From: Paracoccus aerodenitrificans
GTDB lineage: Bacteria; Pseudomonadota; Alphaproteobacteria; Rhodobacterales; Rhodobacteraceae
Assembly: GCF_027913215.1 (NCBI RefSeq)
Contig: NZ_CP115784.1
Coordinates: 1,240,001-1,304,000 of the forward strand
Reading direction: 5' to 3'
Length of the DNA: 64,000 nucleotides
This document shows positions 1 through 64,000 of the stretch, piece after piece. A program made the position numbers and the translations under genes. Numbering within the stretch: position 1 is the first letter of the stretch; the number at the start of each line of letters is the position of its first letter. Under the pieces are notes generated by a model. It did not search any database, was not told the origin of the DNA, and saw only the letters and a list, made by a program, of their open reading frames with translations.

Positions 1-1140
1 CTGACCACGTTCCGCACCGCGGATGAGGCGATCAGCCTGGCCAATAATTCCCGCTATGGCCTTGCCGCTCAGATCTGGTCGGAAAGCGCCACGGTGGCCA
101 CGGACCTGGCGGCGCAGGTGAAATCCGGCGTGGTCTGGATCAACGGCGCGAATATGTTCGACGCGGCGGCACCTTTCGGCGGAATGCGGGAATCCGGTTT
201 CGGGCGTGAGGGCGGATATGTCGGGCTGTTGGAGTATCTCGCAGCGCCTGCCGCACCGGCTGCCAAGGAAAAGTCCCCGAAACCCCCGAAGGCGATGCCT
301 GACGGTTCGGGTTCCGGCAAGGGGATCGACCGGACCGAGAAACTCTATATCGGCGGCGCTCAGAAACGGCCCGATGGCGGGGCCAGCTATCGCGCGGCCT
401 CGGGCGATCTGGTGCCGCTTGGCAACCGCAAGGATATCCGCAACGCGGTCGAGGCCGCCGCGAAGGCCGGGAAATGGGCCGCGATGGGCGGGCATGGCCG
501 GGCTCAGGTCATGTATTTCATTGCCGAAAACCTGTCCCTGCGCCGCGAGGAGCTTGCCGGAAAACATGGCAGGCAGGCGGTGGATACAGCCATTGCGCGG
601 CTGTTTTTCTATGCGGGATGGGCGGATAAATATGACGGGCGGAATGTGCAGACAAAGCCCGGATATCTGGTCAATGTGATCCCTCAGCCCTTTGGGGTAG
701 TCGGCCTTGCCTGCCCGAACGATGCGCCGCTGCTTGGCTTCGTCAGCCTTGTTGCGCCGCTGATCGCGATGGGAAATGCCGTGGTCGCTATTCCGGCTCA
801 GGATGACCCGGTTGCGGCATTCGATCTGGCGCAGATCTTCGATACGTCGGATCTGCCGGGCGGTGTGGTGAATATCGTCTCGGGCGCGAAGGACGAGCTT
901 GCGGCGGTGCTTGCCGCGCATGATGAGGTTTCCGCGCTGTGGTTCTGCGGGGCGAAAGGGGCTGATGCGGTCGAAAAAGCCTCGACGGGCAATCTCAAGC
1001 CGGTCTGGTCATTCCCCAACCGGGACTGGTCCCGGGACGATGCGCAGGGCCGGGTTTTCCTGAACAGGTCCGTGCAATGGAAAACCGTCTGGCTGCCCTA
1101 TGGGGCGCTGCCGGCAGGAACCGGCAGCGTCGTTTACTAG
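1..1140 (+). CDS. ALDH16-type double aldehyde dehydrogenase, C-terminal part
   Basis: The reading frame is already open at base 1, so the N-terminal part lies outside the window. The first ~80 visible residues are the end of a normal aldehyde dehydrogenase domain (the SGVVWIN and PFGGMRESGFGREGG region). After an Ala/Pro/Lys-rich linker a second, shorter ALDH-like domain follows (RTEKLYIGG, then a Rossmann-like stretch LPGGVVNIVSGAKDEL). This second domain shows no catalytic Cys in the usual GQ(C)C context, so it is probably non-catalytic. Tandem ALDH domains with a degenerate second copy are the hallmark of ALDH16, known from Rhodobacteraceae such as Loktanella. The stop is TAG at 1138-1140. 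Substrate unknown; in relatives I recall it near deoC, which cannot be checked here. Confidence 0.8.
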   Translation: MTTFRTADEAISLANNSRYGLAAQIWSESATVATDLAAQVKSGVVWINGANMFDAAAPFGGMRESGFGREGGYVGLLEYLAAPAAPAAKEKSPKPPKAMPDGSGSGKGIDRTEKLYIGGAQKRPDGGASYRAASGDLVPLGNRKDIRNAVEAAAKAGKWAAMGGHGRAQVMYFIAENLSLRREELAGKHGRQAVDTAIARLFFYAGWADKYDGRNVQTKPGYLVNVIPQPFGVVGLACPNDAPLLGFVSLVAPLIAMGNAVVAIPAQDDPVAAFDLAQIFDTSDLPGGVVNIVSGAKDELAAVLAAHDEVSALWFCGAKGADAVEKASTGNLKPVWSFPNRDWSRDDAQGRVFLNRSVQWKTVWLPYGALPAGTGSVVY

Positions 1141-1165
1141 GCGGAAATACCGCGCCGGGCAGGGG

Positions 1166-2008
1166 TCACGCGGATTGCTTCTGCCCGATCAACCTGCCGT
1201 TTTCATCGACTTCCTCGGCGATAACCGTGAAGTTCAGCAATTGATGCTGCCCGAAGCTTGAAAACAGCGGCACATCCGTCGCATCCCGCCCATAGCCGAC
1301 CGGCAGCCGTCCGATACGCCGCTGATTATTGCGGGGATCGAAATTCCACCAGCGGCCGGACAGGTACACCTGCACCGAGGCGGCGAAATCCATCGGATCA
1401 GGCGGCACCGGAACGCCGAAATCGCCGAGATAGCCATTCACATAACGTGCCGGGATATTCAGCGCCCGGCAGAATGCAATCGCCAGATGCGCGAAGTCGC
1501 GGCAGACTCCCTTGCCCTCGCGGAAGGCGTCGCGGGCGGTGCGGGTCGGATCGGCATCCTGATAATTAAAGGTGATATGGTTATGCACCCAATCCATCAC
1601 CGCCTGAACACGCGGCCAACCCGGAGAAACCGTGCCGAACAAATCCCATGCAGGCTGCATCAGCAGATCAGAATCGCAATATCGCGATGGCATGAGGAAT
1701 TGCAGCACGTCATCGGGCAGCGCCTCGACCGGCAATTCTTGCGCGTCGGGCATTTCCGGTTCGGGCAGGCCGGAATCGGCGATGATGGCGGTCTGCCTCA
1801 TCAGGAAGCGCCCCGCAGGGGTGCCGAGCCGCCGCGAGAAATTGCCGAAATCATCGACAAATGTCGAGAACGGCACTTCTGGCGTGGTCGAAAACTCCTC
1901 GGTGCCGCGCAGATCAAGCTGCCGCTCGGGACGCACTGACATTTGCAGCAGAAGCGACAGCGGGCCGTCGCTTTCTATTTCAATGTCATAGCCATAGCGG
2001 ATGAACAT
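1166..2008 (-). CDS. Transglutaminase-like cysteine peptidase family protein
   Basis: 280 residues. The C-terminal half carries the transglutaminase-like core: KGVCRDFAHLAIAFCRALNIPARYVNGYLGDFG, with the nucleophile-position Cys near residue 169, and later RWWNFDPRNN with the Asp. The N-terminal half matches the beta-rich domain that precedes this core in bacterial members. The position where classical transglutaminases have His (DFHAW) reads DFAAS here, so the triad looks incomplete. I chose ATG at 2008, which shares its A with the TGA of the upstream OsmC gene (TGATG); a GTG one codon earlier is possible. The pair is therefore translationally coupled. Substrate unknown; peptidase or amidase-like activity is only an inference from the family. 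Confidence 0.85.
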   Translation of the reverse strand: MFIRYGYDIEIESDGPLSLLLQMSVRPERQLDLRGTEEFSTTPEVPFSTFVDDFGNFSRRLGTPAGRFLMRQTAIIADSGLPEPEMPDAQELPVEALPDDVLQFLMPSRYCDSDLLMQPAWDLFGTVSPGWPRVQAVMDWVHNHITFNYQDADPTRTARDAFREGKGVCRDFAHLAIAFCRALNIPARYVNGYLGDFGVPVPPDPMDFAASVQVYLSGRWWNFDPRNNQRRIGRLPVGYGRDATDVPLFSSFGQHQLLNFTVIAEEVDENGRLIGQKQSA

Positions 2009-2430
2009 CACGCGATTTTCAGATCGAGCGTGACATCCGCATTCAGCAGTTTCGACACCGGGCAGCCGGATTTAGCACCTTCGGCAGCCTTCCGGATCGC
2101 GTCGCGGTCGCCATTGCCCGTGACGGTCGCGGTCAGCGCCGCTGTCTTGATCGCGAAACCGTCGCCGTCCTTGTCCATCGAGATGGCAGAGCTGGCCTCG
2201 ATCGTGACATCGGTCACGCCTGCCTCTTGAAGCTCTTTCGACAGCGCCATCGCGAAGCATGAGGCATGTGCCGCGCCGATAAGCTCTTCGGGGTTGGTGC
2301 CCGGCTTGTCCTCGAAACGCGTGGCGAAACCATAGGGCTGAGACGACAATGCGCTGGACTGGGTGGAAACCTCACCCTTGCCGTCCTTGATCGCGCCCTG
2401 CCATTTTGCGGAACCGGTCTTGGTAATCAT
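2008..2430 (-). CDS. osmC: OsmC family hydroperoxide reductase
   Basis: 140 residues, the usual OsmC/Ohr length. The two redox cysteines are visible: Cys58 in HASCFAMAL and Cys123 in SGCPVSKLL, the family's peroxidatic and resolving pair used to reduce organic hydroperoxides. The N-terminus (MITKTGSAKWQG...GKGEVSTQS) is that of the OsmC rather than the Ohr branch. The start is ATG at 2430 with AGGAGG at 2436-2441 five bases upstream; a longer in-frame extension exists but lacks this signal. It is the first gene of a two-gene unit with the transglutaminase-like gene and is divergent from the EamA transporter gene. Confidence 0.9.
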   Translation of the reverse strand: MITKTGSAKWQGAIKDGKGEVSTQSSALSSQPYGFATRFEDKPGTNPEELIGAAHASCFAMALSKELQEAGVTDVTIEASSAISMDKDGDGFAIKTAALTATVTGNGDRDAIRKAAEGAKSGCPVSKLLNADVTLDLKIA

Positions 2431-2514
2431 GAAATCCTCCTTTATCCCGGATATAACGCGTGGGCCGGACGGCGGTTCACCCGATTCACCTATGTTATAC
2501 GGTCGGAGGCCCGA

Positions 2515-3408
2515 TTGCCGGTTTATGAGCTTGCCGCGCTCGGCGCCGCTGTTTGCTGGGCCGTGACCGGCCTGATCGGAGCGCCCGCCTCGGTCCATCT
2601 GGGGCCGTTTGCCTTCGGCTTATACCGTCAGACGCTTGTCGCGCTTATTCTGGCGGTGATCGTCTGGATGAGCGGGCTGTGGCAGGATGTGACCACGGCG
2701 CAGGTCATGACACTGGCCCTGTCGGGGATTGTCGGCATCTTCGCCGGGGATACGATGCTGTATTTCACGCTGAACCGGCTTGGGCCGCGTCGGGCAGGGG
2801 CGTTATTCGCGCTGAATGCGCCGATGGCGGCCATACTGGGCTGGATCCTGCTGGATGAGGATCTGAGCCTTGCCGGATGGGCCGGCGTGTTCCTTTGCGC
2901 CGCCGGTGTCAGCATCGCGGTTCTGGGCCGTCCCGGACGCAGCGGCTCGCATCGTTTCGAGGCGGTTCACGGCAATGTCGTGGTCGGCATCCTGTTCGGC
3001 CTCGGCTCGGCGCTTGGTCAGGCGCTTGGGTCGCTGATTGCGCGGCCGGTCATGCAGGAGGGGTTCGACCCCGTCGTCGGAACGCTGATCCGGGTGTTTT
3101 TCGCCGTGCTCTGTCTGGGCTGCGTGATGGCGCTGCCAGTGGCGCAGGTGAAGCCGCATGGCAGAATGACGCCACGGATTTTCCTGATGGTCGCCGGTTC
3201 CGGCATCGTCGCGATGGTGATCGGCATGTCGCTGATGCTGTTCTCGTTGCAGGGCGGAAAAGTCGGGATCGTATCGACGCTTTCGGCGCTGTCTCCGGTA
3301 TTTATCCTGCCGGTTCTGTGGATTGTTATCGGCGCAAGACCAAGCGCGGCAAGCTGGCTTGGCGCGGCAATCGCCGTGGCGGGAATGGCGCTGATTTTCC
3401 TGCGCTGA
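2515..3408 (+). CDS. EamA/DMT family inner-membrane transporter
   Basis: 297 residues with about ten hydrophobic segments in two repeats of five, the layout of drug/metabolite transporters of the EamA type (first repeat around ELAALGAAVCW to AVLG; second from GNVVVGILFGLGSALGQALGS to the C-terminal GAAIAVAGMALIFLR). Substrate cannot be predicted. I place the start at TTG 2515 because GGAGG at 2505-2509 sits five bases before it and the residues after it open the first membrane segment; the frame is open further upstream but without a signal. It is divergent from osmC with only 84 bases between the two starts. Confidence 0.85.
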   Translation: MPVYELAALGAAVCWAVTGLIGAPASVHLGPFAFGLYRQTLVALILAVIVWMSGLWQDVTTAQVMTLALSGIVGIFAGDTMLYFTLNRLGPRRAGALFALNAPMAAILGWILLDEDLSLAGWAGVFLCAAGVSIAVLGRPGRSGSHRFEAVHGNVVVGILFGLGSALGQALGSLIARPVMQEGFDPVVGTLIRVFFAVLCLGCVMALPVAQVKPHGRMTPRIFLMVAGSGIVAMVIGMSLMLFSLQGGKVGIVSTLSALSPVFILPVLWIVIGARPSAASWLGAAIAVAGMALIFLR

Positions 3409-3428
3409 GTATCCCCGTCAGGCGTGGC

Positions 3429-4577
3429 TCAGCCGCAAATCCGCTCCCATTCGGCCATCGCATAGCGGTCGGTCATTCCGGCAAGGTAATCCAGAACGAT
3501 TCTGGCACATTCGGTTTCCGATCCGGCAAGCGCCTCTGCCTGCCAATGCTCGGGCAGGGCCTGAGGGCGGGACATGAAAAGCGGGAACAGATCGTTCAGC
3601 ATGGCGGTCACCAGCTTGCGCTCATCGACCACGGAAGGGGCGCGATACATGCGCGTGAACAGGAAAGACTTGATTGCCTTGAGGTTCTGATAAAGCGGCT
3701 TCGAGAAGCGGATGATCGGCCCGTCCATCTCGCGGATTTCGGTGACGGATACCGGCTGAAGCGAGACCAGCCGGTTCTGCGCCACGGCAATCACATCCTC
3801 GACCATGACGCCGAACACCCGGCGCAGCGCCTCATGGCGGCGGCGGGCGGGATCGAGGCCGGGATGCAGCCGGTCCACCTCGGCAAAGGCGGGGCCGACA
3901 ACCGGCAGTTCCAGCAGGTCGGTTTCGGTGAACAGCCCCGCCCGCAGCCCGTCATGGATATCGTGGTGATTATAGGCGATGTCGTCGGCGACGGCAGCGA
4001 CCTGCGCTTCGGCGCTTGCATTGGTGGAAAGCTCCAGATCCCACTGGCCGTTTACCTCGGCAAGCGCATAGGGATAGGGCGCTGCGACCGGCCCGTTATG
4101 CTTGGCGATGCCCTCCAGCGTTTCCCATGTAAGGTTCAGCCCGTCGAAACCTGCATAGTGACGCTCCAGCCGTGTGACGATGCGCAGGGCCTGAGCGTTA
4201 TGGTCGAACCCGCCATATGGCTCCATCAGGGCGGCAAGCGCATCCTCTCCGGTATGGCCAAAGGGGGGATGGCCCAAATCATGGGCAAGGGCCACAGCCT
4301 CGGCCAGATCGGTATTCAGGCCAAGCGCGCCCGCAATGGTCCGGGCGACCTGCGCGACCTCGATCGTGTGGGTCAGGCGGGTGCGGAAATAATCGCCGCG
4401 ATAGGCATCGCCTTCCTGCTCGACGAAAACCTGCGTCTTGTGCTTCAGCCGCCGGAAGGCCGAGGAATGGATGATCCGGTCCCGGTCGCGCTGCCAGGGG
4501 CTGCGGAAGCTGGACAGGTCTTCCGCGTGACGCCGTCCGCGGCTGTCATCCGGTTGGCAGGCATAAGGCGCGGTCAT
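3429..4577 (-). CDS. dgt: Deoxyguanosinetriphosphate triphosphohydrolase-like protein
   Basis: 382 residues, typical of the HD-domain dNTP triphosphohydrolases that cut dNTPs to deoxynucleosides and tripolyphosphate. The N-terminal signature is clear: SPWQRDRDRIIHSSAFRRLKHKTQVF, then YFRTRLTHTIEVAQVARTIA, and the metal-binding HDLGHPPFGHTGEDAL around residues 95-110. A later conserved DDIAYNHHDIHDGLRAG adds the second half of the HD site. It ends shortly after the EamA gene (convergent, 20 bases apart) and is divergent from erpA, with which it shares an 83-base promoter region. This adjacency I recall as common in Rhodobacteraceae. Actual nucleotide specificity is unknown; alphaproteobacterial members are annotated as dGTPase-like. 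Confidence 0.93.
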   Translation of the reverse strand: MTAPYACQPDDSRGRRHAEDLSSFRSPWQRDRDRIIHSSAFRRLKHKTQVFVEQEGDAYRGDYFRTRLTHTIEVAQVARTIAGALGLNTDLAEAVALAHDLGHPPFGHTGEDALAALMEPYGGFDHNAQALRIVTRLERHYAGFDGLNLTWETLEGIAKHNGPVAAPYPYALAEVNGQWDLELSTNASAEAQVAAVADDIAYNHHDIHDGLRAGLFTETDLLELPVVGPAFAEVDRLHPGLDPARRRHEALRRVFGVMVEDVIAVAQNRLVSLQPVSVTEIREMDGPIIRFSKPLYQNLKAIKSFLFTRMYRAPSVVDERKLVTAMLNDLFPLFMSRPQALPEHWQAEALAGSETECARIVLDYLAGMTDRYAMAEWERICG

Positions 4578-4600
4578 GGCAGATCCTTGCGGGGGCTTCC

Positions 4601-4641
4601 TTGCAGCATTCCGGGGCGAACCCTATATTCCTGACAGGAAT
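4601..4641 (+). promoter_or_regulatory. erpA promoter with overlapping 15-bp palindrome
   Basis: A -35-like TTGCAG (4601-4606) and a -10-like TATATT (4624-4629) are separated by exactly 17 bases. Overlapping the -10 and the expected start point is a perfect palindrome ATTCCTG-A-CAGGAAT (4627-4641), 19 bases upstream of the erpA ATG. The layout fits repressor binding. Which regulator binds is not known; an iron-sulfur or iron sensor would be logical for erpA. Confidence 0.6.
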
Positions 4642-4660
4642 TGCGAAACGGGAACGCCCC

Positions 4661-4987
4661 ATGAACCTGCCCCCTCAAGTGACCGAGCGCGCCTTTGCAC
4701 GGCTGGCCGAGATCAATGACGGAAATACCGCCCCTCAGGCGCTGCGCGTGGCGGTGGAAGGAGGCGGTTGTTCCGGGTTCCAGTACGATATCCGGCTGGA
4801 CGCGCCTGCCGATGACGATCTGGTGCTGGAAGGCAACGGGCAGCGTGTACTGGTCGATCCGGTCTCGCTGCCGTTTCTGGCAGGGGCCGTGATCGATTTC
4901 GCCGATGAGCTGATCGGTGCGCGTTTCGTGATCGAGAACCCGAATGCCGCCTCGTCCTGCGGGTGCGGCACGTCTTTCTCAATCTGA
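4661..4987 (+). CDS. erpA: Iron-sulfur cluster insertion protein, HesB/IscA family
   Basis: 108 residues, standard A-type carrier length. The three cluster-binding cysteines are all present: Cys37 in GGGCSGFQY and the C-terminal Cys100-x-Cys102 in SSCGCGTSFSI. A-type carriers receive Fe-S clusters and deliver them to apoproteins in the cytoplasm. The start is ATG 4661; an in-frame extension upstream to about 4601 would run through the promoter and is rejected. It is a single gene with its own promoter and is convergent with the next gene, with only four bases between the stops. ErpA versus IscA cannot be settled by sequence alone; absence of isc/suf neighbours favours the ErpA name. Confidence 0.93.
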   Translation: MNLPPQVTERAFARLAEINDGNTAPQALRVAVEGGGCSGFQYDIRLDAPADDDLVLEGNGQRVLVDPVSLPFLAGAVIDFADELIGARFVIENPNAASSCGCGTSFSI

Positions 4988-4991
4988 GAAA

Positions 4992-5618
4992 TCAATCGCA
5001 AAGCACTGAGCGCAGGCGAAACTCCCGGTCAGGGAAATACATCGGCTCGGGAACGGGATCATAACCCGGCGGCGCTCCTGTATATTGCTCCTGCGGTAAA
5101 TCCCCCTCACGTGCCTCTTTCTGCTGAGCGCGGTCGAACAGATCCTTGCGCCAGGAGGGGACGCGGCAGAGAATGCGGGGCTTGATCGTGGTGATCTCGA
5201 TATCGCCCCGATCTTCGATCAATGTCAGCGAATGACCGTTCAACTGCGCTTCACCGGCCATGAAGTTCAGTGCTTCGGGCAGTTCGGTCCATATGGTGTC
5301 ATCCCCGAAAAACTCCGATTCGCCTTGCCATTCGCTGCCCGAGGCGATGCGGATCTGCCAGTCTCCGGGCGGGACCAGCAGACGGAAGAACGCGCCGCTG
5401 CGCACATAACCGGCCATTTCCGGGCTGTCGGCGCCCGGACGCGACAGGAAAACGGCGTGATCCATCTGCCCTTCGCTGCGAATTTGCAGAGGCAAAGTCG
5501 CAGGCAGGCCGCTGCGGTTCCACATGATGCCGATATCGGGCCTTGCCCCGTCCTGCGCGACCGACAGCATGGCCGACAGAGCCAGAAGCAGGGACGAAAT
5601 CATGATCGCGCGGCGCAA
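4992..5618 (-). CDS. Predicted secreted protein of unknown function
   Basis: 208 residues. I chose the TTG at 5618 because AGGAGA (5625-5630) lies six bases upstream and because it gives a classical signal peptide: two Arg, then the hydrophobic ISSLLLALSAMLSVAQ, with cleavage probably after that. An ATG at 5603 is the alternative. The mature part is acidic to neutral and contains a mid-region FFRLLVPPGDWQIRIASGSEWQGESEFFG that reads as beta-rich, then a Cys-containing KPRILCRVPSWRKDLFD and a final VLCD, giving two cysteines that could form a disulfide. I recognise no family. It is divergent from xthA with 77 bases between starts, and convergent with erpA. Confidence 0.72.
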   Translation of the reverse strand: MRRAIMISSLLLALSAMLSVAQDGARPDIGIMWNRSGLPATLPLQIRSEGQMDHAVFLSRPGADSPEMAGYVRSGAFFRLLVPPGDWQIRIASGSEWQGESEFFGDDTIWTELPEALNFMAGEAQLNGHSLTLIEDRGDIEITTIKPRILCRVPSWRKDLFDRAQQKEAREGDLPQEQYTGAPPGYDPVPEPMYFPDREFRLRSVLCD

Positions 5619-5695
5619 ATGGCATCTCCTTTCCTCTCTACCTAGGAACCCGTCTGCCGCTTGCCAATCCTCCCGCCCCGGCACATGATGCCGCC

Positions 5696-6481
5696 ATGAA
5701 AATCGCAAGCTTCAATATCAATGGTATCAAGGCGCGGATGAACGCGCTGAGCGACTGGCTGTCGGCGGCGCAGCCCGATCTGGTGGTGCTTCAGGAAATC
5801 AAGACCGTGGATGAGGGTTTTCCCGCCACCCATTTCGAGGATATGGGATATAACGTCCTGACTCACGGGCAGAAAAGCTTCAACGGTGTTGCGGTCCTGT
5901 CGAAGCTTCCTCTGGAAGATCAGATGCGCAGCCTGCCCGGTGACGATGCCGACGAACAGGCCCGCTATATTGAGGCGACCGTGGTCGGTGACCGCGCGGT
6001 GCGCATTGCGGGGCTGTATCTGCCCAATGGAAACCCCGCTCCGGGTCCGAAATACGATTATAAGCTGGCCTGGATGGAAAGGCTGCGTTTGCGTGCTGCA
6101 GAATTGCTGGCGACGGAAATGCCGGTGGTGATGCTGGGGGATTTCAACATCATCCCGCAGCCCCGCGATGCGGCAGAGCCGGGCGAATGGGTGAAGGATG
6201 CGCTTTTCCTGCCCGAAAGCCGCGCCGCATTTCGCCGCATCGCAGCGCAAGGCTGGACCGATGCGCTGCGCAATGCCGATCCGTTCGGGCAGCGCGGTCC
6301 CTTCACCTTCTGGGATTTTCAGGCCGGAGCATGGCGGCGCGATAACGGAATCCGCATCGATCACCTGATGTTGTCCCCTCAGGCCGCTGATATCGTTAAA
6401 TCATCCGGCGTCGATAAAGAGGTCCGGGCGGGCGAAAAACCCTCGGATCACGTACCTGTCTGGGTTGATCTGGCGGCATAG
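5696..6481 (+). CDS. xthA: Exodeoxyribonuclease III
   Basis: 261 residues, the length of the ExoIII/AP endonuclease family. Signature pieces run in order: MKIASFNINGIKAR (metal-binding Asn), QPDLVVLQEIKTVD (metal-binding Glu near residue 34), LYLPNG (Tyr), VMLGDFNIIP (Asp/Asn pair), FTFWDFQAGAWRRDNGIRIDHLMLS (catalytic Asp) and the final SDHVPVWVDL (catalytic His). All active-site residues appear intact. The enzyme cuts at abasic sites and trims 3' ends in base excision repair. The ATG at 5696 has only a weak ribosome site. Single gene; a short 95-base gap separates it from pyc. Confidence 0.96.
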   Translation: MKIASFNINGIKARMNALSDWLSAAQPDLVVLQEIKTVDEGFPATHFEDMGYNVLTHGQKSFNGVAVLSKLPLEDQMRSLPGDDADEQARYIEATVVGDRAVRIAGLYLPNGNPAPGPKYDYKLAWMERLRLRAAELLATEMPVVMLGDFNIIPQPRDAAEPGEWVKDALFLPESRAAFRRIAAQGWTDALRNADPFGQRGPFTFWDFQAGAWRRDNGIRIDHLMLSPQAADIVKSSGVDKEVRAGEKPSDHVPVWVDLAA

Positions 6482-6576
6482 GGTCCGGCTATAGCCCGCG
6501 GATCTTCGTCATACAGCGTTTACAAGCCTCTTTCATCGGGTATTGTTTTCGCAGTCGCAGAAACCGGGGGAAGATC

Positions 6577-9500
6577 ATGGCCGACATCAATAAGATCCTT
6601 GTGGCGAATCGTGGCGAGATTGCCATTCGGGTCATGCGTGCCGCCAATGAGTTGGGAAAGAAGACCGTCGCCGTCTATGCCGAGGAAGACAAGCTGGGTC
6701 TCCACCGTTTCAAGGCGGATGAGGCCTATCGCATCGGTGAGGGGCTCGGGCCGGTCGCGGCCTATCTGTCGATCCCCGAAATCATCCGGGTTGCGAAAGA
6801 AAGCGGCGCGGATGCCATACATCCGGGCTATGGCCTTCTGTCCGAAAACCCCGATCTGGTGGATGCCTGCACCGAAGCCGGAATCATCTTCATCGGTCCC
6901 AAGGCGGAAACCATGCGGGCGCTTGGTGACAAGGCCAGTGCGCGGCGCGTGGCGATCAAGGCGGGCGTGCCTGTCATCCCCGCGACCGAGGTTCTGGGCG
7001 AGGATTTCGACGCGATCAAGAAAGAAGCCGCCGAAATCGGCTATCCGCTGATGCTCAAGGCGTCATGGGGCGGCGGCGGGCGCGGGATGCGTCCGATCAA
7101 CGGCCCCGATGAGCTTGTGGAAAAGGTCCGCGAGGGCCGCCGTGAGGCCGAGGCGGCTTTCGGCAATGGCGAGGGCTATCTGGAAAAGATGATCACCCGC
7201 GCCCGCCATGTCGAGGTGCAGTTGCTGGGTGACAGGCATGGCGGGCTGTATCATCTGTATGAGCGTGACTGCACCGTGCAGCGCCGCAATCAGAAAGTGG
7301 TCGAACGCGCCCCCGCGCCCTATCTGACGCAAGCGCAGCGCGAAGAGGTCTGCGCTCTTGCCCTGAAGATCGGGCAGGCGGTCGGCTATGAGGCCGCCGG
7401 GACGGTCGAGTTCCTGATGGATATGGAAACCGACGCGTTCTATTTCATCGAGGTCAATCCCCGCGTTCAGGTCGAGCATACCGTCACCGAAGAGGTGACC
7501 GGGATCGACATCGTGCAGGCCCAGATCAAGGTGGCCGAGGGCGCGACTCTGGCCGAGGCGACGGGCGTGCCGTCTCAGGATCAGGTGACGCTCTCGGGTC
7601 ACGCGCTGCAATGCCGGGTGACGACCGAGGACCCGCAGAATAATTTCATCCCCGATTATGGCCGCATCACCGCCTATCGCTCGGCCACCGGGATGGGGAT
7701 CCGTCTTGATGGCGGAACGGCCTATTCGGGCGGGGTGATTACGCGGTTCTACGATTCGCTGCTGGTGAAGGTCACGGCATGGGCGCAGACCCCGGATCAG
7801 GCGATCCGCCGGATGGACCGGGCCTTGCGCGAATTCCGGGTGCGCGGGGTCAGCACGAATATCGATTTCGTCATCAACCTGCTGAAACACCCGACTTTCC
7901 TGTCGGATGAATATACAACCAAATTCATCGACACTACGCCCGAACTGTTCGAGTTCCGCCAGCGTCAGGACCGCGCGACGAAGATCCTGACCTATCTGGC
8001 CGATATCTCGGTCAACGGGCATCCGGAAACGGCCGGACGTGCAGCACCTCCGGCCGAGATCCGCCCGGCGGTCGCGCCCGCGCCGCGCGTTGATCCTCCG
8101 CCCGCAGGGACGCGGCAATTGCTGGAGGAAAAAGGCGCTCAGGCCGTGACGGACTGGGTGGCCGGTCAGCAACGCTTGCTGATGACCGATACGGCAATGC
8201 GCGACGGGCATCAGTCGCTGCTGGCGACGCGGATGAGGTCCATCGACATGATCCGGGTCGCACCTGCCTATGCAGCCAATCTGCCGCAACTTTTCAGCGT
8301 GGAATGCTGGGGCGGGGCGACCTTCGACGTGGCCTATCGCTTCCTGCAGGAATGTCCGTGGCAGCGCCTGCGCGATATCCGGGCGCGGATGCCGAACCTG
8401 CTGACGCAGATGCTGCTGCGTGCCTCGAACGGGGTCGGCTATACGAATTACCCCGATAATGTGGTCCAGAGCTTCGTGAAACAGGCAGCCGACTCTGGCG
8501 TCGATGTGTTCCGCGTTTTCGACAGCCTCAACTGGGTCGAGAATATGCGCGTGGCGATGGATTCCGTCATCGAAAGCGGCAAGATCTGCGAGGCGGCAAT
8601 CTGTTATACCGGGGACATCCTGAATGCGGACCGGGCGAAATACGATCTGCAATATTATGTCTCGATGGGGAAAGAACTGCGCGATGCGGGGGCGCATATT
8701 CTCGGGCTGAAGGATATGGCCGGGCTGCTGAAACCCGCCGCGGCCCGCAAGCTGGTCACCGCGCTGAAGGAAGAGGTCGGGTTGCCGATCCATTTCCACA
8801 CCCATGATACATCCGGCATGGGCGGTGCCTCCTATCTGGCAGCGGCGGCGGCGGGTGTCGATATCGTGGATGGTGCGATGGATGCGCTTTCGGGCAATAC
8901 CAGCCAGCCGACTCTGGGTTCCGTGGTCGAGGCTCTGGCCGGGACGGATCGCGATACCGGACTGAATATCAGCGCCGTGCGTGAGATCTCGAATTACTGG
9001 GAGCGTGTGCGCGAGGATTACCGCGCCTTCGAATCCGGGCTTCAGGCTCCGGCCTCCGAGGTGTATCTGCACGAAATGCCCGGCGGCCAGTTCACCAATC
9101 TGAAAGCGCAGGCGCGGTCTCTGGGGCTTGAGGATCGCTGGCATGAGGTCGCGCAGGCCTATGCCGATGTGAACCGGATGTTCGGGGATATCGTCAAGGT
9201 CACGCCGTCTTCGAAAGTGGTGGGCGACATGGCGCTGATGATGGTGTCTCAGGGGCTGAGCCGGGCGCAGGTGGAAGATCCCAATGTCGATGTGGCCTTC
9301 CCCGATTCCGTGATCGACATGATGCGCGGCAATCTTGGTCAGCCTCCGGGCGGTTGGCCCGAAGCATTGCAGAACAAGGTTCTGAAGGGTGAAAAACCCA
9401 TGACCTCACGCCCCGGAGCCAGCATGGAGCCGGTCGATCTGGACGCCGCCCGGGCCGATCTGTCCGAAAAGCTGGACGGTGCAGCGGTCGATGATGAGGA

Positions 9501-10020
9501 TCTGAACGGATATCTGATGTATCCGAAGGTCTTCCTCGACTATATGAGCCGACATCAGGTCTATGGTCCGGTGCGGACCCTGCCGACCCGGAATTTCTTC
9601 TATGGGATGGAGCCGGGGGATCAGATCAGCTGCGAAATCGACCCCGGCAAGACGCTGGAAATACGCCTTCAGGCCATTGGTGAGACCGATGAGAAGGGAG
9701 AGGTGAAGGTCTTCTTCGAACTGAACGGCCAGCCGCGCAATATCCGTGTGCCGAACCGCAGCGCCGGGGCCTCTGCCGTGGCCCGACCCAAGGCGGATCC
9801 GGGCAATGACGGGCATATCGGTGCGCCGATGCCGGGGGTTGTGGCAACGGTTGCGGTGACGATGGGGCAGGCGGTGAAGACCGGCGATCTGTTGCTGACG
9901 ATCGAGGCGATGAAGATGGAAACCGCGATCCATGCCGACCGTGATGGGGTGGTGAAGGCGGTTCATGTCGCGCCGGGACAGCAGATCGACGCCAAGGATC
10001 TGATGGTCGAGCTGGAATAA
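6577..10020 (+). CDS. pyc: Pyruvate carboxylase
   Basis: 1147 residues, the full single-chain enzyme that makes oxaloacetate from pyruvate, bicarbonate and ATP. Domains in order: biotin carboxylase (ILVANRGEIAIRVMRAA at the start, ATP loop KASWGGGGRGM near 160, EVNPRVQVEHTVTEE near 290); carboxyltransferase (LLMTDTAMRDGHQSLLATRMR near 535-560, HFHTHDTSGMGGASYLAA near 735); the linking tetramerisation region; and C-terminal biotinyl domain with EAMKMETAI, biotin Lys1113. AGGGGGAAG-type ribosome site lies before ATG 6577. It is anaplerotic and needed for growth on sugars and three-carbon acids. A single gene, followed by stacked hairpins. Confidence 0.98.
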   Translation: MADINKILVANRGEIAIRVMRAANELGKKTVAVYAEEDKLGLHRFKADEAYRIGEGLGPVAAYLSIPEIIRVAKESGADAIHPGYGLLSENPDLVDACTEAGIIFIGPKAETMRALGDKASARRVAIKAGVPVIPATEVLGEDFDAIKKEAAEIGYPLMLKASWGGGGRGMRPINGPDELVEKVREGRREAEAAFGNGEGYLEKMITRARHVEVQLLGDRHGGLYHLYERDCTVQRRNQKVVERAPAPYLTQAQREEVCALALKIGQAVGYEAAGTVEFLMDMETDAFYFIEVNPRVQVEHTVTEEVTGIDIVQAQIKVAEGATLAEATGVPSQDQVTLSGHALQCRVTTEDPQNNFIPDYGRITAYRSATGMGIRLDGGTAYSGGVITRFYDSLLVKVTAWAQTPDQAIRRMDRALREFRVRGVSTNIDFVINLLKHPTFLSDEYTTKFIDTTPELFEFRQRQDRATKILTYLADISVNGHPETAGRAAPPAEIRPAVAPAPRVDPPPAGTRQLLEEKGAQAVTDWVAGQQRLLMTDTAMRDGHQSLLATRMRSIDMIRVAPAYAANLPQLFSVECWGGATFDVAYRFLQECPWQRLRDIRARMPNLLTQMLLRASNGVGYTNYPDNVVQSFVKQAADSGVDVFRVFDSLNWVENMRVAMDSVIESGKICEAAICYTGDILNADRAKYDLQYYVSMGKELRDAGAHILGLKDMAGLLKPAAARKLVTALKEEVGLPIHFHTHDTSGMGGASYLAAAAAGVDIVDGAMDALSGNTSQPTLGSVVEALAGTDRDTGLNISAVREISNYWERVREDYRAFESGLQAPASEVYLHEMPGGQFTNLKAQARSLGLEDRWHEVAQAYADVNRMFGDIVKVTPSSKVVGDMALMMVSQGLSRAQVEDPNVDVAFPDSVIDMMRGNLGQPPGGWPEALQNKVLKGEKPMTSRPGASMEPVDLDAARADLSEKLDGAAVDDEDLNGYLMYPKVFLDYMSRHQVYGPVRTLPTRNFFYGMEPGDQISCEIDPGKTLEIRLQAIGETDEKGEVKVFFELNGQPRNIRVPNRSAGASAVARPKADPGNDGHIGAPMPGVVATVAVTMGQAVKTGDLLLTIEAMKMETAIHADRDGVVKAVHVAPGQQIDAKDLMVELE

Positions 10021-10023
10021 GGC

Positions 10024-10056
10024 AGAGGGGCGCTGCCCCTCTTGCCCCTGCGGGGC
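10024..10056 (+). terminator. Two stacked hairpins after pyc
   Basis: The first hairpin pairs AGAGGGGC (10024-10031) with GCCCCTCT (10035-10042) around a three-base loop. The second pairs GCCCC (10044-10048) with GGGGC (10052-10056). There is no long T-run, so this may act as a Rho-assisted terminator or a 3' stabiliser. The dispersed repeat follows directly. Confidence 0.55.
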
Positions 10057-10066
10057 AATTCACCCC

Positions 10067-10088
10067 GGGATATTTATGCCAGGATGAA
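10067..10088 (+). repeat. Dispersed intergenic repeat, copy 1
   Basis: GGGATATTT (10067-10075), a three-base spacer, then CCAGGATGAA (10079-10088), preceded by a C/G-rich palindromic stretch. The same two blocks with the same spacing recur at 62,971-62,992, and a diverged inverted version lies at 63,861-63,886. I recall similar short motifs between genes in many Rhodobacteraceae; function is unknown. Confidence 0.7.
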
Positions 10089-10113
10089 AGAGGCGTCGCT
10101 TTGGTGGCGCTTC

Positions 10114-11733
10114 TTAAAGCGATTTCAGCCAGGCGATCAGGGCGTCGCGGTCCTCTTTGGGCAATTCGGTCACGGCGTTGCGGGCGGTTTCCGCTTCGCC
10201 GCCATGCCAGAGAATGGCCTCCAGCAGGGTCCGGGCGCGACCGTCATGCAGATAGGATTCGGTCCCGGTCACCTGTTTGTTCAGCGAGATGCCCCAGAGC
10301 GGCGCGGTCCGCCATTCGCGCCCGGTCGCGCGGGATTCGGGGCGGTTATCCGCCAGACCCTCGCCCATATCGTGCAGCAGAAGATCGCTATAGGGCCAGA
10401 TAAGCTGGAAGCTCTGTTCGGGCTGGTCCTTCAGCCGGTTGGTGACGTATTTCGGGCTGTGGCACGAGGTGCAGCCGATGGAATAGGCGATTTCCTTGCC
10501 GCGGAGCACCTGCGGATCGTCGAGATTGCGGCGTTCCGGTACGGCGAGGTTGCGGGAATAGAAGGTCACGAGATCGAGCGCCTCGGTATCGACCTCCAAC
10601 CCGTCGCGAATGCCCGGTTCCTGTCCCGGAGGGGCGCTGCGGCAGTCGGACTGGGTTTCGGTGCACTCGCCGGACGGATCGGGGAAAAGCGGGGTGGACA
10701 GGCCCATATCGCCGGCGAAGGCGGATGCGGATTGCTCGCGGATGGTGGCATTGCCCGCCTTATGGCCGAAACGGCCAAGCATGGGCTGGCCGAATTCGCT
10801 GGACCAGACGATTTGCGGGCGGCCCGATATGCCGTCCCCATCCGCGTCACCGGGGTCGGCGCGGGCAATGATATCGGCGGCGGGGATCGCCTCGATCAGG
10901 CCGAGGCCGATCATTTGCGGCGCGACACGGGGTGAGATCAGCAGCCCCTCATCCGGGGCACCATAGGCCGGGCTGTCGATGCTGTAATGCGGCCTGCGCA
11001 GGGTAACGGCTTCGCCATCGGCGAGCGTCACAGTGCTTTCCGTCCATGCCACGCCCATCTTTGCCTCGGCAAGATAACCTTCCAGCGACAGATCCTGAAG
11101 CTGGCCGCCATAGACCGGATCGGGCAGGGTGGGGATATAGCCGGGGATCGCGGGAATATCGTCTCCGCCCATCACCGACAGGCGCAGAAAGGCAGAGACG
11201 CGGCTGTCATCCGGGCCGTCGGGCAGATGGCCGCGACCATCCTTGATATGGCAGTTCTGGCAGGCGCGAGCGTTGTAAAGCGGGCCGAGACCGTCGCTGC
11301 CCTTTGTCGATGAGGGTGCCCCGACCCACAGTTTGCGGAAGATGCCATTGCCGACCTTGAAATCGAGTTCGTGTTCGAAGGGCATATTCGGCGAGAATTG
11401 CGAAAATGCCTCGGCAGTGTCGATGAAGCGCGTTGTGGCCGCGCCTCCGGGATTCTGCTCGAATGGCTCGGGCGCGGAGAAATCGTCGGCCGGGCGGGTC
11501 ACGGCGTCGATGCGTGCGGATTCGGCTTCGGTCCGGGGGATGACGTTCAGATGCGGTTCGGATTGCCACACGGCCTGTTCCGGGGCATCGGGCGCCGAGA
11601 CCGGAACGGCGCGGACCGGATCTGACTGGGCAGCCGCCGGAACCGCGCCAATTGTCGCTGCGACGATCTGCCGCATGACCACGCCGACGGCCCCGCCTGC
11701 GAAAGTGACAAGGGCGGAGTTGCGCGTCTTCAT
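10114..11733 (-). CDS. Di-heme oxidoreductase (DUF1111, MauG-related)
   Basis: 539 residues. Two CxxCH heme c sites are visible: CQNCH at 158-162 and CTSCH at 421-425, with conserved surroundings (GPLYNARACQNCH; RGKEIAYSIGCTSCH) and the C-terminal LWGISLNKQV...YLHDGRARTLLEAILWHGGEAE typical of DUF1111 proteins. A hydrophobic N-terminus ending near AAAQ acts as signal peptide, so the protein is periplasmic. In related loci such proteins sit with imelysins and are linked to iron uptake or redox handling of iron. It is the last gene of the imelysin-bfd-bfr operon, 59 bases after bfr. Confidence 0.88.
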   Translation of the reverse strand: MKTRNSALVTFAGGAVGVVMRQIVAATIGAVPAAAQSDPVRAVPVSAPDAPEQAVWQSEPHLNVIPRTEAESARIDAVTRPADDFSAPEPFEQNPGGAATTRFIDTAEAFSQFSPNMPFEHELDFKVGNGIFRKLWVGAPSSTKGSDGLGPLYNARACQNCHIKDGRGHLPDGPDDSRVSAFLRLSVMGGDDIPAIPGYIPTLPDPVYGGQLQDLSLEGYLAEAKMGVAWTESTVTLADGEAVTLRRPHYSIDSPAYGAPDEGLLISPRVAPQMIGLGLIEAIPAADIIARADPGDADGDGISGRPQIVWSSEFGQPMLGRFGHKAGNATIREQSASAFAGDMGLSTPLFPDPSGECTETQSDCRSAPPGQEPGIRDGLEVDTEALDLVTFYSRNLAVPERRNLDDPQVLRGKEIAYSIGCTSCHSPKYVTNRLKDQPEQSFQLIWPYSDLLLHDMGEGLADNRPESRATGREWRTAPLWGISLNKQVTGTESYLHDGRARTLLEAILWHGGEAETARNAVTELPKEDRDALIAWLKSL

Positions 11734-11792
11734 GTCGTGACCGGGTTGCGTCCTTGGGGTAAACGGGGCGGGCGATGCCGCCCCGTCGGGTG

Positions 11793-12278
11793 TTACTCTG
11801 CCTGATCGGCAGGCTTCGCGTTCAGCAGGCCGAAATTCTTCGGGCCAAGTTCGTCATGCAGCGGGATCTGGGTTTCGAGGAAGTCGATATGGCCTTCCTC
11901 ATCGGCGATCAGCTCTTCGAACAGATTCTTGCTGATATAATCGCCGACCTTCTCGCAATGATCGCGTGCCTCGATATAGAGGTTACGCGCATCATGTTCG
12001 CCCGCAAGATCGCATTCCATCGTCTCTTTGACGTTCTGGCCGATGCGCAGCGGGTCGAGTTTCTGCAGATTCGGATGGCCTTCCAGAAAGATGATTCGCT
12101 GGATCAGCCTGTCTGCGTGATGCATTTCCTCGATCGATTCCGCGCGGGATTTATCAGCGATCTTGCCGTAACCCCAATCTTCCTGAAGGCGGTAATGCAG
12201 CCAGTATTGGCTGACTGCGGTAAGTTCCGATCTCAGAGCTGCGTTAAGGTATTCAATGACCTTTGCGTCGCCCTTCAT
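11793..12278 (-). CDS. bfr: Bacterioferritin
   Basis: 161 residues, the usual length of the heme-containing 24-mer iron store. Ferroxidase-site residues are recognisable: Glu18 in [17 protein letters not shown], Glu51 and His54 in [15 protein letters not shown] with the heme ligand Met52, and the second helix pair with [17 protein letters not shown] and [16 protein letters not shown]. It oxidises and stores Fe(II) in the cytoplasm. The gene follows bfd by 16 bases, so storage (Bfr) and reductive release (Bfd) are made together. Confidence 0.96.
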
Positions 12279-12294
12279 TTTTATTCCTTTCTTG

Positions 12295-12549
12295 TCAGCC
12301 CGACGCCCCTTTCCGGCGCAGGCCTGTCAGCACTGCCGGCACGGGTTGCCCCTTGCCCACAGCGAACCCATCCGCCGCACGCATTTCGGCGACGAACAAC
12401 TTCATGCAGCCGCCGCAATCGGCGCGCTTGCCGAGCGCGTGATAGATCTTGCCCGGCGTCACGATAGTATCAGGGTCCGCTGCCCGCATCCAGCCGACTG
12501 CCGCCTTAATATCGCGGCTTGAGATGTTCATGCAGTGGCAGACAATCAT
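12295..12549 (-). CDS. bfd: Bacterioferritin-associated ferredoxin ((2Fe-2S)-binding)
   Basis: 84 residues. The four cluster cysteines of the BFD-like fold are present: [10 protein letters not shown] at the N-terminus and DCGGC near residues 45-48. In characterised systems Bfd docks on bacterioferritin and passes electrons to the heme to release stored iron. It is longer at the C-terminus than the minimal ~64-residue Bfd. Located between the imelysin gene (25 bases upstream) and bfr (16 bases downstream), all on the minus strand. Confidence 0.9.
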
Positions 12550-12574
12550 GACAAAAACCTTTGGGATTAATACC

Positions 12575-13831
12575 TTACTGGAAGACTGCGTTAGGGTTGT
12601 CGAGGCTGTCCGAGCCCTCGAACTCGATCTGGTTCAGACCCAGAGCAGCAACCGCCCGTTCGATATCCTTGGTCTGTGCGACAAGCGCATCGACGGCGGT
12701 CATGATGATTTTTTCACCCTCGGCGTTGCCGGGGGCCAGCATCTGGTCATAGGCCATGTCGCCATCGGCCTTGTCGCGAAGTGCGGTCAGCGCGGTCATG
12801 GTTTTTTCCAGACCGGCTTTCAGCGCGGTATCGACCTCGGCATCCTTTTCGGCGACCAGTTCCGACAGGGACGGTCCGCTGATTTCGGACCCGTCGACGC
12901 GGGTGTAATGGCCCAGATAGACATTCTGAATGCCGAGACCGTCATAATAATGGCTGTACTGCGTCTGGTCCGAGAAGCAGTCATGTTCTTCCTCGGGATC
13001 GTTCAGCATCAGGCCAAGCTTCATACGTTCGCCCGCCTGTTCGCCATAGGACAGGCTGCCCATGCCGGTCAGGATGGCGTTCAGCCCGGCCTGAGGATCG
13101 CCGGTCACGGCTGCGCGGGCCTCACCCTCTGCGGACCAGTTGGCGACCATTTCCTCAAGATCCGAGACCAGAAGATCGGCGGTGGCGGTCAGATATTGCG
13201 CACGGCGGTCGCAATTGCCGCCGGTGCAGCCCTCACCCTGGATATAGTCGGTATACGGACGCTCGCCCGCACCCGGTCCGGTGCCGTTCAGATCCTGACC
13301 CCACAGCAGAAATTCGATGGCGTGATAGCCCGAGGCGACATTCGCCTCGATCCCGCCTGCCTCATGCAACTGGCCGGAGATCAGTTCCGGGGTGATCTCG
13401 GTTGCGTCGATGGTTTCGCCCGACAGATCCAGCGAGGGATTGGCGATGACGTTAAGCTGCGCCAGTTCGTTATCTTCGGCGGAGGGGGTGTTTTCCGCGA
13501 CATAGTCGATCAGCCCCTCATCCAGCGGCCAGGCGTTTACCCGGCCCTCCCAGTCATCGACGATGGGATTGCCGAAGCGATACGCCTCGGTCTGCTGATA
13601 GGGGACGCGGGCGGCGGTATAGGCCTCACGCGCGGCGGTCAGGGTGTCTTCCGAAGGGTTTTCGATCAGCGCCGCAATCGCGTCACGCAATGCCTGAGCG
13701 GTGGTCAGGCTGTCGCCATAAGCCGCTTCGGCGATGTCGGCATAATTCCCGACAACCTCCTCGGGGATGGCGGCACTGGCGGTCTGCGCCAGCAATGCAA
13801 GGGAAATCGCGGTCATCGTCGTGCGGATCAT
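12575..13831 (-). CDS. Imelysin-family periplasmic iron-regulated protein (M75-like)
   Basis: 418 residues with a signal peptide (MIRTTMTAISLALLAQTASA, cut about residue 20). The family's GxHxxE motif is seen as GYHAIEFLLWG, followed by DLNGTGPGAGERPYTDY. Two helical halves, one containing a small disulfide candidate (EGCTGGNCDRR). Imelysins are periplasmic or surface proteins induced by iron limitation; a peptidase role is unproven. It leads the iron operon imelysin-bfd-bfr-di-heme oxidoreductase. TGGAGAAG precedes the ATG at 13,831. Many relatives have a second imelysin and a DUF1513 gene, which are absent here. Confidence 0.9.
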   Translation of the reverse strand: MIRTTMTAISLALLAQTASAAIPEEVVGNYADIAEAAYGDSLTTAQALRDAIAALIENPSEDTLTAAREAYTAARVPYQQTEAYRFGNPIVDDWEGRVNAWPLDEGLIDYVAENTPSAEDNELAQLNVIANPSLDLSGETIDATEITPELISGQLHEAGGIEANVASGYHAIEFLLWGQDLNGTGPGAGERPYTDYIQGEGCTGGNCDRRAQYLTATADLLVSDLEEMVANWSAEGEARAAVTGDPQAGLNAILTGMGSLSYGEQAGERMKLGLMLNDPEEEHDCFSDQTQYSHYYDGLGIQNVYLGHYTRVDGSEISGPSLSELVAEKDAEVDTALKAGLEKTMTALTALRDKADGDMAYDQMLAPGNAEGEKIIMTAVDALVAQTKDIERAVAALGLNQIEFEGSDSLDNPNAVFQ

Positions 13832-14206
13832 GTCTTCTCCAGAAACGTTGTGGATGTGCAGTTTCGCATATCCTGTCGGCGCTTATTCCCGATCATTTTT
13901 ATCGGGAGCGCCTTGTAAGTCAAACTATTTCTCTCGGAAACTCTGCGCCAGCCTGCCGCAGCCCGGCCCGGATCAGGCTGAATTTTCGTCCAAAGCTGCC
14001 AAATCGCGGCAAAAACCGCCGACAGGGCGCTTGACGGGGGTGGCGACAATGTCAGAACTGGCGTTAACCGAATGGAGAGAAGCTTGAAGACCCGCGCCGC
14101 AGCCATGCCTTAAACCGGCAGGCAGCCAGAGATCATCCGGGTCGCTCCCGACAGTCCCGGGCGGGAATCGCGCCCGCACGCAGACATCAACAGAGAGGAT
14201 CTGACA
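13832..14206. other. 375-base intergenic region between iron and tct operons
   Basis: Divergent control region. The left part holds the imelysin promoter and a hairpin (annotated separately). The right part holds the tctC leader, with a hairpin CGGGCG (14158-14163)/CGCCCG (14171-14176) about 30 bases before tctC and the GAGAGGA ribosome site at 14193-14199. A 12-codon frame at 14049-14087 has no ribosome site. No longer convincing gene is seen on either strand. Confidence 0.6.
13878..13923 (-). promoter_or_regulatory. Imelysin operon promoter within a bulged hairpin
   Basis: On the minus strand TTGACT (13918-13923) and TAAAAA (13896-13901) are 16 bases apart, a plausible sigma70 promoter. 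The same DNA forms an inverted repeat: GGCGC (13878-13882) and TCCCGAT (13887-13893) pair with ATCGGGA (13901-13907) and GCGCC (13908-13912), with a four-base bulge and a T-rich loop. It may be an operator or a leader hairpin; iron control is expected from the genes but not shown. Confidence 0.5.
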
Positions 14207-15184
14207 ATGAAAAAAACGCTGACCCACCTCGCGGCGCTTGCCCTGACGACCGCCCTTGCAGCCCCCGCCCTCGCGCAGGATGCCGCGTGGCCAATCGAGC
14301 CGGTTCATGTCTATGTCGGCTTCCCCGCCGGGTCCTCTCCGGATCTGCTGGCGCGGATCATCACCGAGCCGCTTGCCGAAAGGCTGGGTCAGCCGGTTGT
14401 GGTGGAAAACAAGCCCGGCGCGGGCGGAGTGATCGGGATCCAGCAGATGCTGGCCAATGCGGATGACGGTCATGCGATCGGCACCTCGATCAACGGCCCG
14501 CTGACCACAGCGGCCCGGATGATGGGCGATACCGGATTCGATCCGCAGGCCGATATCGCCCCCATCGCCCTGATCGCCACCTCGCCGCTGGTTCTGGCTG
14601 TATCGGCCACAGCCGAGGCAGAGGATCTGGCCGGTTTCATCGAGCTTGCAAAGGCCGATCCCGGCGCGATGGCCTATGGCTCGGTCGGGCAGGGGTCAGG
14701 TGCTCATCTGACGGCGGAACTGTTCAACAGCGAAGCCGGGATCGAGATGCTGCATGTGCCCTTCACCGCCTATGCCGAGGTCACGACCTCGATCATGGGC
14801 GGAGAGATCGATGCGGGGTTTATGGCTCCCTCTGCCGCGCTGCCGCATGTCGAGGCCGGAAATATGAAAATGCTTGGCGTCACCTCGGCCGAGCCGTTCG
14901 GCCAGATCCCGGATGTGCCGGTGATTGCCGGAAATGCAGGGATGCCGGATGATTTCAAGGCGGAACTGTGGAATGCGTTCATCGCCCCTGCCGGGACCGA
15001 TGCGGCGGTGATCGAGCGGCTCAACACCGAGATCAACGCCATCCTTGAAGATGAAGAGGTTCAGCAGAAATTGCTGGCGATGGGCTGGCAGGCCGCGGGC
15101 GGATCGGCCGAGGATCTGACGCAGCGCATCGCGGACGATACCGCCATGTGGGGCGCGGTGATCGACCGGATTGAGGCGCAGTAA
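14207..15184 (+). CDS. tctC: Tripartite tricarboxylate transporter substrate-binding protein
   Basis: 325 residues with a signal peptide (MKKTLTHLAALALTTALAAPALAQ). The mature protein begins WPIEPVHVYVGFPAGSSPDLLARIITEPLAERLGQPVVVENKPGAGG, the unmistakable opening of the TctC/Bug family of periplasmic binding proteins. These bind carboxylates such as citrate or other small acids; the exact ligand cannot be read here. First gene of tctCBA, six bases before tctB. GAGAGGA lies seven bases before the ATG. Confidence 0.94.
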   Translation: MKKTLTHLAALALTTALAAPALAQDAAWPIEPVHVYVGFPAGSSPDLLARIITEPLAERLGQPVVVENKPGAGGVIGIQQMLANADDGHAIGTSINGPLTTAARMMGDTGFDPQADIAPIALIATSPLVLAVSATAEAEDLAGFIELAKADPGAMAYGSVGQGSGAHLTAELFNSEAGIEMLHVPFTAYAEVTTSIMGGEIDAGFMAPSAALPHVEAGNMKMLGVTSAEPFGQIPDVPVIAGNAGMPDDFKAELWNAFIAPAGTDAAVIERLNTEINAILEDEEVQQKLLAMGWQAAGGSAEDLTQRIADDTAMWGAVIDRIEAQ

Positions 15185-15190
15185 TCCGTC

Positions 15191-15634
15191 ATGCAGCGGG
15201 ACTGGCCGGATATCTGGGGCGGAGCGGTTCTGGCCGTGACCGGTCTTTGCGTGGCGATCTGGTCCGGTCTGCGGCTGGATTTCGGCACGTTGCGGGCGAT
15301 GGGGCCGGGATTTTTCCCGACCGTTCTGGGCGTGGCGCTTGCCATGCTAGGCGTGGCTGTTGCTGTTCCGGCCCTGCGGCGCGGGGCCGAGCCGGTGCCG
15401 GTCCGCCTGGGCGATCTGGCGGCGGTGATCGCATCTATCCTCATCTTCGGTCTGGGGATGGAGTGGCTTGGCATGGTCCCGGCCTGTTTCATCGCCGTGC
15501 TGACAGCCTCGGTTCCCGCACCATGCAAGGGCTGGCTCTGGCGGCTGGTTCTGGCGGTCGCGGTGACTGCGGTCACCTTCGTTGTGTTTGAACTGGGCCT
15601 GCAAATGGGCCTGCCGGTCTGGCCGGGCCAATGA
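15191..15634 (+). CDS. tctB: Tripartite tricarboxylate transporter small membrane subunit
   Basis: 147 residues with four predicted membrane segments (AVLAVTGLCVAIWSGL; FFPTVLGVALAMLGVAVAV; AVIASILIFGLGMEWLG; LVLAVAVTAVTFVVFELGL). The MGPGFFP motif after the first segment is typical of TctB. It forms the integral membrane complex with TctA. Its stop overlaps the tctA start by four bases (ATGA), so the two are translationally coupled. Confidence 0.92.
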   Translation: MQRDWPDIWGGAVLAVTGLCVAIWSGLRLDFGTLRAMGPGFFPTVLGVALAMLGVAVAVPALRRGAEPVPVRLGDLAAVIASILIFGLGMEWLGMVPACFIAVLTASVPAPCKGWLWRLVLAVAVTAVTFVVFELGLQMGLPVWPGQ

Positions 15635-17133
15635 CGGCTCTGGACGGGATCGCCTATGGGTTCGGCGTCGCCCTGCAACCGGGCGTACTGATCTATTGCT
15701 TGCTTGGCGTGACGCTTGGCACATTTATCGGCGTTTTGCCCGGGATCGGTGCGATGGCGGCGATCTCGCTGCTTCTGCCGATCACCTTCTATATCGCCCC
15801 CGAGGCCGCTCTGATTATGCTGGCCGGAGTCTATTACGGCGCACAATATGGTGGCGCGGTGGCCTCGATCCTGCTGCGCCTGCCGGGAACGCCGCAATCG
15901 GCGGTGACGACGCTGGACGGCTATCCTCTGGCGCGTCAGGGCAAGGCGGGCGTGGCGCTGTTCGTGTCGATGGTCTCGTCCTTCATCGGCTCGGTTCTGG
16001 GCATTATCGTGCTGGTCGTACTGGCAGGCTGGCTCAGCCGTGCGGCGACCGCGTTCGGTGCGGCGGATTATGCGGCGATGATGATCCTCGGTCTTGTCGC
16101 TGCCTCGACGATCGGGTCCGACCGCCCGATGAAGGGATTTGCGATGGTTGTGCTCGGCCTGATTCTGGGCTGTGTGGGGACCGATGTGAATTCCGGTGCG
16201 CAGCGTTTCACCTTCGGCCAGACCGAGCTGCTGGACGGTATCAACCTTGTCGCCCTTGCAATGGGTCTTTTCGGCGTGGCCGAGGTCGTCGGCAATATCC
16301 GCGATGCCGAGCGTCAGGGCGTGCCGGAAAAGGTCCGCTTCAGCCAGATGATGCCGACCCGCGAGGATCTGCTCAGGATGCCCCTGCCGATGCTGCGCGG
16401 CTCGACACTGGGGGCGTTTTTCGGTGCATTGCCGGGAACTGGATCGACCCTGTCCTCATTTCTCAGCTATGCGATGGAACAGCGCGTCTCGCGCCATCCC
16501 GAGCGCTTCGGCAAAGGTGCCATCGAGGGTATCGCCGCGCCCGAGGCCGCGAATAACGCCGCGTCGATCACCGCATTCGTACCGACATTGACGCTTGGCA
16601 TTCCGGGCGATCCGATCATGGCGCTGATGCTGGGGGCATTGGTGATTCACGGCGTTCAGCCCGGCCCGCTGATGCTGGATGCCCGCCCCGAGATGTTCTG
16701 GGGCCTCGTTGTCAGTTTCGGTATCGGCAATCTGCTGCTGCTGATCCTGAACCTGCCGCTGATCGGCATATGGGTGTCGATGCTGCGCATCCCGTTCCGC
16801 TATCTGTATCCCGCGATCCTGATTTTCGTCTGTCTGGGAGTTTATTCCGTGCGCGAATCCGGCTTCGATATTGTCGTCGTGGCGGTGGTCGGCATTGCCG
16901 GTTATCTGATGGCTCTGGCGAAATTCAGCCCGGCGCTGCTTCTGCTTGGGTTCGTCCTGGGTCCGCTGATCGAGACCAATCTGCGCCGCGCATTGCTGAT
17001 CTCTCGCGGTGACCCGATTGTGTTTCTTGAACGGCCCATCGCCTGCGGATTCGTTATCGGAACGCTTGTCCTGATCCTGCTGACGATCTGGCAGTCATGG
17101 CGTCGCCGAGCCAGAGCGCGGCAGGTGGCATGA
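15631..17133 (+). CDS. tctA: Tripartite tricarboxylate transporter large permease
   Basis: 500 residues with around a dozen hydrophobic segments. Family motifs are clear: LLGVTLGTFIGVLPGIGAMAAISLLLPITFY near the N-terminus, YYGAQYGGAVASILLRLPGTP near residue 70, and the repeat-related FGALPGTGSTLSSFLSYAMEQRVS plus FVPTLTLGIPGDPIMALMLGAL in the second half. TctA is the transport channel of a secondary, ion-coupled carboxylate importer working with TctC and TctB. Last gene of the operon; a new promoter begins about 45 bases after its stop. Confidence 0.95.
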   Translation: MTALDGIAYGFGVALQPGVLIYCLLGVTLGTFIGVLPGIGAMAAISLLLPITFYIAPEAALIMLAGVYYGAQYGGAVASILLRLPGTPQSAVTTLDGYPLARQGKAGVALFVSMVSSFIGSVLGIIVLVVLAGWLSRAATAFGAADYAAMMILGLVAASTIGSDRPMKGFAMVVLGLILGCVGTDVNSGAQRFTFGQTELLDGINLVALAMGLFGVAEVVGNIRDAERQGVPEKVRFSQMMPTREDLLRMPLPMLRGSTLGAFFGALPGTGSTLSSFLSYAMEQRVSRHPERFGKGAIEGIAAPEAANNAASITAFVPTLTLGIPGDPIMALMLGALVIHGVQPGPLMLDARPEMFWGLVVSFGIGNLLLLILNLPLIGIWVSMLRIPFRYLYPAILIFVCLGVYSVRESGFDIVVVAVVGIAGYLMALAKFSPALLLLGFVLGPLIETNLRRALLISRGDPIVFLERPIACGFVIGTLVLILLTIWQSWRRRARARQVA

Positions 17134-17177
17134 CCCGCTTTGCCGGTGGTTCTATCCGGGAGTCGAGTAAAGAAGTC

Positions 17178-17222
17178 TTGACCGTGTCGTGCTACTTTAT
17201 TATAAATTTGGAACGTTCTAAA
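17178..17222 (+). promoter_or_regulatory. Sigma70 promoter overlapped by LacI-type operator
   Basis: TTGACC (17178-17183) and TATAAA (17201-17206) are exactly 17 bases apart. Directly after the -10 lies TTTGGAACGTTCTAAA (17207-17222), a palindrome with 14 of 16 positions symmetric and a central CG, the form of a LacI-family operator. It covers the expected transcription start 21 bases before the afr-like gene, so it should act by repression. The only LacI regulator in the window is at 31,425-32,432. Confidence 0.75.
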
Positions 17223-17242
17223 TCGGGGAAGGGGAACCGACT

Positions 17243-18241
17243 ATGAAATGGGGTCTGATCGGGGCGAGCTCTATCGCGGAAAACCGGATGATCGGGGCGT
17301 TTCGCGAAAGCGGGGATGAGATCATTGCCGTGCAAAGCTCGAATGCCGGACATGCCGCCGAGTTCGCCGCGCGGAATGACATCGCGCAGTCGGTGACGGA
17401 TCTTCAGCAGCTTCTGGAACAGCCGGGGCTGGAAGCGGTGTATATCTCCTCGACGAACGAAAAGCATTTTGATCAGGCGATGGCGGCGATTGCAGCAGGC
17501 AAACATGTGCTGTGCGAAAAGCCACTGGCAATGACGATTTCCGATGCGGTCGGCATGGTCCGCGCCGCCGAAAAGGCGGGAACGGTCTTTGCCACGAATC
17601 ATCACCTGCGCAATGCTGCCAGCCACCGGGCGATCAGGGATCTGATCCGTCAGGGCGCGATCGGAGAGGTGCTGAGTGCGCGGGTTTTCCATGCGGTAAA
17701 CCTGCCCGAGGCGTTGCAGGGCTGGCGCATCGACAGCAAGGGGGCCGGGGGCGGTGTGATCCTGGATATCGTCGTGCACGATGCCGACACGATCCGCTTT
17801 CATCTGGGCGAGGGTCCTGAAGAGGTCACGGCAATGACCTCGACCGGACGGCTCGGGAAGGGTGTCGAGGATGGTGTCATGTCGGTCTGGACCATGCCAT
17901 CGGGCATACTGGTCCAGACGCATGAAAGCTTTACCCACGCCCATGCCGGAACCGGGATCGAGTTTCATGGCACTGACGGGTCAATCTTCGCGCGTGGCGT
18001 CATGACGCAGAACCCGAACGGAGAGATCATCCTGCGCCGTGGCGGCGAGGCCACGCCGGTCAGTTTCCAGCCCGAGGATCTGTATCAGCGCGGCGTCCGC
18101 GCCTTTGGCGACGCGGTGCAGGGCAAGGGTCGTCCTGCGGCGGATGGGCGCGACGGGGTGGCGTCTCTGGCGGTGGCTCTGGCCGTGTCCGAGGCGGCAG
18201 AGACGGGTCAGCGTACCCGCGTGGATTACGGGGGATTCTGA
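17243..18241 (+). CDS. afr: Gfo/Idh/MocA oxidoreductase, 1,5-anhydro-D-fructose reductase-like
   Basis: 332 residues. A Rossmann opening (WGLIGASSIAENRMIGA) is followed by the family's catalytic CEKPLA motif (Lys93) and by GGGVILDIVVHDADT (Asp175, His179). These match in place the Lys-Asp-His set of 1,5-anhydro-D-fructose reductase, as do the stretches TNHHLRNAASHRA and VFHAVNLPEALQGWR that I recall from the Sinorhizobium morelense enzyme. That enzyme reduces the 2-keto sugar 1,5-anhydrofructose to 1,5-anhydromannitol with NADPH. First gene behind the LacI-type operator; its TGA overlaps the next ATG (TGATG). Similar 2-keto sugars are possible substrates. Confidence 0.8.
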   Translation: MKWGLIGASSIAENRMIGAFRESGDEIIAVQSSNAGHAAEFAARNDIAQSVTDLQQLLEQPGLEAVYISSTNEKHFDQAMAAIAAGKHVLCEKPLAMTISDAVGMVRAAEKAGTVFATNHHLRNAASHRAIRDLIRQGAIGEVLSARVFHAVNLPEALQGWRIDSKGAGGGVILDIVVHDADTIRFHLGEGPEEVTAMTSTGRLGKGVEDGVMSVWTMPSGILVQTHESFTHAHAGTGIEFHGTDGSIFARGVMTQNPNGEIILRRGGEATPVSFQPEDLYQRGVRAFGDAVQGKGRPAADGRDGVASLAVALAVSEAAETGQRTRVDYGGF

Positions 18242-19812
18242 TGTCAAAGATCGTTTCGCCTGCCGATGCTGCCGCCCGGATCGCGGATAATGCGGTGATC
18301 TCGGTGTCCTCCTCATCGGCTTTGGGCTGTCCGGATGCGGTTCTGGCCGCCATCGGTACGCGTTTCGATGCCGAGGGCCATCCGCGTGATCTGACCACGC
18401 TGCATCCGATTGCGGCGGGCGATATGTATGGGGTCAAGGGTGTCGATCATATCGCGAAGGACGGCTTGTTAAGCAGGATTCTGGCGGGGTCCTATCCGTC
18501 CGGGCCGTCCTCTTTGCCGATGCCTGAGATCTGGCGCATGGTCGTGGAAAACCGGGTGGCAGCCTATAATGTGCCCTCGGGGATCCTGTTCGACATGAAC
18601 CGCGATGCGGGCGCACGGCGTCCGGGCGTTCTGACCCGGGTCGGGCTGGACACATTCGTCGATCCGGTCCGCGAGGGCTGCGCGATGAATGACCGCGCCG
18701 CCTCCGAACCCATCGTGTTCCGGCAGGAATTCGGCGGGCAGACATGGCTGCATTTTCCGAATATCATCCCTGACGTGGCGATCATCCGGGCGACCACGGC
18801 GGATGAACACGGCAATCTGACCTATGAACATGAGGGCGCCTATCTGGGCGGTCTGGAACAGGCGATCACGGTGCGCAATCATGGCGGTCTGGTGATCGCG
18901 CAGGTCAAAAGAGTCACCGCGCGGGGCTCTCTGAGGCCGCATGACGTGCATGTCCCCGGCCATCTGGTCGATTTGATCGTCATTGCCGAAGATCAGCGCC
19001 AGACCACGGAAACCGACTATGATCCCGCGATTTCCGGCCAGATCATGCGCCCGTGGGACAGTTTCTCGCATGCCGAGCATGGCGTCGAAAAGATCATCGC
19101 CCGCCGCGCCGCGATGGAGCTGAGGCATGGCCAGACCGCCAATCTCGGCTTCGGCATCAGCGCGATGGTGCCGCGCATCCTGCTGGAAGCGGGGCATCCC
19201 GATGCGGTGACATGGGCCATCGAACAGGGCGCGGTCGGAGGCATGCCGCTGACCGGCTTCGCCTTTGGCTGTGCATCGAATGCGGATGCCTATGTTCCCT
19301 CGCCCCAGCAATTCACCTTCTTTCAGGGCGGCGGGTTCGATCTGTCCTTCCTCTCTTTCCTTGAGGTTGATACCGAGGGGAATGTGAATGTCTCGAAACT
19401 TAGCAAGAAGCCTTATCTGACAGCGGGTTGCGGCGGGTTTGTCGATATCACCGCCAATGCGCCGGAGATCGTCTTTTCGGGCTTCTTCGAAGCGGGGGCC
19501 GATCTGGACCTGACTGCCGAGGGGCTGCATGTGCGCAGCCCCGGCAAATTCACCAAGATGGTCGAGTCGGTGGAACATGTCACCTTCTCGGGCCGCCGTG
19601 CTGTCGAGACGGGGCAAAAGGTGCTGTATGTGACCGAACGCTGCGTGATCCGGCTGACTGCTGACGGGCTGATCGCCACCGAGATCATGCCGGGGATACA
19701 GCCGCAGCGCGATATCGCCGAGGCCTCTCAGGGACGCGTGAAGATCGCCGAAAACGCGGTCACCATGCCGAAATCCCTGCTGGCGGAAACCGCGATGGAG
19801 CTGCCCTTATGA
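18241..19812 (+). CDS. Family I CoA-transferase (propionate/acetoacetate CoA-transferase-like)
   Basis: 523 residues containing both halves of a family I CoA-transferase in one chain, as in Pct and YdiF. The N-terminal half shows DVAIIRATTADEHGNLTYEHEG (shared with the alpha subunit class). The C-terminal half holds the catalytic Glu, about residue 328, in AIEQGAVGGMPLTGFAFG, and GGGFDLSFLSFLEVDTEGNVNVSKL. It should move CoA between a short acyl-CoA and a free acid. Coupled by TGATG to the upstream reductase gene and by ATGA to the downstream hydratase gene. A CoA-linked enzyme is unexpected in a sugar-type cluster; its substrate is unknown. Confidence 0.88.
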   Translation: MSKIVSPADAAARIADNAVISVSSSSALGCPDAVLAAIGTRFDAEGHPRDLTTLHPIAAGDMYGVKGVDHIAKDGLLSRILAGSYPSGPSSLPMPEIWRMVVENRVAAYNVPSGILFDMNRDAGARRPGVLTRVGLDTFVDPVREGCAMNDRAASEPIVFRQEFGGQTWLHFPNIIPDVAIIRATTADEHGNLTYEHEGAYLGGLEQAITVRNHGGLVIAQVKRVTARGSLRPHDVHVPGHLVDLIVIAEDQRQTTETDYDPAISGQIMRPWDSFSHAEHGVEKIIARRAAMELRHGQTANLGFGISAMVPRILLEAGHPDAVTWAIEQGAVGGMPLTGFAFGCASNADAYVPSPQQFTFFQGGGFDLSFLSFLEVDTEGNVNVSKLSKKPYLTAGCGGFVDITANAPEIVFSGFFEAGADLDLTAEGLHVRSPGKFTKMVESVEHVTFSGRRAVETGQKVLYVTERCVIRLTADGLIATEIMPGIQPQRDIAEASQGRVKIAENAVTMPKSLLAETAMELPL

Positions 19813-20579
19813 CCGCTTCCCTTGATCTGAAGGTCGAAGACGGGCTGGCCACGCTCAGCCTGAATAACCCCCGCCGGCTGAACGCCTTTACCCCGGAAAT
19901 GCTGGACATGCTGGACCGGCATTGCGCCTCGCTCGATACCGATCCGGCGGTGCATTGCGTGATTCTGCGCGGAGAGGGCGAGCGTGCCTTCTGCGCCGGG
20001 GCCGATATCAAGGCATGGTCGGTGCTGCCGCCCTTCGATTTCGCCCGTGACTGGGTGCGCGGCGGGCATCGCATCTTCGACCGTCTGGCTCGGCTGTCGA
20101 AACCGAGCATCGCGGTGATCCATGCTCATGCCTTTGGCGGCGGTCTGGAACTGGCCGTGTGCTGCGATATCCGGGTCATGGCGCCGGATGCGACTTTGGC
20201 GCTGCCGGAGGCCCAGATCGGCATCGTGCCCGGCTGGTCCGGTACGCAGCGGCTTGCCCGGCTGATCCCGGTGCCGGTGCTGAAGGAGATGGCGATTTTC
20301 GGGCGGCGGATCGACGCGCAGCGGGCGCTGTCTCTTGGGCTGGTTGCCGAAATCTCGGACGATCCGCTGAGTGCAGCCCGTTCCATCGCGGCAAAGCTGC
20401 AGGATGCCTCTCCCCGCGCCGCCGAGGTTGCAAAATACATGATCCACGCCGCCACTGGAGAGGATCGCGACGCGATGATCGAGGCGCTTGGCAGCGGCAT
20501 GATCGCTGCCTCCGACGACAAGGCCGAAGGCGTCGCCGCTTTCGCCGAGAAACGCAAACCCGCATTCCCGGGGACATGA
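19809..20579 (+). CDS. Enoyl-CoA hydratase/isomerase family protein
   Basis: 256 residues, typical crotonase-fold length. The oxyanion-hole motif GERAFCAGADIKAW is near residue 60. Both glutamates used by true hydratases are present: in AFGGGLELAVCCDIR and in LALPEAQIGIVPGWSGTQRLARLIP. So hydration of an enoyl-CoA is plausible, probably on the product of the CoA-transferase encoded just upstream (four-base overlap). The substrate is not predictable. Confidence 0.9.
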   Translation: MTASLDLKVEDGLATLSLNNPRRLNAFTPEMLDMLDRHCASLDTDPAVHCVILRGEGERAFCAGADIKAWSVLPPFDFARDWVRGGHRIFDRLARLSKPSIAVIHAHAFGGGLELAVCCDIRVMAPDATLALPEAQIGIVPGWSGTQRLARLIPVPVLKEMAIFGRRIDAQRALSLGLVAEISDDPLSAARSIAAKLQDASPRAAEVAKYMIHAATGEDRDAMIEALGSGMIAASDDKAEGVAAFAEKRKPAFPGT

Positions 20580-20580
20580 C

Positions 20581-22104
20581 ATGACCGAATTGACCGTAAT
20601 TCCGGCAGCGAATGCCGAACTTCCCGAACCGCGCCGCAATCGCCATCTTATCAATGGCGAATGGCAGGACAGCGCCGATGGGGCGCAGTTTGAACGGCTC
20701 TCCCCCTCGCATCTGGTGAAGGCGAGCCTGTCGGCCAGGGCCGGACGGACCGAGACCGATGCCGCCATTGCCGCCGCACGCGCTGCATTCGATGACGGCA
20801 AATGGCGCGGCATGCCGGGCAAGGACCGCGCCACGCTGCTGAACCGCGTGGCGGACCTGATCGACGCCAATCGCGAGCGTATCGCGCTGATCGAGGTGCT
20901 GGAATCCGGCAAGCCCATCGCGCAGGCAAGGGGTGAGATCGAAGGCGCGGCCGATCTGTGGCGCTTCGCTGCCTCGCTGGCGCGGACCGTGCATGGCGAA
21001 AGCCATAACAACCTCGGCACCGAGATGCTTGGCGTGGTGCTGAAGGAACCGATCGGCGTTGCCGCGATCATCACGCCGTGGAATTTCCCGTTCCTGATCG
21101 TCAGCCAGAAACTGCCCTTCGCGCTTGCCGCGGGCTGCACGGCGGTTGTGAAACCCTCGGAAATGACGCCCTCGACAACGGTTATCCTCGGTGAGTTGCT
21201 GATCGAGGCCGGTGTGCCCGCAGGTGTGGTGAATATCGTCCTGGGCTTCGGCGATCCGGTCGGCGAGATGATGTCATCCGATCCGCGCGTGGATATGGTC
21301 AGCTTCACCGGCTCGACCGGAGTGGGCAAGCGGATCGTGGCGGCGGCCTCGGGGACGCTGAAAAAGGTCTCGCTGGAACTGGGCGGGAAAAACCCTCAGG
21401 TGATTTTCCCGGATGCCGATCTTGATGCGGCGGCGGATGCCATCGTCTTCGGGGTATATTTCAACATGGGTGAATGCTGTAACTCCGGCAGCAGGATCAT
21501 TGTGCACGAAGATATTGCCCGCGCGTTGCTGGAAAAGGTGAATGCGCTTTCGGCGCGTGTCCCGTTCGGCGATCCGCTGGATGAGCGCACTCAGGTCGGT
21601 GCGATTATCTCGGATGAGCATCAGCGGAAAATCGACGCCTATGTGAAACAGGCCGAGCAGGCCGGAGCGCGGGTCGAGATCGGCGGCGCGTCTTTGGGCG
21701 TGCCCGGGCTGGAGGGGCGTTTCTATCAACCGACCGTGATTTCGGGGGTGACGCCTGACATGGCGATTGCCCGTGAAGAAGTGTTCGGTCCCGTCCTGTC
21801 GGTCCTCACCTTCACCGAAGAGGCAGAGGCGATCCGGCTGGCGAATGACGCAGCCTATGGCCTTTCCGCCGGGGTCTGGAGCGAAAATATCCATACCTGC
21901 CTGAATTTCGCCCGGAATGTTCAGGCAGGCACGGTCTGGACGAATACCTGGATGGACGGTTTCGCCGAAATGCCGTTTGGCGGGGTTAAGGAAAGCGGTC
22001 AGGGGCGCGAACTCGGGCGCTACGGGCTTGAAGAATATCTGGAAGTCAAAACTATCCAGTTGCGCGTTGCGCGTGGACGGTCATTCTGGGTGCGTGACAG
22101 GTAA
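20581..22104 (+). CDS. NAD(P)-dependent aldehyde dehydrogenase
   Basis: 507 residues, full-length ALDH superfamily member. Motifs: ITPWNFPFLIVSQKLPFALAAGCTAVVKPSEMTP, FTGSTGVGKRI (cofactor glycine loop), LELGGKNPQVIF (general-base Glu), FNMGECCNSGSRI (catalytic Cys), EEVFGPVLSVLTF and PFGGVKESGQGRELGRYGLEEYLEVK. Best general resemblance is to betaine/sugar-aldehyde oxidising ALDHs. It begins one base after the hydratase stop and closes the first part of the LacI-type operon; a 60-base gap with tandem repeats follows. Confidence 0.92.
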   Translation: MTELTVIPAANAELPEPRRNRHLINGEWQDSADGAQFERLSPSHLVKASLSARAGRTETDAAIAAARAAFDDGKWRGMPGKDRATLLNRVADLIDANRERIALIEVLESGKPIAQARGEIEGAADLWRFAASLARTVHGESHNNLGTEMLGVVLKEPIGVAAIITPWNFPFLIVSQKLPFALAAGCTAVVKPSEMTPSTTVILGELLIEAGVPAGVVNIVLGFGDPVGEMMSSDPRVDMVSFTGSTGVGKRIVAAASGTLKKVSLELGGKNPQVIFPDADLDAAADAIVFGVYFNMGECCNSGSRIIVHEDIARALLEKVNALSARVPFGDPLDERTQVGAIISDEHQRKIDAYVKQAEQAGARVEIGGASLGVPGLEGRFYQPTVISGVTPDMAIAREEVFGPVLSVLTFTEEAEAIRLANDAAYGLSAGVWSENIHTCLNFARNVQAGTVWTNTWMDGFAEMPFGGVKESGQGRELGRYGLEEYLEVKTIQLRVARGRSFWVRDR

Positions 22105-22112
22105 CCATCGCA

Positions 22113-22142
22113 ATGTTAGCGATAGAGATGTTAGCGATAGAA
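22113..22142 (+). repeat. 15-bp tandem repeat before the sugar-binding protein gene
   Basis: ATGTTAGCGATAG occurs at 22113-22125 and again at 22128-22140, a 15-base period. Each copy holds the left half of a generic LacI-type operator (TGTTAGCG) with a poorly matching right half. It lies 25 bases before the next ATG. It may be a second control site for the transporter genes, or a local duplication. Confidence 0.55.
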
Positions 22143-22164
22143 TAGACGCAAAAGGGAGGAAACC

Positions 22165-23421
22165 ATGCGTTTGAAACTGAAACTGGCCGGAACGGCTGCG
22201 GTGGCGCTCGGGCTGACGGCAAGTGCTGTAAGCGCGGCCGATGTCGAGGTGCAGCACTGGTGGACCGCCGGTGGTGAGGCTGCGGCGCTGAATGTGCTGA
22301 AGGAAAATCTGGAAGCTCAGGGAATCGGCTGGCAGGACATGCCCGTCGCCGGGGGCGGCGGTGAGGCCGCGATGACCGCGCTGCGGGCGCGTGTAACCTC
22401 GGGCAACCCGCCGACTGCCGTGCAGATGCTGGGTTTCGACATTCTCGACTGGGTCGATCAGGGCGATGTTCTGGCCGATCTGAACGAAGCCGCCGAGGCC
22501 GAGAACTGGGATGAGGTCATCCCGGAAGCGATCCAGAAATTCTCGAAGCCGAACGGCAACTGGATTGCGGCGCCGGTCAATGTTCACTCGACCAACTGGG
22601 TCTGGGCGAACAAGGCCATGCTGGACGAACTGGGAATCGCGCAGCCGACCACCTGGGACGAATTCATCGCCGCCCTTCAGACGGTGAAGGATTCGGGCAA
22701 GGTCGCTCTGGCGCATGGCGGTCAGCCCTGGCAGGAAGCGACGATTTTCGACAGCGCCGTGCTGGCCTCTGGCGGGCCGGAATTCTATCAGGCCTCGATG
22801 ATCGATCTCGACCCTGAGGCGCTGAACTCGCCCGAGATGGTCGACGCGTTCAACAAGATGGGCCAGCTTCGTGAATTCGTGGACGAGAATTTCTCGGGCC
22901 GCGACTGGAACCTCGCCTCGGCGATGGTGATCAATGACGAGGCCGCCTTCCAGATCATGGGCGACTGGGCCAAGGGCGAATTCCTGCGCGCCGATATGGT
23001 GCCGGGCGAGGATTTCCTGTGTTTCCGCGTGCCGGGAACGGAGGGCGTCGTGACCTTCAACAGCGACCAGTTCGTCATGTTCCGTCAGGACGACGAAGAG
23101 GCCCGCGCGGCTCAGCTTGCAATGGCGAAAGCGGCCGAATCGCCCGAGTTCCAGGCGGCGTTCAATCAGGTGAAGGGCTCGGTTCCTGCGCGGACCGACG
23201 TGTCGGCTGACGGGTTCGACGCCTGCGGACAGCAGGGCATGAAGGATCTGGCCGCTGCATCCGAAAACGGCACGCTGCTTGGCTCGATGGGGCATGGCCA
23301 TGCCAACCCCGCCTCGGTCAAGAACGCGATGTATGACGTGATCACCGCGCATTTCAACGGCGAGTACAGCAGCGAGGAAGCTGCCGAGGAACTGCTCAAC
23401 GCCGTAGAAGGCGCGATGTAA
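22165..23421 (+). CDS. Sugar ABC transporter substrate-binding protein
   Basis: 418 residues with a signal peptide ([24 protein letters not shown]). The mature part starts [26 protein letters not shown] and continues [34 protein letters not shown], the pattern of the glucose/mannose-type CUT1 binding proteins such as Pseudomonas GtsA. A disulfide-capable Cys pair occurs in FLCFR and [12 protein letters not shown]. Ligand most likely an aldose or a derivative. AGGGAGGAAA precedes the ATG. The gene opens the transporter part of the cluster. Confidence 0.92.
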
Positions 23422-23434
23422 GCGGCTCTCCCTG

Positions 23435-23459
23435 CGCGGCGGCTGTCATGGCCGCCGCG
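23435..23459 (+). terminator. Strong intra-operon hairpin after the binding-protein gene
   Basis: CGCGGCGGC (23435-23443) pairs perfectly with GCCGCCGCG (23451-23459) around a seven-base loop. No T-run follows. Placement between a binding-protein gene and its permease genes is typical of hairpins that protect the upstream mRNA and lower permease expression. Confidence 0.65.
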
Positions 23460-23508
23460 ACAAGGCTGACTGACCCGTGTAATCGTTCTTGAAGGGGGAG
23501 GAACCTCA

Positions 23509-24408
23509 ATGGCCCGGTCCGACCGCGCGCCACAGGATCTGCGCACCGTTCTGCAGAACTGGCTGCCGAAGATTGTCCTGTCGCCATCGCTCGCAGCGAT
23601 GCTGATTTTCGTCTATGGATTCATTGCCTATACGATCTATCTGTCCTTCACCGGCAGCAAGATGCTGCCCAGCTATGATCTGGTCGGGTTCGAAAACTAC
23701 GCCCGGCTGTTCGGCCTGTCCGCCTGGACGACGGCGCTGATCAATCTGGCGATCTTTGCGACGCTGTATATCGTCATCTGCATCGTGATCGGGCTGGTTC
23801 TGGCGATCTTTCTCGACCAGAAGATCCGGGGCGAGGGGATGCTGCGCCCGATCTATCTCTACCCGATGGCGCTGAGCTTCATCGTGACCGGGACGGCGTG
23901 GAAATGGCTGCTGGATCCGGGGATCGGGCTGGAAAACACAATGCATCTCTGGGGCTGGGAAAGCTTCGAGTTCGGCTGGATCAAGGATCGTGACATGGCG
24001 ATCTATACGCTGGTCATCGCGGCGGTCTGGCAAAGCTCGGGTTTCGTCATGGCGATGTTCCTCGCCGGGCTGCGCGGCATCGACAATGAGATGCTGAAAG
24101 CCGCCCAGATCGACGGGGCCTCGAACTGGAACCTTTACCGGCGCATCGTGATCCCGCTGCTGCGGCCCGCTTTTCTGTCGGCCTTTGTGATCCTCGCGCA
24201 TCTGGCGATCAAATCCTATGACCTTGTGATTGCCCTGACCGGAGGCGGTCCGGGCCGCGCGACCGAGCTGCCCGCGACTTTCATGTACAGCTACACCTTC
24301 ACCCGCAACCAGATGGGCGTCGGTGCTGCTTCGGCGGTGATCATGCTGATGGGGATCGCGGCGATCATGGTGCCTTACGTCTATGCCGAACTGAAGGAGC
24401 AGAAGTGA
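23509..24408 (+). CDS. Sugar ABC transporter permease (MalF-type)
   Basis: 299 residues with six predicted membrane segments (starting LSPSLAAMLIFVYGFIAYTIYLSFTGS). The EAA loop that contacts the ATPase reads EMLKAAQIDGASNWNLYRRIVIPLLRP near residues 195-220. CUT1-type permease acting with the next gene's product. The TGA overlaps the following ATG (TGATG). GGGGGAGGA precedes the start. Confidence 0.93.
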   Translation: MARSDRAPQDLRTVLQNWLPKIVLSPSLAAMLIFVYGFIAYTIYLSFTGSKMLPSYDLVGFENYARLFGLSAWTTALINLAIFATLYIVICIVIGLVLAIFLDQKIRGEGMLRPIYLYPMALSFIVTGTAWKWLLDPGIGLENTMHLWGWESFEFGWIKDRDMAIYTLVIAAVWQSSGFVMAMFLAGLRGIDNEMLKAAQIDGASNWNLYRRIVIPLLRPAFLSAFVILAHLAIKSYDLVIALTGGGPGRATELPATFMYSYTFTRNQMGVGAASAVIMLMGIAAIMVPYVYAELKEQK

Positions 24409-25289
24409 TGTCGATGGGCGCTCAGGACCAGGCCATCCGCACCGGCCGCATCACACGCATGTTCATCTATGTCGTGCTGATCTTCTTCGCTTTGTTCTAT
24501 CTGCTGCCGTTCTTCATCATGATGATCAACTCGGTCAAACCGCTGGAGGAGATTACCGGCGGCAACATGATGGCATTGCCAAGCGAATATACCTTCGCAC
24601 CGTGGGTCTCCGCCTGGGGCAGCGCCCAGATCGGGGTCGAGGCGACCGGGCTGAAGCCCTATTTCATGAACTCGATCCTGATGGTGGTGCCCGCCGTGGC
24701 GATCTCGACCGTGCTGGGGGCGATGAACGGCTATATTCTGACGAAATGGCAGTTCCGCGGATCGAATATCTTGTTCGGGCTGATGCTGTTTTCCTGCTTC
24801 ATTCCGTTCCAGATCGTGCTGATCCCGATGGCGCGGGTTATGGGGACCATCGGGCTGGCGGGCACGACCTCGGGTCTGATCCTTGTTCATGTGGTTTACG
24901 GGATCGGGTTTTCGACCCTGTATTTCCGCAATTACTACGCCGCCTTCCCGACCGAACTGGTCCGCGCGGCAATGATGGACGGGGCAGGGTTCTTCCGCAT
25001 TTTCTGGCGGATCATGCTGCCCGTGTCAGGTCCGATCGCGGTGGTCTGCATCATCTGGCAGTTCACAAATATCTGGAACGACTTCCTGTTCGGCGCGTCC
25101 TTCGCCGACCTGGATTCCATGCCGATGACCGTGGCGCTGAACAACCTCGTAAACAGCTCCACCGGCGTCAAAGCCTATAATGTCGATTTCGCCGGCGCGA
25201 TCCTGGCAGCACTTCCAACGCTGCTCGTTTATATCGTCGCGGGCCGCTATTTCGTGCGCGGTCTGATGGCCGGCTCAGTGAAGGGATAA
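24408..25289 (+). CDS. Sugar ABC transporter permease (MalG-type)
   Basis: 293 residues with six membrane segments. The EAA loop is seen as ELVRAAMMDGAGFFRIFWRIMLPVSGP. The ATG at 24,408 shares its A with the upstream stop and has AAGGAG at 24,394-24,399; a GTG one codon earlier is possible. It pairs with the MalF-type permease as a heterodimeric channel for the sugar delivered by the binding protein. Four bases separate it from the ATPase gene. Confidence 0.93.
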   Translation: MSMGAQDQAIRTGRITRMFIYVVLIFFALFYLLPFFIMMINSVKPLEEITGGNMMALPSEYTFAPWVSAWGSAQIGVEATGLKPYFMNSILMVVPAVAISTVLGAMNGYILTKWQFRGSNILFGLMLFSCFIPFQIVLIPMARVMGTIGLAGTTSGLILVHVVYGIGFSTLYFRNYYAAFPTELVRAAMMDGAGFFRIFWRIMLPVSGPIAVVCIIWQFTNIWNDFLFGASFADLDSMPMTVALNNLVNSSTGVKAYNVDFAGAILAALPTLLVYIVAGRYFVRGLMAGSVKG

Positions 25290-25293
25290 CGCG

Positions 25294-26412
25294 ATGCCGT
25301 TTCTGAATATAGACAACGTCACAAAATCCTACGGCAATGTCGAAGTGCTGCACCGCGTCGATATCGGCGTCGAAGAGGGTGAGTTTCTGGTCCTTGTCGG
25401 GCCGTCCGGTTGCGGGAAATCCACCCTGCTGAACATGATCGCGGGGCTGGAGAACATCACCAGTGGCGAGATCTCGATCAAGGACCGGGTGGTGAATGAC
25501 GTGCACCCCTCCAAGCGCAATATCGCGATGGTGTTTCAAAGCTACGCACTCTACCCGAACATGACCGTCGGCGGCAACATCACCTTCGGGATGGAGATGC
25601 ACGGCATCCCCAAGCCCGAGCGTGAGAAGAAGCTGGATGAAGTCGCGAAGCTTCTGCAGATCGATCACCTGCTGGACCGCAAGCCCGGCCAGCTTTCGGG
25701 CGGTCAGCGGCAGCGTGTGGCGATGGGCCGGGCGCTGACCCGCGACCCGGATGTGTTCCTGTTCGATGAGCCGCTGTCCAACCTCGATGCAAAGCTGCGC
25801 GTCGATATGCGCACCGAGATCAAGAAGCTGCATCAGCGGCTGAAAAGCACCATCGTTTATGTGACCCATGACCAGATCGAGGCGCTGACCCTGTCCACCC
25901 GCATCGCGGTAATGAACAAGGGCTATGTCCAGCAGCTTGGCACGCCGAAGGAAATCTATGACCAGCCTGCGAATATGTTCGTGGCGGGTTTCATGGGCAG
26001 CCCTTCGATGAACCTTCTGCCTGCGGTTCTGCGTGAGGCCGATGGCGAGCTGGCGGCCGAGCTGAAGGATGCGCAGGGTCAGCCGGTGCAGTTGAAACTG
26101 TCTCAGAACGGCGAGGCGTTCCGCAGCTTCCTCGGGCGCGATGTGGTTCTGGGGATCCGGCCCGAAGCGATCACCGATGCGGATGGGGTGGACCGGAATG
26201 CGCGGAATACGCAGGGTCTGCGCAATATGGTCAGCGTGACGGAACCGGCGGGATCGGATACCTTCGTCGAGACGGAACTGTCCGGCAAGCCCTGCATCGC
26301 GCGAATGCGGGCGGATGTGGATGTCCATGCCGGGCAGCCTTTCGATTTCGTGGTGAATCTGGATAAGGCGGTTGTGTTCGATCCCGAAACGGAAAACCGG
26401 ATCGGGGGCTAG
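25294..26412 (+). CDS. Sugar ABC transporter ATP-binding protein (MalK/UgpC-type)
   Basis: 372 residues. Walker A GPSGCGKST near 38-46, Q-loop MVFQSYALYPNMTV, signature LSGGQRQRVAMGRALTRDP, Walker B VFLFDEPLSNLDAKLR, switch His in YVTHDQIEALTL. A C-terminal TOBE/regulatory domain follows (RDVVLGIRPEAI). The length and TOBE domain mark it as the carbohydrate-importer ATPase class. It ends with TAG immediately followed by the ATG of the GMC gene, so importer and oxidases form one unit. Confidence 0.95.
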   Translation: MPFLNIDNVTKSYGNVEVLHRVDIGVEEGEFLVLVGPSGCGKSTLLNMIAGLENITSGEISIKDRVVNDVHPSKRNIAMVFQSYALYPNMTVGGNITFGMEMHGIPKPEREKKLDEVAKLLQIDHLLDRKPGQLSGGQRQRVAMGRALTRDPDVFLFDEPLSNLDAKLRVDMRTEIKKLHQRLKSTIVYVTHDQIEALTLSTRIAVMNKGYVQQLGTPKEIYDQPANMFVAGFMGSPSMNLLPAVLREADGELAAELKDAQGQPVQLKLSQNGEAFRSFLGRDVVLGIRPEAITDADGVDRNARNTQGLRNMVSVTEPAGSDTFVETELSGKPCIARMRADVDVHAGQPFDFVVNLDKAVVFDPETENRIGG

Positions 26413-27906
26413 ATGGACGCGGATCTTGTCATTATCGGATCGGGGATGGGCGGCGCCACGCTTGCCGCCGCTCTGGCCCCCTCGGGCAAGCGCATCCTCG
26501 TCATCGAGGCCGGAGAGCGTTTGCAGGACAGTCCCGATGCCCGCGACGGATATGCGATTCACGGGCGCGGCGTGTTCCGTCCGGATGAGACCTGGCTGGA
26601 CGGGCAGGGCGACGCGTTCAGCCCCGGCAATTTCTATTATGTCGGCGGGAACTCGAAATTCTACGGCGCGGTGCTGCTGCGCTACCGTGAGGCGGATTTC
26701 AGCCCGATCCGGCATATTGGCGGCACGACGCCGGGCTGGCCTGTTTCTTATGCCGAGATAGAGACATGGTATCAGGCTGCGGAACAGATGTACCGGGTCC
26801 GGGGCAACGCCTCGGACGATCCGACCGAGCCGCCCCATTCCGGCAGCTATCCCTTCCCGTCGGTTCCCGATGAACCCGAAATCGCCGATCTGCGCACCCG
26901 CCTGCGCCGGATCGGGCTACATCCCTCATATCTGCCCTTGGGGGTTGATCTTGATCGTTGGTTGGAACGTGCCAATACCGGATGGGACGGCTATCCCGAC
27001 ACGAATGGCGGCAAGATGGATGCCGAGACGATCGGCATGGCCGAGGCATTGCGGCACCCGAATGTGACCCTGCTGACCGGCACTCGGGCGGAGTTGCTGG
27101 AATGCGGCACTGACGGGCGGATCGGAGCGGTGCGTGTCACCGGCCCGGAGGGTCCGGGGCGGATCGAAGCGCCGCTCTTCGCGCTTGCCGCCGGGGCGGT
27201 GAATACGGCCGCGCTGCTGCTGCGCTCGGCGGATGAGGAGCATCCGGTCGGGCTGGCGAACCGCTCGGATCAGCTTGGCCGGAATTTCATGAACCATAAT
27301 TGCTCGGCGGTACTGGCGATCCACCCGTTCCGGCGCAATCGCAGCATCTATCAGAAAACGCTGATGGTGAATGATTTCTACGAAACCGGAGGCCCGCAGG
27401 GCGAGCCTCTGGGCAATATCCAGATGCTGGGACGCGTCACCGGCCCGATCCTTGCCGCCGGATCGGGCCTGCCGCTGCCACTGGCGCGGATTATCTCGTC
27501 CCGTGCGCTGGATCTTTACGCTATGTCAGAGGATCTGCCCGATCCCGAAAGCCGCGTCACCCTTCGGGGCGACCGGATCGTGCTGGACTGGAAACGGTCG
27601 AACTGGGATGCGCATCTGGCGCTTGTCGCGCGGCTGAAAAGCGAATTGCGGCGGGCGGGCTATCCTCTGGTGCTGTCGAAACCCTTCGATCGCCGGACCC
27701 CCTCGCATCAATGCGGGACCGCGAGGATGGGCCGCGATCCGGGCAGCAGCGTGACGGATATCTATGGGCGGACGCATGATCATCCAAACCTGTTCATCAC
27801 AGATGCAAGCATTCTGCCGACCTCGGCGGCGGTCAATCCAGCGCTGACCATTGCCGCGCTGTCCTTGCGGGCGGCGGATCACATCAGCGGAAAGGACTGG
27901 GCATGA
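26413..27906 (+). CDS. GMC-type flavoprotein oxidoreductase, pyranose-oxidase-like
   Basis: 497 residues. FAD-binding GSGMGGATLAAAL at the N-terminus and VIEAGERL beta-strand. Catalytic pair: His432 in SHQCGTARMG and Asn475 in VNPALTIAALSLRAADHI. A His/Asn pair about 45 residues apart with HxxGTxRMG is the arrangement of pyranose 2-oxidase and glucoside 3-dehydrogenase relatives, which oxidise ring hydroxyls to keto sugars. No signal peptide, so it appears cytoplasmic. Zero-base gap from the ATPase gene and four-base overlap with the SDR gene. Electron acceptor and regiochemistry are unknown. Confidence 0.85.
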   Translation: MDADLVIIGSGMGGATLAAALAPSGKRILVIEAGERLQDSPDARDGYAIHGRGVFRPDETWLDGQGDAFSPGNFYYVGGNSKFYGAVLLRYREADFSPIRHIGGTTPGWPVSYAEIETWYQAAEQMYRVRGNASDDPTEPPHSGSYPFPSVPDEPEIADLRTRLRRIGLHPSYLPLGVDLDRWLERANTGWDGYPDTNGGKMDAETIGMAEALRHPNVTLLTGTRAELLECGTDGRIGAVRVTGPEGPGRIEAPLFALAAGAVNTAALLLRSADEEHPVGLANRSDQLGRNFMNHNCSAVLAIHPFRRNRSIYQKTLMVNDFYETGGPQGEPLGNIQMLGRVTGPILAAGSGLPLPLARIISSRALDLYAMSEDLPDPESRVTLRGDRIVLDWKRSNWDAHLALVARLKSELRRAGYPLVLSKPFDRRTPSHQCGTARMGRDPGSSVTDIYGRTHDHPNLFITDASILPTSAAVNPALTIAALSLRAADHISGKDWA

Positions 27907-28652
27907 GCGGCGTTGCCCTGATCACTGGCGGTCAGCAGGGGATCGGTCTGGGGATCGCGACCGCGCTGCGCGATGCGGGCTGGCGGCTGGCGATTGCCGC
28001 CGAACAGCCCCCCGAAGCGGTGCGCGACGCGATGAGCGCCCTGCCGGAAGCGCGTTATTATCAGCATGATCTGGCGGAGATCGACACGATCTCCTCCCTG
28101 CTGGATGCGGTCGAGGCGGATCTGGGGCCTGTGACCGCGCTGATCTGCAATGCCGGAGTACCGGCGCGGATACGCGGCGACATGCTGGAGATGCTGCCTG
28201 AAAATTTCGACTGGACGATGAATATCAACCTGCGCGGCAATTTCTTTCTTGCTCAGCAGGTCGCCCGGCGGATGCTGGCGCGGCCAGGCGGGGAATATCG
28301 CGCGATCATCTTCGTTACTTCGGTCAGCGCCGAAATGGTCTCGGTCGAGCGTGCCGAATATTGCATGTCGAAAGCCGGAGCGTCGATGATGGCAAAGCTG
28401 TTCGCGGCGCGTCTGGCGGGCGACAATATCGGCGTATTCGAACTGCGTCCGGGGATTGTCGAAACCCCGATGACGGCGGCGGTTTCAGGGAAATACGACG
28501 CGCTGATCGCAGGCGGGCTGGTGCCTGCGGGGCGGTGGGGGAAACCTGCCGATATCGGGCGTGTGGTGCTGCCGCTGCTGCGCGGCGAGATGGCGTTTTC
28601 AACGGGCAGCGTGATTGCCGTGGATGGCGGATTGTCCATCCCAAGACTTTGA
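27903..28652 (+). CDS. Short-chain dehydrogenase/reductase
   Basis: 249 residues, classical SDR. Cofactor motif [12 protein letters not shown] near the N-terminus, NAG in LICNAGVP, and the catalytic Tyr-x3-Lys in EYCMSKAG. C-terminal [15 protein letters not shown] is the standard ending. It resembles 3-ketoacyl-ACP reductase-like sugar SDRs annotated in many clusters. Sits between two GMC oxidases with a four-base overlap upstream and 13 bases downstream, so it likely acts on the same keto or polyol intermediates. Confidence 0.9.
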
Positions 28653-28665
28653 GGGGAGGCCGGAC

Positions 28666-30261
28666 ATGGCCGAAGGTTACGATTTCATTATCATCGGAGG
28701 CGGCAGCGCGGGCTGCGTGCTGGCCAACCGGCTGAGCGAGAACCCGGATGCAAGCGTCCTGCTGATCGAGGCCGGGCCGCGTCCGCGCCACCCGTTCTAT
28801 GCCATGCCCGCCGGTTTCGCGAAAATGACCAAGGGCATCGGAAGCTGGGGCTGGTCCACCGTGCCGCAGAAACACATGAGGGACCGGGTGATCCGCTTTA
28901 CGCAGGCGCGGGTTCTGGGCGGCGGCTCCAGCGTGAATGCACAGATCTATACGCGCGGCAACGCTCTGGATTACGATGAATGGCGGCAGATGGGCTGCGA
29001 GGGCTGGTCCTATGAGGATGTGCTGCCCTATTTTCGCAAATCCGAGGATAACGACACTTACGACAATGAATTCCACGGGCAGGGCGGACCGCTTGGCGTG
29101 TCGAAACCCGCCGCCCCGCTGCCGGTATGCGAGGCCTATTTCAAGGCCGCCAGCCAGCTTGGCATTCCCTTCAACGAGGATATGACCGGGGCCGAACAGG
29201 CCGGGGTCGGCTATTATCAACTGACCCAGAAACATGCGCGGCGGTCCTCGACCTCGGTGGCGTTTCTTGATCCGGCGCGGGGGCGTCCGAATCTGACGGT
29301 GATGTCCGGGACGCAGGTTCTGGGCATCGTGGTCGAAAACAACCGCGCCACCGGCATCAGGATCGCGGACGGCTCCGGGGTCCGGCAGATCGGTGCTGCA
29401 AACGAGGTCATTCTGTCTTCCGGCGCAATCGGCTCTCCGCGATTGCTGATGCTGTCGGGGATCGGGCCGGGGGATCACCTGCGCGAGACCGGGCTGGATG
29501 TGGTCTTGGACCAGCCCGAGATCGGTGCGAATCTTCAGGATCACCTCGATCTGTTCACCATCTGGGAATGCAGCGGCCCGCACAGCTATGACCGTTTCGC
29601 GAAGCCGCATCTCTCGGTTCTGGCCGGGCTGCAATATCTGCTGACCCGCAAGGGCCCGGTGGCCTCCAGCCTGTTCGAGACGGGCGGGTTCTGGTTCGTG
29701 GAAGAGGGCGCACGCTCTCCTGATGTGCAATTCCATCTGGGTCTCGGCTCGGGGATTGAAGCGGGTGTCGCGGCGATGCCGGATGGCGGTCTGACGCTGA
29801 ACTCGGCCTATCTGAGGCCGCGTTCGCGCGGGACGGTCCGGCTGGCAAGCGCCGATCCCAAGGCCGCGCCGCTGATCGACCCGAATTACTGGGCCGATCC
29901 GCATGATCGCGAGATGTCGATCCGTGGCCTGCAACTGGTCCGCCAGATCATGTCGCAGGATGCGCTGAAACCCTTCCTGACCCGCGAGGTCCTGCCGGGG
30001 CCGGAGATCCGGACCGAGCAGGAGCTTTTCGAACATGCCTGCGCCAATGCCAAGACCGACCACCACCCGGCGGGCACATGCCGGATGGGGGCGGATTCGG
30101 GCGCGGTGCTCGATCCGCGTCTGCGATTTAACGGGATCAGCGGGCTGCGCGTGGCCGATGCCTCGGTTATGCCCCGTCTGGTTTCCTCGAACACCAATGC
30201 GCCGGTTATCATGATCGCGGAGAAAGCCGCCGACATGATCCGGGCCGATCATGGAGTCTGA
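28666..30261 (+). CDS. GMC-type dehydrogenase, choline dehydrogenase-like
   Basis: 531 residues. FAD motif [21 protein letters not shown] signature [15 protein letters not shown] (about 85-100), second signature [21 protein letters not shown], catalytic His in [11 protein letters not shown], and partner Asn in [19 protein letters not shown]. This is the BetA/alcohol dehydrogenase branch, distinct from the other GMC protein two genes upstream. No signal peptide is evident. ATG 28,666 was chosen because GAGGGGAGG lies just before it; a longer frame overlaps the SDR gene. Substrate unknown; a primary alcohol or sugar alcohol is plausible in this cluster. Confidence 0.9.
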
Positions 30262-30264
30262 CCG

Positions 30265-31428
30265 ATGAAACTGCCCTTGCCCGATGGTACATTACAGGAA
30301 TTCCGATTCTCGAAAGAACCACTGACGCCCCGCGCCCCGGGTCGTGCGTTCAGCCGCACGGCTTTCGCCGCCGCCCATATCGCCAGCGATCCGCTGGCCG
30401 AGCGCGATCCCTGGACCGGACCTCCGGCGGTGGACTGGGAGGCGACACTGGCGTTTCGCCGCAGCCTCTGGGATCAGGGTCTGGGACTGGCCGAGGCGAT
30501 GGATACGGCGCAGCGCGGCATGGGCGTGGACTGGGAAACGGCGCTTGAACTGATCCGGCGCACGATGGCCGAGGCGAAGGCGCACCCCCTGAAGCCGCGT
30601 GTCGCCTGTGGTGCGGGAACGGATCACAAAACGCCAGAGGAACTGCCGGATACCGCATCCATCATCGCCGCCTATGAGCATCAGATGGCCTGCATCGAGG
30701 ATGCAGGCGGGCAGCTTATCCTGATGGCGACGCGGGCGCTGCCTGCGATCGGCGCGGGGCCGGATGAGTATCGTCAGGTCTATGACCGGCTGATCGGACA
30801 GGCCCGCGATCCGGTCATCCTGCACTGGCTGGGAGATATGTTCGACCCGGCGTTGCGCGGATATTGGGCCTGTCAGGATATCGCCGCCGCCTCGGACGCC
30901 GTGCTGGCGCTGATCGAGGCGCATGCGGGCAAGGTGGACGGGATCAAGATATCGCTTCTCGACCAACAGCATGAGGAATCGTTCCGCGCAAGGCTGCCCG
31001 AGGGCGTGAAGCTGTATACCGGAGACGATTTCAACTATGCGGCGCTGATCGCCGGGGATGGCCAGCATCATTCCCATGCGCTTCTCGGGGCGTTCGCGGC
31101 GATTGCTCCGGCCGCCGCGCAGGCGCTTGAAGCGCTCGCAGCCGGGGACAGGGCAGGCTATGATGCGCTCATGACGCCGACGATTCCCCTTTCCCGCGAA
31201 ATTTTCCGGGCGCCAACGCGCTTCTACAAGGCGGGGATCGCCTTTCTGGCCTGGCTGAACGGAATGCAGACGCATTTCATCATGCCTGCCGGGTTCCAGT
31301 CCTCGCGCCCGATCCTGCATTATGCCGATCTGTTCCGGCTGGCGGCGGATGCGGGTCTGTTGCACGATGCTGATCTGGCATCGGCCCGGATGCGCAATCT
31401 GATGGCGGTTCACGGCATCGGGGAATGA
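30265..31428 (+). CDS. DUF993 family protein (dihydrodipicolinate synthase/aldolase-like)
   Basis: 387 residues. I recognise the DUF993 family, a class I aldolase-like (DHDPS-fold) group, from RVACGAGTDHKTPEE, HWLGDMFDPALRGYWACQD, and KVDGIKISLLDQQHEESFRARLPEGVKLYTGDDFNY. The Lys in GIKISL is at the place where DHDPS-like enzymes form the Schiff base. A retro-aldol cut of a keto-acid sugar is therefore a reasonable guess, which would fit glycerate kinase downstream. Three bases after the GMC stop and four-base overlap (ATGA) with the LacI gene. Confidence 0.85.
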   Translation: MKLPLPDGTLQEFRFSKEPLTPRAPGRAFSRTAFAAAHIASDPLAERDPWTGPPAVDWEATLAFRRSLWDQGLGLAEAMDTAQRGMGVDWETALELIRRTMAEAKAHPLKPRVACGAGTDHKTPEELPDTASIIAAYEHQMACIEDAGGQLILMATRALPAIGAGPDEYRQVYDRLIGQARDPVILHWLGDMFDPALRGYWACQDIAAASDAVLALIEAHAGKVDGIKISLLDQQHEESFRARLPEGVKLYTGDDFNYAALIAGDGQHHSHALLGAFAAIAPAAAQALEALAAGDRAGYDALMTPTIPLSREIFRAPTRFYKAGIAFLAWLNGMQTHFIMPAGFQSSRPILHYADLFRLAADAGLLHDADLASARMRNLMAVHGIGE

Positions 31429-32432
31429 AGCGCAGGCCGACCATTCTCGATGTGGCCGAGGCTGCGGGCGTGTCGAAATCGACCGTCTCGCTGGTGCTTC
31501 AGGGCAGCGATCTGGTCCGGGATGAAACCGCCCGGACCGTGCGCGAGGCGATGGCTGCGGTCGGTTATGTCTATAACCGGGCCGCCGCGAATTTGCGCTC
31601 GGCCTCGACGGGGCTGGTCGGTCTGGTCATCAACGATCTGCGTAACCCGTTCTTCACCGAGCTTGCGACCACCATGCAGATGCGGCTTGCCGATGCGGGT
31701 TTCGCCACGGTGATCGGCAATGCAGATGAGGACCCGCTGCGGCAGGAACAGCTTGTGCGCTCGATGCTGGAACATGGGGTTGCGGGGCTGGTGATCTCGC
31801 CCAGTTTCGGCGATCCGGGAAGTGTCACCGATCAGATCCTGACGGCGGGCGTGCCTGCCATGCAGCTTCTGCGCAGGCTGGAGGGAAGCGAGGGCCGGCT
31901 GCCCTTCGCGTCCTTCGACTATACGGATGGAGGCCGCCTTGCCACACGGCATCTGCTGGATCAGGGCCTGCGCCGCATCGCCTTTGTCGGCGGAGCGCCC
32001 GGGCGGCAGATCACCAAGGAACGTGCCTCGGGCTATCTCGAACAGATGCACGCCGCCGGGCTGACTCCGCTGACGCTGCATGGCCCGACCAGTCGGCGCA
32101 GCGGGTTCGATTCTGCTGCAGAGTTGCCGCCCGAAACCGAAGCGGTTCTGTGTTTCAACGATCTGGTGGCATTGGGGCTGATGAACGGGCTTGCCCATGC
32201 CGGGCGGCGTGTGGGGCAGGATATCCGTCTGGTCGGCTTCGACGATATCGCCGAATGCGCCGAGGTCTGGCCCGCTTTGTCCTCGGTCAGTTGCGATATC
32301 GCGCGGTTTGGCGATGATATGGCAAGACGATTGCTAAGCTGGCTTGACACCGGCGCGGCACCGCCAAACGAAACCCGTGCGCCCGTCGGGCTTGTGGTCC
32401 GGCAATCCAGCCTCGGAGGCAACCATGAATGA
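31425..32432 (+). CDS. LacI family transcriptional regulator
   Basis: 335 residues. The N-terminal HTH with hinge reads PTILDVAEAAGVSKSTVSLVLQGSDLVRDETARTVREAMAAVGYVYNRAAANLRS. The periplasmic-binding-like effector domain follows (GLVGLVINDLRNPFFTELATTMQ...; DIRLVGFDDIAECAEVWPALSSV). It is embedded in the catabolic cluster (four-base overlap with DUF993, eight-base overlap with glycerate kinase) and is the natural candidate to bind the operator at 17,207-17,222. The effector is probably the transported sugar or an intermediate. Confidence 0.94.
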   Translation: MKRRPTILDVAEAAGVSKSTVSLVLQGSDLVRDETARTVREAMAAVGYVYNRAAANLRSASTGLVGLVINDLRNPFFTELATTMQMRLADAGFATVIGNADEDPLRQEQLVRSMLEHGVAGLVISPSFGDPGSVTDQILTAGVPAMQLLRRLEGSEGRLPFASFDYTDGGRLATRHLLDQGLRRIAFVGGAPGRQITKERASGYLEQMHAAGLTPLTLHGPTSRRSGFDSAAELPPETEAVLCFNDLVALGLMNGLAHAGRRVGQDIRLVGFDDIAECAEVWPALSSVSCDIARFGDDMARRLLSWLDTGAAPPNETRAPVGLVVRQSSLGGNHE

Positions 32433-33681
32433 GCGTGAGATCCTGAATGCCCTTTTCGCGCGGGCCGTCGCCGTCGCTGATCCGATGCGTTTCATCGCCC
32501 CGAACCTGCCCGAGCGCCCTGCCGGGCGTGTGCTGGTGGTCGGGGCGGGGAAAGCCTCGGCGCGGATGGCCGAAGCGGTCGAGGCGGAATGGGGACCCTG
32601 CGAGGGGCTTGTGATCACGCGTTACGGCTATGGCCGCCCGACACAGGGAATCGAGATTGCCGAGGCCGCGCATCCCGTGCCCGATCAGGCCGGGGTGGAT
32701 GCGACGCAGAGATTGCTTGATCTGCTTGGCGGGCTGGAACCGGACGATCTGGTCCTGATGCTGATCTCGGGCGGAGCCTCGGCGCTGCTCTGCGCCCCGG
32801 CCGGAGAGATGACGCTGGCCGAGAAACAGGCGGTGAATGCCGCGCTGCTGGCATCGGGAGCGCCGATCGGCAAGATGAATGTGCTGCGCAAGCATCTCAG
32901 CCGGGTGAAGGGCGGCCAGCTTGCCGCTGCGGCGGCACCTGCGCGTGTGCTGTCGCTGATGATCTCGGATGTGCCGGGCGACGATCCGGCGATGATCGGA
33001 TCGGGGCCGACAATCGGCGATCCGACCACGGCAGAGGATGCGCTGGCAATCGTCAATCGCTGGCGGATCGGGTTGCCCGACAGCGCGAAACGGGTCCTTG
33101 ACGGCGACACCGGCGTGATCGCGCCGGGCGATCCCCGGCTTGCGAAGGTCGAAAACCGCATTGTCGCCGCGCCTGCGCAATCCCTTGCCGCTGCCGCCAC
33201 CGTGGCGCAGGGGAACGGCATTGCCACGCTGCTTCTCGGCGACGATCTGGACGGTGAGGCACGAGAGGTTGCTGCCGCGCATGCCGCTTTGGCGTTGAAG
33301 CTTCAGGCAGAGATGTCACCCGGCGATAATCCGATGGTCGTCCTGTCGGGCGGAGAACTGACCGTGACCCGACGCGGAGACGGTGTGGGCGGGCCGAATG
33401 CGGAATATGCACTGGCGCTTGCGCTGTCTCTGAACGGGGCGAAGGGGATCCACGCGATTGCCTGCGATACGGACGGGGTGGACGGCGCGGCAGAGGTGGC
33501 GGGCGCGGTCATTGCCCCCGACACTCTGGACCGCGCGGTATCGGCAGGGCTGGACGCGGCGAAGGCGCTTGCGGAAAACGACGCGCACAGCTTTTTCGGT
33601 GCGTTGGGCGATCAGGTCGTGACCGGGCCGACCCTGACCAATGTGAACGATTTCCGCGCCATCCTCATTCACCCGGCATAG
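32425..33681 (+). CDS. Glycerate 2-kinase (DUF4147/MOFRL family)
   Basis: 418 residues. The first domain shows VLVVGAGKASARMAEAVE and the glycine-rich LMLISGGASALL, followed by KMNVLRKHLSRVKGGQLA; the C-terminal MOFRL part has MVVLSGGELTVTRRGDGVGGPNAEYALALAL and IACDTDGVDGAAEVAGAV. This class phosphorylates D-glycerate to 2-phosphoglycerate, feeding lower glycolysis. GGAGG at 32,415-32,419 precedes ATG 32,425. It ends the LacI cluster and overlaps the 3' end of the opposing RND gene by 17 bases. Confidence 0.92.
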   Translation: MNEREILNALFARAVAVADPMRFIAPNLPERPAGRVLVVGAGKASARMAEAVEAEWGPCEGLVITRYGYGRPTQGIEIAEAAHPVPDQAGVDATQRLLDLLGGLEPDDLVLMLISGGASALLCAPAGEMTLAEKQAVNAALLASGAPIGKMNVLRKHLSRVKGGQLAAAAAPARVLSLMISDVPGDDPAMIGSGPTIGDPTTAEDALAIVNRWRIGLPDSAKRVLDGDTGVIAPGDPRLAKVENRIVAAPAQSLAAAATVAQGNGIATLLLGDDLDGEAREVAAAHAALALKLQAEMSPGDNPMVVLSGGELTVTRRGDGVGGPNAEYALALALSLNGAKGIHAIACDTDGVDGAAEVAGAVIAPDTLDRAVSAGLDAAKALAENDAHSFFGALGDQVVTGPTLTNVNDFRAILIHPA

Positions 33682-36600
33682 GGCTTTCGGCGGCGCTGCC
33701 TGTCTTGCGCGGCGGGGCACGCAGCGGACCCGACATGCTGCGGATCGCGACATAGAAGCTTGGCACCATGAAGATGCCGATAAAGGTCGCGGCGATCATC
33801 CCGCCCATAACCCCGATCCCGATCGAGTTCTGCGCCGCTGCACCCGCCCCGCTTGCCGTCGCCAGAGGCACGACGCCAAGGATGAAGGCCAGAGAGGTCA
33901 TCAGGATCGGGCGCAGCCGCAGCCGTGCGGCCTCGGTCGCGGCGGCGATGGTGGACCGGCCCTCCAGCTCCAGCACGCGGGCGAATTCGACGATCAGAAT
34001 CGCGTTCTTGGCGGCCAGCCCGATTGTCGTCAGGATACCGACCTTGAAATAGACATCGTTCGACTGCCCGAAGATCAGCGCCGCCAGAACCGCGCCCAGA
34101 ACCCCCACCGGCACGGCCAGAATAACCGCCATCGGCACGGTCCAGCTTTCATAGATCGCCGCAAGGGACAGGAACACTACAAGCGCCGACAGCGCATAAA
34201 GATAAGGCGCCTGATTGCCCGATTGCCGTTCCTGATAGGAAAGTTCGGTCCAGGCCACACCGAACCCGCCGGGCAGTTCGGCGACAAGTTCCTCCATCGC
34301 GTCGAGCGCCTCGCCCGAGCTGGTCCCCGGTGCCGCCTCGCCGGAAATCGAGATCGCATCCGTGCCTTCGAACCGTTGCAGACGCGGGGCGACCGGTTCC
34401 CAGCGATAGCTGCTGAAGGCGCTGAACGGGACCATCTCACCATCGGCATTCCGCGCATACCATGCTTCCAGATCCTCTGGCTGCATCCGATAGGCGGCAT
34501 CGCCCTGTACGATGACCGGGCGCAGCGTCGCGCCAAGCGAGAAATCATTCACCTCGCGTCCCGAAAAGATGATCGACAACATGCCGTTCACTTCGGAGAG
34601 ACGCAGCCCCAGAGCCTCGGCCCTCTGCGCGTCGATATCCAGACGCAGTGCGGCGTCGTCCTCATCTCCGCGGCCCCGGACATTGGTCAGGCGCGGATCG
34701 GCCTCTGCCGCCGCTTCCAGTTGGGACGATGCCGCCCGCAGCCCCTCGATCCCCTGTCCGGTCTGGTCGATCAGGAACATATCGAACCCGGCCTGATCGC
34801 CGAGACCCTGAATCGCGGGAGGCTGAAGGAAGTTGATCTGACCGGCGCGGTTATCCGCGAATCGCTGATTGGCCCGAAGCGCCAGTGCCGAGGCGGACAT
34901 ATCCGGATCGCCGCGCTCTTCGAAATCCTTCAGGCGGACGAATAGCATCGCGCGGCTCTGGCTGCTGCCGCCGAAGCCCCAGCCAAGAGCGCCGAAAATC
35001 GATTCGACGGCGGGTTCCTCATTCAGAAGATATGCCTCGATCTCTTCGATCACCGCCTCGGTCTGCTGTGCGGTCGATCCTTCGGACAGACGCACCTGCA
35101 CCATCATCACGCCCTGATCCTCGGTCGGCAGAAAGGTCGAGCTGAGCCGGCCGAAAAGCTGCCACGCCCCCGCGCCGATCAGCGCCAGTATCAGAAGCGC
35201 CATCAGGGGACGGCGCAGCAACCGGCCGATGATCGCCGCATAGCCATTCGCCAGCCGGTCGAAATTGCGGTTGAACCAGCGGGCCGGGGCAAAGCCGATC
35301 TCGCCCCGATGCGGGCGCAGCATGGTGGCGGTTTGCGCGGGTGTCAGGATCAGCGCGGCCAGCAGGGACAGGCCCATCGCGGTGATGATCGTGACCGAAA
35401 ACTGCCGATAGACCACCCCGGTGGAGCCCGCCATGAAGGCCATCGGCAGAAACACGGCAGACAGCACCGCTGCGATGCCGATCAGCGCCCCCGAGATCTG
35501 CCGCATGGATTTCTCGGTCGCCTCGACCGGGCCGATTCCGTCCTGTGCCATCACACGCTCGACATTCTCGACCACCACGATGGCGTCATCGACCAGCAGG
35601 CCGATGGCCAGCACCATCGCGAACATGGTCAGCGTGTTGATCGAATAGCCAAGCGCACCCAGAACTGCGAATGTCCCCAGCAGAACCACCGGCACCACGA
35701 TCACCGGGATGATCGTCGCCCGCCAGCGTTGCAGAAAGATCAGGATCACGCCGACAACCAGAACGATCGCCTCGATCAGGGTTTCGTAGACTTTCTCGAT
35801 CGACAATTCGACAAAGGGAGAGGTGTCATAGGCCACGCGCAACTCAACCCCTTCGGGCAAAGCATCGTTCAGGCTGGCCAGCACCTCGCGGACGCCCCGT
35901 GCCGTGTCCACCGCATTCGCGCCGGTCTCAAGATTGACGCCGAACCCGGCGGCGTTCATACCGTTGAAGCGGCTGTCGGAACCGTAACGCTCCTTGCCGA
36001 TCTCGATATCCGCGACATCGCCAAGCCAGACCGTTGATCCGTCCCGGGCAGTGCGCAGCAGGATGCGGCGGAAATCATCGACATTCTCAAGCTGGCTCTG
36101 CGCGGTGATGGTCGAGGTGAATTGCTGCCCCGGCAGCACCGGCTGATCGCCAAGCGACCCCACCGATACGGTCGAGTTCTGTGCCGCCACGGCCGAGGTG
36201 ATATCCGTCGGCAGCAGGTTATATTGCGCCAGCCGGAACGGATCCAGCCAGATCCGCATCGCATAGCCCGAGCCGAACACGTTGATCTCACCCACGCCAT
36301 CGACGCGCTTGACGGGGCCTTCGACGATTTCCTCCAGCATATTGCCCAGTTCAACCGTCGAATAGCTGTTATCGGTCGAGACCAGAGACCCGACCATCAG
36401 GATCGATGACGAGGACCGAGAGACTCGCACCCCGTCATCCTGCACCGGCGTCGGCAGACGCGATTCCACGCTGCGCACATTCGATTGCACATCGTTCAGC
36501 GCGTCGGTCGGATCGACCGAGTCGTCGAAGGTCAGTTCCAGCGATGATCGCCCCTGAGATGAGCTGGATTCGAAATACATCATCCCGTCAATCCCGGTCA

Positions 36601-36805
36601 GCGAATCCTCGATGGGGGTCGTGACAGAGTTCTGCACCGCCTCGGCGGTTGCTCCGGGATAGCTGGCGCTGATGCGGATCGTGGTCGGGGCGATATCGGG
36701 ATATTGAGAAACCGGCAGGCCGAACAGGCTGAATATCCCCGCCAGCATGGTCACAATCGCCAGCACCCAGGCGAAAACCGGACGGTGGATGAAGAACTGC
36801 CCCAT
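33665..36805 (-). CDS. RND multidrug efflux transporter permease (HAE1 family)
   Basis: 1046 residues, full-length AcrB/MexB-type inner-membrane pump. Starts [23 protein letters not shown], has [23 protein letters not shown], and in the fourth membrane segment [22 protein letters not shown], the paired Asp of the proton relay. The second half repeats the pattern ([28 protein letters not shown]). It expels drugs or toxic compounds by proton antiport with the adaptor encoded upstream. I chose ATG 36,805; an in-frame extension to 36,913 overlaps the adaptor gene. No outer-membrane factor gene follows. Confidence 0.95.
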   Translation of the reverse strand: [1046 protein letters not shown]

Positions 36806-36809
36806 CGCC

Positions 36810-38111
36810 TCAGCCGCCTGTCTGCGCTGCGCCGTTTGCGGGCGCAGGGGGCGCAGCACTGCCTTCGGCCAGTTCCGCGGGGTCGCCATCCGCCTGCGCC
36901 GAGGCTTCCTCATCGCTGGCTTCGGCAGCCATATCGCCGATTTCGCGCACCACCCCGTCCGCGTCGATGGTCACCGGAACCGTGGTCACCTCGGCCCCGT
37001 CGCGCAGATCGTCCAGACCGTCGAGGATCAACGCATCGCCCTCGGTCAGGCCTTCAGTGACGATCCAGGCATTTTCATGGGTGCCCTGTTCCGTCAGCAG
37101 AACCTGCTCGGCACGGCCATTGCGGGCGACGAAGGCCGTCAGATCGCCGCTGGCGGCGCGGCTTGTGGCGCGTTGCGGCACAAGAAAAGCGTTCATGCTG
37201 CCAATGGTCAGCGTCACCCGGACGAACTGGCCGGGCAGAATGCGGCGGTCGGGATTGGGAAAGCGGACACGGATCGGGACCGTCCCGGTCGTGGCCGACA
37301 CCTGAACCGAGGGGCTCAGCATCCGTCCCGGCTGATCGTAGCTTTCGCCGGTTTCCAGAACCAGCCGCGCATCGGGTTCGGTTTCCGGGCGTTGCAGGAT
37401 GCCCTCGGCGATATTGCGCTGCGCCCGCAGGACAAGCGCACGCGATTGCAGCACATCGACATAGATCGGGTCGATCTGCGCGACATAGGTCAGCGGCTCG
37501 CTCTGGCCGGTGCTGACGATATCGCCAACGCTGAACGGAGTGACCGCGACCACGCCGCGTATCGGGCTGGTGATCTGGGTCCGCTCAAGCGCCAGCCGGG
37601 CCAGATCGCGCTGCGCACGCGCCGCGCCAAGCTGAGCCTCGGCGGCGGCAAGTTCCACCTCTGCCACCTCGACCTCTGCAAGGCTGACCCCCGAGCCGCT
37701 GAGCCTGCGATACCGCGTCAGCGTCGCCTCGGCCCCCGCCAAAGCCGCCTGCGCCGAGGCAACGGCGACATCCTGCGCGGTCAGCTCGGCGGCGAGGGTC
37801 TCGTCCTGAATTGTGAACAGCAGCGTCCCGGGCTCGACTTCGGTGCCGGCCTCATAGGGGATCTCGGTAATCTCGCCGCCCACGCGCGGTCGGATCGCGG
37901 CAAGCTGATATGCGACGGCGCGGCCCGGCAATTCGACCGTCACCGGCACATCGCCGCGATTCATCGGTGTAACCCCGACCTCTGTCGGCCCCGAGGGCGC
38001 CTGCATCATCTGCGCAAAGCCGGGCGTTGCAGCCGCGGTCACGCCGAAAACTGACAAAAACGCCCAGATGACTGCGCGGCGGGTCCGGTTGGGCTGGCGA
38101 TTGCTTGGCAT
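36810..38111 (-). CDS. RND efflux periplasmic adaptor subunit
   Basis: 433 residues with an N-terminal signal-like segment (AVIWAFLSVFGVTAAATPGFAQ). Lipoyl/barrel-sandwich half motifs (RAVAYQLAAIRPRVGGEITEIPYEAGTEVEPGTLLFTI) surround an Ala/Glu-rich helical hairpin, then TQITSPIRGVVAVTPFSVGDIVSTG and the beta-barrel part. The Ala/Glu-rich C-terminal tail (ASDEEASAQADGDP...) is low complexity. First gene of the pump operon, four bases upstream of the permease start. It is divergent from glpD; no TetR-type regulator is adjacent. Confidence 0.93.
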   Translation of the reverse strand: MPSNRQPNRTRRAVIWAFLSVFGVTAAATPGFAQMMQAPSGPTEVGVTPMNRGDVPVTVELPGRAVAYQLAAIRPRVGGEITEIPYEAGTEVEPGTLLFTIQDETLAAELTAQDVAVASAQAALAGAEATLTRYRRLSGSGVSLAEVEVAEVELAAAEAQLGAARAQRDLARLALERTQITSPIRGVVAVTPFSVGDIVSTGQSEPLTYVAQIDPIYVDVLQSRALVLRAQRNIAEGILQRPETEPDARLVLETGESYDQPGRMLSPSVQVSATTGTVPIRVRFPNPDRRILPGQFVRVTLTIGSMNAFLVPQRATSRAASGDLTAFVARNGRAEQVLLTEQGTHENAWIVTEGLTEGDALILDGLDDLRDGAEVTTVPVTIDADGVVREIGDMAAEASDEEASAQADGDPAELAEGSAAPPAPANGAAQTGG

Positions 38112-38339
38112 GAAATTACCGGGCTGAGGACAAATAAACTATGCCACGGCGGGCAGGGTGGTCGGCAAGTCGTATTCTGGTCACGTTACCGTATATGGCG
38201 GCACCCAAATGAAACCTGAACGGCGCGGAAAAGTTTCTGTCCGCGCGTTCATGCGCGACCGGACTGGCCTGCGGGCTTTGACAATCGCGGTATGATCGCG
38301 TCATTTGCCGGCAAATGGCTGAAACGGGATGTGAAAGAC
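38112..38339. other. Divergent intergenic region, RND pump and glpD
   Basis: 228 bases with no convincing gene. It must hold promoters for both directions. A short TATATG hexamer near 38,192 may be a -10 for glpD. No clear operator palindrome was recognised. Confidence 0.35.
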
Positions 38340-39887
38340 ATGATCGACCTGTTCATCATCGGCGGCGGCATCAATGGCTGCGGCATTGCCCGCGATGCGG
38401 CAGGGCGCGGCCTGACGGTGCGGCTGGCTGAAAAGGACGATCTGGCGCAGGCGACCTCCTCGCGCTCGACAAAGCTGTTCCACGGCGGGCTGCGCTATCT
38501 GGAATATTTCGAGTTCCGGCTGGTCCGCGAAGCCCTGCATGAGCGGGAACTGCTGCTGCGGGCCATGCCGCATATAAGCTGGCCGATGCGCTTCGTGCTG
38601 CCGATCCTGCCCGAGATGCGCTTTGAATCCAGCACGCCGACCTCGCGGCTGCTTGGGGTGGTCATGCCGTGGCTGCGCGGGCGCAGACCGGCCTGGCTGA
38701 TCCGGCTTGGCCTGTTCATCTACGACAATCTGGGCGGGCGGAAGATCCTGCCGGGGACGCGGCAGCTTGATCTTACCGGGGACGTGGCGGGCAAGGCGCT
38801 GAAACCGGGGCTGAATCTGGCCTATGAATATTCCGATTGCTGGGTTCAGGATGCCCGGCTGGTGGTCCTGAATGCCCGCGACGCCGTCGCGCGTGGGGCC
38901 GGGATCATGACCCGCACCCGTGTCGTCTCGGCCCGGCGTGAGGGCGATCTGTGGCGCATCGAAACGGTGAACGCGGCGGGCGAACGCGAAGAACATCTGG
39001 CGCGGGCGCTTGTGAATGCGGCGGGGCCGTGGACCGGGCAGGTGATCCGCGATGTGGCAGGGCTGGACAGCCGCGAATCCGTGCGGCTGGTGCGGGGCAG
39101 TCATATCGTGGTGCCGAAGCTCTATGACCATGATCGCTGCTATTTCTTTCAGGGACCGGATGGGCGGATCATCTTCGCCATCCCGTTCGAGCAGGATTTC
39201 ACCCTGATCGGCACCACCGATGAGGATCACGAAAGCGATCCCCAGTCGCCCGAAATTTCGCAAGATGAGAACCGCTATCTCTGCGATTTCGCCAGCCGGT
39301 ATTTCGCCCGCCCCGTGACGCCGGAACAGGTGGTCTGGACCTATTCCGGGGTGCGCTCTCTCTATGATGACGGGGCAAGTTCGGCCACGGCGGCGACGCG
39401 CGATTACGTGATGACTCTGGATGAGGACGGCGCACCGTTGCTGAATGTGTTCGGCGGCAAGATCACCACCTATCGCCGCCTTGCCGAAAGCGCGATGCGC
39501 AGGCTTGAGCCGTTTTTTCCCGCAGCCGGTGGCAAGTGGACGGCGGGTGTGGCGCTCCCCGGCGGAGATTTCCCGGTGGACGGCGTCCCGGATCTGGTCG
39601 CGGAATTGCGTGCCGCCCATCCCGCGCTTGACGAAAAGCAGGCGCTGCGCCTGATCCGCGCCTATGGGACTGAGGCGCGGCAGATCCTTGCGGATGGCCC
39701 CGGCGCCGATCTTGGCGGCGGATTGTCCGAGGCCGAACTACACTGGCTGATGACCCGCGAATGGGCTGAAACCCCCGAGGATGTAATTTGGCGGCGCAGC
39801 AAGCTGGGTCTGCGTATGACCGACCAGCAGATCGCTGCGCTGCAGAGCCGCATGGATCACGCCAGAGCGACCGAAGCGGAAGCGTAA
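38340..39887 (+). CDS. glpD: Aerobic glycerol-3-phosphate dehydrogenase
   Basis: 515 residues. The FAD motif IIGGGINGCGIARDAAGRGLTVRLAEKDDLAQATSSRSTKLFHGGLRYLEYFEFRLVREAL is diagnostic of GlpD. Mid-protein NAAGPWTGQV and RGSHIVV, and the C-terminal DAO_C domain, complete the family pattern. It oxidises glycerol-3-phosphate to DHAP and passes electrons to quinone at the membrane. Start uncertain: ATG 38,340 begins right at the FAD strand but has a weak ribosome site; GTG 38,331 or ATG 38,292 are in frame. No glpF/K/R neighbours. Confidence 0.94.
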   Translation: MIDLFIIGGGINGCGIARDAAGRGLTVRLAEKDDLAQATSSRSTKLFHGGLRYLEYFEFRLVREALHERELLLRAMPHISWPMRFVLPILPEMRFESSTPTSRLLGVVMPWLRGRRPAWLIRLGLFIYDNLGGRKILPGTRQLDLTGDVAGKALKPGLNLAYEYSDCWVQDARLVVLNARDAVARGAGIMTRTRVVSARREGDLWRIETVNAAGEREEHLARALVNAAGPWTGQVIRDVAGLDSRESVRLVRGSHIVVPKLYDHDRCYFFQGPDGRIIFAIPFEQDFTLIGTTDEDHESDPQSPEISQDENRYLCDFASRYFARPVTPEQVVWTYSGVRSLYDDGASSATAATRDYVMTLDEDGAPLLNVFGGKITTYRRLAESAMRRLEPFFPAAGGKWTAGVALPGGDFPVDGVPDLVAELRAAHPALDEKQALRLIRAYGTEARQILADGPGADLGGGLSEAELHWLMTREWAETPEDVIWRRSKLGLRMTDQQIAALQSRMDHARATEAEA

Positions 39888-40111
39888 CAGTCTTTCAGAT
39901 TGATTTTGAAAAAGCCCCACGCGGGCTTAAAAATTCTGCAAAACATACTGAAAACGCATAAAAATATACTCCTTCTTTCCTTTAGGGCAGCTTGCTGGGA
40001 TCTGAAATGGCCCGCTTTCCCGCGCTGACGGCGAAACGGCCATTGCAAATACCCCGGCGGACATGTCCAAATCGGCTGAAACCGGAAGGCCAGATTTCGA
40101 GGAGGGACGTT
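39888..40111. other. Intergenic region glpD-maeB, AT-rich
   Basis: 224 bases, clearly richer in A/T than its flanks. It contains the hairpin at 39,912-39,928 and a TATACT near 39,966 that could be a -10 for maeB. No gene seen. Confidence 0.4.
39912..39928. terminator. Short hairpin after glpD
   Basis: AAGCCC (39912-39917) pairs with GGGCTT (39923-39928) around a five-base loop. On the plus strand it is followed by an A-run; on the minus strand it would be followed by T's. It may act in both directions, ending glpD transcripts weakly and blocking antisense transcription into glpD. Confidence 0.5.
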
Positions 40112-42385
40112 ATGCCGGATGAAGACATCAGCAGGGATCGCCGTCAGGAGGCGCTCGATTATCACGAATTTCCCAAGCCGGGGAAGCTTGAGATCCGGGC
40201 GACGAAGCCAATGGATACCGGGCGCGACCTGTCCAATGCCTATTCTCCCGGCGTCGCCGAAGCCTGTCTGGAAATCGAGAAAAACGCGCTTGAAGCGATG
40301 CGCTATACCGCGAAAAGCAATCTGGTTGCGGTGGTCTCGAACGGCACAGCGGTGCTGGGGCTGGGGAATATCGGTGCGCAGGCCTCGAAGCCGGTGATGG
40401 AGGGCAAGGCGGTTCTGTTCAAGAAATTCGCCGGGGTGGATTGCTTCGATATCGAGGTGGACGAAACCGACCCGGAGAAACTGGCCGAGATCGTGTGCAA
40501 GCTTGAACCGACTTTCGGCGCGGTCAATCTGGAGGATATCAAGGCACCGGATTGTTTTCTGGTCGAAAAGATCTGCCGCGAGCGGATGAATATCCCGGTT
40601 TTCCACGATGACCAGCACGGCACGGCCATTGTTGCCGCGGCTGCGGCTAGCAACGCGATGCGGCTGTCGGGAAAATCCTTCGAAGATATCCGCGTGGTGG
40701 CGCTTGGCGCCGGTGCGGCGGGGATTGCCTGCCTGAAAATGCTGATGGTGCTGGGGGTCCGCAAGGACAATATCACCATGCTGGACAGCAAGGGCGTGGT
40801 GCATACGCAGCGCAACGACCTGAACCCGGAAAAGCAGGAATTCGCCCGCGACACGGAAATGCGCACCACGATGGAGGCGATGGAGGGCGCGGATCTGTTC
40901 CTCGGCGTCTCGGGTCCCGGTCTGCTGACGGCCGAAATGGTTGCGAAAATGGCCGATAACCCGATCATTTTCGCCCTTGCCAACCCGACCCCGGAAATCA
41001 TGCCCGAAGAGGCCCGCAAGGCCGCGCCGAATGCGCTGATCGCCACCGGGCGCAGCGATTATCCCAATCAGGTCAATAACGTCCTGTGTTTCCCGTTCAT
41101 CTTCCGGGGTGCGCTCGATGCCGGGGCGACGGAGATCAACGATGAGATGAAAGTGGCCTGTGTCGAGGCGATTGCGGCGCTTGCCCGCGAAACCACCTCG
41201 GCGGAGGTCGGGCAGGCCTATCGCGGCGAGACGCTGACCTTCGGGCCGGATTATCTGATCCCGAAACCCTTCGATCCGCGCCTTCTGCCGACCATTGCGA
41301 CGGCTGTCGCCAAGGCTGCCATCGAATCGGGCGTGGCCACGCGCGATCTCGATCTGACGGATTATCACCGCAGGCTGCAGGGCAGGGTGTATCGCAGCTA
41401 TAACATCATGCGGCACGTCTTCGAGGCCGACCGCGTTGTCAATCGCCGTCTGGTCTTTGCCGAGGGCGAGGATGAGCGCATCCTGCACACGGCCCGTCAA
41501 CTGATCGAGGACGGCTATGACACGCCGATCCTGATCGGACGGCCCGAGGTGATCCAGCAGCGGCTGGACCGCGAAGGCATCAGGCTGGATCTGGATGCGG
41601 TCGAGGTGATCAACCCCGAAAGCGATGCGCGGTATCGGGATTACTGGAGCGCCTATCATAAACTTATGCGCAGACGCGGTGTGACCCCGGATCTGGCCCG
41701 CGCGATCATCCGCACGAATACCACGGCGATTGCGGCGATGATGGTGCATCTGGGGGATGCGGACAGCATGATCTGCGGTACGTTCGGGGAATATCGCTGG
41801 CATCTTCGTTATGTCAGCGAAATCCTCGCACGGGGCGCGGCGCATCCGGTCGGAGCGTTGTCCCTGATCATTCTCGAAAAGGGACCGCTTTTCCTCGCCG
41901 ATACGCAGGTTAATCTGGACCCCGAACCCCAGCAGATCGCGGAAACCGTGATCGGCGCCGCGCGGCATATGCGCCGTTTCGGCATCGAGCCGCGTATCGC
42001 TCTGTGTTCGGCCTCACAATTCGGCAATCTCGACAGTGCGACAAGCCGGAACATGCGGGCCGCGATGGAGATTCTGGACGCGATGGATCTCGATTTCGAA
42101 TATGAAGGCGAAATGCCCGCCGATGTCGCGCTCGATCCCGAATTGCGCGAGCGGCAATATCCCGATGGCCGCCTGACCGGCGCTGCCAACGGGCTGGTTT
42201 ACGCCAATGCCGAAATCGCCAATGCCGCGCGGAACATGCTGCGATCTGTCGCGGGCGGGCTGGAGGTCGGGCCGATTCTGATGGGGATGGAGAACCGCGC
42301 CCATATCGTCACGCCCGGCATTACCGTGCGCGGGCTGATGAATATCTCGGCCCTCGCCGGCAGCAATGTGTCCAGCTATGGCTGA
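40112..42385 (+). CDS. maeB: NADP-dependent malic enzyme (MaeB type)
   Basis: 757 residues, the long malic enzyme with an added phosphotransacetylase-like tail. N-terminal malic domain: YSPGVAEACLEI, KSNLVAVVSNGTAVLGLGNIGAQASKPVMEGKAVLFKKFAGVDCFDIEVDE, PVFHDDQHGTAIV; NAD-binding VVALGAGAAGIACLKML. The C-terminal part from about residue 430 (RRLVFAEGEDERILHTARQL) resembles phosphate acetyltransferase and is usually regulatory, binding acetyl-CoA. It makes pyruvate, CO2 and NADPH from malate. GAGGAGGGA at 40,099-40,107 supports ATG 40,112. A strong terminator follows. Confidence 0.97.
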   Translation: MPDEDISRDRRQEALDYHEFPKPGKLEIRATKPMDTGRDLSNAYSPGVAEACLEIEKNALEAMRYTAKSNLVAVVSNGTAVLGLGNIGAQASKPVMEGKAVLFKKFAGVDCFDIEVDETDPEKLAEIVCKLEPTFGAVNLEDIKAPDCFLVEKICRERMNIPVFHDDQHGTAIVAAAAASNAMRLSGKSFEDIRVVALGAGAAGIACLKMLMVLGVRKDNITMLDSKGVVHTQRNDLNPEKQEFARDTEMRTTMEAMEGADLFLGVSGPGLLTAEMVAKMADNPIIFALANPTPEIMPEEARKAAPNALIATGRSDYPNQVNNVLCFPFIFRGALDAGATEINDEMKVACVEAIAALARETTSAEVGQAYRGETLTFGPDYLIPKPFDPRLLPTIATAVAKAAIESGVATRDLDLTDYHRRLQGRVYRSYNIMRHVFEADRVVNRRLVFAEGEDERILHTARQLIEDGYDTPILIGRPEVIQQRLDREGIRLDLDAVEVINPESDARYRDYWSAYHKLMRRRGVTPDLARAIIRTNTTAIAAMMVHLGDADSMICGTFGEYRWHLRYVSEILARGAAHPVGALSLIILEKGPLFLADTQVNLDPEPQQIAETVIGAARHMRRFGIEPRIALCSASQFGNLDSATSRNMRAAMEILDAMDLDFEYEGEMPADVALDPELRERQYPDGRLTGAANGLVYANAEIANAARNMLRSVAGGLEVGPILMGMENRAHIVTPGITVRGLMNISALAGSNVSSYG

Positions 42386-42406
42386 GATTTCCGCAATGTG
42401 ATCACG

Positions 42407-42437
42407 GGTCCGGCAGGCATTCTGCCGGGCCTTTTTT
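42407..42437 (+). terminator. Intrinsic terminator after maeB
   Basis: A ten-base stem with one G-U pair (42407-42416 with 42422-42431), a five-base loop and a six-T run (42432-42437). This is the clearest Rho-independent terminator in the window and closes maeB. Confidence 0.9.
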
Positions 42438-42554
42438 CATATCCGGGCAGGGTATCACTTTCCGGTTTTTCTTGAAGCAGTTGGGGATTTTCATTGGTTC
42501 CGCCCGGCTGCGCCCTTCGGATACTCTGACCGACAGACAGCGAGGAGACCCCCA

Positions 42555-43814
42555 ATGCAGGACTTTGCCATCATCTGGGACTGGATCGGATTTGCGGTAA
42601 GATGGACACATGTCATCACCGCAATCGCCTGGATCGGTTCGAGCTTTTATTTCGTTGCCCTCGATCTCGGGCTTCGCAAGGTGCCACATCTTCCCGTCGG
42701 CGCTCATGGCGAAGAATGGCAGGTTCATGGCGGCGGCTTTTATCACATCCAGAAATATCTGGTCGCGCCCGACAACATGCCGGACCATCTGATCTGGTTC
42801 AAATGGGAGAGTTATTCGACCTGGCTTTCCGGCGCTGCGCTGCTGATGGTCGTCTACTGGGTCGGCGGTGAGCTGTATCTGATCGACCCGGCCAAGGCCG
42901 AGCTGGCGCTGTGGCAGGGTATCCTGATTTCGGCGGCGTCCCTGTCGATCGGCTGGCTGGTCTATGACCGGCTGTGCAAATCGGGTCTGGGAGAGCGTCC
43001 GACCTTCCTGATGCTGCTGCTGTTCCTGCTGCTGGTGGCGATGGGTTACGGCTATAATCAGATCTTTACCGGCCGCGCGACCATGCTGCATCTCGGTGCG
43101 TTCACCGCGACGATCATGACCGCGAATGTGTTCTTCATCATCATGCCGAACCAACGAATCGTGGTGAAAGATCTCCAGGAAGGCCGCAAGCCCGATCCGA
43201 AATACGGCAAGATCGCCAAGCTGCGTTCGACGCATAACAACTATCTGACCCTGCCGGTCGTGTTCCTGATGCTGTCGAACCATTATCCTCTGGCCTTCGC
43301 AACCGAGTATAACTGGCTGATCGCGGCTCTGATCTTCCTGATGGGCGTGACCATCCGGCATTTCTTCAACACCATGCACGCCACGGGCAGCATGAAATGG
43401 TGGACCTGGGCGGCGACGACGGTTCTGTTCATCGGCGTGATGTGGCTTTCGACCGCGCCTCTGTGGCAGTCCTCCTACGACGAATCCGAAGCGCAGGTGC
43501 TGAGCCCCATGCAGCAGAAATTCGCGGATGCCGAAGGGTTCGACGATATCATGACCATTGTTCCCGGACGCTGCGCCATGTGCCATGCGCGGGATCCGGG
43601 ATATGACGGCATTCACCGTGCGCCCAAGCAATTGCTGCTGGAAACGCCCGATGACGTCACCCGCGCCGCGCGGCAGATCTATCTTCAGGCGGGGCTGACC
43701 CATGCCATGCCGCCGGCCAATGTCAGCTTCATGGAACCGGCCGAGCGTCAGGCCATTGTTAACTGGTATCGCAATGCCACGGGACGGGACCCCGTGGCAC
43801 TGGCGCAGAATTAA
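42555..43814 (+). CDS. puuD: Urate hydroxylase PuuD with C-terminal cytochrome c domain
   Basis: 419 residues. About eight membrane segments in the first 300 residues (RWTHVITAIAWIGSSFYFVALDLGLRK, HIQKYLVAP, WKWES-type loop, THNNYLTLPVVFLMLSNHYP), then a soluble heme c domain with CAMCH at 340-344 and an axial Met in THAMPPANVS (Met385). This is the PuuD design found in Agrobacterium and Rhodobacteraceae: a membrane urate oxidase that hands electrons to the respiratory chain. GAGGAG lies seven bases before the ATG. No other purine degradation gene is in the window. Confidence 0.95.
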   Translation: MQDFAIIWDWIGFAVRWTHVITAIAWIGSSFYFVALDLGLRKVPHLPVGAHGEEWQVHGGGFYHIQKYLVAPDNMPDHLIWFKWESYSTWLSGAALLMVVYWVGGELYLIDPAKAELALWQGILISAASLSIGWLVYDRLCKSGLGERPTFLMLLLFLLLVAMGYGYNQIFTGRATMLHLGAFTATIMTANVFFIIMPNQRIVVKDLQEGRKPDPKYGKIAKLRSTHNNYLTLPVVFLMLSNHYPLAFATEYNWLIAALIFLMGVTIRHFFNTMHATGSMKWWTWAATTVLFIGVMWLSTAPLWQSSYDESEAQVLSPMQQKFADAEGFDDIMTIVPGRCAMCHARDPGYDGIHRAPKQLLLETPDDVTRAARQIYLQAGLTHAMPPANVSFMEPAERQAIVNWYRNATGRDPVALAQN

Positions 43815-43907
43815 GCCGGATTGCGGGCCGGTATTGCAGGCCGGGCCGACCGGCCGCAATCGCCGATGTGGCATAAGAAGCACAATATGCCGCAATTACC
43901 TGAGTTT

Positions 43908-43928
43908 TATAGTCAGGGTTTGTTGACT
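43908..43928 (+). promoter_or_regulatory. Candidate operator upstream of the siderophore receptor
   Basis: An inverted repeat AGTCA (43911-43915)-N8-TGACT (43924-43928) overlaps the end of a possible -10 hexamer TATAGT (43908-43913), 55 bases before the receptor ATG. This is where an iron-responsive repressor would be expected. The half-site TTGACT also occurs in the imelysin promoter. I am not certain of the published consensus for Rhodobacterales iron boxes. Confidence 0.5.
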
Positions 43929-43982
43929 GTCCGGTGAAGGGAGATCAGGAGGGGCACTTAACATTTATTGTAAGGTTTCCCC

Positions 43983-46085
43983 ATGCCCCACTCGCCCGCC
44001 CGCCTGTCCATTCTTGCAACGGTCAGCACCTTCGCGCTCTGCGCGACCGCCCTTGCTCAGCAGACCGGCACTGCCGAAACCACTGCCGTGGACAATCCGG
44101 TCTTCGTTCTGGGGACGGTCTATCTGGATGCCGAGGATGTTGCGGGCTATGTCGCAAGCGGTGCTCAGGTCTCGAAATCGCTGACGCCGATCTCGGAACA
44201 GCAGCAGGCGATCTCGGTGGTGACGCGGGACCAGATCGACGATCAGGGTGCGCAGAATCTCGGTCAGGCGCTCAGCTACAGCTCCGGGATCAATGCCGAG
44301 CCGTTCGGCGCGGATCCCCGTTTCGATGCGCCGACCATGCGCGGGTTCGAATCCTCGGGTGCCCAATATGTGAACGGTCTGCGCCAAAGCCGGTATTTCG
44401 GCGGGGTGAGCTATGAAACCTACGGGATGCAGCAGATCGAGGTCATGCGCGGCCCGTCATCGGCGCTTTATGGTCCGGGCAGCCCGATCGGCATCATCAA
44501 CCAGGTGCAGAAACGTGCCCAGTCGGCAGATTTCTCGGAAGTGGGTGTCGGCTATGACAGCAATCAGAGCGGTCAGGTCTTTTTCGACATCAACCGCGCC
44601 GCCTCGGATACGCTGTCATGGCGTTTCACCGGGATCGGTCGCGATGAGCAGACCCAGATCGATGAGCTGACCAATGAGCGCGCCTATCTGGCAGGGGCGT
44701 TGCGCTGGAACCCGGATGCGATGACCACCATCGATGTGATGGCGTCCTACACCAAAGATTCCCCGATCTCGCCCACCGGCGTTCCCTATGCGCTGACCGA
44801 AATCGCCGATGGGGACGATCTGCGCGAGATGTATACCGGGCAGGAAAACTGGGACGACAGCGACCGCAAGATGTGGAATATCGGGGTTGAGGTCAGCCGC
44901 GATCTGGATAATGGCTGGACGCTGAGCCAAGGGTTCCGCTACGAGAAATTCGACTGGGACTATACCGGCACCTATGTCAGCACCGGCGCGGTCGTGAACC
45001 CGGACGGGACGTTCCTGCGCGGATCGAGCTGGCAGAGCGAAAGCACCGAAAGCCTCAGCCTCGATACGCGCCTGAACGGAGAAGTCACGACAGGGCAGGC
45101 GGTGCATCAGCTTCTTGTCGGTGTGGATGTCCGCAAATATGACGCCGATGAGACCAGCCAGATTCAGCGTGATACCACCATCTTCAACTGGCGCGATCCG
45201 GGCGCCTATGTCGCGCCGCCCGAAATGACAATCGCCCGCAGCAGCGGTGAGACGACGCTGAAGCAGGTTGGCGTCTATGCGCAGGATGAGATCATCTATG
45301 GCAATTGGCACGGCACGGCCGGGCTGCGTTACGACTGGGCAAAGCAGACCGGCGATCAGTACGATGTGCCGTCGGAATATGAGGAAGATGAAGTGACTGG
45401 CCGCGCGGGCCTGTCCTATGTCTTCGCGAACGGGCTGATGCCTTATCTCAGCTATGCGACTTCGTTCGATCCGCAAACCGGGCTGAACGAAAACGAAGAT
45501 CCGCTGAAGCCGACCAAGGGCTATCAGTGGGAAGCGGGGGTAAAATACCAGCCGACCTCGTTTGACGGGCTGATCACGGCATCGGTCTATGATCTGCGTC
45601 AGACCAATGTGAACCAGTATGCCGGACGCAATGATGCGGGTAATCTGCTGTATTATCAGGTCGGCGAGGTCAAATCCCGCGGTCTGGAACTGGAGGCCAC
45701 GGCAGAGCTGAACGCTGCGTGGAAGATCCGCGCCAGCTATGCCTATAACGATACCGAACAGCAGGGCGGCACCAATACCGGCCAGCCAATGTGGAACGCG
45801 CCGCGCCATTCGGCAAATCTGTGGGTGGATTACGATTTCGCCAACGGGCTCGAACTGGGCGGCGGGCTGCGCTATATCGGTGAGCGTGACAACGTCAACA
45901 ATACGATTGAACTCGACTCCTATACGCTTGTGGATGCCGCTGCCCGCTATACGCGCGGCAATGTCGAGGCCAGTCTGAACCTGTCGAACCTCACCGATGA
46001 GACCTATCTGGCCACCTGCAGCTGGTTCGGCTGCTATTACGGAGAGGGCCGCACCGCCTCTGCGAAGGTCACCTACAAGTGGTGA
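43983..46085 (+). CDS. TonB-dependent siderophore receptor
   Basis: 700 residues with signal peptide (LSILATVSTFALCATALAQ). The plug domain reads SKSLTPISEQQQAISVVTRDQIDDQGAQNLGQALSYSSGINAEPFG...RGFESSGAQYVNGLRQ and IEVMRGPSSALYGPGSPIGIINQVQKR, diagnostic of the FhuA/ferrichrome-type group. The beta-barrel ends in an aromatic residue (KVTYKW), as required for outer-membrane insertion. It imports a ferric siderophore, probably hydroxamate type given the downstream fhu-like genes. Its stop overlaps the binding-protein gene start. Confidence 0.95.
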   Translation: MPHSPARLSILATVSTFALCATALAQQTGTAETTAVDNPVFVLGTVYLDAEDVAGYVASGAQVSKSLTPISEQQQAISVVTRDQIDDQGAQNLGQALSYSSGINAEPFGADPRFDAPTMRGFESSGAQYVNGLRQSRYFGGVSYETYGMQQIEVMRGPSSALYGPGSPIGIINQVQKRAQSADFSEVGVGYDSNQSGQVFFDINRAASDTLSWRFTGIGRDEQTQIDELTNERAYLAGALRWNPDAMTTIDVMASYTKDSPISPTGVPYALTEIADGDDLREMYTGQENWDDSDRKMWNIGVEVSRDLDNGWTLSQGFRYEKFDWDYTGTYVSTGAVVNPDGTFLRGSSWQSESTESLSLDTRLNGEVTTGQAVHQLLVGVDVRKYDADETSQIQRDTTIFNWRDPGAYVAPPEMTIARSSGETTLKQVGVYAQDEIIYGNWHGTAGLRYDWAKQTGDQYDVPSEYEEDEVTGRAGLSYVFANGLMPYLSYATSFDPQTGLNENEDPLKPTKGYQWEAGVKYQPTSFDGLITASVYDLRQTNVNQYAGRNDAGNLLYYQVGEVKSRGLELEATAELNAAWKIRASYAYNDTEQQGGTNTGQPMWNAPRHSANLWVDYDFANGLELGGGLRYIGERDNVNNTIELDSYTLVDAAARYTRGNVEASLNLSNLTDETYLATCSWFGCYYGEGRTASAKVTYKW

Positions 46086-47002
46086 CCGGACGGGCCGCCA
46101 CGTATAGGCCCGACCGACGCCATCTTCTTGCCGCCGCCGCTGCGATGCTGGCGGCGGCGGGTTTTTCGCCCCGGATGGGTTCCGCGCAACCGGCCGCGCC
46201 AAGGCTCGCCGCGATTGACTGGGCGATGATGGAGACCGCGATGTTCATCGGTCACATGCCGGTCGCCGCTGCCGAGTTGTTACAGTTTCGCGAAACCGTG
46301 CCGCCGGGTCTTGTCCCCGGTGAGGTGGTAGATCTGGGTCTGCGGGGCAGTCCGAATTACGAGTTGCTGCAACTGATCCTCCCCGATCTGATCCTGAGTT
46401 CGCCCTATTACACCGCCTATGAGCAGCGTTTGCAGCAGATCGCGCCCGTCATCTCGCTGGAATTCTTCGTGCCGTCAGAGCCGCCTCTGCCGAAGGCGCT
46501 TCAGGCGCTGAGCCTGCTTGCCGAGGGAATCGGCGATCCCGACGCGGGCAGGCGTGCGCAGCAGAAGGCCGGGCAGGCTCTGGCCTCGGCGGCATCCGGT
46601 TTGCGTGATCTGGTGGATCGCCCGCTTTGTCTTGTCGAGGTCGGCGATTCCCGGCATTTGCGGACATTCGGTTTCGACAGCCTGTTCGGCAGTACGCTGG
46701 ATCATATGGGGCTGCAAAACGGCTGGTCCGGCCAGACCGAATTCAGCTTTCTGGCGCCGGTCCCGATCGAGCGGCTGGCGGATTTTCCCGATGCCGCCAT
46801 TATCGTCATCGGTCCGGTCCCGCCCGAGGCGCTTCGCAGCCTGTCGCGCAGCGTTCTGTGGCGGGCGCTTCCTGCGGTCAGCGAAGGCCGCGTCTATCAA
46901 TTGCCTGCGCTGAATGCCTTTGGCGGTGCGTGGTCGGCGGTGGCCTTTGCCCGCGCTCTTGAAACCGCGATGCGCTCGGGTCCGGTCGGGGCGCTTGCAT
47001 GA
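46079..47002 (+). CDS. fhuD: Iron-siderophore ABC transporter substrate-binding protein (FhuD-like)
   Basis: 307 residues. The N-terminus has a twin-arginine-like signal (RPDRRHLLAAAAAMLAAAG), common in FhuD proteins. The mature part follows the class III binding protein pattern (RLAAIDWAMMETAMFIGHMPVAAAE; DLGLRGSPNYELLQLILPDLILSSPYY; QIAPVISLEFF). GTG at 46,079 or 46,082 are both possible starts; the second gives a four-base overlap with the receptor stop. Overlaps fhuB by ATGA. Confidence 0.9.
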   Translation: MVTGRAATYRPDRRHLLAAAAAMLAAAGFSPRMGSAQPAAPRLAAIDWAMMETAMFIGHMPVAAAELLQFRETVPPGLVPGEVVDLGLRGSPNYELLQLILPDLILSSPYYTAYEQRLQQIAPVISLEFFVPSEPPLPKALQALSLLAEGIGDPDAGRRAQQKAGQALASAASGLRDLVDRPLCLVEVGDSRHLRTFGFDSLFGSTLDHMGLQNGWSGQTEFSFLAPVPIERLADFPDAAIIVIGPVPPEALRSLSRSVLWRALPAVSEGRVYQLPALNAFGGAWSAVAFARALETAMRSGPVGALA

Positions 47003-49005
47003 GCGGCGGGATTGTCACGTCATCCCGGCCCGTCCGCGGCATGGTGCCGGGGATCGTTCTCGCGGTCGCCTGTGTCGCGCTGCTGCTGTGGCTTCTGTCG
47101 GCGCTGCGTCTGTTGCCGCTGGCGGACTGGCCCGGCTGGCCGCTGCGCGCCGAGGCGATGAGCCTCGATCAGATCAGGCTGGCCTTCGGGCTGATGCCGC
47201 GCGGCGTGATTGCGCTGATCGCAGGTGCCGCGCTTGGCCTCTCCGGAGCGATCCTGCAAGTCGTGTTCCGCAACCCGGTCGCCGATCCGACGACTCTGGG
47301 GATTTCATCGGGCGCACAGCTTGCCCTTGTGCTGGCGACGGTGTTTTCCCCGGCGCTGCTGGAGGCCGGTCGCTGGCCCGTGGCGATGGGCGGTGCGGCG
47401 CTTTCGGCGGGGATGGTTCTGCTGATCGGCGCACAAAGAGCCTTCGCTCCGGTCACGATGGTGATCGCCGGAATGCTGGTCGGCATGACCGCCAGTGCGA
47501 TTGCGACCGCGATCACGCTGGCGCAGGGCCGGTATCTTCTGTCTCTGGTGATCTGGAATGGCGGCTCATTGGTGCAGCAGGACTGGTCCGGGGTGCGGGT
47601 GCTGGCGCTGATCCTGATCGGTTGCGGCGCGGCCGCCATGCTGATGGCCCGACCGCTGCGGGTGTTGTCGCTTGGGGCGCAGGGCGCAAGCGGGCTTGGA
47701 ATGAATGTCGTCATGGTCCGGCTGGCGGCGGTGACGGTCTCGGTGATTCTGGCGGCCTCTGTGTCCGCCGAGCTTGGGCTGATCGGTTTCGTCGGGCTGG
47801 CCGGTCCCGCTTTGGCCCGCACGCTCGGGGTGCGCGGGATTGGCGGGCTGCTGGTCGCCGCGCCGGTGATCGGGGCGCTGATCCTGTCGGTCTGCGACGG
47901 GCTGGTGCTGGCCGTCGCCGGGCTGAGCGGAGAGATGTTCCCGACCGGCGCTTTGACCGGGCTGATCGGCGGGCCGTTGCTGATCTGGCTGCTGCCCCGT
48001 CTGCGCGGCTCGACCCCGCCCGGAACCGAAAGCAATGAGGGACCCGCGCCAAGGCGCGATCATCCCGGACGGCTGCTGTTCGTTCTGGCAGGCGTGCTTG
48101 TCGTCTCATCTCTGATCCTTGTCTGGATCGGCCGGGTTCCGCAAGGATGGGCCGTGCTGGACTGGGACAGCTTCACCGCCTTTCTGCCGATGCGCTTGCC
48201 CAGACTGATCGCAGCAGGGGCTGCCGGTGCGGCTCTGGCGCTTGCGGGCGCGATCCTTCAGCGTATGACCGCCAACCCGCTTGCCTCGCCCGAGGTTCTG
48301 GGCGTCTCGGGCGGTGCGGCACTTGGCTATGCCGCCACGGTCTTTATGATTGCTGCTCCGGGCAGCGCGATGCTGGCTGCCGGAAGCATGGCGGGGGCGG
48401 CGGTGGCGCTTGCGCTGCTGGCCAGCTTCACCTCACGCCGGGATATGCCGCCTGAAAGGGTGCTGCTGGCCGGGATTGCCGTTTCCGCATTCTCGGCTGC
48501 GGTGCTGTCTGCGGTGATGGCAATCGGCGATACGCGCAGTTTCCGGGTGCTGGCATGGCTCAGCGGGTCATCCTCTGGCGTCGGCATGAGGGGGGCGCTG
48601 ATGCTGGCCGGGATCGCCGTATCGCTGCTGATCGCATCTTTGCTGGCGCGGCGCTCGCTTGCCTTGCTGCCTCTGGGCGAGGGCGTCGCCAGCGGACTTG
48701 GGCTGAAGCTGCGGCAGGCGCGTCTGGTACTGATCCTGCTGGCCGGGATTGCGACGGGGGCGGCCACGATCCTTGTCGGGCCGATGTCCTTTGTCGGGCT
48801 GATGGCACCGCATATGGCGCGGCGGGCAGGGCTGGCGCAGCCGGGGCCGCATGTGGCGGGTGCTGCGCTGATCGGCGCCATCCTGATGATCGCCGCCGAT
48901 TTCGGCGCCCGCATGGCGGGTTTCCCCTATGAATTGCCGCTTGGCCTGTTCGCATCGCTGATCGGGGCTCCGTGGCTTATCTGGTTGATTATGAGGCGCG
49001 TATGA
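46999..49005 (+). CDS. fhuB: Fe3+-hydroxamate ABC transporter permease, fused FhuB type
   Basis: 668 residues made of two consecutive FecCD/BtuC permease halves, as in FhuB. First half has RGVIALIAGAALGLSGAILQVVFRNPVADPTTLGISSGAQ; second half repeats it as RLPRLIAAGAAGAALALAGAILQRMTANPLASPEVLGVSGGAAL. The ATPase contact segments GLIGFVGLAGPALARTLGV and SFVGLMAPHMARRAG occur once per half. About 18-20 membrane segments. One gene therefore supplies both permease subunits. ATGA overlaps on both sides. Confidence 0.95.
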   Translation: MSGGIVTSSRPVRGMVPGIVLAVACVALLLWLLSALRLLPLADWPGWPLRAEAMSLDQIRLAFGLMPRGVIALIAGAALGLSGAILQVVFRNPVADPTTLGISSGAQLALVLATVFSPALLEAGRWPVAMGGAALSAGMVLLIGAQRAFAPVTMVIAGMLVGMTASAIATAITLAQGRYLLSLVIWNGGSLVQQDWSGVRVLALILIGCGAAAMLMARPLRVLSLGAQGASGLGMNVVMVRLAAVTVSVILAASVSAELGLIGFVGLAGPALARTLGVRGIGGLLVAAPVIGALILSVCDGLVLAVAGLSGEMFPTGALTGLIGGPLLIWLLPRLRGSTPPGTESNEGPAPRRDHPGRLLFVLAGVLVVSSLILVWIGRVPQGWAVLDWDSFTAFLPMRLPRLIAAGAAGAALALAGAILQRMTANPLASPEVLGVSGGAALGYAATVFMIAAPGSAMLAAGSMAGAAVALALLASFTSRRDMPPERVLLAGIAVSAFSAAVLSAVMAIGDTRSFRVLAWLSGSSSGVGMRGALMLAGIAVSLLIASLLARRSLALLPLGEGVASGLGLKLRQARLVLILLAGIATGAATILVGPMSFVGLMAPHMARRAGLAQPGPHVAGAALIGAILMIAADFGARMAGFPYELPLGLFASLIGAPWLIWLIMRRV

Positions 49006-49778
49006 CGACAGAGCCGGTTTTCCGCATTGACGGACTCAGCGTCGAGGTCCCGGGCCGCCAGTTGCTGGACGGGCTGTGGCTCGATTTGCCCGCCGGTCAG
49101 GTGATCGGGCTGATCGGACATAACGGCTCGGGCAAGTCCACGCTTCTGAAGTCGCTGGCGCGGCAAATCCCATTCACCGGCGATGTCGCGTTCGAGGGCC
49201 GGATGCTGCGCGACTGGCCCGCACGCGACCTTGCCCGGCGTCTGGCCTTTCTGCCCCAGCATCCGCCCCCTGCCGAGGGCATGACGGTGCGTGAACTGAC
49301 CGCGCTTGGCCGCTATCCCTGGCACGGAGCGCTCGGGCGCTTTTCCGCCCCGGATCGCGATGCGGTGACGGCGGCACTTGAGGAATGCGGGCTGGAGCCA
49401 TTCGCCGATCGTCTGGTCGATACGCTGTCGGGCGGTGAGCGGCAGCGGGCGTGGCTGTCGATGATGGTCGCGCAGCAGGCCGGAACCCTGCTTCTGGACG
49501 AGCCGATCTCGGCGCTCGATATCGCCCATGCGGTCGATGTACTGGCTCTGGTGCGCCGCATGACGCGCGAACAGGGCCGCACCGCGATCATCGTTCTGCA
49601 TGAGGTGAACATGGCCGCGCGGTTCTGCGACCATATCGTCGCGCTCCGGGGCGCGAAACTGGCCATGCAGGGCACCCCGCGCGATCTGATGCAGCCTGGA
49701 ACGCTGCGCGATATTTACGGGCTGCGCATGGAAATCCTGCAACGCGAGGACGGCCAGCCGGTCGCCATTCCTGCCTGA
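49002..49778 (+). CDS. fhuC: Iron-siderophore ABC transporter ATP-binding protein
   Basis: 258 residues. Walker A GHNGSGKSTLLKSLARQ, signature LSGGERQRAWLSMMVAQQ, Walker B TLLLDEPISALDIAHAVDVL, switch His in IIVLHEVNMAARFCDHIVAL. This is the FecE/FhuC class with the long Q-loop LPQHPPPAEGMTVRELTALGRYPWHG. ATG 49,002 overlaps the permease stop (ATGA). It ends the siderophore operon. Confidence 0.95.
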   Translation: MTTEPVFRIDGLSVEVPGRQLLDGLWLDLPAGQVIGLIGHNGSGKSTLLKSLARQIPFTGDVAFEGRMLRDWPARDLARRLAFLPQHPPPAEGMTVRELTALGRYPWHGALGRFSAPDRDAVTAALEECGLEPFADRLVDTLSGGERQRAWLSMMVAQQAGTLLLDEPISALDIAHAVDVLALVRRMTREQGRTAIIVLHEVNMAARFCDHIVALRGAKLAMQGTPRDLMQPGTLRDIYGLRMEILQREDGQPVAIPA

Positions 49779-49896
49779 AGCCTTACAACTGGGCGATTGC
49801 CTAACCCGGTCCTGCCGCGTAATGAGGAGGGGGCCGGTGCTTGCCGGTTTTCTATATCATCTCCGCAAGGAAATGATAAAAAAGGAAAACAGCGAA

Positions 49897-51354
49897 ATGT
49901 CTGAGATTGTCTTTCCTGTCATCCTCAGCGGAGGCTCGGGCACGCGTCTCTGGCCCTTGTCGCGTAAATCCTATCCCAAGCAGTTTGTGGAGCTTCTCGG
50001 CGACGAAACCCTGTTCCAGCAGGCGGGGCTGCGCTTTTCCGGGGCGGAGGCCGAAGCAGAGGGATTCCAGCCGCCCGTCATCGTCACTGGAGGCGATTTC
50101 CGTTTTGCCGTGATCGAACAGCTTTCGAATGTCGGCGTCGATCCGGGCGCGGTCATTATCGAACCCGAGCCGCGTAATACGGCTCCGGCCGTTTTGACCG
50201 CTGCCTTCTATCTTCTGGCCCGCGATCCCGAGGCGATCATGCTGGTGGCCCCATCGGATCATGCGATCCCGGATGCTGATGCGTTCCGGCAGGCGGTCCG
50301 TCGCGGGCTTCCGGCAGTTGCGCAGGGAAAGATCGTCACATTCGGCATCACCCCGGACCGGCCCGAAACGGGCTACGGATATCTGGAACTCTCCGATGCG
50401 CCGGACGGCTCGGGCGAGACATCCGATCTGGTGCGCTTCGTCGAAAAGCCGGATGCGGCAACGGCGGTCGACATGCTGGAATCGCGTCGGTTTCTGTGGA
50501 ATGCGGGGATTTTCCTTGCCCGTGCCGCCGATATGGTCGAGGCGTTCCGCAAACACGCCCCCGATATCGTCGAACCTGTCTCGACCGCATTGAAGGATGC
50601 GACCTCGGATCTGGGTTTTCTGCGTCTCGCACCCGATGAATATGCGAAGGCACCGTCGATTTCGGTCGATTATGCGGTGATGGAGAAGGCGGATAATCTG
50701 GCCGTCGTGCCGTTTTCGGATGGCTGGTCCGATCTTGGCGGATGGGATGCGGTCTGGCGCGAGCAGGGGCCGGATGAAAACGGGGTTGCCGTCTCGGGCG
50801 AGGCGCAGGCCATAGATTGCCGCGACACGCTTCTGCGCTCTGAATCGGAAGGGCAGGTGCTGGTCGGGATCGGTCTGGACAATCTCATCGCCATTGCCAT
50901 GCCCGATGCGGTTCTGGTCGCACCGAAGGACCGGGCGCAGGATGTGCGCAAGGCAGTCGATCTGCTGAAGGCGAAAAACATCCCGCAGGCAGAGACCCTG
51001 CCGCGCGATTACCGCCCCTGGGGCTGGTATGAAACGCTGGTTCTGGGGCCGCGTTTTCAGGTCAAGCGCATCGTCGTCAATCCGGGCGCCTCGCTGAGCC
51101 TGCAAAGCCATCACCACCGGGCGGAACACTGGATCGTCGTCGAAGGCACCGCGCGGGTGACGGTCGATGATCAGGTCAAGCTGGTGACCGAGAACCAGTC
51201 TGTCTATGTGCCGCTTGGCGCGGTTCACCGGATGGAAAATCCCGGCAAGCTGCCGATGGTGCTGATCGAGGTTCAGACCGGTTCTTATCTGGGTGAGGAC
51301 GATATTATCCGCTATGAGGATATCTATGCCCGTGGGCAGGGGGCGAGGGGCTGA
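49897..51354 (+). CDS. manC: Mannose-1-phosphate guanylyltransferase/mannose-6-phosphate isomerase
   Basis: 485 residues. N-terminal nucleotidyltransferase: PVILSGGSGTRLWPLSRKSYPKQF, then TPDRPETGYGYLE and FVEKPD, WNAGIF. C-terminal type II phosphomannose isomerase cupin from about residue 370: YRPWGWYETLVLGPRFQVKRIVVNPGASLSLQSHHHRAEHWIVVEGTA. The bifunctional enzyme interconverts fructose-6-P and mannose-6-P and makes GDP-mannose. ATG 49,897 follows AAAGGA; upstream in-frame starts have poorer spacing. TGATG-coupled to manB. Confidence 0.95.
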   Translation: MSEIVFPVILSGGSGTRLWPLSRKSYPKQFVELLGDETLFQQAGLRFSGAEAEAEGFQPPVIVTGGDFRFAVIEQLSNVGVDPGAVIIEPEPRNTAPAVLTAAFYLLARDPEAIMLVAPSDHAIPDADAFRQAVRRGLPAVAQGKIVTFGITPDRPETGYGYLELSDAPDGSGETSDLVRFVEKPDAATAVDMLESRRFLWNAGIFLARAADMVEAFRKHAPDIVEPVSTALKDATSDLGFLRLAPDEYAKAPSISVDYAVMEKADNLAVVPFSDGWSDLGGWDAVWREQGPDENGVAVSGEAQAIDCRDTLLRSESEGQVLVGIGLDNLIAIAMPDAVLVAPKDRAQDVRKAVDLLKAKNIPQAETLPRDYRPWGWYETLVLGPRFQVKRIVVNPGASLSLQSHHHRAEHWIVVEGTARVTVDDQVKLVTENQSVYVPLGAVHRMENPGKLPMVLIEVQTGSYLGEDDIIRYEDIYARGQGARG

Positions 51355-52742
51355 TGGCTGCTCTGAGCTGTTTCAAGGCCTATGATATCCGGGGCCGTCT
51401 GGGCGAGAATCTGGATGCGGACATCGCCTTTCGCATCGGGCGCGGCTTTGCGCGGGCGCTTGGGGCGAAGCGGGTGGTTCTGGGTCGCGATATCCGTGCC
51501 TCAAGCGTTGAGCTTGCCGATGCGGTGGCGGATGCGCTGATCGCCGAAGGGGTCGAGGTTCTGGATCTGGGCCTTTGCGGGACCGAGGAAATGTATTTCG
51601 CCACCACGCATTTCGATGCTGACGGCGGCATCGAGGTGACCGCCTCGCATAATCCGATGGATTATAACGGCATGAAGATGGTCCGGGCCGGGTCGGCTCC
51701 GCTTGACGGGGCGACGGGTCTGGATGCGATCCGCAAACTGGCCGAGGCGGATGATTTCAGGGCGGCTCTGCCCGGTGGCAGCCGCCGCGATGTCTCGTTC
51801 GAGGCGCGGGCGGCCTATGTTGCGCGGGTTCTGGAATTCGTGGATGTCACCGCGCTGCGCCCGCTGAAAATCGTCGTGAATGCAGGCAATGGTGCGGCGG
51901 GGCCGACCTTTGACGCGATTGCCGACGAGCTGGCGCAGCTTGGCGCTCCGCTGGAGTTCATCCGCATCCATCACCAGCCCGACAGCAGCTTTCCGAACGG
52001 TATTCCCAACCCGCTTCTGCCTGAAAACCAGCCGGTGACGGCCAATGCCGTACGTGAGGCAGGCGCGGATCTGGGGATCGCCTGGGATGGCGATTTCGAC
52101 CGCTGCTTTTTCTTCGATGAGACCGGCAGCTTCATCGATGGCGAATATATCGTCGGTCTGCTGGCGGCGGCATTTCTGGCCCGAGAGCCGGGCGCACGCA
52201 TCGTCCATGACCCGCGCATCATCTGGAACACGCGCGATATCGTCGAAAGCACCGGTGGCACCGCGATCCAGTCCCGCACCGGCCATGCTTTCCTCAAGGC
52301 CGCTTTGCGGGAACATGACGCGGTTTATGGCGGCGAGATGTCCGCGCATCACTATTTCCGCGATTTCGTCTTTTGCGACAGCGGCATGATCCCGTGGCTT
52401 CTCGTAACCGAGCTGATGGGCCGGGCGAAGAAGCCGCTCTCGGATCTGGTGGCGGATCGCCGTGCCGCCTTTCCGTCATCCGGTGAGATCAATTTCGTCG
52501 TCGCCGATCCTGACGCCGCTCGTGCCCGTGTCGAAGAAATCTTCGGAGCGGAGGCGCAGGGCCGGGATGAAACGGACGGGTTGTCGCTGGACATGGGGAC
52601 ATGGCGGTTCAATCTGCGATCTTCCCAGACGGAGCCCGTGCTGCGACTGAACGCGGAATCGCGTGGAGACCGTGATTTGCTGGATCGGAGCGTCGCGAAA
52701 TTGCGGCGGTTGATCGATGAGGGCGAGTCGTTCGGGGGCTGA
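51354..52742 (+). CDS. manB: Phosphomannomutase/phosphoglucomutase
   Basis: 462 residues. Four domains of the alpha-D-phosphohexomutase family: FKAYDIRGRLGENLD at the start, the phosphoserine loop VTASHNPMDYNGMKMV near residue 100, the Mg loop AWDGDFDRCFFFD near 245, sugar loop GGEMSAHHYFRDF near 325, and the phosphate-binding LRSSQTEPVLRLNAES near the end. It supplies mannose-1-P to ManC, with which it is co-translated. Together they feed GDP-mannose for polysaccharide or LPS, though no glycosyltransferase genes are nearby. Confidence 0.95.
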   Translation: MAALSCFKAYDIRGRLGENLDADIAFRIGRGFARALGAKRVVLGRDIRASSVELADAVADALIAEGVEVLDLGLCGTEEMYFATTHFDADGGIEVTASHNPMDYNGMKMVRAGSAPLDGATGLDAIRKLAEADDFRAALPGGSRRDVSFEARAAYVARVLEFVDVTALRPLKIVVNAGNGAAGPTFDAIADELAQLGAPLEFIRIHHQPDSSFPNGIPNPLLPENQPVTANAVREAGADLGIAWDGDFDRCFFFDETGSFIDGEYIVGLLAAAFLAREPGARIVHDPRIIWNTRDIVESTGGTAIQSRTGHAFLKAALREHDAVYGGEMSAHHYFRDFVFCDSGMIPWLLVTELMGRAKKPLSDLVADRRAAFPSSGEINFVVADPDAARARVEEIFGAEAQGRDETDGLSLDMGTWRFNLRSSQTEPVLRLNAESRGDRDLLDRSVAKLRRLIDEGESFGG

Positions 52743-53052
52743 GGCAGGGATATGTCTGTTGCGCAAAAGACACATCTTTTGTTAAATGCCAGCAGCCCGG
52801 AAACCTTCCGCTTACCTTCGCGTTATGGCGGCGTGATCCGGGATAACGACCGCCGCCTGGTCCCGGAGCCGCCACCTCGGCTTCCGCCGGATCACACCTC
52901 TCCCCTCTTTCAATACTGTATGTCTCAACCACGCGTCATGCGCATGGTTCAGGACAATATCGGGTTGAAATGCCGCTCGAAACAGGCGCAGCTTTCTGCC
53001 ACAGAATGATGAATCGTCATTCCGACAGGCGCTGTGAAACAGGAGCATCGTC
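52743..53052. other. 310-base region between manB and aminotransferase
   Basis: No convincing gene. An 85-codon plus frame at 52,752-53,009 has an ATG close after AGGGA but its product (basic, Pro/Arg-rich, no recognisable family) looks like chance translation. The region is less GC-rich in places (TTTTGTTAAATG near 52,777). It probably holds the aminotransferase promoter; a GGAG lies ten bases before the ATG at 53,053. Confidence 0.4.
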
Positions 53053-54378
53053 ATGGCTAATCATATTTTCGGCCGCTGGGCCTCGGCGCAGCTTCCGGTC
53101 GCGGCGCGTGGCGATGGTTGCTATATCGTCGACAGTTCCGGCAAGCGCTATCTCGATGCTTCGGGCGGGGCGGCAGTGTCCTGTCTGGGGCATTCCGACC
53201 CGGATGTGCGGGCGGCCCTGCATGCGCAGCTTGACGAACTGGCCTTCGCGCATACCGGGTTTTTCACCTCGGAGGCGGCAGAGAAACTGGCTGACCGGCT
53301 GATCGCCCATGCGCCGGACGGGCTTGAGCGCGTCTATCTTGTCTCGGGCGGGTCCGAGGCGGTCGAGGCGGCGCTGAAACTGGCGCGGCAATATTTCACC
53401 GAGACCGGACAGCCCGGACGTCACCGGGTGATCGCCCGGCGGCAAAGCTATCACGGCAATACGCTCGGCGCACTTGCAGCGGGCGGCAATGCGTGGCGGC
53501 GGGCGCAATTCGCGCCTTTGCTGGTTGAAACCTCGCATATTTCCCCGTGCTATGAATATCGGGACAGAGAGGACGGCGAAACGCAGCATGATTACGGTCA
53601 GCGCGTCGCGAATGAGCTGGAGGCCGAAATTCTGCGTCTCGGCCCCGAGAGCGTCATGGCCTTCATTGCCGAACCTGTGGTCGGGGCGACATTGGGCGCG
53701 GTGCCTGCCGTGCCGGGATATCTGTCCCGTATCCGTGAGATCTGCGACCGCTATGGCGTATTGCTGATCCTCGATGAGGTGATGTGCGGCATGGGCCGGA
53801 CCGGGCATCTCTTTGCCTGCGACGAGGATGGCGTCTCGCCCGATATTCTGTGTATCGCCAAGGGTCTCGGCGCGGGATATCAGCCGGTCGGAGCGATGAT
53901 CGCTTCGGGCCGGGTCTATGACGCGATTGCCTCCGGGTCGGGGTTTTTCCAGCATGGCCATACCTATATGGGCCACCCGATGGCGGCGGCAGCGGCGGGC
54001 GCGGTTCTGGATGCGATCCTTGGCCGCGATCTTCTGGCGCGTGTGAAGATGCAGGGCGAAAGGCTGGATCATGCGCTGCATGACGCGTTCGGCCAGCATC
54101 CTCATATCGGGGATATCAGGGGCAGGGGGCTGTTCCGCGGCATCGAACTGGTCGAGGACCGCGCCACGAAAACCCCCTTCGATCCCGGGCGCAGGATCCA
54201 TGCGAAGATCAGGCGCCTTGCCTTCGAATCCGGGCTGATCTGCTATCCGATGGGCGGGACGATAGATGGCAGGCGCGGCGATCACGTCCTGCTGGCGCCT
54301 CCGTTCATCATTGGGGATGATCAGATCGGGGAGCTTGTCGAAAAACTTTCCGGCGCGATTGATGACGCGCTCGCCTGA
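53053..54378 (+). CDS. Class III PLP-dependent aminotransferase
   Basis: 441 residues. Class III signature: DILCIAKGLGAGYQPVGAM with the PLP Lys, preceded by LLILDEVMCGMGRTGHLFACD (PLP-ring Asp). Opening FGRWASAQLPVAARGDGCYIVDSSGKRYLDASGGAAVSCLGHSDP and YLVSGGSEAVEAALKLARQYF match omega-aminotransferases (taurine, beta-alanine or amine-pyruvate types). The substrate cannot be fixed. A single gene; an inverted repeat sits between it and the opposing arsH. Confidence 0.92.
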   Translation: MANHIFGRWASAQLPVAARGDGCYIVDSSGKRYLDASGGAAVSCLGHSDPDVRAALHAQLDELAFAHTGFFTSEAAEKLADRLIAHAPDGLERVYLVSGGSEAVEAALKLARQYFTETGQPGRHRVIARRQSYHGNTLGALAAGGNAWRRAQFAPLLVETSHISPCYEYRDREDGETQHDYGQRVANELEAEILRLGPESVMAFIAEPVVGATLGAVPAVPGYLSRIREICDRYGVLLILDEVMCGMGRTGHLFACDEDGVSPDILCIAKGLGAGYQPVGAMIASGRVYDAIASGSGFFQHGHTYMGHPMAAAAAGAVLDAILGRDLLARVKMQGERLDHALHDAFGQHPHIGDIRGRGLFRGIELVEDRATKTPFDPGRRIHAKIRRLAFESGLICYPMGGTIDGRRGDHVLLAPPFIIGDDQIGELVEKLSGAIDDALA

Positions 54379-54416
54379 GACAGCCGGGGGTGCAGATGCC
54401 GGGATGGCCCGCAAAA

Positions 54417-54448
54417 GCGATCCGACCGGGATGAACGGGCCGGATCGC
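54417..54448. terminator. Inverted repeat between convergent genes
   Basis: GCGATCCG (54417-54424) pairs perfectly with CGGATCGC (54441-54448) across a 16-base loop. It lies between the stops of the aminotransferase gene and arsH and may serve as a weak bidirectional terminator. Confidence 0.5.
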
Positions 54449-54455
54449 ATCCCGC

Positions 54456-55151
54456 TTAAAGCTTCGACATGTGGTCCTGAAGGCTCGCCTTGCGCTCGGA
54501 ATAGCGGTCCACGAGATAGGGCGAGATATCGCGCGTCAGCAGGGTGAATTTGACAAGTTCCTCGACCACATCGACAACGCGGTCGTAATAGCTGGACGGT
54601 TTCATGCGTCCGGCTTCATCGAACTCGTCATATGCTTTCGCGACAGAGGATTGGTTCGGGATGGTCAGCATCCGCATCCATCGCCCCAGAACCCGCATCT
54701 GATTCAGCGCGTTGAAGCTTTGCGATCCGCCAGAGACCTGCATCAGCGCCAGCGTCCGCCCCTGAGTGGGCCGGATCGCGCCAAGCGACAGGGGGATCCA
54801 GTCGATCTGGCTTTTCATCACGCCGGTCATCGCCCCGTGGCGTTCGGGGCTGGTCCAGACCTGCCCCTCGGACCACTGGCAGGCCTCGCGCAGTTCGGCG
54901 ACTTTGGGGTGATCGGCGGGGGCGTCATCCGGCAAAGGCAGGCCGCCGGGGTGAAAGATCCGGGTCTCGCAGCCGAAATGGATCAGCAGCCTCTCGGCCT
55001 CTTCGGTGAGAAAGCGCGAATAGCTGCGCTCGCGCAGAGAGCCGTAAAGCAGAAGAATGCGCGGTTTGTGACGCGCCGGCTTGTCCTGCGAAAGGCGCGC
55101 CGGGTCGATCATCTGAACCGCATTCGGATCGAGATTGGGCAGGTCAGTCAA
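54456..55151 (-). CDS. arsH: Arsenical resistance protein ArsH (NADPH-dependent FMN reductase)
   Basis: 231 residues. The flavodoxin-like phosphate loop [25 protein letters not shown] and GLPLPDD are diagnostic for ArsH, followed by [23 protein letters not shown] and [30 protein letters not shown]. ArsH in other bacteria oxidises trivalent organoarsenicals and reduces quinones or metals. Last gene of the ars operon, overlapping arsC2 by eight bases. Confidence 0.95.
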
Positions 55152-55563
55152 CGATCTCTCCGTTTTCGCTGATGATCATCTGCCCGTCTTCCTTGTAAAG
55201 CGGCCCCGGCGGCAGGCGGTCCAGCAGCGGTAGCACGGTTTCCGAGGGGCGGCACAGCCGCACCCCCTTCGGCGAGGCCACGATGGGCCGGTTGACCAGG
55301 ACCGGATGTTCCAGCATCGCATTCAGGATCGTGTCGTCATCCACCCCGTCTTTCAGCAGCCCAAGTTCTTCAGCCGGGGATTTGGTCTCACGCAGGGCCT
55401 GCCTGGGTGTCAGCCCGGCAGCGGCGAACAGGGCCAGCAATTGCGGGCGCGTCCACCCTTCCGACAGATAGTCGATGACGACCGGCTCGGTGCCGGATTT
55501 GCGGATGATTTCCAGAACATTGCGCGATGTGCCGCAATCTGGGTTGTGGTGAATGACGATCAT
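55144..55563 (-). CDS. arsC: Arsenate reductase, glutaredoxin-coupled type
   Basis: 139 residues. Catalytic Cys in [19 protein letters not shown] at position 10, with the arginines that bind arsenate in ALRETK and [16 protein letters not shown]. This is the Grx/GSH-dependent ArsC family (like plasmid R773 ArsC), unrelated in fold to the other arsenate reductase in the operon. Start ATG overlaps the acr3 stop by four bases, and the end overlaps arsH by eight. Confidence 0.94.
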
Positions 55564-56612
55564 GCTGTCTCCGTCGGAAAGCGGTTGCGTGTGCGGTTGG
55601 CGAAGGCGACCAGTGACAGCATCACCGGCACTTCGACCAGCACCCCAACCACGGTTGCAAGCGCCGCGCCGGAATTCAGCCCGAACAGGCTGATCGCGAC
55701 GGCCACGGCAAGCTCGAAGAAATTCGAGGTGCCGATCATGGCGCAGGGTGCCGCGATCTTGTGCGGAACCCGCATGACCCAGGCCGCGCCATAGGCGATG
55801 GCGAAGATGCCATAGCTCTGGATCAGGATCGGCACGGCGATCATCAGGATGATAACTGGCCGGTTCAGGATCACCTCGCCCTGAAGCCCGAACAGGATGG
55901 CCACCGTGGCGATCAGCCCGATCATCGACAGCGGCTTAATCCGGGCCGAGAAGGCCTCGATAGCCTGCTGCGATCCCAGCATCCGCCGCGTGATCAGCCC
56001 TGCCGCAAGCGGCAGCACCACATAAAGCACCGTCGCCAGAACCAGAGTCTGCCACGGTACGGCGATTTCGGTCACGCCAAGCAGCAGCGCCACGATGGGT
56101 GCGAAAGCCACCACCATGATCAGATCGTTCACCGAGACCTGAACCAGCGTATAGGTCGCATCGCCCCGCGTCAGTTGCGACCAGACGAAAACCATCGCCG
56201 TGCAGGGCGCGGCCCCCAGCAGGATCAGTCCGGCGATATATTGCTGCGCATCTTCGGGCGCGATCCACGGCGCGAAGACGTAATCGAAGAACAGCACCGC
56301 CAGAAACGCCATCGTAAACGGCTTGATCAGCCAGTTCACCGCAAGGGTGATCAGCAATCCGCGCGGCTGGCGGGCGACTCCGGCGACCGCGCCGAAATCG
56401 ACATTGACCATCATCGGAAAGACCATCGCCCAGATCAGCACCGCCACGACCAGATTGATCGAGGCGATTTCCGCACCGGCGATGCTCTCGACCAGACCGG
56501 GAGACATGCTGCCGATGATCAGACCGGCGGCCATCGCAAGCGCGACCCAGAGGCTGAGCCAACGCTCGAAGATACCGAGGGCGCTGCCCCCGGTCATATC
56601 TGTGTCTGTCAT
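55560..56612 (-). CDS. acr3: Arsenite efflux transporter, ACR3 family
   Basis: 350 residues with about ten membrane segments. ACR3 signatures: [31 protein letters not shown], and the conserved Cys-containing [34 protein letters not shown]. It exports As(III) using the proton gradient. ATG 56,612 was chosen because it is four bases after the upstream arsC stop and starts before the first segment; a longer frame would overlap arsC. Confidence 0.95.
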
Positions 56613-56616
56613 GGGA

Positions 56617-57132
56617 TCAGTTCTCTGTCTCGGAATGTGTGGTCTTGCCGATCTCATCCAGCTTGTGCTGCAACGACATGCGGTCAAGCGAGGCAATCGG
56701 CAGATTGGCGAAGATCGAGATGCGGTTCAGCAGCATCTTGTAAGCCTCTGAAAAGGCCAGATGCCGTTCCGTGTCATTGCCCTCTGCCGCCGCGGGATCG
56801 GGGATGCCCCAATGTGCGCTCATCGGCTGACCGGGCCAGTACGGGCAGGTTTCTCCGGCAGCGTTGTCGCAGACGGTAAAGACGAAATCCAGCTCGGGCG
56901 CGCCTTCGGTCGCGAACTCGTCCCAGCTTTTCGAGCGCAGCCCCTCCGTGTCATAGCCAAGCCGTTGCAGAAGCTGCACGGTGAAGGGATGCAGCTCTCC
57001 TTTTGGAGAAGACCCGGCAGAGTAGGCTTTGAACCGGCCCTTGCCCTCTTTGTTCAGAATGGATTCGGCGAAGATGGACCGGGCGGAATTGCCGGTGCAG
57101 AGAAACAGGACGTTATAGGGTCTATCTGACAT
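56617..57132 (-). CDS. arsC: Arsenate reductase, low-molecular-weight phosphatase type
   Basis: 171 residues. The phosphatase-like P-loop reads [19 protein letters not shown], with the nucleophilic Cys at position 12, and later [30 protein letters not shown], which supplies further Cys and the Asp. Thioredoxin- or mycothiol-type ArsC differ in details; this form (ArsC of the Pseudomonas/Rhodobacter type) is usually glutathione- or thioredoxin-linked. The C-terminus is ~30 residues longer than the minimal enzyme. Second gene of the operon, nine bases after arsR. Confidence 0.93.
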
Positions 57133-57141
57133 TTTGTTGCC

Positions 57142-57474
57142 TCAGCAGTCGCATATGATCTTGTCCAGAACGGGTTGGCACAGTTCCGGCGCACCCCGGC
57201 AGCAATCCTCCATCAGGAAGGCAAGCAGGCCGCGCATGGTTTCCATCTCGGCGAAATAGCGGATCGAACGGCCCTCGCGTGCCGATCTGACCAGCTTCGC
57301 CGTCGAGAGGATATTGAGATTATTCGACAGCGTATTCGCCCGCACCTCCAGCGCGGCGGCGATATCGCCCGCCGTCATCCCGGCAGGCCCGGCCTTGATC
57401 AGCAGGCGGAACACATCCAGCCTTGTGTCATGTGCCAGAGCGGAGAGTGATTCGAGTGCCATAAACTGTTCCAT
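57142..57474 (-). CDS. arsR: ArsR family arsenic-responsive repressor
   Basis: 110 residues. Winged helix: LSALAHDTRLDVFRLLIKAGPAGMTAGDIAAALEVRANTLSNNLNILSTAKLVRSAREGRSIRYFA. The E. coli-type ELCVCDL metal site is absent; instead there are Cys91, Cys92 and Cys99 near the C-terminus (DCCRGAPELC), plus CDC at the very end. This resembles the C-terminal As(III) site of Acidithiobacillus ArsR. The ATG at 57,474 gives the family length; ATG 57,462, preceded by GGAAC, is the alternative. Heads the ars operon and is divergent from ivd. Confidence 0.93.
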   Translation of the reverse strand: MEQFMALESLSALAHDTRLDVFRLLIKAGPAGMTAGDIAAALEVRANTLSNNLNILSTAKLVRSAREGRSIRYFAEMETMRGLLAFLMEDCCRGAPELCQPVLDKIICDC

Positions 57475-57510
57475 ATTTCATGTAATATCGAATCATTAAG
57501 AATAACGCAA
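57473..57510 (-). promoter_or_regulatory. arsR promoter and ArsR operator
   Basis: On the minus strand TTGCGT (57505-57510) and TATTAC (57482-57487) are 17 bases apart. The near-palindrome ATATTTCATGTAATAT (57473-57488; 14 of 16 positions symmetric) covers the -10 and the start point, the right place for ArsR autorepression. The predicted start near 57,475 falls directly at the first ATG. Confidence 0.65.
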
Positions 57511-57557
57511 TCTTCTCATCGCGATTGACGCAAAAAAACCTCCGGCGCAGTCTGGGA

Positions 57558-57611
57558 TTGACGCAGGGGGGCTGTCTGACGCATATTTCAGTTTAAATGA
57601 ACGTATGTTCA
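57558..57611 (+). promoter_or_regulatory. ivd promoter with palindromic operator
   Basis: TTGACG (57558-57563) and CATATT (57582-57587) with 18-base spacing form a plausible promoter. Just downstream TGAAC-GTAT-GTTCA (57598-57611), flanked by AAA/AAAT, is an inverted repeat of TetR-like or LiuR-like form, 23 bases before the ivd ATG. The regulator gene is not in the window. Confidence 0.55.
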
Positions 57612-57634
57612 AATAACGGGAGGGGAAGCTGGCG

Positions 57635-58795
57635 ATGTTTACGCATGGCATGGAATTCGATCTGGGCGAGGATATCGGTGCGTTGCGCGATATGGTGCAT
57701 CGCTTCGCGCAGGAACGCATCAAGCCCATCGCGGCGGAAACCGACAGCAAGAACGCTTTTCCGAATGAGCTTTGGCAGGAGTTCGGTGAACTCGGCCTGT
57801 TGGGGATCACAGTGGCCGAGGAATATGGCGGCTCGGGCATGGGCTATCTGGCCCACACCATCGCGACCGAGGAAATCGCGCGGGCCTCGGCCTCGATCAG
57901 TCTGTCCTATGGGGCGCATTCCAATCTGTGTGTGAACCAGCTCAAACTGAACGCTTCCGAGGAGCAGAAGAAGAAATACCTGCCGAAGCTGTGCTCCGGC
58001 GAGCATATCGGGGCGCTCGCCATGTCCGAAGAGGGCGCGGGTTCCGATGTGGTCGGCATGAAGCTGAAGGCGGAAAAGCGCAATGGATATTACGTGCTGA
58101 ATGGCGCGAAATACTGGATCACCAACGGGCCGGATGCCGACACGCTGGTGGTCTATGCCAAGACCGATCCCGAGGCCGGATCGAAAGGCATCACCGCCTT
58201 CATCATCGAAAAGGGCATGACCGGCTTCACGCAGGGTCCGCATTTCGACAAGGTCGGGATGCGCGGATCGAACACCGGAGAACTGATCTTCGAGAATTGC
58301 GAAGTCCCCTTCGAGAATGTTCTGGGCGAGGAAGGCAAGGGCGTCCGTGTGCTGATGTCGGGCCTCGATTACGAACGGCTGGTTCTGTCGGGGATCGGGA
58401 CGGGCATCATGGCCGCCTGTCTGGATGAGGTTGTCCCCTACAGCAAGGAACGCAAGCAATTCGGCAAACCCATCGGGGATTTCCAGCTTATGCAGGCCAA
58501 GATCGCCGATATGTATGTGGCGATGAACACCGCAAAGGCCTATGTCTATGAGGTCGCGAAGGCCTGCGACGCGGGCAAGGTCACCCGGCAGGACGCGGCG
58601 GGAGCGGTGCTCTATGCCTCGGAACAGGCAATGGTGCAGGCCCATCAGGCGGTGCAGGCGCTCGGCGGGGCGGGTTTCCTGAATGACAGCGTGGTCAGCC
58701 GCCTGTTCCGCGACGCCAAGCTGATGGAAATCGGGGCGGGCACATCCGAAATCCGGCGCATGCTGATCGGCCGGGAATTGATGGCCGGGGCATGA
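57635..58795 (+). CDS. ivd: Isovaleryl-CoA dehydrogenase
   Basis: 386 residues, acyl-CoA dehydrogenase fold. Motifs: [60 protein letters not shown], and [11 protein letters not shown] with Glu247 at the place of the catalytic base specific to isovaleryl-CoA dehydrogenases (helix G position). C-terminal [42 protein letters not shown]. It makes 3-methylcrotonyl-CoA in leucine breakdown, in line with mccB and mccA downstream. GGGAGGGGAA precedes the ATG. Confidence 0.96.
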
Positions 58796-58811
58796 GATAG
58801 GTAAAGACTAA

Positions 58812-59741
58812 ATGGCCCAAAGCTTCCTATATGAGAATTGGCCTGACGATCTGCGGAAAGCCGAACTGGCTTCTTTAGCGGGATTGTTGCCAAATGCTTG
58901 GCTGGCTGTTGTCACACGCCTTACCCGAACCGATCAGGTCACTAATGTAAAAGTGCACGACCCAAACAATGATGGCGAATTCTGCCACCTTGGGGATCTC
59001 TCGCAGCAAGATAAGCTTGCTGTCCGATTATTTAGATATCTGTCGTCCGAGCAACTTTTTGCGCTGCTTCTTTCGGGACAAGGAGATATGCCGCTGGCAA
59101 GGTTCAATAGCGTTGTCCGTGCAGATCACCTGAACTCCGCATATACTTCCATTGCAGCGCAAAAAGTTCCTGAAGGTTACGCCAGCGTTTGTGGGCGTAG
59201 CTATGCCTTTTCGGAGTGGCTCGGTTTCAAGGCGACCGGGAACTCGGAGCCTGCATTATGTCCTACGCTTGAGCGCTTCATCATTAATGAAGCGGCCTTC
59301 GTTGCCGAGCGTGATTTTGTAAATGGCATTAAACACGGTAGAGCGCGTGCTGCGAGTAATACAAGTGCGCTTGGTATCAATGTTGAACATGATGGTGCGT
59401 GGCACGAACTCTTACCCGCTACCGAAGTAATATGTGTAGAGACTTGGCGGGAAAAAAAGACGACCAAGGGAAGCGAATTTTTGCATTCTCTTTCTTTTGA
59501 AACATTTGATTTTCGTGAAGATATCGGGGTTCTGTACGTTAATTCGCTTATCGTGTCAGCTATCCTCGCTTGGCGTATTGCCACGCTTGAAATGCTTATC
59601 GAGAAGGCTTCAAAAGTGAATGTTAGCTTTCCGTTTCCTAATAAAATTGAGGGTTCGAACTCTATTATGAGATTCAAAGGCTTGCCTGCCGAGGACTTCG
59701 AGCGCCGTTCCAATATTGGGGACGATTATGGGACAAGCTGA
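58812..59741 (+). CDS. AT-rich orphan gene, unknown function
   Basis: 309 residues. I recognise no family and no signal peptide. Features seen: a soluble-looking protein with Trp/Tyr-rich start (SFLYENWPDD), a mid region EFLHSLSFETFDFREDIGVLY, and one possible hydrophobic helix SLIVSAILAWRIATLEMLIEKASK near residue 255. Base composition is clearly lower in G+C (about 37% and 53% in two 60-base samples counted by eye) than the flanking genes, and codon use includes many A/T-ending codons. Start ATG 58,812 has a weak ribosome site. It splits the leucine degradation locus and is probably a recent acquisition. Confidence 0.75.
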   Translation: MAQSFLYENWPDDLRKAELASLAGLLPNAWLAVVTRLTRTDQVTNVKVHDPNNDGEFCHLGDLSQQDKLAVRLFRYLSSEQLFALLLSGQGDMPLARFNSVVRADHLNSAYTSIAAQKVPEGYASVCGRSYAFSEWLGFKATGNSEPALCPTLERFIINEAAFVAERDFVNGIKHGRARAASNTSALGINVEHDGAWHELLPATEVICVETWREKKTTKGSEFLHSLSFETFDFREDIGVLYVNSLIVSAILAWRIATLEMLIEKASKVNVSFPFPNKIEGSNSIMRFKGLPAEDFERRSNIGDDYGTS

Positions 59742-59883
59742 GCACTTGAGCACATACATCAGCTATCCGCTCCAAGAGCGCAGCAGGAAGTGCTGTAAGA
59801 TGGAGTTGCTAATAGGCTGCGGTAAGCTGATTTCCGGGCAGGCGATAACGGAAATAACATGCCGTAGCAGTACGCATAACAGT

Positions 59884-59937
59884 CCGGGCATCGGCATCGC
59901 CGACGCCCGGAATTTTCGGAATGGCGGGAAAACCCGC
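59884..59937. terminator. Two hairpins between orphan gene and ompW
   Basis: A long stem CCGGGC-A-TCGGC (59884-59895) with GCCGA-C-GCCCGG (59899-59910), one mismatch, a three-base loop, then AATTTT on the plus strand. A second hairpin GCGGG-AAAA-CCCGC-like (59924-59937) touches the ompW stop. Likely a shared terminator for the two convergent genes. Confidence 0.7.
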
Positions 59938-60561
59938 TCAGAATTTCCTGATATAGCTGATGCCGAACACGGTCGGATTGACATCGACATCGCCGATATC
60001 GTCCCCGTTCAGCTCAACATCCGAGTTGATGTCGATATAGCGCAGATCGGCCCGGAATGCGCTTTGGTCGCTGAACCAGTAATCCGCGCCCAGATGGGCC
60101 GCCAGACCCCAGCTATTCTTGACCTGAAGATCGGCACCCGCCAGCGGTCCCCGCGCATCGGCGTCGTAAAACCCGGTGAAGTTCACGCCAAGGCCGATAA
60201 AGGGCTTGAATTGCGGCGTAGCGTCGAAGTGATATTGCAGCGAGACGACCGGCGGCAATTGCTTGACCTTGCCGATCTCGGTCCCGTTGGATTCGATGCT
60301 GTGGCTGAAGGGCAGCGCACCCAGAACCTCGATTCCCAGATTGTCGCGGATGAAATACTCGAAGGTGATGCTGGGTCGCGTGCTGTCGTCGATATCGGTC
60401 GGCACCGCGCCGCCCGCCAGATCGCCATTATCGGATTTCGGATTCACATTCGCGATCCCCAGACCGATGGTCCAGTCTCCCTGCGACTGGGCGAAGGCGG
60501 GGCTGGCCGCTGCCAGGGCAGTGGCCGCGATTGCTGCGGTGGTCAGGATCTGACGTCTCAT
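59938..60561 (-). CDS. ompW: OmpW family outer-membrane protein
   Basis: 207 residues with a signal peptide (MRRQILTTAAIAATALAAASPAFA). The mature protein is an eight-strand barrel candidate with family hallmarks: WTIGLGIANVNPKSDNG, SITFEYFIRDNLGIEVLGALPFSH, LPPVVSLQYHF, FKPFIGLGVNFTGFYD, SWGLAAHLGADYWFSD, VNPTVFGISYIRKF ending in Phe. OmpW proteins let small hydrophobic molecules cross the outer membrane. AGAGG precedes ATG 60,561. It runs against the leucine genes. Confidence 0.93.
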   Translation of the reverse strand: MRRQILTTAAIAATALAAASPAFAQSQGDWTIGLGIANVNPKSDNGDLAGGAVPTDIDDSTRPSITFEYFIRDNLGIEVLGALPFSHSIESNGTEIGKVKQLPPVVSLQYHFDATPQFKPFIGLGVNFTGFYDADARGPLAGADLQVKNSWGLAAHLGADYWFSDQSAFRADLRYIDINSDVELNGDDIGDVDVNPTVFGISYIRKF

Positions 60562-60707
60562 GGCAAACCTCTTGCTTATACGTACCGCTGCACCCAAGGC
60601 CCGCGCGGTCCCCGCAACCATGATCTGAATCAACTCACCGCCAGAGAGCGGTGCATTGCGACAATCCGACGCGGCAGAACCGCCGGATATCCTTGGAGGC
60701 ATGCTGC

Positions 60708-61292
60708 ATGATCCCTCGTATCGCCATAACCGGCTTCGCTTTGGCAGCCGCGCTTTCGGCATGGTCCCTTGCCGCCGCGCAGGATTTTGCCACGGAAGAT
60801 GTCGCCGCCGTACCTCCCGATGAACCGGCGGAAGAACTGGCCCTTGTCGCGCTCTGTCTGGAGCAGGCGGATGCGGCCCCGGACAGCCGTGCGGGACGAA
60901 GCGGGACGGGCTGTATCGGTCTTGCCGCGCAGGCCTGCATGGCGCAGCCCGGCGGCGATTCCACCGCTTCGATGATCGGCTGCACGGCACAGGAAACCGC
61001 GTTCTGGGACGGGATCCTGAACGAGTCCTATCAGGAGCTCATCGCAGAGGCGAAGGGCTGGACCCATCCCGGCGATCCGCGCGTGACCACCGAAATGGCA
61101 CCTGAGATCCTGCTGCGCCAGATGCAGCGCGACTGGATCGCCTATCGGGATTCGACCTGCGACTGGAATGCCCGGCCGTGGCAAGGTGGCAGCATTGTCG
61201 GCGTCATCCGCGCCGGCTGCCTGCTGGATGAGACCGCCCTGCAGGCGCTTCGCCTGCGCCGGGCGCTGCACGATGAACAGGGGATGCGGTGA
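60708..61292 (+). CDS. LprI-like/DUF1311 secreted protein
   Basis: 194 residues with a signal peptide ([24 protein letters not shown]). The C-terminal DUF1311 region (lysozyme inhibitor LprI-like) shows [71 protein letters not shown], with several conserved cysteines likely in disulfides. ATG 60,708 has GGAGG at 60,695-60,699. Function unproven; relatives inhibit lysozyme. Located just before mccB; I recall similar genes in this position in Rhodobacteraceae. Confidence 0.85.
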
Positions 61293-61338
61293 GGCCGTTG
61301 GGCAGAACCGCATCAGCCGCCCGTGGGAAGGAAGACAT

Positions 61339-62943
61339 ATGAAACTGAAATCGACAGCCATCCCTTCATCCGACGCGTTCCGCGCCAATCGCGAGGCGCA
61401 TCTGGCCCTTCTGGACGCCGCGCGTGAGGCAGCGGAACTGGCCGCTGCGGGCGGTGGCGAGGCCTCGATGCAGCGCCATATCGACCGTGGCAAGATGCCG
61501 CCGCGGGAACGGGTGGCCAATCTTCTGGACCCCGGCTCTGCCTTTCTGGAGATCGGGGCGACGGCGGCGCATGAGATGTATGACGGCGCGGCACCCGGCG
61601 CGGGCGTGATCGCCGGTGTGGGGCGCGTGCACGGTCAGGATGTGATGGTCGTGGCCAATGACGCGACGGTCAAGGGCGGCACTTATTACCCGATGACGGT
61701 GAAAAAACATCTCCGCGCACAGGAAATCGCCGAAGAATGCCATCTTCCCTGCGTCTATCTGGTCGATAGCGGCGGCGCGAACCTGCCCAATCAGGATGAG
61801 GTCTTCCCGGATCGCGACCATTTCGGGCGCATCTTCTATAATCAGGCCCGGATGAGCGCGAAGGGCATTCCCCAGATCGCCGTGGTGATGGGCTCCTGCA
61901 CGGCGGGCGGGGCTTACGTTCCCGCCATGTCCGATGTGACGATCATCGTCCGCGATCAGGGCACGATCTTCCTTGCGGGGCCGCCTCTGGTGAAGGCCGC
62001 CACCGGAGAGGTGGTCAGCGCCGAGGATCTGGGCGGCGGCGATGTCCATACCCGCCTGTCGGGCGTGGCCGATTATCTGGCCGAGGATGACGCCCATGCG
62101 CTTGCCCAGGCCCGCCGCGCGATCAGCCATCTGAACCGGCGCATGCCCGAAACCGTGGTCTGGGACAGCCCCGAGGCGCCTGCCTATGACCCCGAGGAGA
62201 TCCTCGGCGTGGTGCCGGGCGATCTGCGCACCCCTTACGATATCCGCGAGGTGATTGCGCGGGTCGTGGACGGCTCGCGTTTCGATGAGTTCAAGGTAAG
62301 GTTCGGCGAAACCCTTGTCACTGGATTCGCCCATATCGAGGGCTGCCCGGTCGGGATCATCGCCAATAACGGCGTGCTGTTTTCCGAAGCCGCCCAGAAA
62401 GGGACGCATTTCGTCGAACTCTGTTCGCAGCGCGGCACGCCTCTGATTTTCCTGCAGAACATCACCGGCTTCATGGTCGGTCGGAAATACGAAAACGAAG
62501 GCATCGCCCGGCATGGGGCCAAGATGGTGACGGCGGTGGCGACGACCAATGTGCCGAAAATCACCATGCTGGTGGGCGGCAGTTTCGGGGCGGGCAATTA
62601 CGGCATGTCGGGCCGCGCCTATTCGCCGCGCTTTCTGTGGACATGGCCGAACAGCCGGATCAGCGTCATGGGCGGCGAGCAGGCGGCAGGTGTGCTGGCC
62701 ACCGTCCGCCGCGACGGGATTGAGCGCAAGGGCGGCACATGGTCCGCCGAGGAAGAGGCCGAATTCAAGCGCCCCACGATTGAGATGTTCGAACGGCAGA
62801 GCCACCCGCTTTATGCCTCGGCACGGCTCTGGGATGACGGGATCATCGACCCGCGCAAGACCCGCGACGTGCTGTCCCTGTCGCTGCGCGCCAGCCTGAA
62901 CGCGCCGATTGCGCCGACGCGCTTCGGCGTCTTCCGGATGTGA
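61339..62943 (+). CDS. mccB: Methylcrotonoyl-CoA carboxylase, carboxyltransferase subunit
   Basis: 534 residues, the standard beta subunit length. Motifs: [106 protein letters not shown], and the C-terminal [26 protein letters not shown] and [38 protein letters not shown]. The ENxG and RAYSPRF wording marks MCC rather than propionyl-CoA carboxylase. It carboxylates 3-methylcrotonyl-CoA with the biotin subunit begun at 63,926. GGAAGGAAG precedes ATG 61,339. Confidence 0.96.
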
Positions 62944-62970
62944 GTGTGGCGATGGTGGATGCCTCCGGCG

Positions 62971-62992
62971 GGGATATTTCAACCAGGATGAA
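62971..62992 (+). repeat. Dispersed intergenic repeat, copy 2
   Basis: GGGATATTT (62971-62979), three bases, CCAGGATGAA (62983-62992), preceded by CTCCGGCG. Same blocks and spacing as the copy after pyc. Its AGGA lies ten bases before the ASCH gene ATG, so the repeat may supply the ribosome site. Confidence 0.7.
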
Positions 62993-62998
62993 CGGGCG

Positions 62999-63370
62999 AT
63001 GACGGTCAGTTTCAAATTCGGAGATTCGCGCGAATTGAACAGCGCCCTGCTGGAACTGGTGCGCACTGGCGCGAAAACCGCGACCTGCGGAGCGTTGCGC
63101 GATTTCCAGAACAAGGGCGAGGCACTGCCCCGGGTGGGCCGCCGCGATGTCGCGCTTGACTGGGACGGCAATCCGGCCCTGCTGATCGAGACGGTCGAGG
63201 TGACGATACGCCGCTTCTGTGACATTCCCGAAGAATTCGCCCTTGCCGAGGGAGAGGGCGATTACGATGCATGGCGTCAGGCCCATATTGATTTCTTCAC
63301 CCGCAATGGCGGTTTCCATCCAGAGATGGATCTGGTCTGCGAACGTTTCCGGCTGGTGGAGACCTATTGA
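62999..63370 (+). CDS. ASCH domain protein
   Basis: 123 residues. ASCH fold signature: [96 protein letters not shown], typical of small bacterial ASCH proteins (E. coli YqfB/TrcR-like group, some of which are amidohydrolases of modified nucleosides or bind RNA). Start ATG 62,999, 55 bases after mccB. TGA shares its A with the macro-domain ATG. Confidence 0.9.
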
Positions 63371-63855
63371 TGATCAGGATTTGGCAAGGCGATATCACCA
63401 CGCTGGATATGGACGCCATCGTCGATGCGGCGAATGAAACCCTGCTTGGCGGCGGCGGTGTCGATGGCGCGATCCACTGTGCTGCCGGGCCGGGATTGCT
63501 GGAAGAATGCAGGAAACTCGGGTCCTGCCCGACAGGCGAGGCGCGGATCACCCGGGGCTACGACCTGCCCGCCCGCCATGTCATCCATACGGTCGGCCCG
63601 GTCTGGAAGGGCGGCGGCAGCGGCGAGGATGAATTGCTGGCCTCGGCCTATCACAGCAGCCTCGATCTGGCGCGTGAACATGGCCTGCGCAGCATCGCCT
63701 TCCCGGCCATCTCGACCGGCATTTACGGTTTCCCGGCAGATCGTGCCGCCCGCATCGCCATCCGGACGATCCGGGATCACGATGCCGGGCTTGATGTCAC
63801 TCTGGTTGCCTTCGACGCGGCCAGTGCCGAAACTCTGCGCAAGGCTTTGGGATGA
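63370..63855 (+). CDS. Macro-domain protein (O-acetyl-ADP-ribose deacetylase type)
   Basis: 161 residues. Macro domain motifs: [34 protein letters not shown] and [39 protein letters not shown], then [24 protein letters not shown]. These are the residues that hold ADP-ribose in the YmdB/MacroD class, which removes O-acetyl-ADP-ribose or ADP-ribose from proteins. ATG 63,370 is one-base coupled to the ASCH gene (TGATG). The pair lies between mccB and mccA. Confidence 0.93.
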
Positions 63856-63860
63856 GGATT

Positions 63861-63886
63861 TCTTCTTCACCCAAATACCCTGCGGC
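63861..63886 (-). repeat. Dispersed intergenic repeat, diverged inverted copy 3
   Basis: Read on the minus strand it gives GGGTATTT (63873-63880) followed by a GGG spacer and TGAAGAAGAA, a diverged version of the same two-block repeat, after CCGCA. It fills the short gap between the macro-domain gene and mccA. Confidence 0.5.
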
Positions 63887-63925
63887 AGTCGCCGCAAGCG
63901 CGGCCCATAGCGGAAAGGAGCCGTC

Positions 63926-64000
63926 ATGTTCCAGAAGATCCTGATCGCCAATCGCGGCGAAATCGCCTGCCGAGTCATTGATACATGCCGCAGGCTGGGT
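63926..64000 (+). CDS. mccA: Methylcrotonoyl-CoA carboxylase biotin-containing subunit, N-terminal part
   Basis: Only 25 residues are in the window ([20 protein letters not shown]...), the start of a biotin carboxylase domain: [13 protein letters not shown] is its opening strand. Position after mccB, with AAAGGAG just before the ATG, makes methylcrotonoyl-CoA carboxylase alpha by far the best call. Acetyl- or propionyl-CoA carboxylase alpha is possible from the fragment alone. Confidence 0.85.

Follow-up and report, generated by a model that had tools for sequence, protein, structure and literature searches.

A cluster of 14 genes (17243–33681 on the window gene map), nearly all adjoining or overlapping, lies in the 64,000-nucleotide stretch of Paracoccus aerodenitrificans DNA analysed here, referred to as the window (NZ_CP115784.1, positions 1,240,001–1,304,000), and may form an operon for the aerobic breakdown of 1,5-anhydrohexitols, by which 2-keto-3-deoxygluconate (KDG) would be made by way of a CoA thioester, a reading that we consider possible but somewhat short of probable. 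Gene families, conservation, an operator, a module swap among relatives and one protein fold were computed, and from these we infer every reaction and the substrate. With a little more reserve still, we propose a new aerobic 1,5-anhydrohexitol pathway in which a CoA-activated sugar acid would undergo crotonase-type dehydration to KDG, the KDG aldolases would gain in DUF993 a branch not described before, and a 1,5-anhydro-D-fructose reductase-like protein (AFR) would bring about the epimerisation on which the stereochemistry of D-KDG depends. The theme of the initial annotation, an anhydro- or keto-hexose degraded through an aldolase step with entry at 2-phosphoglycerate, is supported by this work, the co-occurrence result included.

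According to the available sections of a 2025 review (PMC12441222), AFR forms anhydromannitol, which would then become mannose through a P450-like enzyme not yet identified; an oxidative 1,5-anhydroglucitol pathway is given there as not described, and the enzyme acting after AFR in Rhizobiaceae as still to be identified. The same sections state that an aerobically working enzyme would be required for any probiotic intended to lower 1,5-anhydroglucitol in two inherited neutropenias (PMC12441222). To the view taken at the outset, that no complete bacterial 1,5-anhydrohexitol route using this gene set was known, it must be added that a 1,5-anhydrofructose route is partly in print (PMC12441222). 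For the gap after AFR, left since 2006, the cluster offers candidate genes for nearly every step together with predicted intermediates; it also provides a proposed function for DUF993 and suggests that CoA thioesters take part in sugar-acid dehydration.

Table 1. Features of the proposed operon, in window positions
Feature	Coordinates	Strand	Remarks
LacI-type operator, TTGGAACGTTCTAA	17209..17220	.	28 bp upstream of AFR
AFR, 1,5-anhydro-D-fructose reductase-like, Gfo/Idh/MocA	17243..18241	+	2glx/4koa best solved matches; Lys93, Asp175, His179
Family I CoA-transferase, fused, YdiF type	18241..19812	+	PF01144
Enoyl-CoA hydratase/dehydratase (ECH)	19809..20579	+	PF00378
Aldehyde dehydrogenase (ALDH)	20581..22104	+	PF00171, E 5e-166
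CUT1 sugar-binding protein	22165..23421	+	PF01547
CUT1 permease A	23509..24408	+	PF00528
CUT1 permease B	24405..25289	+	PF00528
CUT1 ATPase, UgpC type	25294..26412	+	NF008653, over cut-off
GMC1, FAD sugar dehydrogenase/oxidase-like	26413..27906	+	PF05199; best solved match 8hdd/6a2u glucose dehydrogenase
SDR, PRK12745 family	27903..28652	+	NF009386, over cut-off
GMC2, choline-dehydrogenase-like alcohol dehydrogenase	28666..30261	+	PF00732/PF05199; start re-set to ATG at 28666, read from sequence
DUF993, proposed KDG aldolase	30265..31428	+	
LacI-family regulator	31425..32432	+	PF00356, PF13377
Glycerate 2-kinase, MOFRL family	32425..33681	+	PF13660 + PF05161; start re-set to ATG at 32425, read from sequence

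Family profiles confirmed the CUT1 importer, both GMC proteins, the SDR, DUF993, the LacI regulator and the MOFRL glycerate 2-kinase named in the initial annotation, and the touching or overlapping gene order that it described holds for most genes by coordinates and sequence. Its list nevertheless omitted the CoA-transferase, ECH and ALDH genes inside the same span, and with this trio added, oxidation to an acid and activation with CoA move to the centre of the reading. The description of GMC1 as pyranose-oxidase-like survives only as a weak likeness (44 bits against the TIGR02462 cut-off of 545), the best solved match being an FAD glucose dehydrogenase. The upstream tripartite tricarboxylate transporter genes (14207–17133) were set aside, none being annotated directly upstream of AFR in six records of relatives.

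The gene set is shared by members of Rhodobacteraceae, of Rhizobiaceae (among them S. meliloti, at its afr locus), and of Microvirga, Roseibium and Paraburkholderia, and because the arrangement is conserved between families and orders it is not a matter of chance. An AFR relative (E<=1e-60) is present in 14 of 149 Rhodobacteraceae genomes, and the co-occurrence check proposed earlier found a type I CoA-transferase on AFR's contig in all 14. Among the 23 genomes with a type I CoA-transferase, AFR is missing from 9 and DUF993 from 10; neither gene is universal to the system. Seven of the 10 genomes lacking DUF993 carry instead a KDG-kinase-like gene in the cluster, counted at a line of 58% that was set after viewing the list (the next match stood at 54%) and with a query taken from one of the counted genomes; the other 3 have no such gene there, and one genome (G136) carries both it and DUF993. 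AFR is absent from 7 of the 10 DUF993-less type I genomes; of the 8 genomes with the kinase, 6 likewise have no AFR. Kinases of this kind also occur outside the cluster in DUF993 genomes, including that of the window (47%). The relatives' KDG-kinase-like proteins score 230–263 bits, under the curated NF052444 cut-off of 400, and a kinase from a hexuronate operon (L079) is likewise low at 248 bits. A long reading frame in L059, considered as a PfkB kinase, proved to be an ApbE-like protein and was left out of the count. Among the 13 DUF993 genomes, 5 have DUF993 on a different contig from the CoA-transferase and 5 have the MOFRL glycerate 2-kinase within the cluster. Further variants include loci with ALDH absent from its usual place (L003, L005, L006), a Paraburkholderia locus without GMC1 (L047), many relatives with a Dabb protein, and some in which an FAD flavoprotein replaces the SDR.

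A putative LacI-type operator is also conserved among relatives. Allowing 1 mismatch at most, 29 of 34 type I stretches carry its palindrome outside the mapped genes, as against 0 of 13 other DUF993 loci, and TGGAACGTTCNA has a single match with 0 mismatches in the 3.56 Mb of the window genome, namely the site at 17209. The LacI protein would repress from this predicted operator, with TTGGAACGTTCCAA as the candidate target. The sole hint on expression, in the accessible part of one paper, concerns S. meliloti smc04396 and dextrin (PMC4960864).

Searched against solved structures, AFR matched 2glx (E 1.7e-106) and 4koa (E 3.4e-103), both 1,5-anhydro-D-fructose reductases, ahead of a next match at 2.9e-24, and it groups with these two well apart from other Gfo/Idh/MocA proteins. 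Lys93, Asp175 and His179, which we take to be the catalytic set, occupy the positions claimed for them earlier, and comparison with the S. meliloti Ak57 copy gives 52%. AFR is a close relative of the solved reductases; AFR catalysis was reportedly established by Kuhn, Yu and Giffhorn in 2006, and NADPH-dependent reduction to a manno product is predicted for the window protein.

The catalytic glutamate of YdiF (2ahu) is at position 333; Glu328 of the CoA-transferase falls opposite it in the alignment and is retained in all 15 sequences, that of the window among them. ECH, whose best solved match is 5zai, a 3-hydroxypropionyl-CoA dehydratase, retains Glu114 and Glu134 in the same proportion (15/15, again counting the window); by motif, we take these to be the two crotonase catalytic glutamates. 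A role for ECH as a beta-diketone hydrolase was set aside, as both hydratase glutamates are retained.

DUF993 is a domain of unknown function; a single structure of it has been solved and is unannotated. It consists of a (beta/alpha)8 barrel with C-terminal helices, and among the matches listed in the fold search it has the DHDPS/NAL aldolase fold. Lys228, in a GIK motif on strand 6 (224–230), is invariant in 20 of 20 proteins and stands, by its motif and the order of the strands rather than by coordinate superposition, at the Schiff-base position. Class I aldolases of the DHDPS/NAL type carry a Tyr on strand 5 and a GTTGE carboxylate loop; in DUF993, strand 5 (184–189) reads VILHWL, with an invariant His187-Trp188 and not the typical Tyr, and DTAQRGMG takes the place of GTTGE in the loop that follows strand 2. 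DUF993 thus shares the fold but forms a divergent branch, one that we suggest works like a class I aldolase and not as a typical NAL member. Alignment of 20 DUF993 proteins with two DHDPS-family proteins of the window genome by hhalign gave no useful match. KDG-aldolase activity is proposed because of the fold together with the kinase swap in relatives. The idea of a cleavage enzyme of BKACE (DUF849) or thiolase-like type, which arose because type II clusters contain a CoA-transferase, an acyl-CoA dehydrogenase and an SDR, was given up, as the matches listed in the fold search were DHDPS/NAL enzymes.

In the pathway that we propose, CUT1 would import 1,5-anhydroglucitol, 1,5-anhydrofructose or 1,5-anhydromannitol as candidate substrates. 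GMC1 would oxidise anhydroglucitol at C2 to anhydrofructose, which AFR would reduce to anhydromannitol (2,6-anhydro-D-mannitol); AFR has its place in the scheme because its manno product is the epimer giving D-KDG. GMC2 and ALDH may then convert the CH2OH group to the acid, yielding 2,6-anhydro-D-mannonate, and the CoA-transferase would form the CoA ester, possibly handing CoA back from product to substrate. ECH would expel the beta-hydroxyl of this ester as water, and the resulting enol ether would take up water, in a step with no enzyme assigned, to give the pyranose form of KDG. Acting as a class I aldolase, DUF993 would cleave KDG to pyruvate and D-glyceraldehyde, the latter going on to 2-phosphoglycerate by way of an aldehyde dehydrogenase and then the glycerate 2-kinase; in most relatives lacking DUF993, the KDG-kinase-like gene would stand in its place. 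Against this scheme, its stereochemistry calls for AFR or a stand-in, perhaps a Gfo protein, yet most kinase clusters are without AFR, and it gives neither the SDR (or the replacing FAD flavoprotein) nor the Dabb protein a job. Also counting against it are the loci with ALDH out of its usual place, the sub-cut-off kinase scores and the way in which the 58% line was set, the relatives with neither DUF993 nor a kinase in the cluster, the genomes with DUF993 and the CoA-transferase on separate contigs, the fruitless hhalign comparison, the dextrin hint and the Paraburkholderia locus without GMC1.

Parts of the scheme have counterparts in known systems. In the archaeal non-phosphorylative Entner-Doudoroff pathway, a dehydratase forms KDG from gluconate and an aldolase of the DHDPS superfamily cleaves it. 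The end of the proposed route would be alike, with a DHDPS-superfamily KDG aldolase, an aldehyde dehydrogenase and a MOFRL glycerate 2-kinase leading to 2-phosphoglycerate, whereas KDG would here derive from an anhydrosugar acid through CoA activation and ECH, and the aldolase would be DUF993. At the S. morelense / S. meliloti afr locus (in the latter, presumably SMc04400), AFR has the neighbours seen in the window, the CoA-transferase through to the glycerate kinase, DUF993 and LacI being divergent; published work on the locus differs in comprising AFR and a proposed P450-like step. Among open-licence PMC papers, no pathway was found that joins the CoA, GMC, DUF993 and kinase genes around afr or leads from anhydrosugars to KDG. 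The glycyl-radical pathway of gut bacteria (YbiW, PflD) acts on the same sugars, 1,5-anhydroglucitol and anhydromannitol, but as outlined in the available sections of the review it is anaerobic and proceeds by PTS phosphorylation through 1-deoxyfructose-6-phosphate (PMC12441222); family profiles identified no glycyl-radical (YbiW/PflD) gene among the 14 cluster genes.

The published work names mannose, not KDG, as the product after AFR. In this route, given in the review's available sections with reference to Kuhn, Yu and Giffhorn 2006 (PMC12441222), P450-like C1 hydroxylation of 1,5-anhydromannitol yields D-mannose, and the remaining cluster genes would serve other or later steps. We regard it as rather unlikely here: P450, mannose kinase and mannose isomerase are not annotated inside the clusters inspected, whose tables may be incomplete, the single P450 of the window genome lies ~700 kb away, and the CoA-transferase, ECH, GMC2, DUF993 and glycerate kinase, all retained with AFR, would be left without a job. 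A route through a 3-keto anhydrosugar, formed by GMC1 or the SDR, would employ the SDR and suit the AFR-less clusters; beta-elimination would give a 1-deoxy-2,3-diulose or 1-deoxyfructose, which DUF993 would split into a C3 ketone and glyceraldehyde, or which a kinase and a ketose-phosphate aldolase would process in DUF993-less relatives. It matches the 1-deoxyfructose-6-phosphate of anaerobic gut bacteria in the sections cited (PMC12441222), the type Ib Gfo protein, which is levoglucosan-dehydrogenase-like though below the cut-off of that family, and the class I fructose-bisphosphate aldolase encoded directly after the kinase in CCGE531, where a ketose phosphate fits equally well. Nevertheless, we judge it unlikely, if worth serious attention, as it offers no clear role for the CoA-transferase, ECH or GMC2, the kinase is closest to KDG kinase and not to a ketose kinase, and AFR is a C2 reductase according to published work.

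YdiF-type CoA-transferases act on short-chain acids, which, with the dehydratase matched best by ECH and the glycerate kinase, would accord with ring opening to glycerate and 3-hydroxypropionaldehyde, the ALDH, CoA-transferase and ECH then taking 3-hydroxypropionate to acrylyl-CoA. This seems quite improbable, for it requires an extra cleaving enzyme, leaves the KDG-kinase swap without a reason, and calls for an acrylyl-CoA reductase, which family profiles did not recognise in the window cluster. The same chemistry might instead have another substrate in nature, for example a glycoside or a different anhydro- or keto-sugar, with 1,5-anhydrofructose reduction as a side activity. The type I genomes without AFR (9/23), the same core behind a CUT2 importer in type II clusters, and dextrin as the only inducer found in the accessible part of the literature (PMC4960864) speak for such a substrate, which we nonetheless hold unlikely given the closeness of AFR to enzymes named for 1,5-anhydrofructose and a locus (L028) that pairs AFR with GMC1, other cluster genes not being found within 18 kb. 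Glycosides of glycerol (floridoside) were weighed for Roseibium from a red alga and then set aside, as nothing came up in their favour.

The type II DUF993 clusters, a grouping of this analysis, comprise those of S. meliloti pSymA (L045), P. versutus pTAV3 (L044), P. kondratievae (L043), Rhizobium NLR16a (L046) and Janthinobacterium (L042). The first four share ALDH, GMC2, CoA-transferase, ECH, glycerate kinase, SDR and DUF993 with the window cluster, and L042 has this set minus the glycerate kinase. They differ in carrying a CUT2 importer, Zn-ADH, aldo-keto reductases, acyl-CoA dehydrogenase and mostly ETF and a TIM-barrel epimerase, and they lack AFR, GMC1 and the operator palindrome. The acyl-CoA dehydrogenase and ETF are unexplained by the scheme; if the KDG pathway proposed here is correct, type II clusters would apply the same CoA-dependent core to another sugar.

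The 14 genes of the cluster, all on the + strand, code in order for a 1,5-anhydro-D-fructose reductase-like Gfo/Idh/MocA protein (AFR), a CoA-transferase, an enoyl-CoA hydratase (ECH), an aldehyde dehydrogenase (ALDH), a CUT1 sugar-binding protein (SBP), two permeases and an ATPase, GMC1, an SDR, GMC2, DUF993, LacI, and a glycerate 2-kinase. They overlap or lie less than 20 bp apart, save for gaps of 60 and 87 bp either side of the SBP gene, and start codons were reassigned for two of them. The initial annotation, which proposed a catabolic system for an anhydro- or keto-hexose, had the same gene list but left out the CoA-transferase, ECH, and ALDH. The best matches of AFR are the 1,5-anhydrofructose reductases 2glx and 4koa, with all others far behind; GMC1 most resembles subunits of glucose and fructose dehydrogenases, with a weaker likeness to pyranose oxidases, and GMC2 is choline-dehydrogenase-like. 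The CoA-transferase, a fused protein of the YdiF type, has a Glu that aligns with YdiF. In ECH both glutamates are retained, and its closest match is 3-hydroxypropionyl-CoA dehydratase. DUF993, the proposed aldolase for 2-keto-3-deoxygluconate (KDG), has one close solved relative, the unannotated 4dnh of S. meliloti.

Coordinates of the cluster and of features in the window and in compared loci (L-numbers)
Sequence	Feature	Position	Strand
Window	TctC and TctA genes (tripartite tricarboxylate transporter)	14207-17133	+
Window	Cluster, AFR to glycerate 2-kinase	17243-33681	+
Window	GMC2, reassigned start	28666	+
Window	Glycerate 2-kinase, reassigned start	32425	+
Window	AcrB-type RND efflux pump gene	33665-36913	-
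L002	Dabb protein gene	about 9680	
L051	Dabb protein gene	4904-5212	
L059	Dabb protein gene	8815-9123	
L031	GMC1 with TPP-dependent enzyme	4421-13422	
L032	GMC1 with TPP-dependent enzyme	4407-15062	

The cluster is a real, conserved, and co-regulated catabolic system. As far as 10 kb flanks reach, it is present in 7 of 12 genome loci compared (L002-L008, from Paracoccus, Ruegeria, Roseicyclus, Shimia, Roseobacter, and Rhodobacter); the other five (L009-L013, same flanks) carry DUF993 in other settings. Of these loci, three (L003, L005, L006) lack ALDH at its usual position; the flanks of L005 show no AFR-to-ALDH block, L006 is without the importer, and the glycerate kinase is visible in L005 and L008 only. 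The cluster also lies on plasmid records of Peteryoungia, Rhizobium daejeonense, Rhizobium SL42, S. meliloti Ak57, Microvirga, and Rhizobium CCGE531; in Roseibium AFR through GMC1 was read, with GMC2 and DUF993 further along the same plasmid. Paraburkholderia (L047) has a cluster without GMC1, in S. meliloti the cluster is the afr locus and DUF993 is divergently oriented, and on a Bradyrhizobium plasmid AFR adjoins GMC1, the other cluster genes not being found within 18 kb. Many clusters like the window's (type I) encode a Dabb protein of ~102 residues after GMC2 or before DUF993; the 3 bp between these genes in the window leave no room for it there.

The 12-base core of a palindrome, TTGGAACGTTCCAA, was matched with no more than one mismatch allowed; 29 of 34 type I stretches (G114, G136, G141, and G143 each counted twice) have it outside mapped genes, typically 20-150 bp 5' of AFR, CoA-transferase, or LacI; the five stretches without it (L002, L003, L004, L007, L008) all stop before AFR's end. 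Outside genes it is absent from 13 type II (CUT2-importer), type III, and other DUF993 loci. CCGE531 has one perfect copy, 52 bp before LacI. In the 3.56-Mb, 5-contig genome carrying the window, the copy before AFR is the sole perfect match to TGGAACGTTCNA, and matches with one mismatch are at background level.

One-query searches of 149 Rhodobacteraceae genomes (G-numbers) found the type I CoA-transferase in 23 at an identity of at least 74%. AFR, at E<=1e-60, occurs in 14 genomes, none of them outside these 23, and GMC1, at E<=1e-80, in 24, 21 of them within the 23. DUF993 occurs in 33 genomes, 13 of which are among the 23; it shares the CoA-transferase's contig in eight and lies on a different one in five (G067, G081, G089, G136, G177), accompanied by GMC1 in G089 and G136.

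In the DUF993-less clusters fetched, SDR, DUF993, and glycerate kinase give way to an FAD_binding_2 flavoprotein (~700 residues), usually accompanied by a Gfo protein and in most cases by a PfkB kinase, a swap also seen, in another order, in Rhizobium CCGE531. Among families, the kinase scores highest with 2-dehydro-3-deoxygluconokinase (230-263 bits, below the cut-off of 400; the runner-up reaches 104-125 bits), and among solved structures with a KDG kinase. A Sulfitobacter relative (57% identity, same score) adjoins the genes of the classical route to D-KDG, those for glucuronate isomerase and mannonate dehydratase. At a line of at least 58% identity, set post hoc (the next match being at 54%) with a query from a counted genome (G070), the kinase occurs in 8 of the 149 genomes, all within the 23; many genomes, including the window's, have more distant members of its family at other sites. 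It is found in 7 of 10 DUF993-less CoA-transferase genomes (G070, G075, G091, G114, G141, G143, G163; not G061, G084, G145) versus 1 of 13 DUF993-bearing ones (G136; p 0.006, the genomes being related). The palindrome stands before the group of Gfo, FAD flavoprotein, and kinase in G114, G141, and G143, and in G136 with one mismatch; it also precedes Gfo in G145 and G084, where the kinase was not found.

KDG as an intermediate would account for both cluster endings, one through aldolase and glycerate kinase, the other through a kinase and then the ordinary phosphorylated route, all these reactions being presumed. The strongest single argument for an anhydrohexitol-to-KDG scheme is stereochemical: by computation, C6 oxidation with O4/H5 loss, syn for both substrates, turns 1,5-anhydromannitol into D-KDG and 1,5-anhydroglucitol into the L-threo isomer instead. 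AFR's product is the manno form according to PMC12441222; because that form gives D-KDG, AFR would be the step needed from anhydroglucitol or anhydrofructose, setting the manno configuration and leading either towards D-KDG. AFR is lacking in 7 of the 10 genomes without DUF993 and in 6 of the 8 with the kinase, which speaks against the KDG reading, as does the fructose-bisphosphate aldolase that comes after the CCGE531 kinase; AFR-less clusters would need a stand-in for AFR or another substrate. The SDR, the FAD flavoprotein, and Dabb have no place in the scheme. A full CoA-dependent conversion of 1,5-anhydrohexitols to KDG, every reaction of which we infer, is a serious candidate at slightly less than an even chance.

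Its main outline, 1,5-anhydrohexitol to KDG via CoA, appears to be new. PMC12441222 describes a partial route, from AFR to anhydromannitol and by a P450-like step to mannose, and names a gap in oxidative 1,5-anhydroglucitol breakdown; PMC5969746 and PMC13259140 only cite AFR work. PMC12542648 lists SMc04390-SMc04392 with log2 fold changes below zero in a comparison involving a phaR mutant. The dextrin induction of smc04396, given in PMC4960864 on the authority of earlier work, is compatible with an anhydrofructose source, without proving one. From gene order, smc04396 is taken to be the SBP gene of the S. meliloti cluster.

Other settings surround the same proteins. Type II clusters (L042-L046), paralogous to type I, have a core in common with it, of seven genes in L043-L046 and six in L042. 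Their importer is of the CUT2 kind, and they bring in Zn-ADH, aldo-keto reductases, acyl-CoA dehydrogenase, a TIM-barrel epimerase, and, in most, ETF; the S. meliloti R14 cluster (L045) has its match to glycerate kinase split in two pieces. In type III clusters (L034, L036, L039, L040) DUF993 is accompanied by members of the Gfo/Idh/MocA family, by a TIM-barrel epimerase, and, in three of the four, by an enolase-superfamily protein; these clusters offer further clues to the DUF993 substrate. In L031, L032, and L033, which hold GMC1 and the CUT1 importer, the CoA genes are replaced by genes for a TPP-dependent enzyme and a protein of the histidinol-dehydrogenase family, a third way of using a GMC1 product; L033 has two AFR-like genes in addition.

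For the transporter genes directly 5' of the cluster, none of the relatives examined shows a counterpart ahead of AFR. The efflux pump gene, convergent with the glycerate kinase end, has an 84% relative at the same cluster end in Paracoccus L002; those in Peteryoungia L025 and Rhizobium L027 are weaker, at 22% and 41%.
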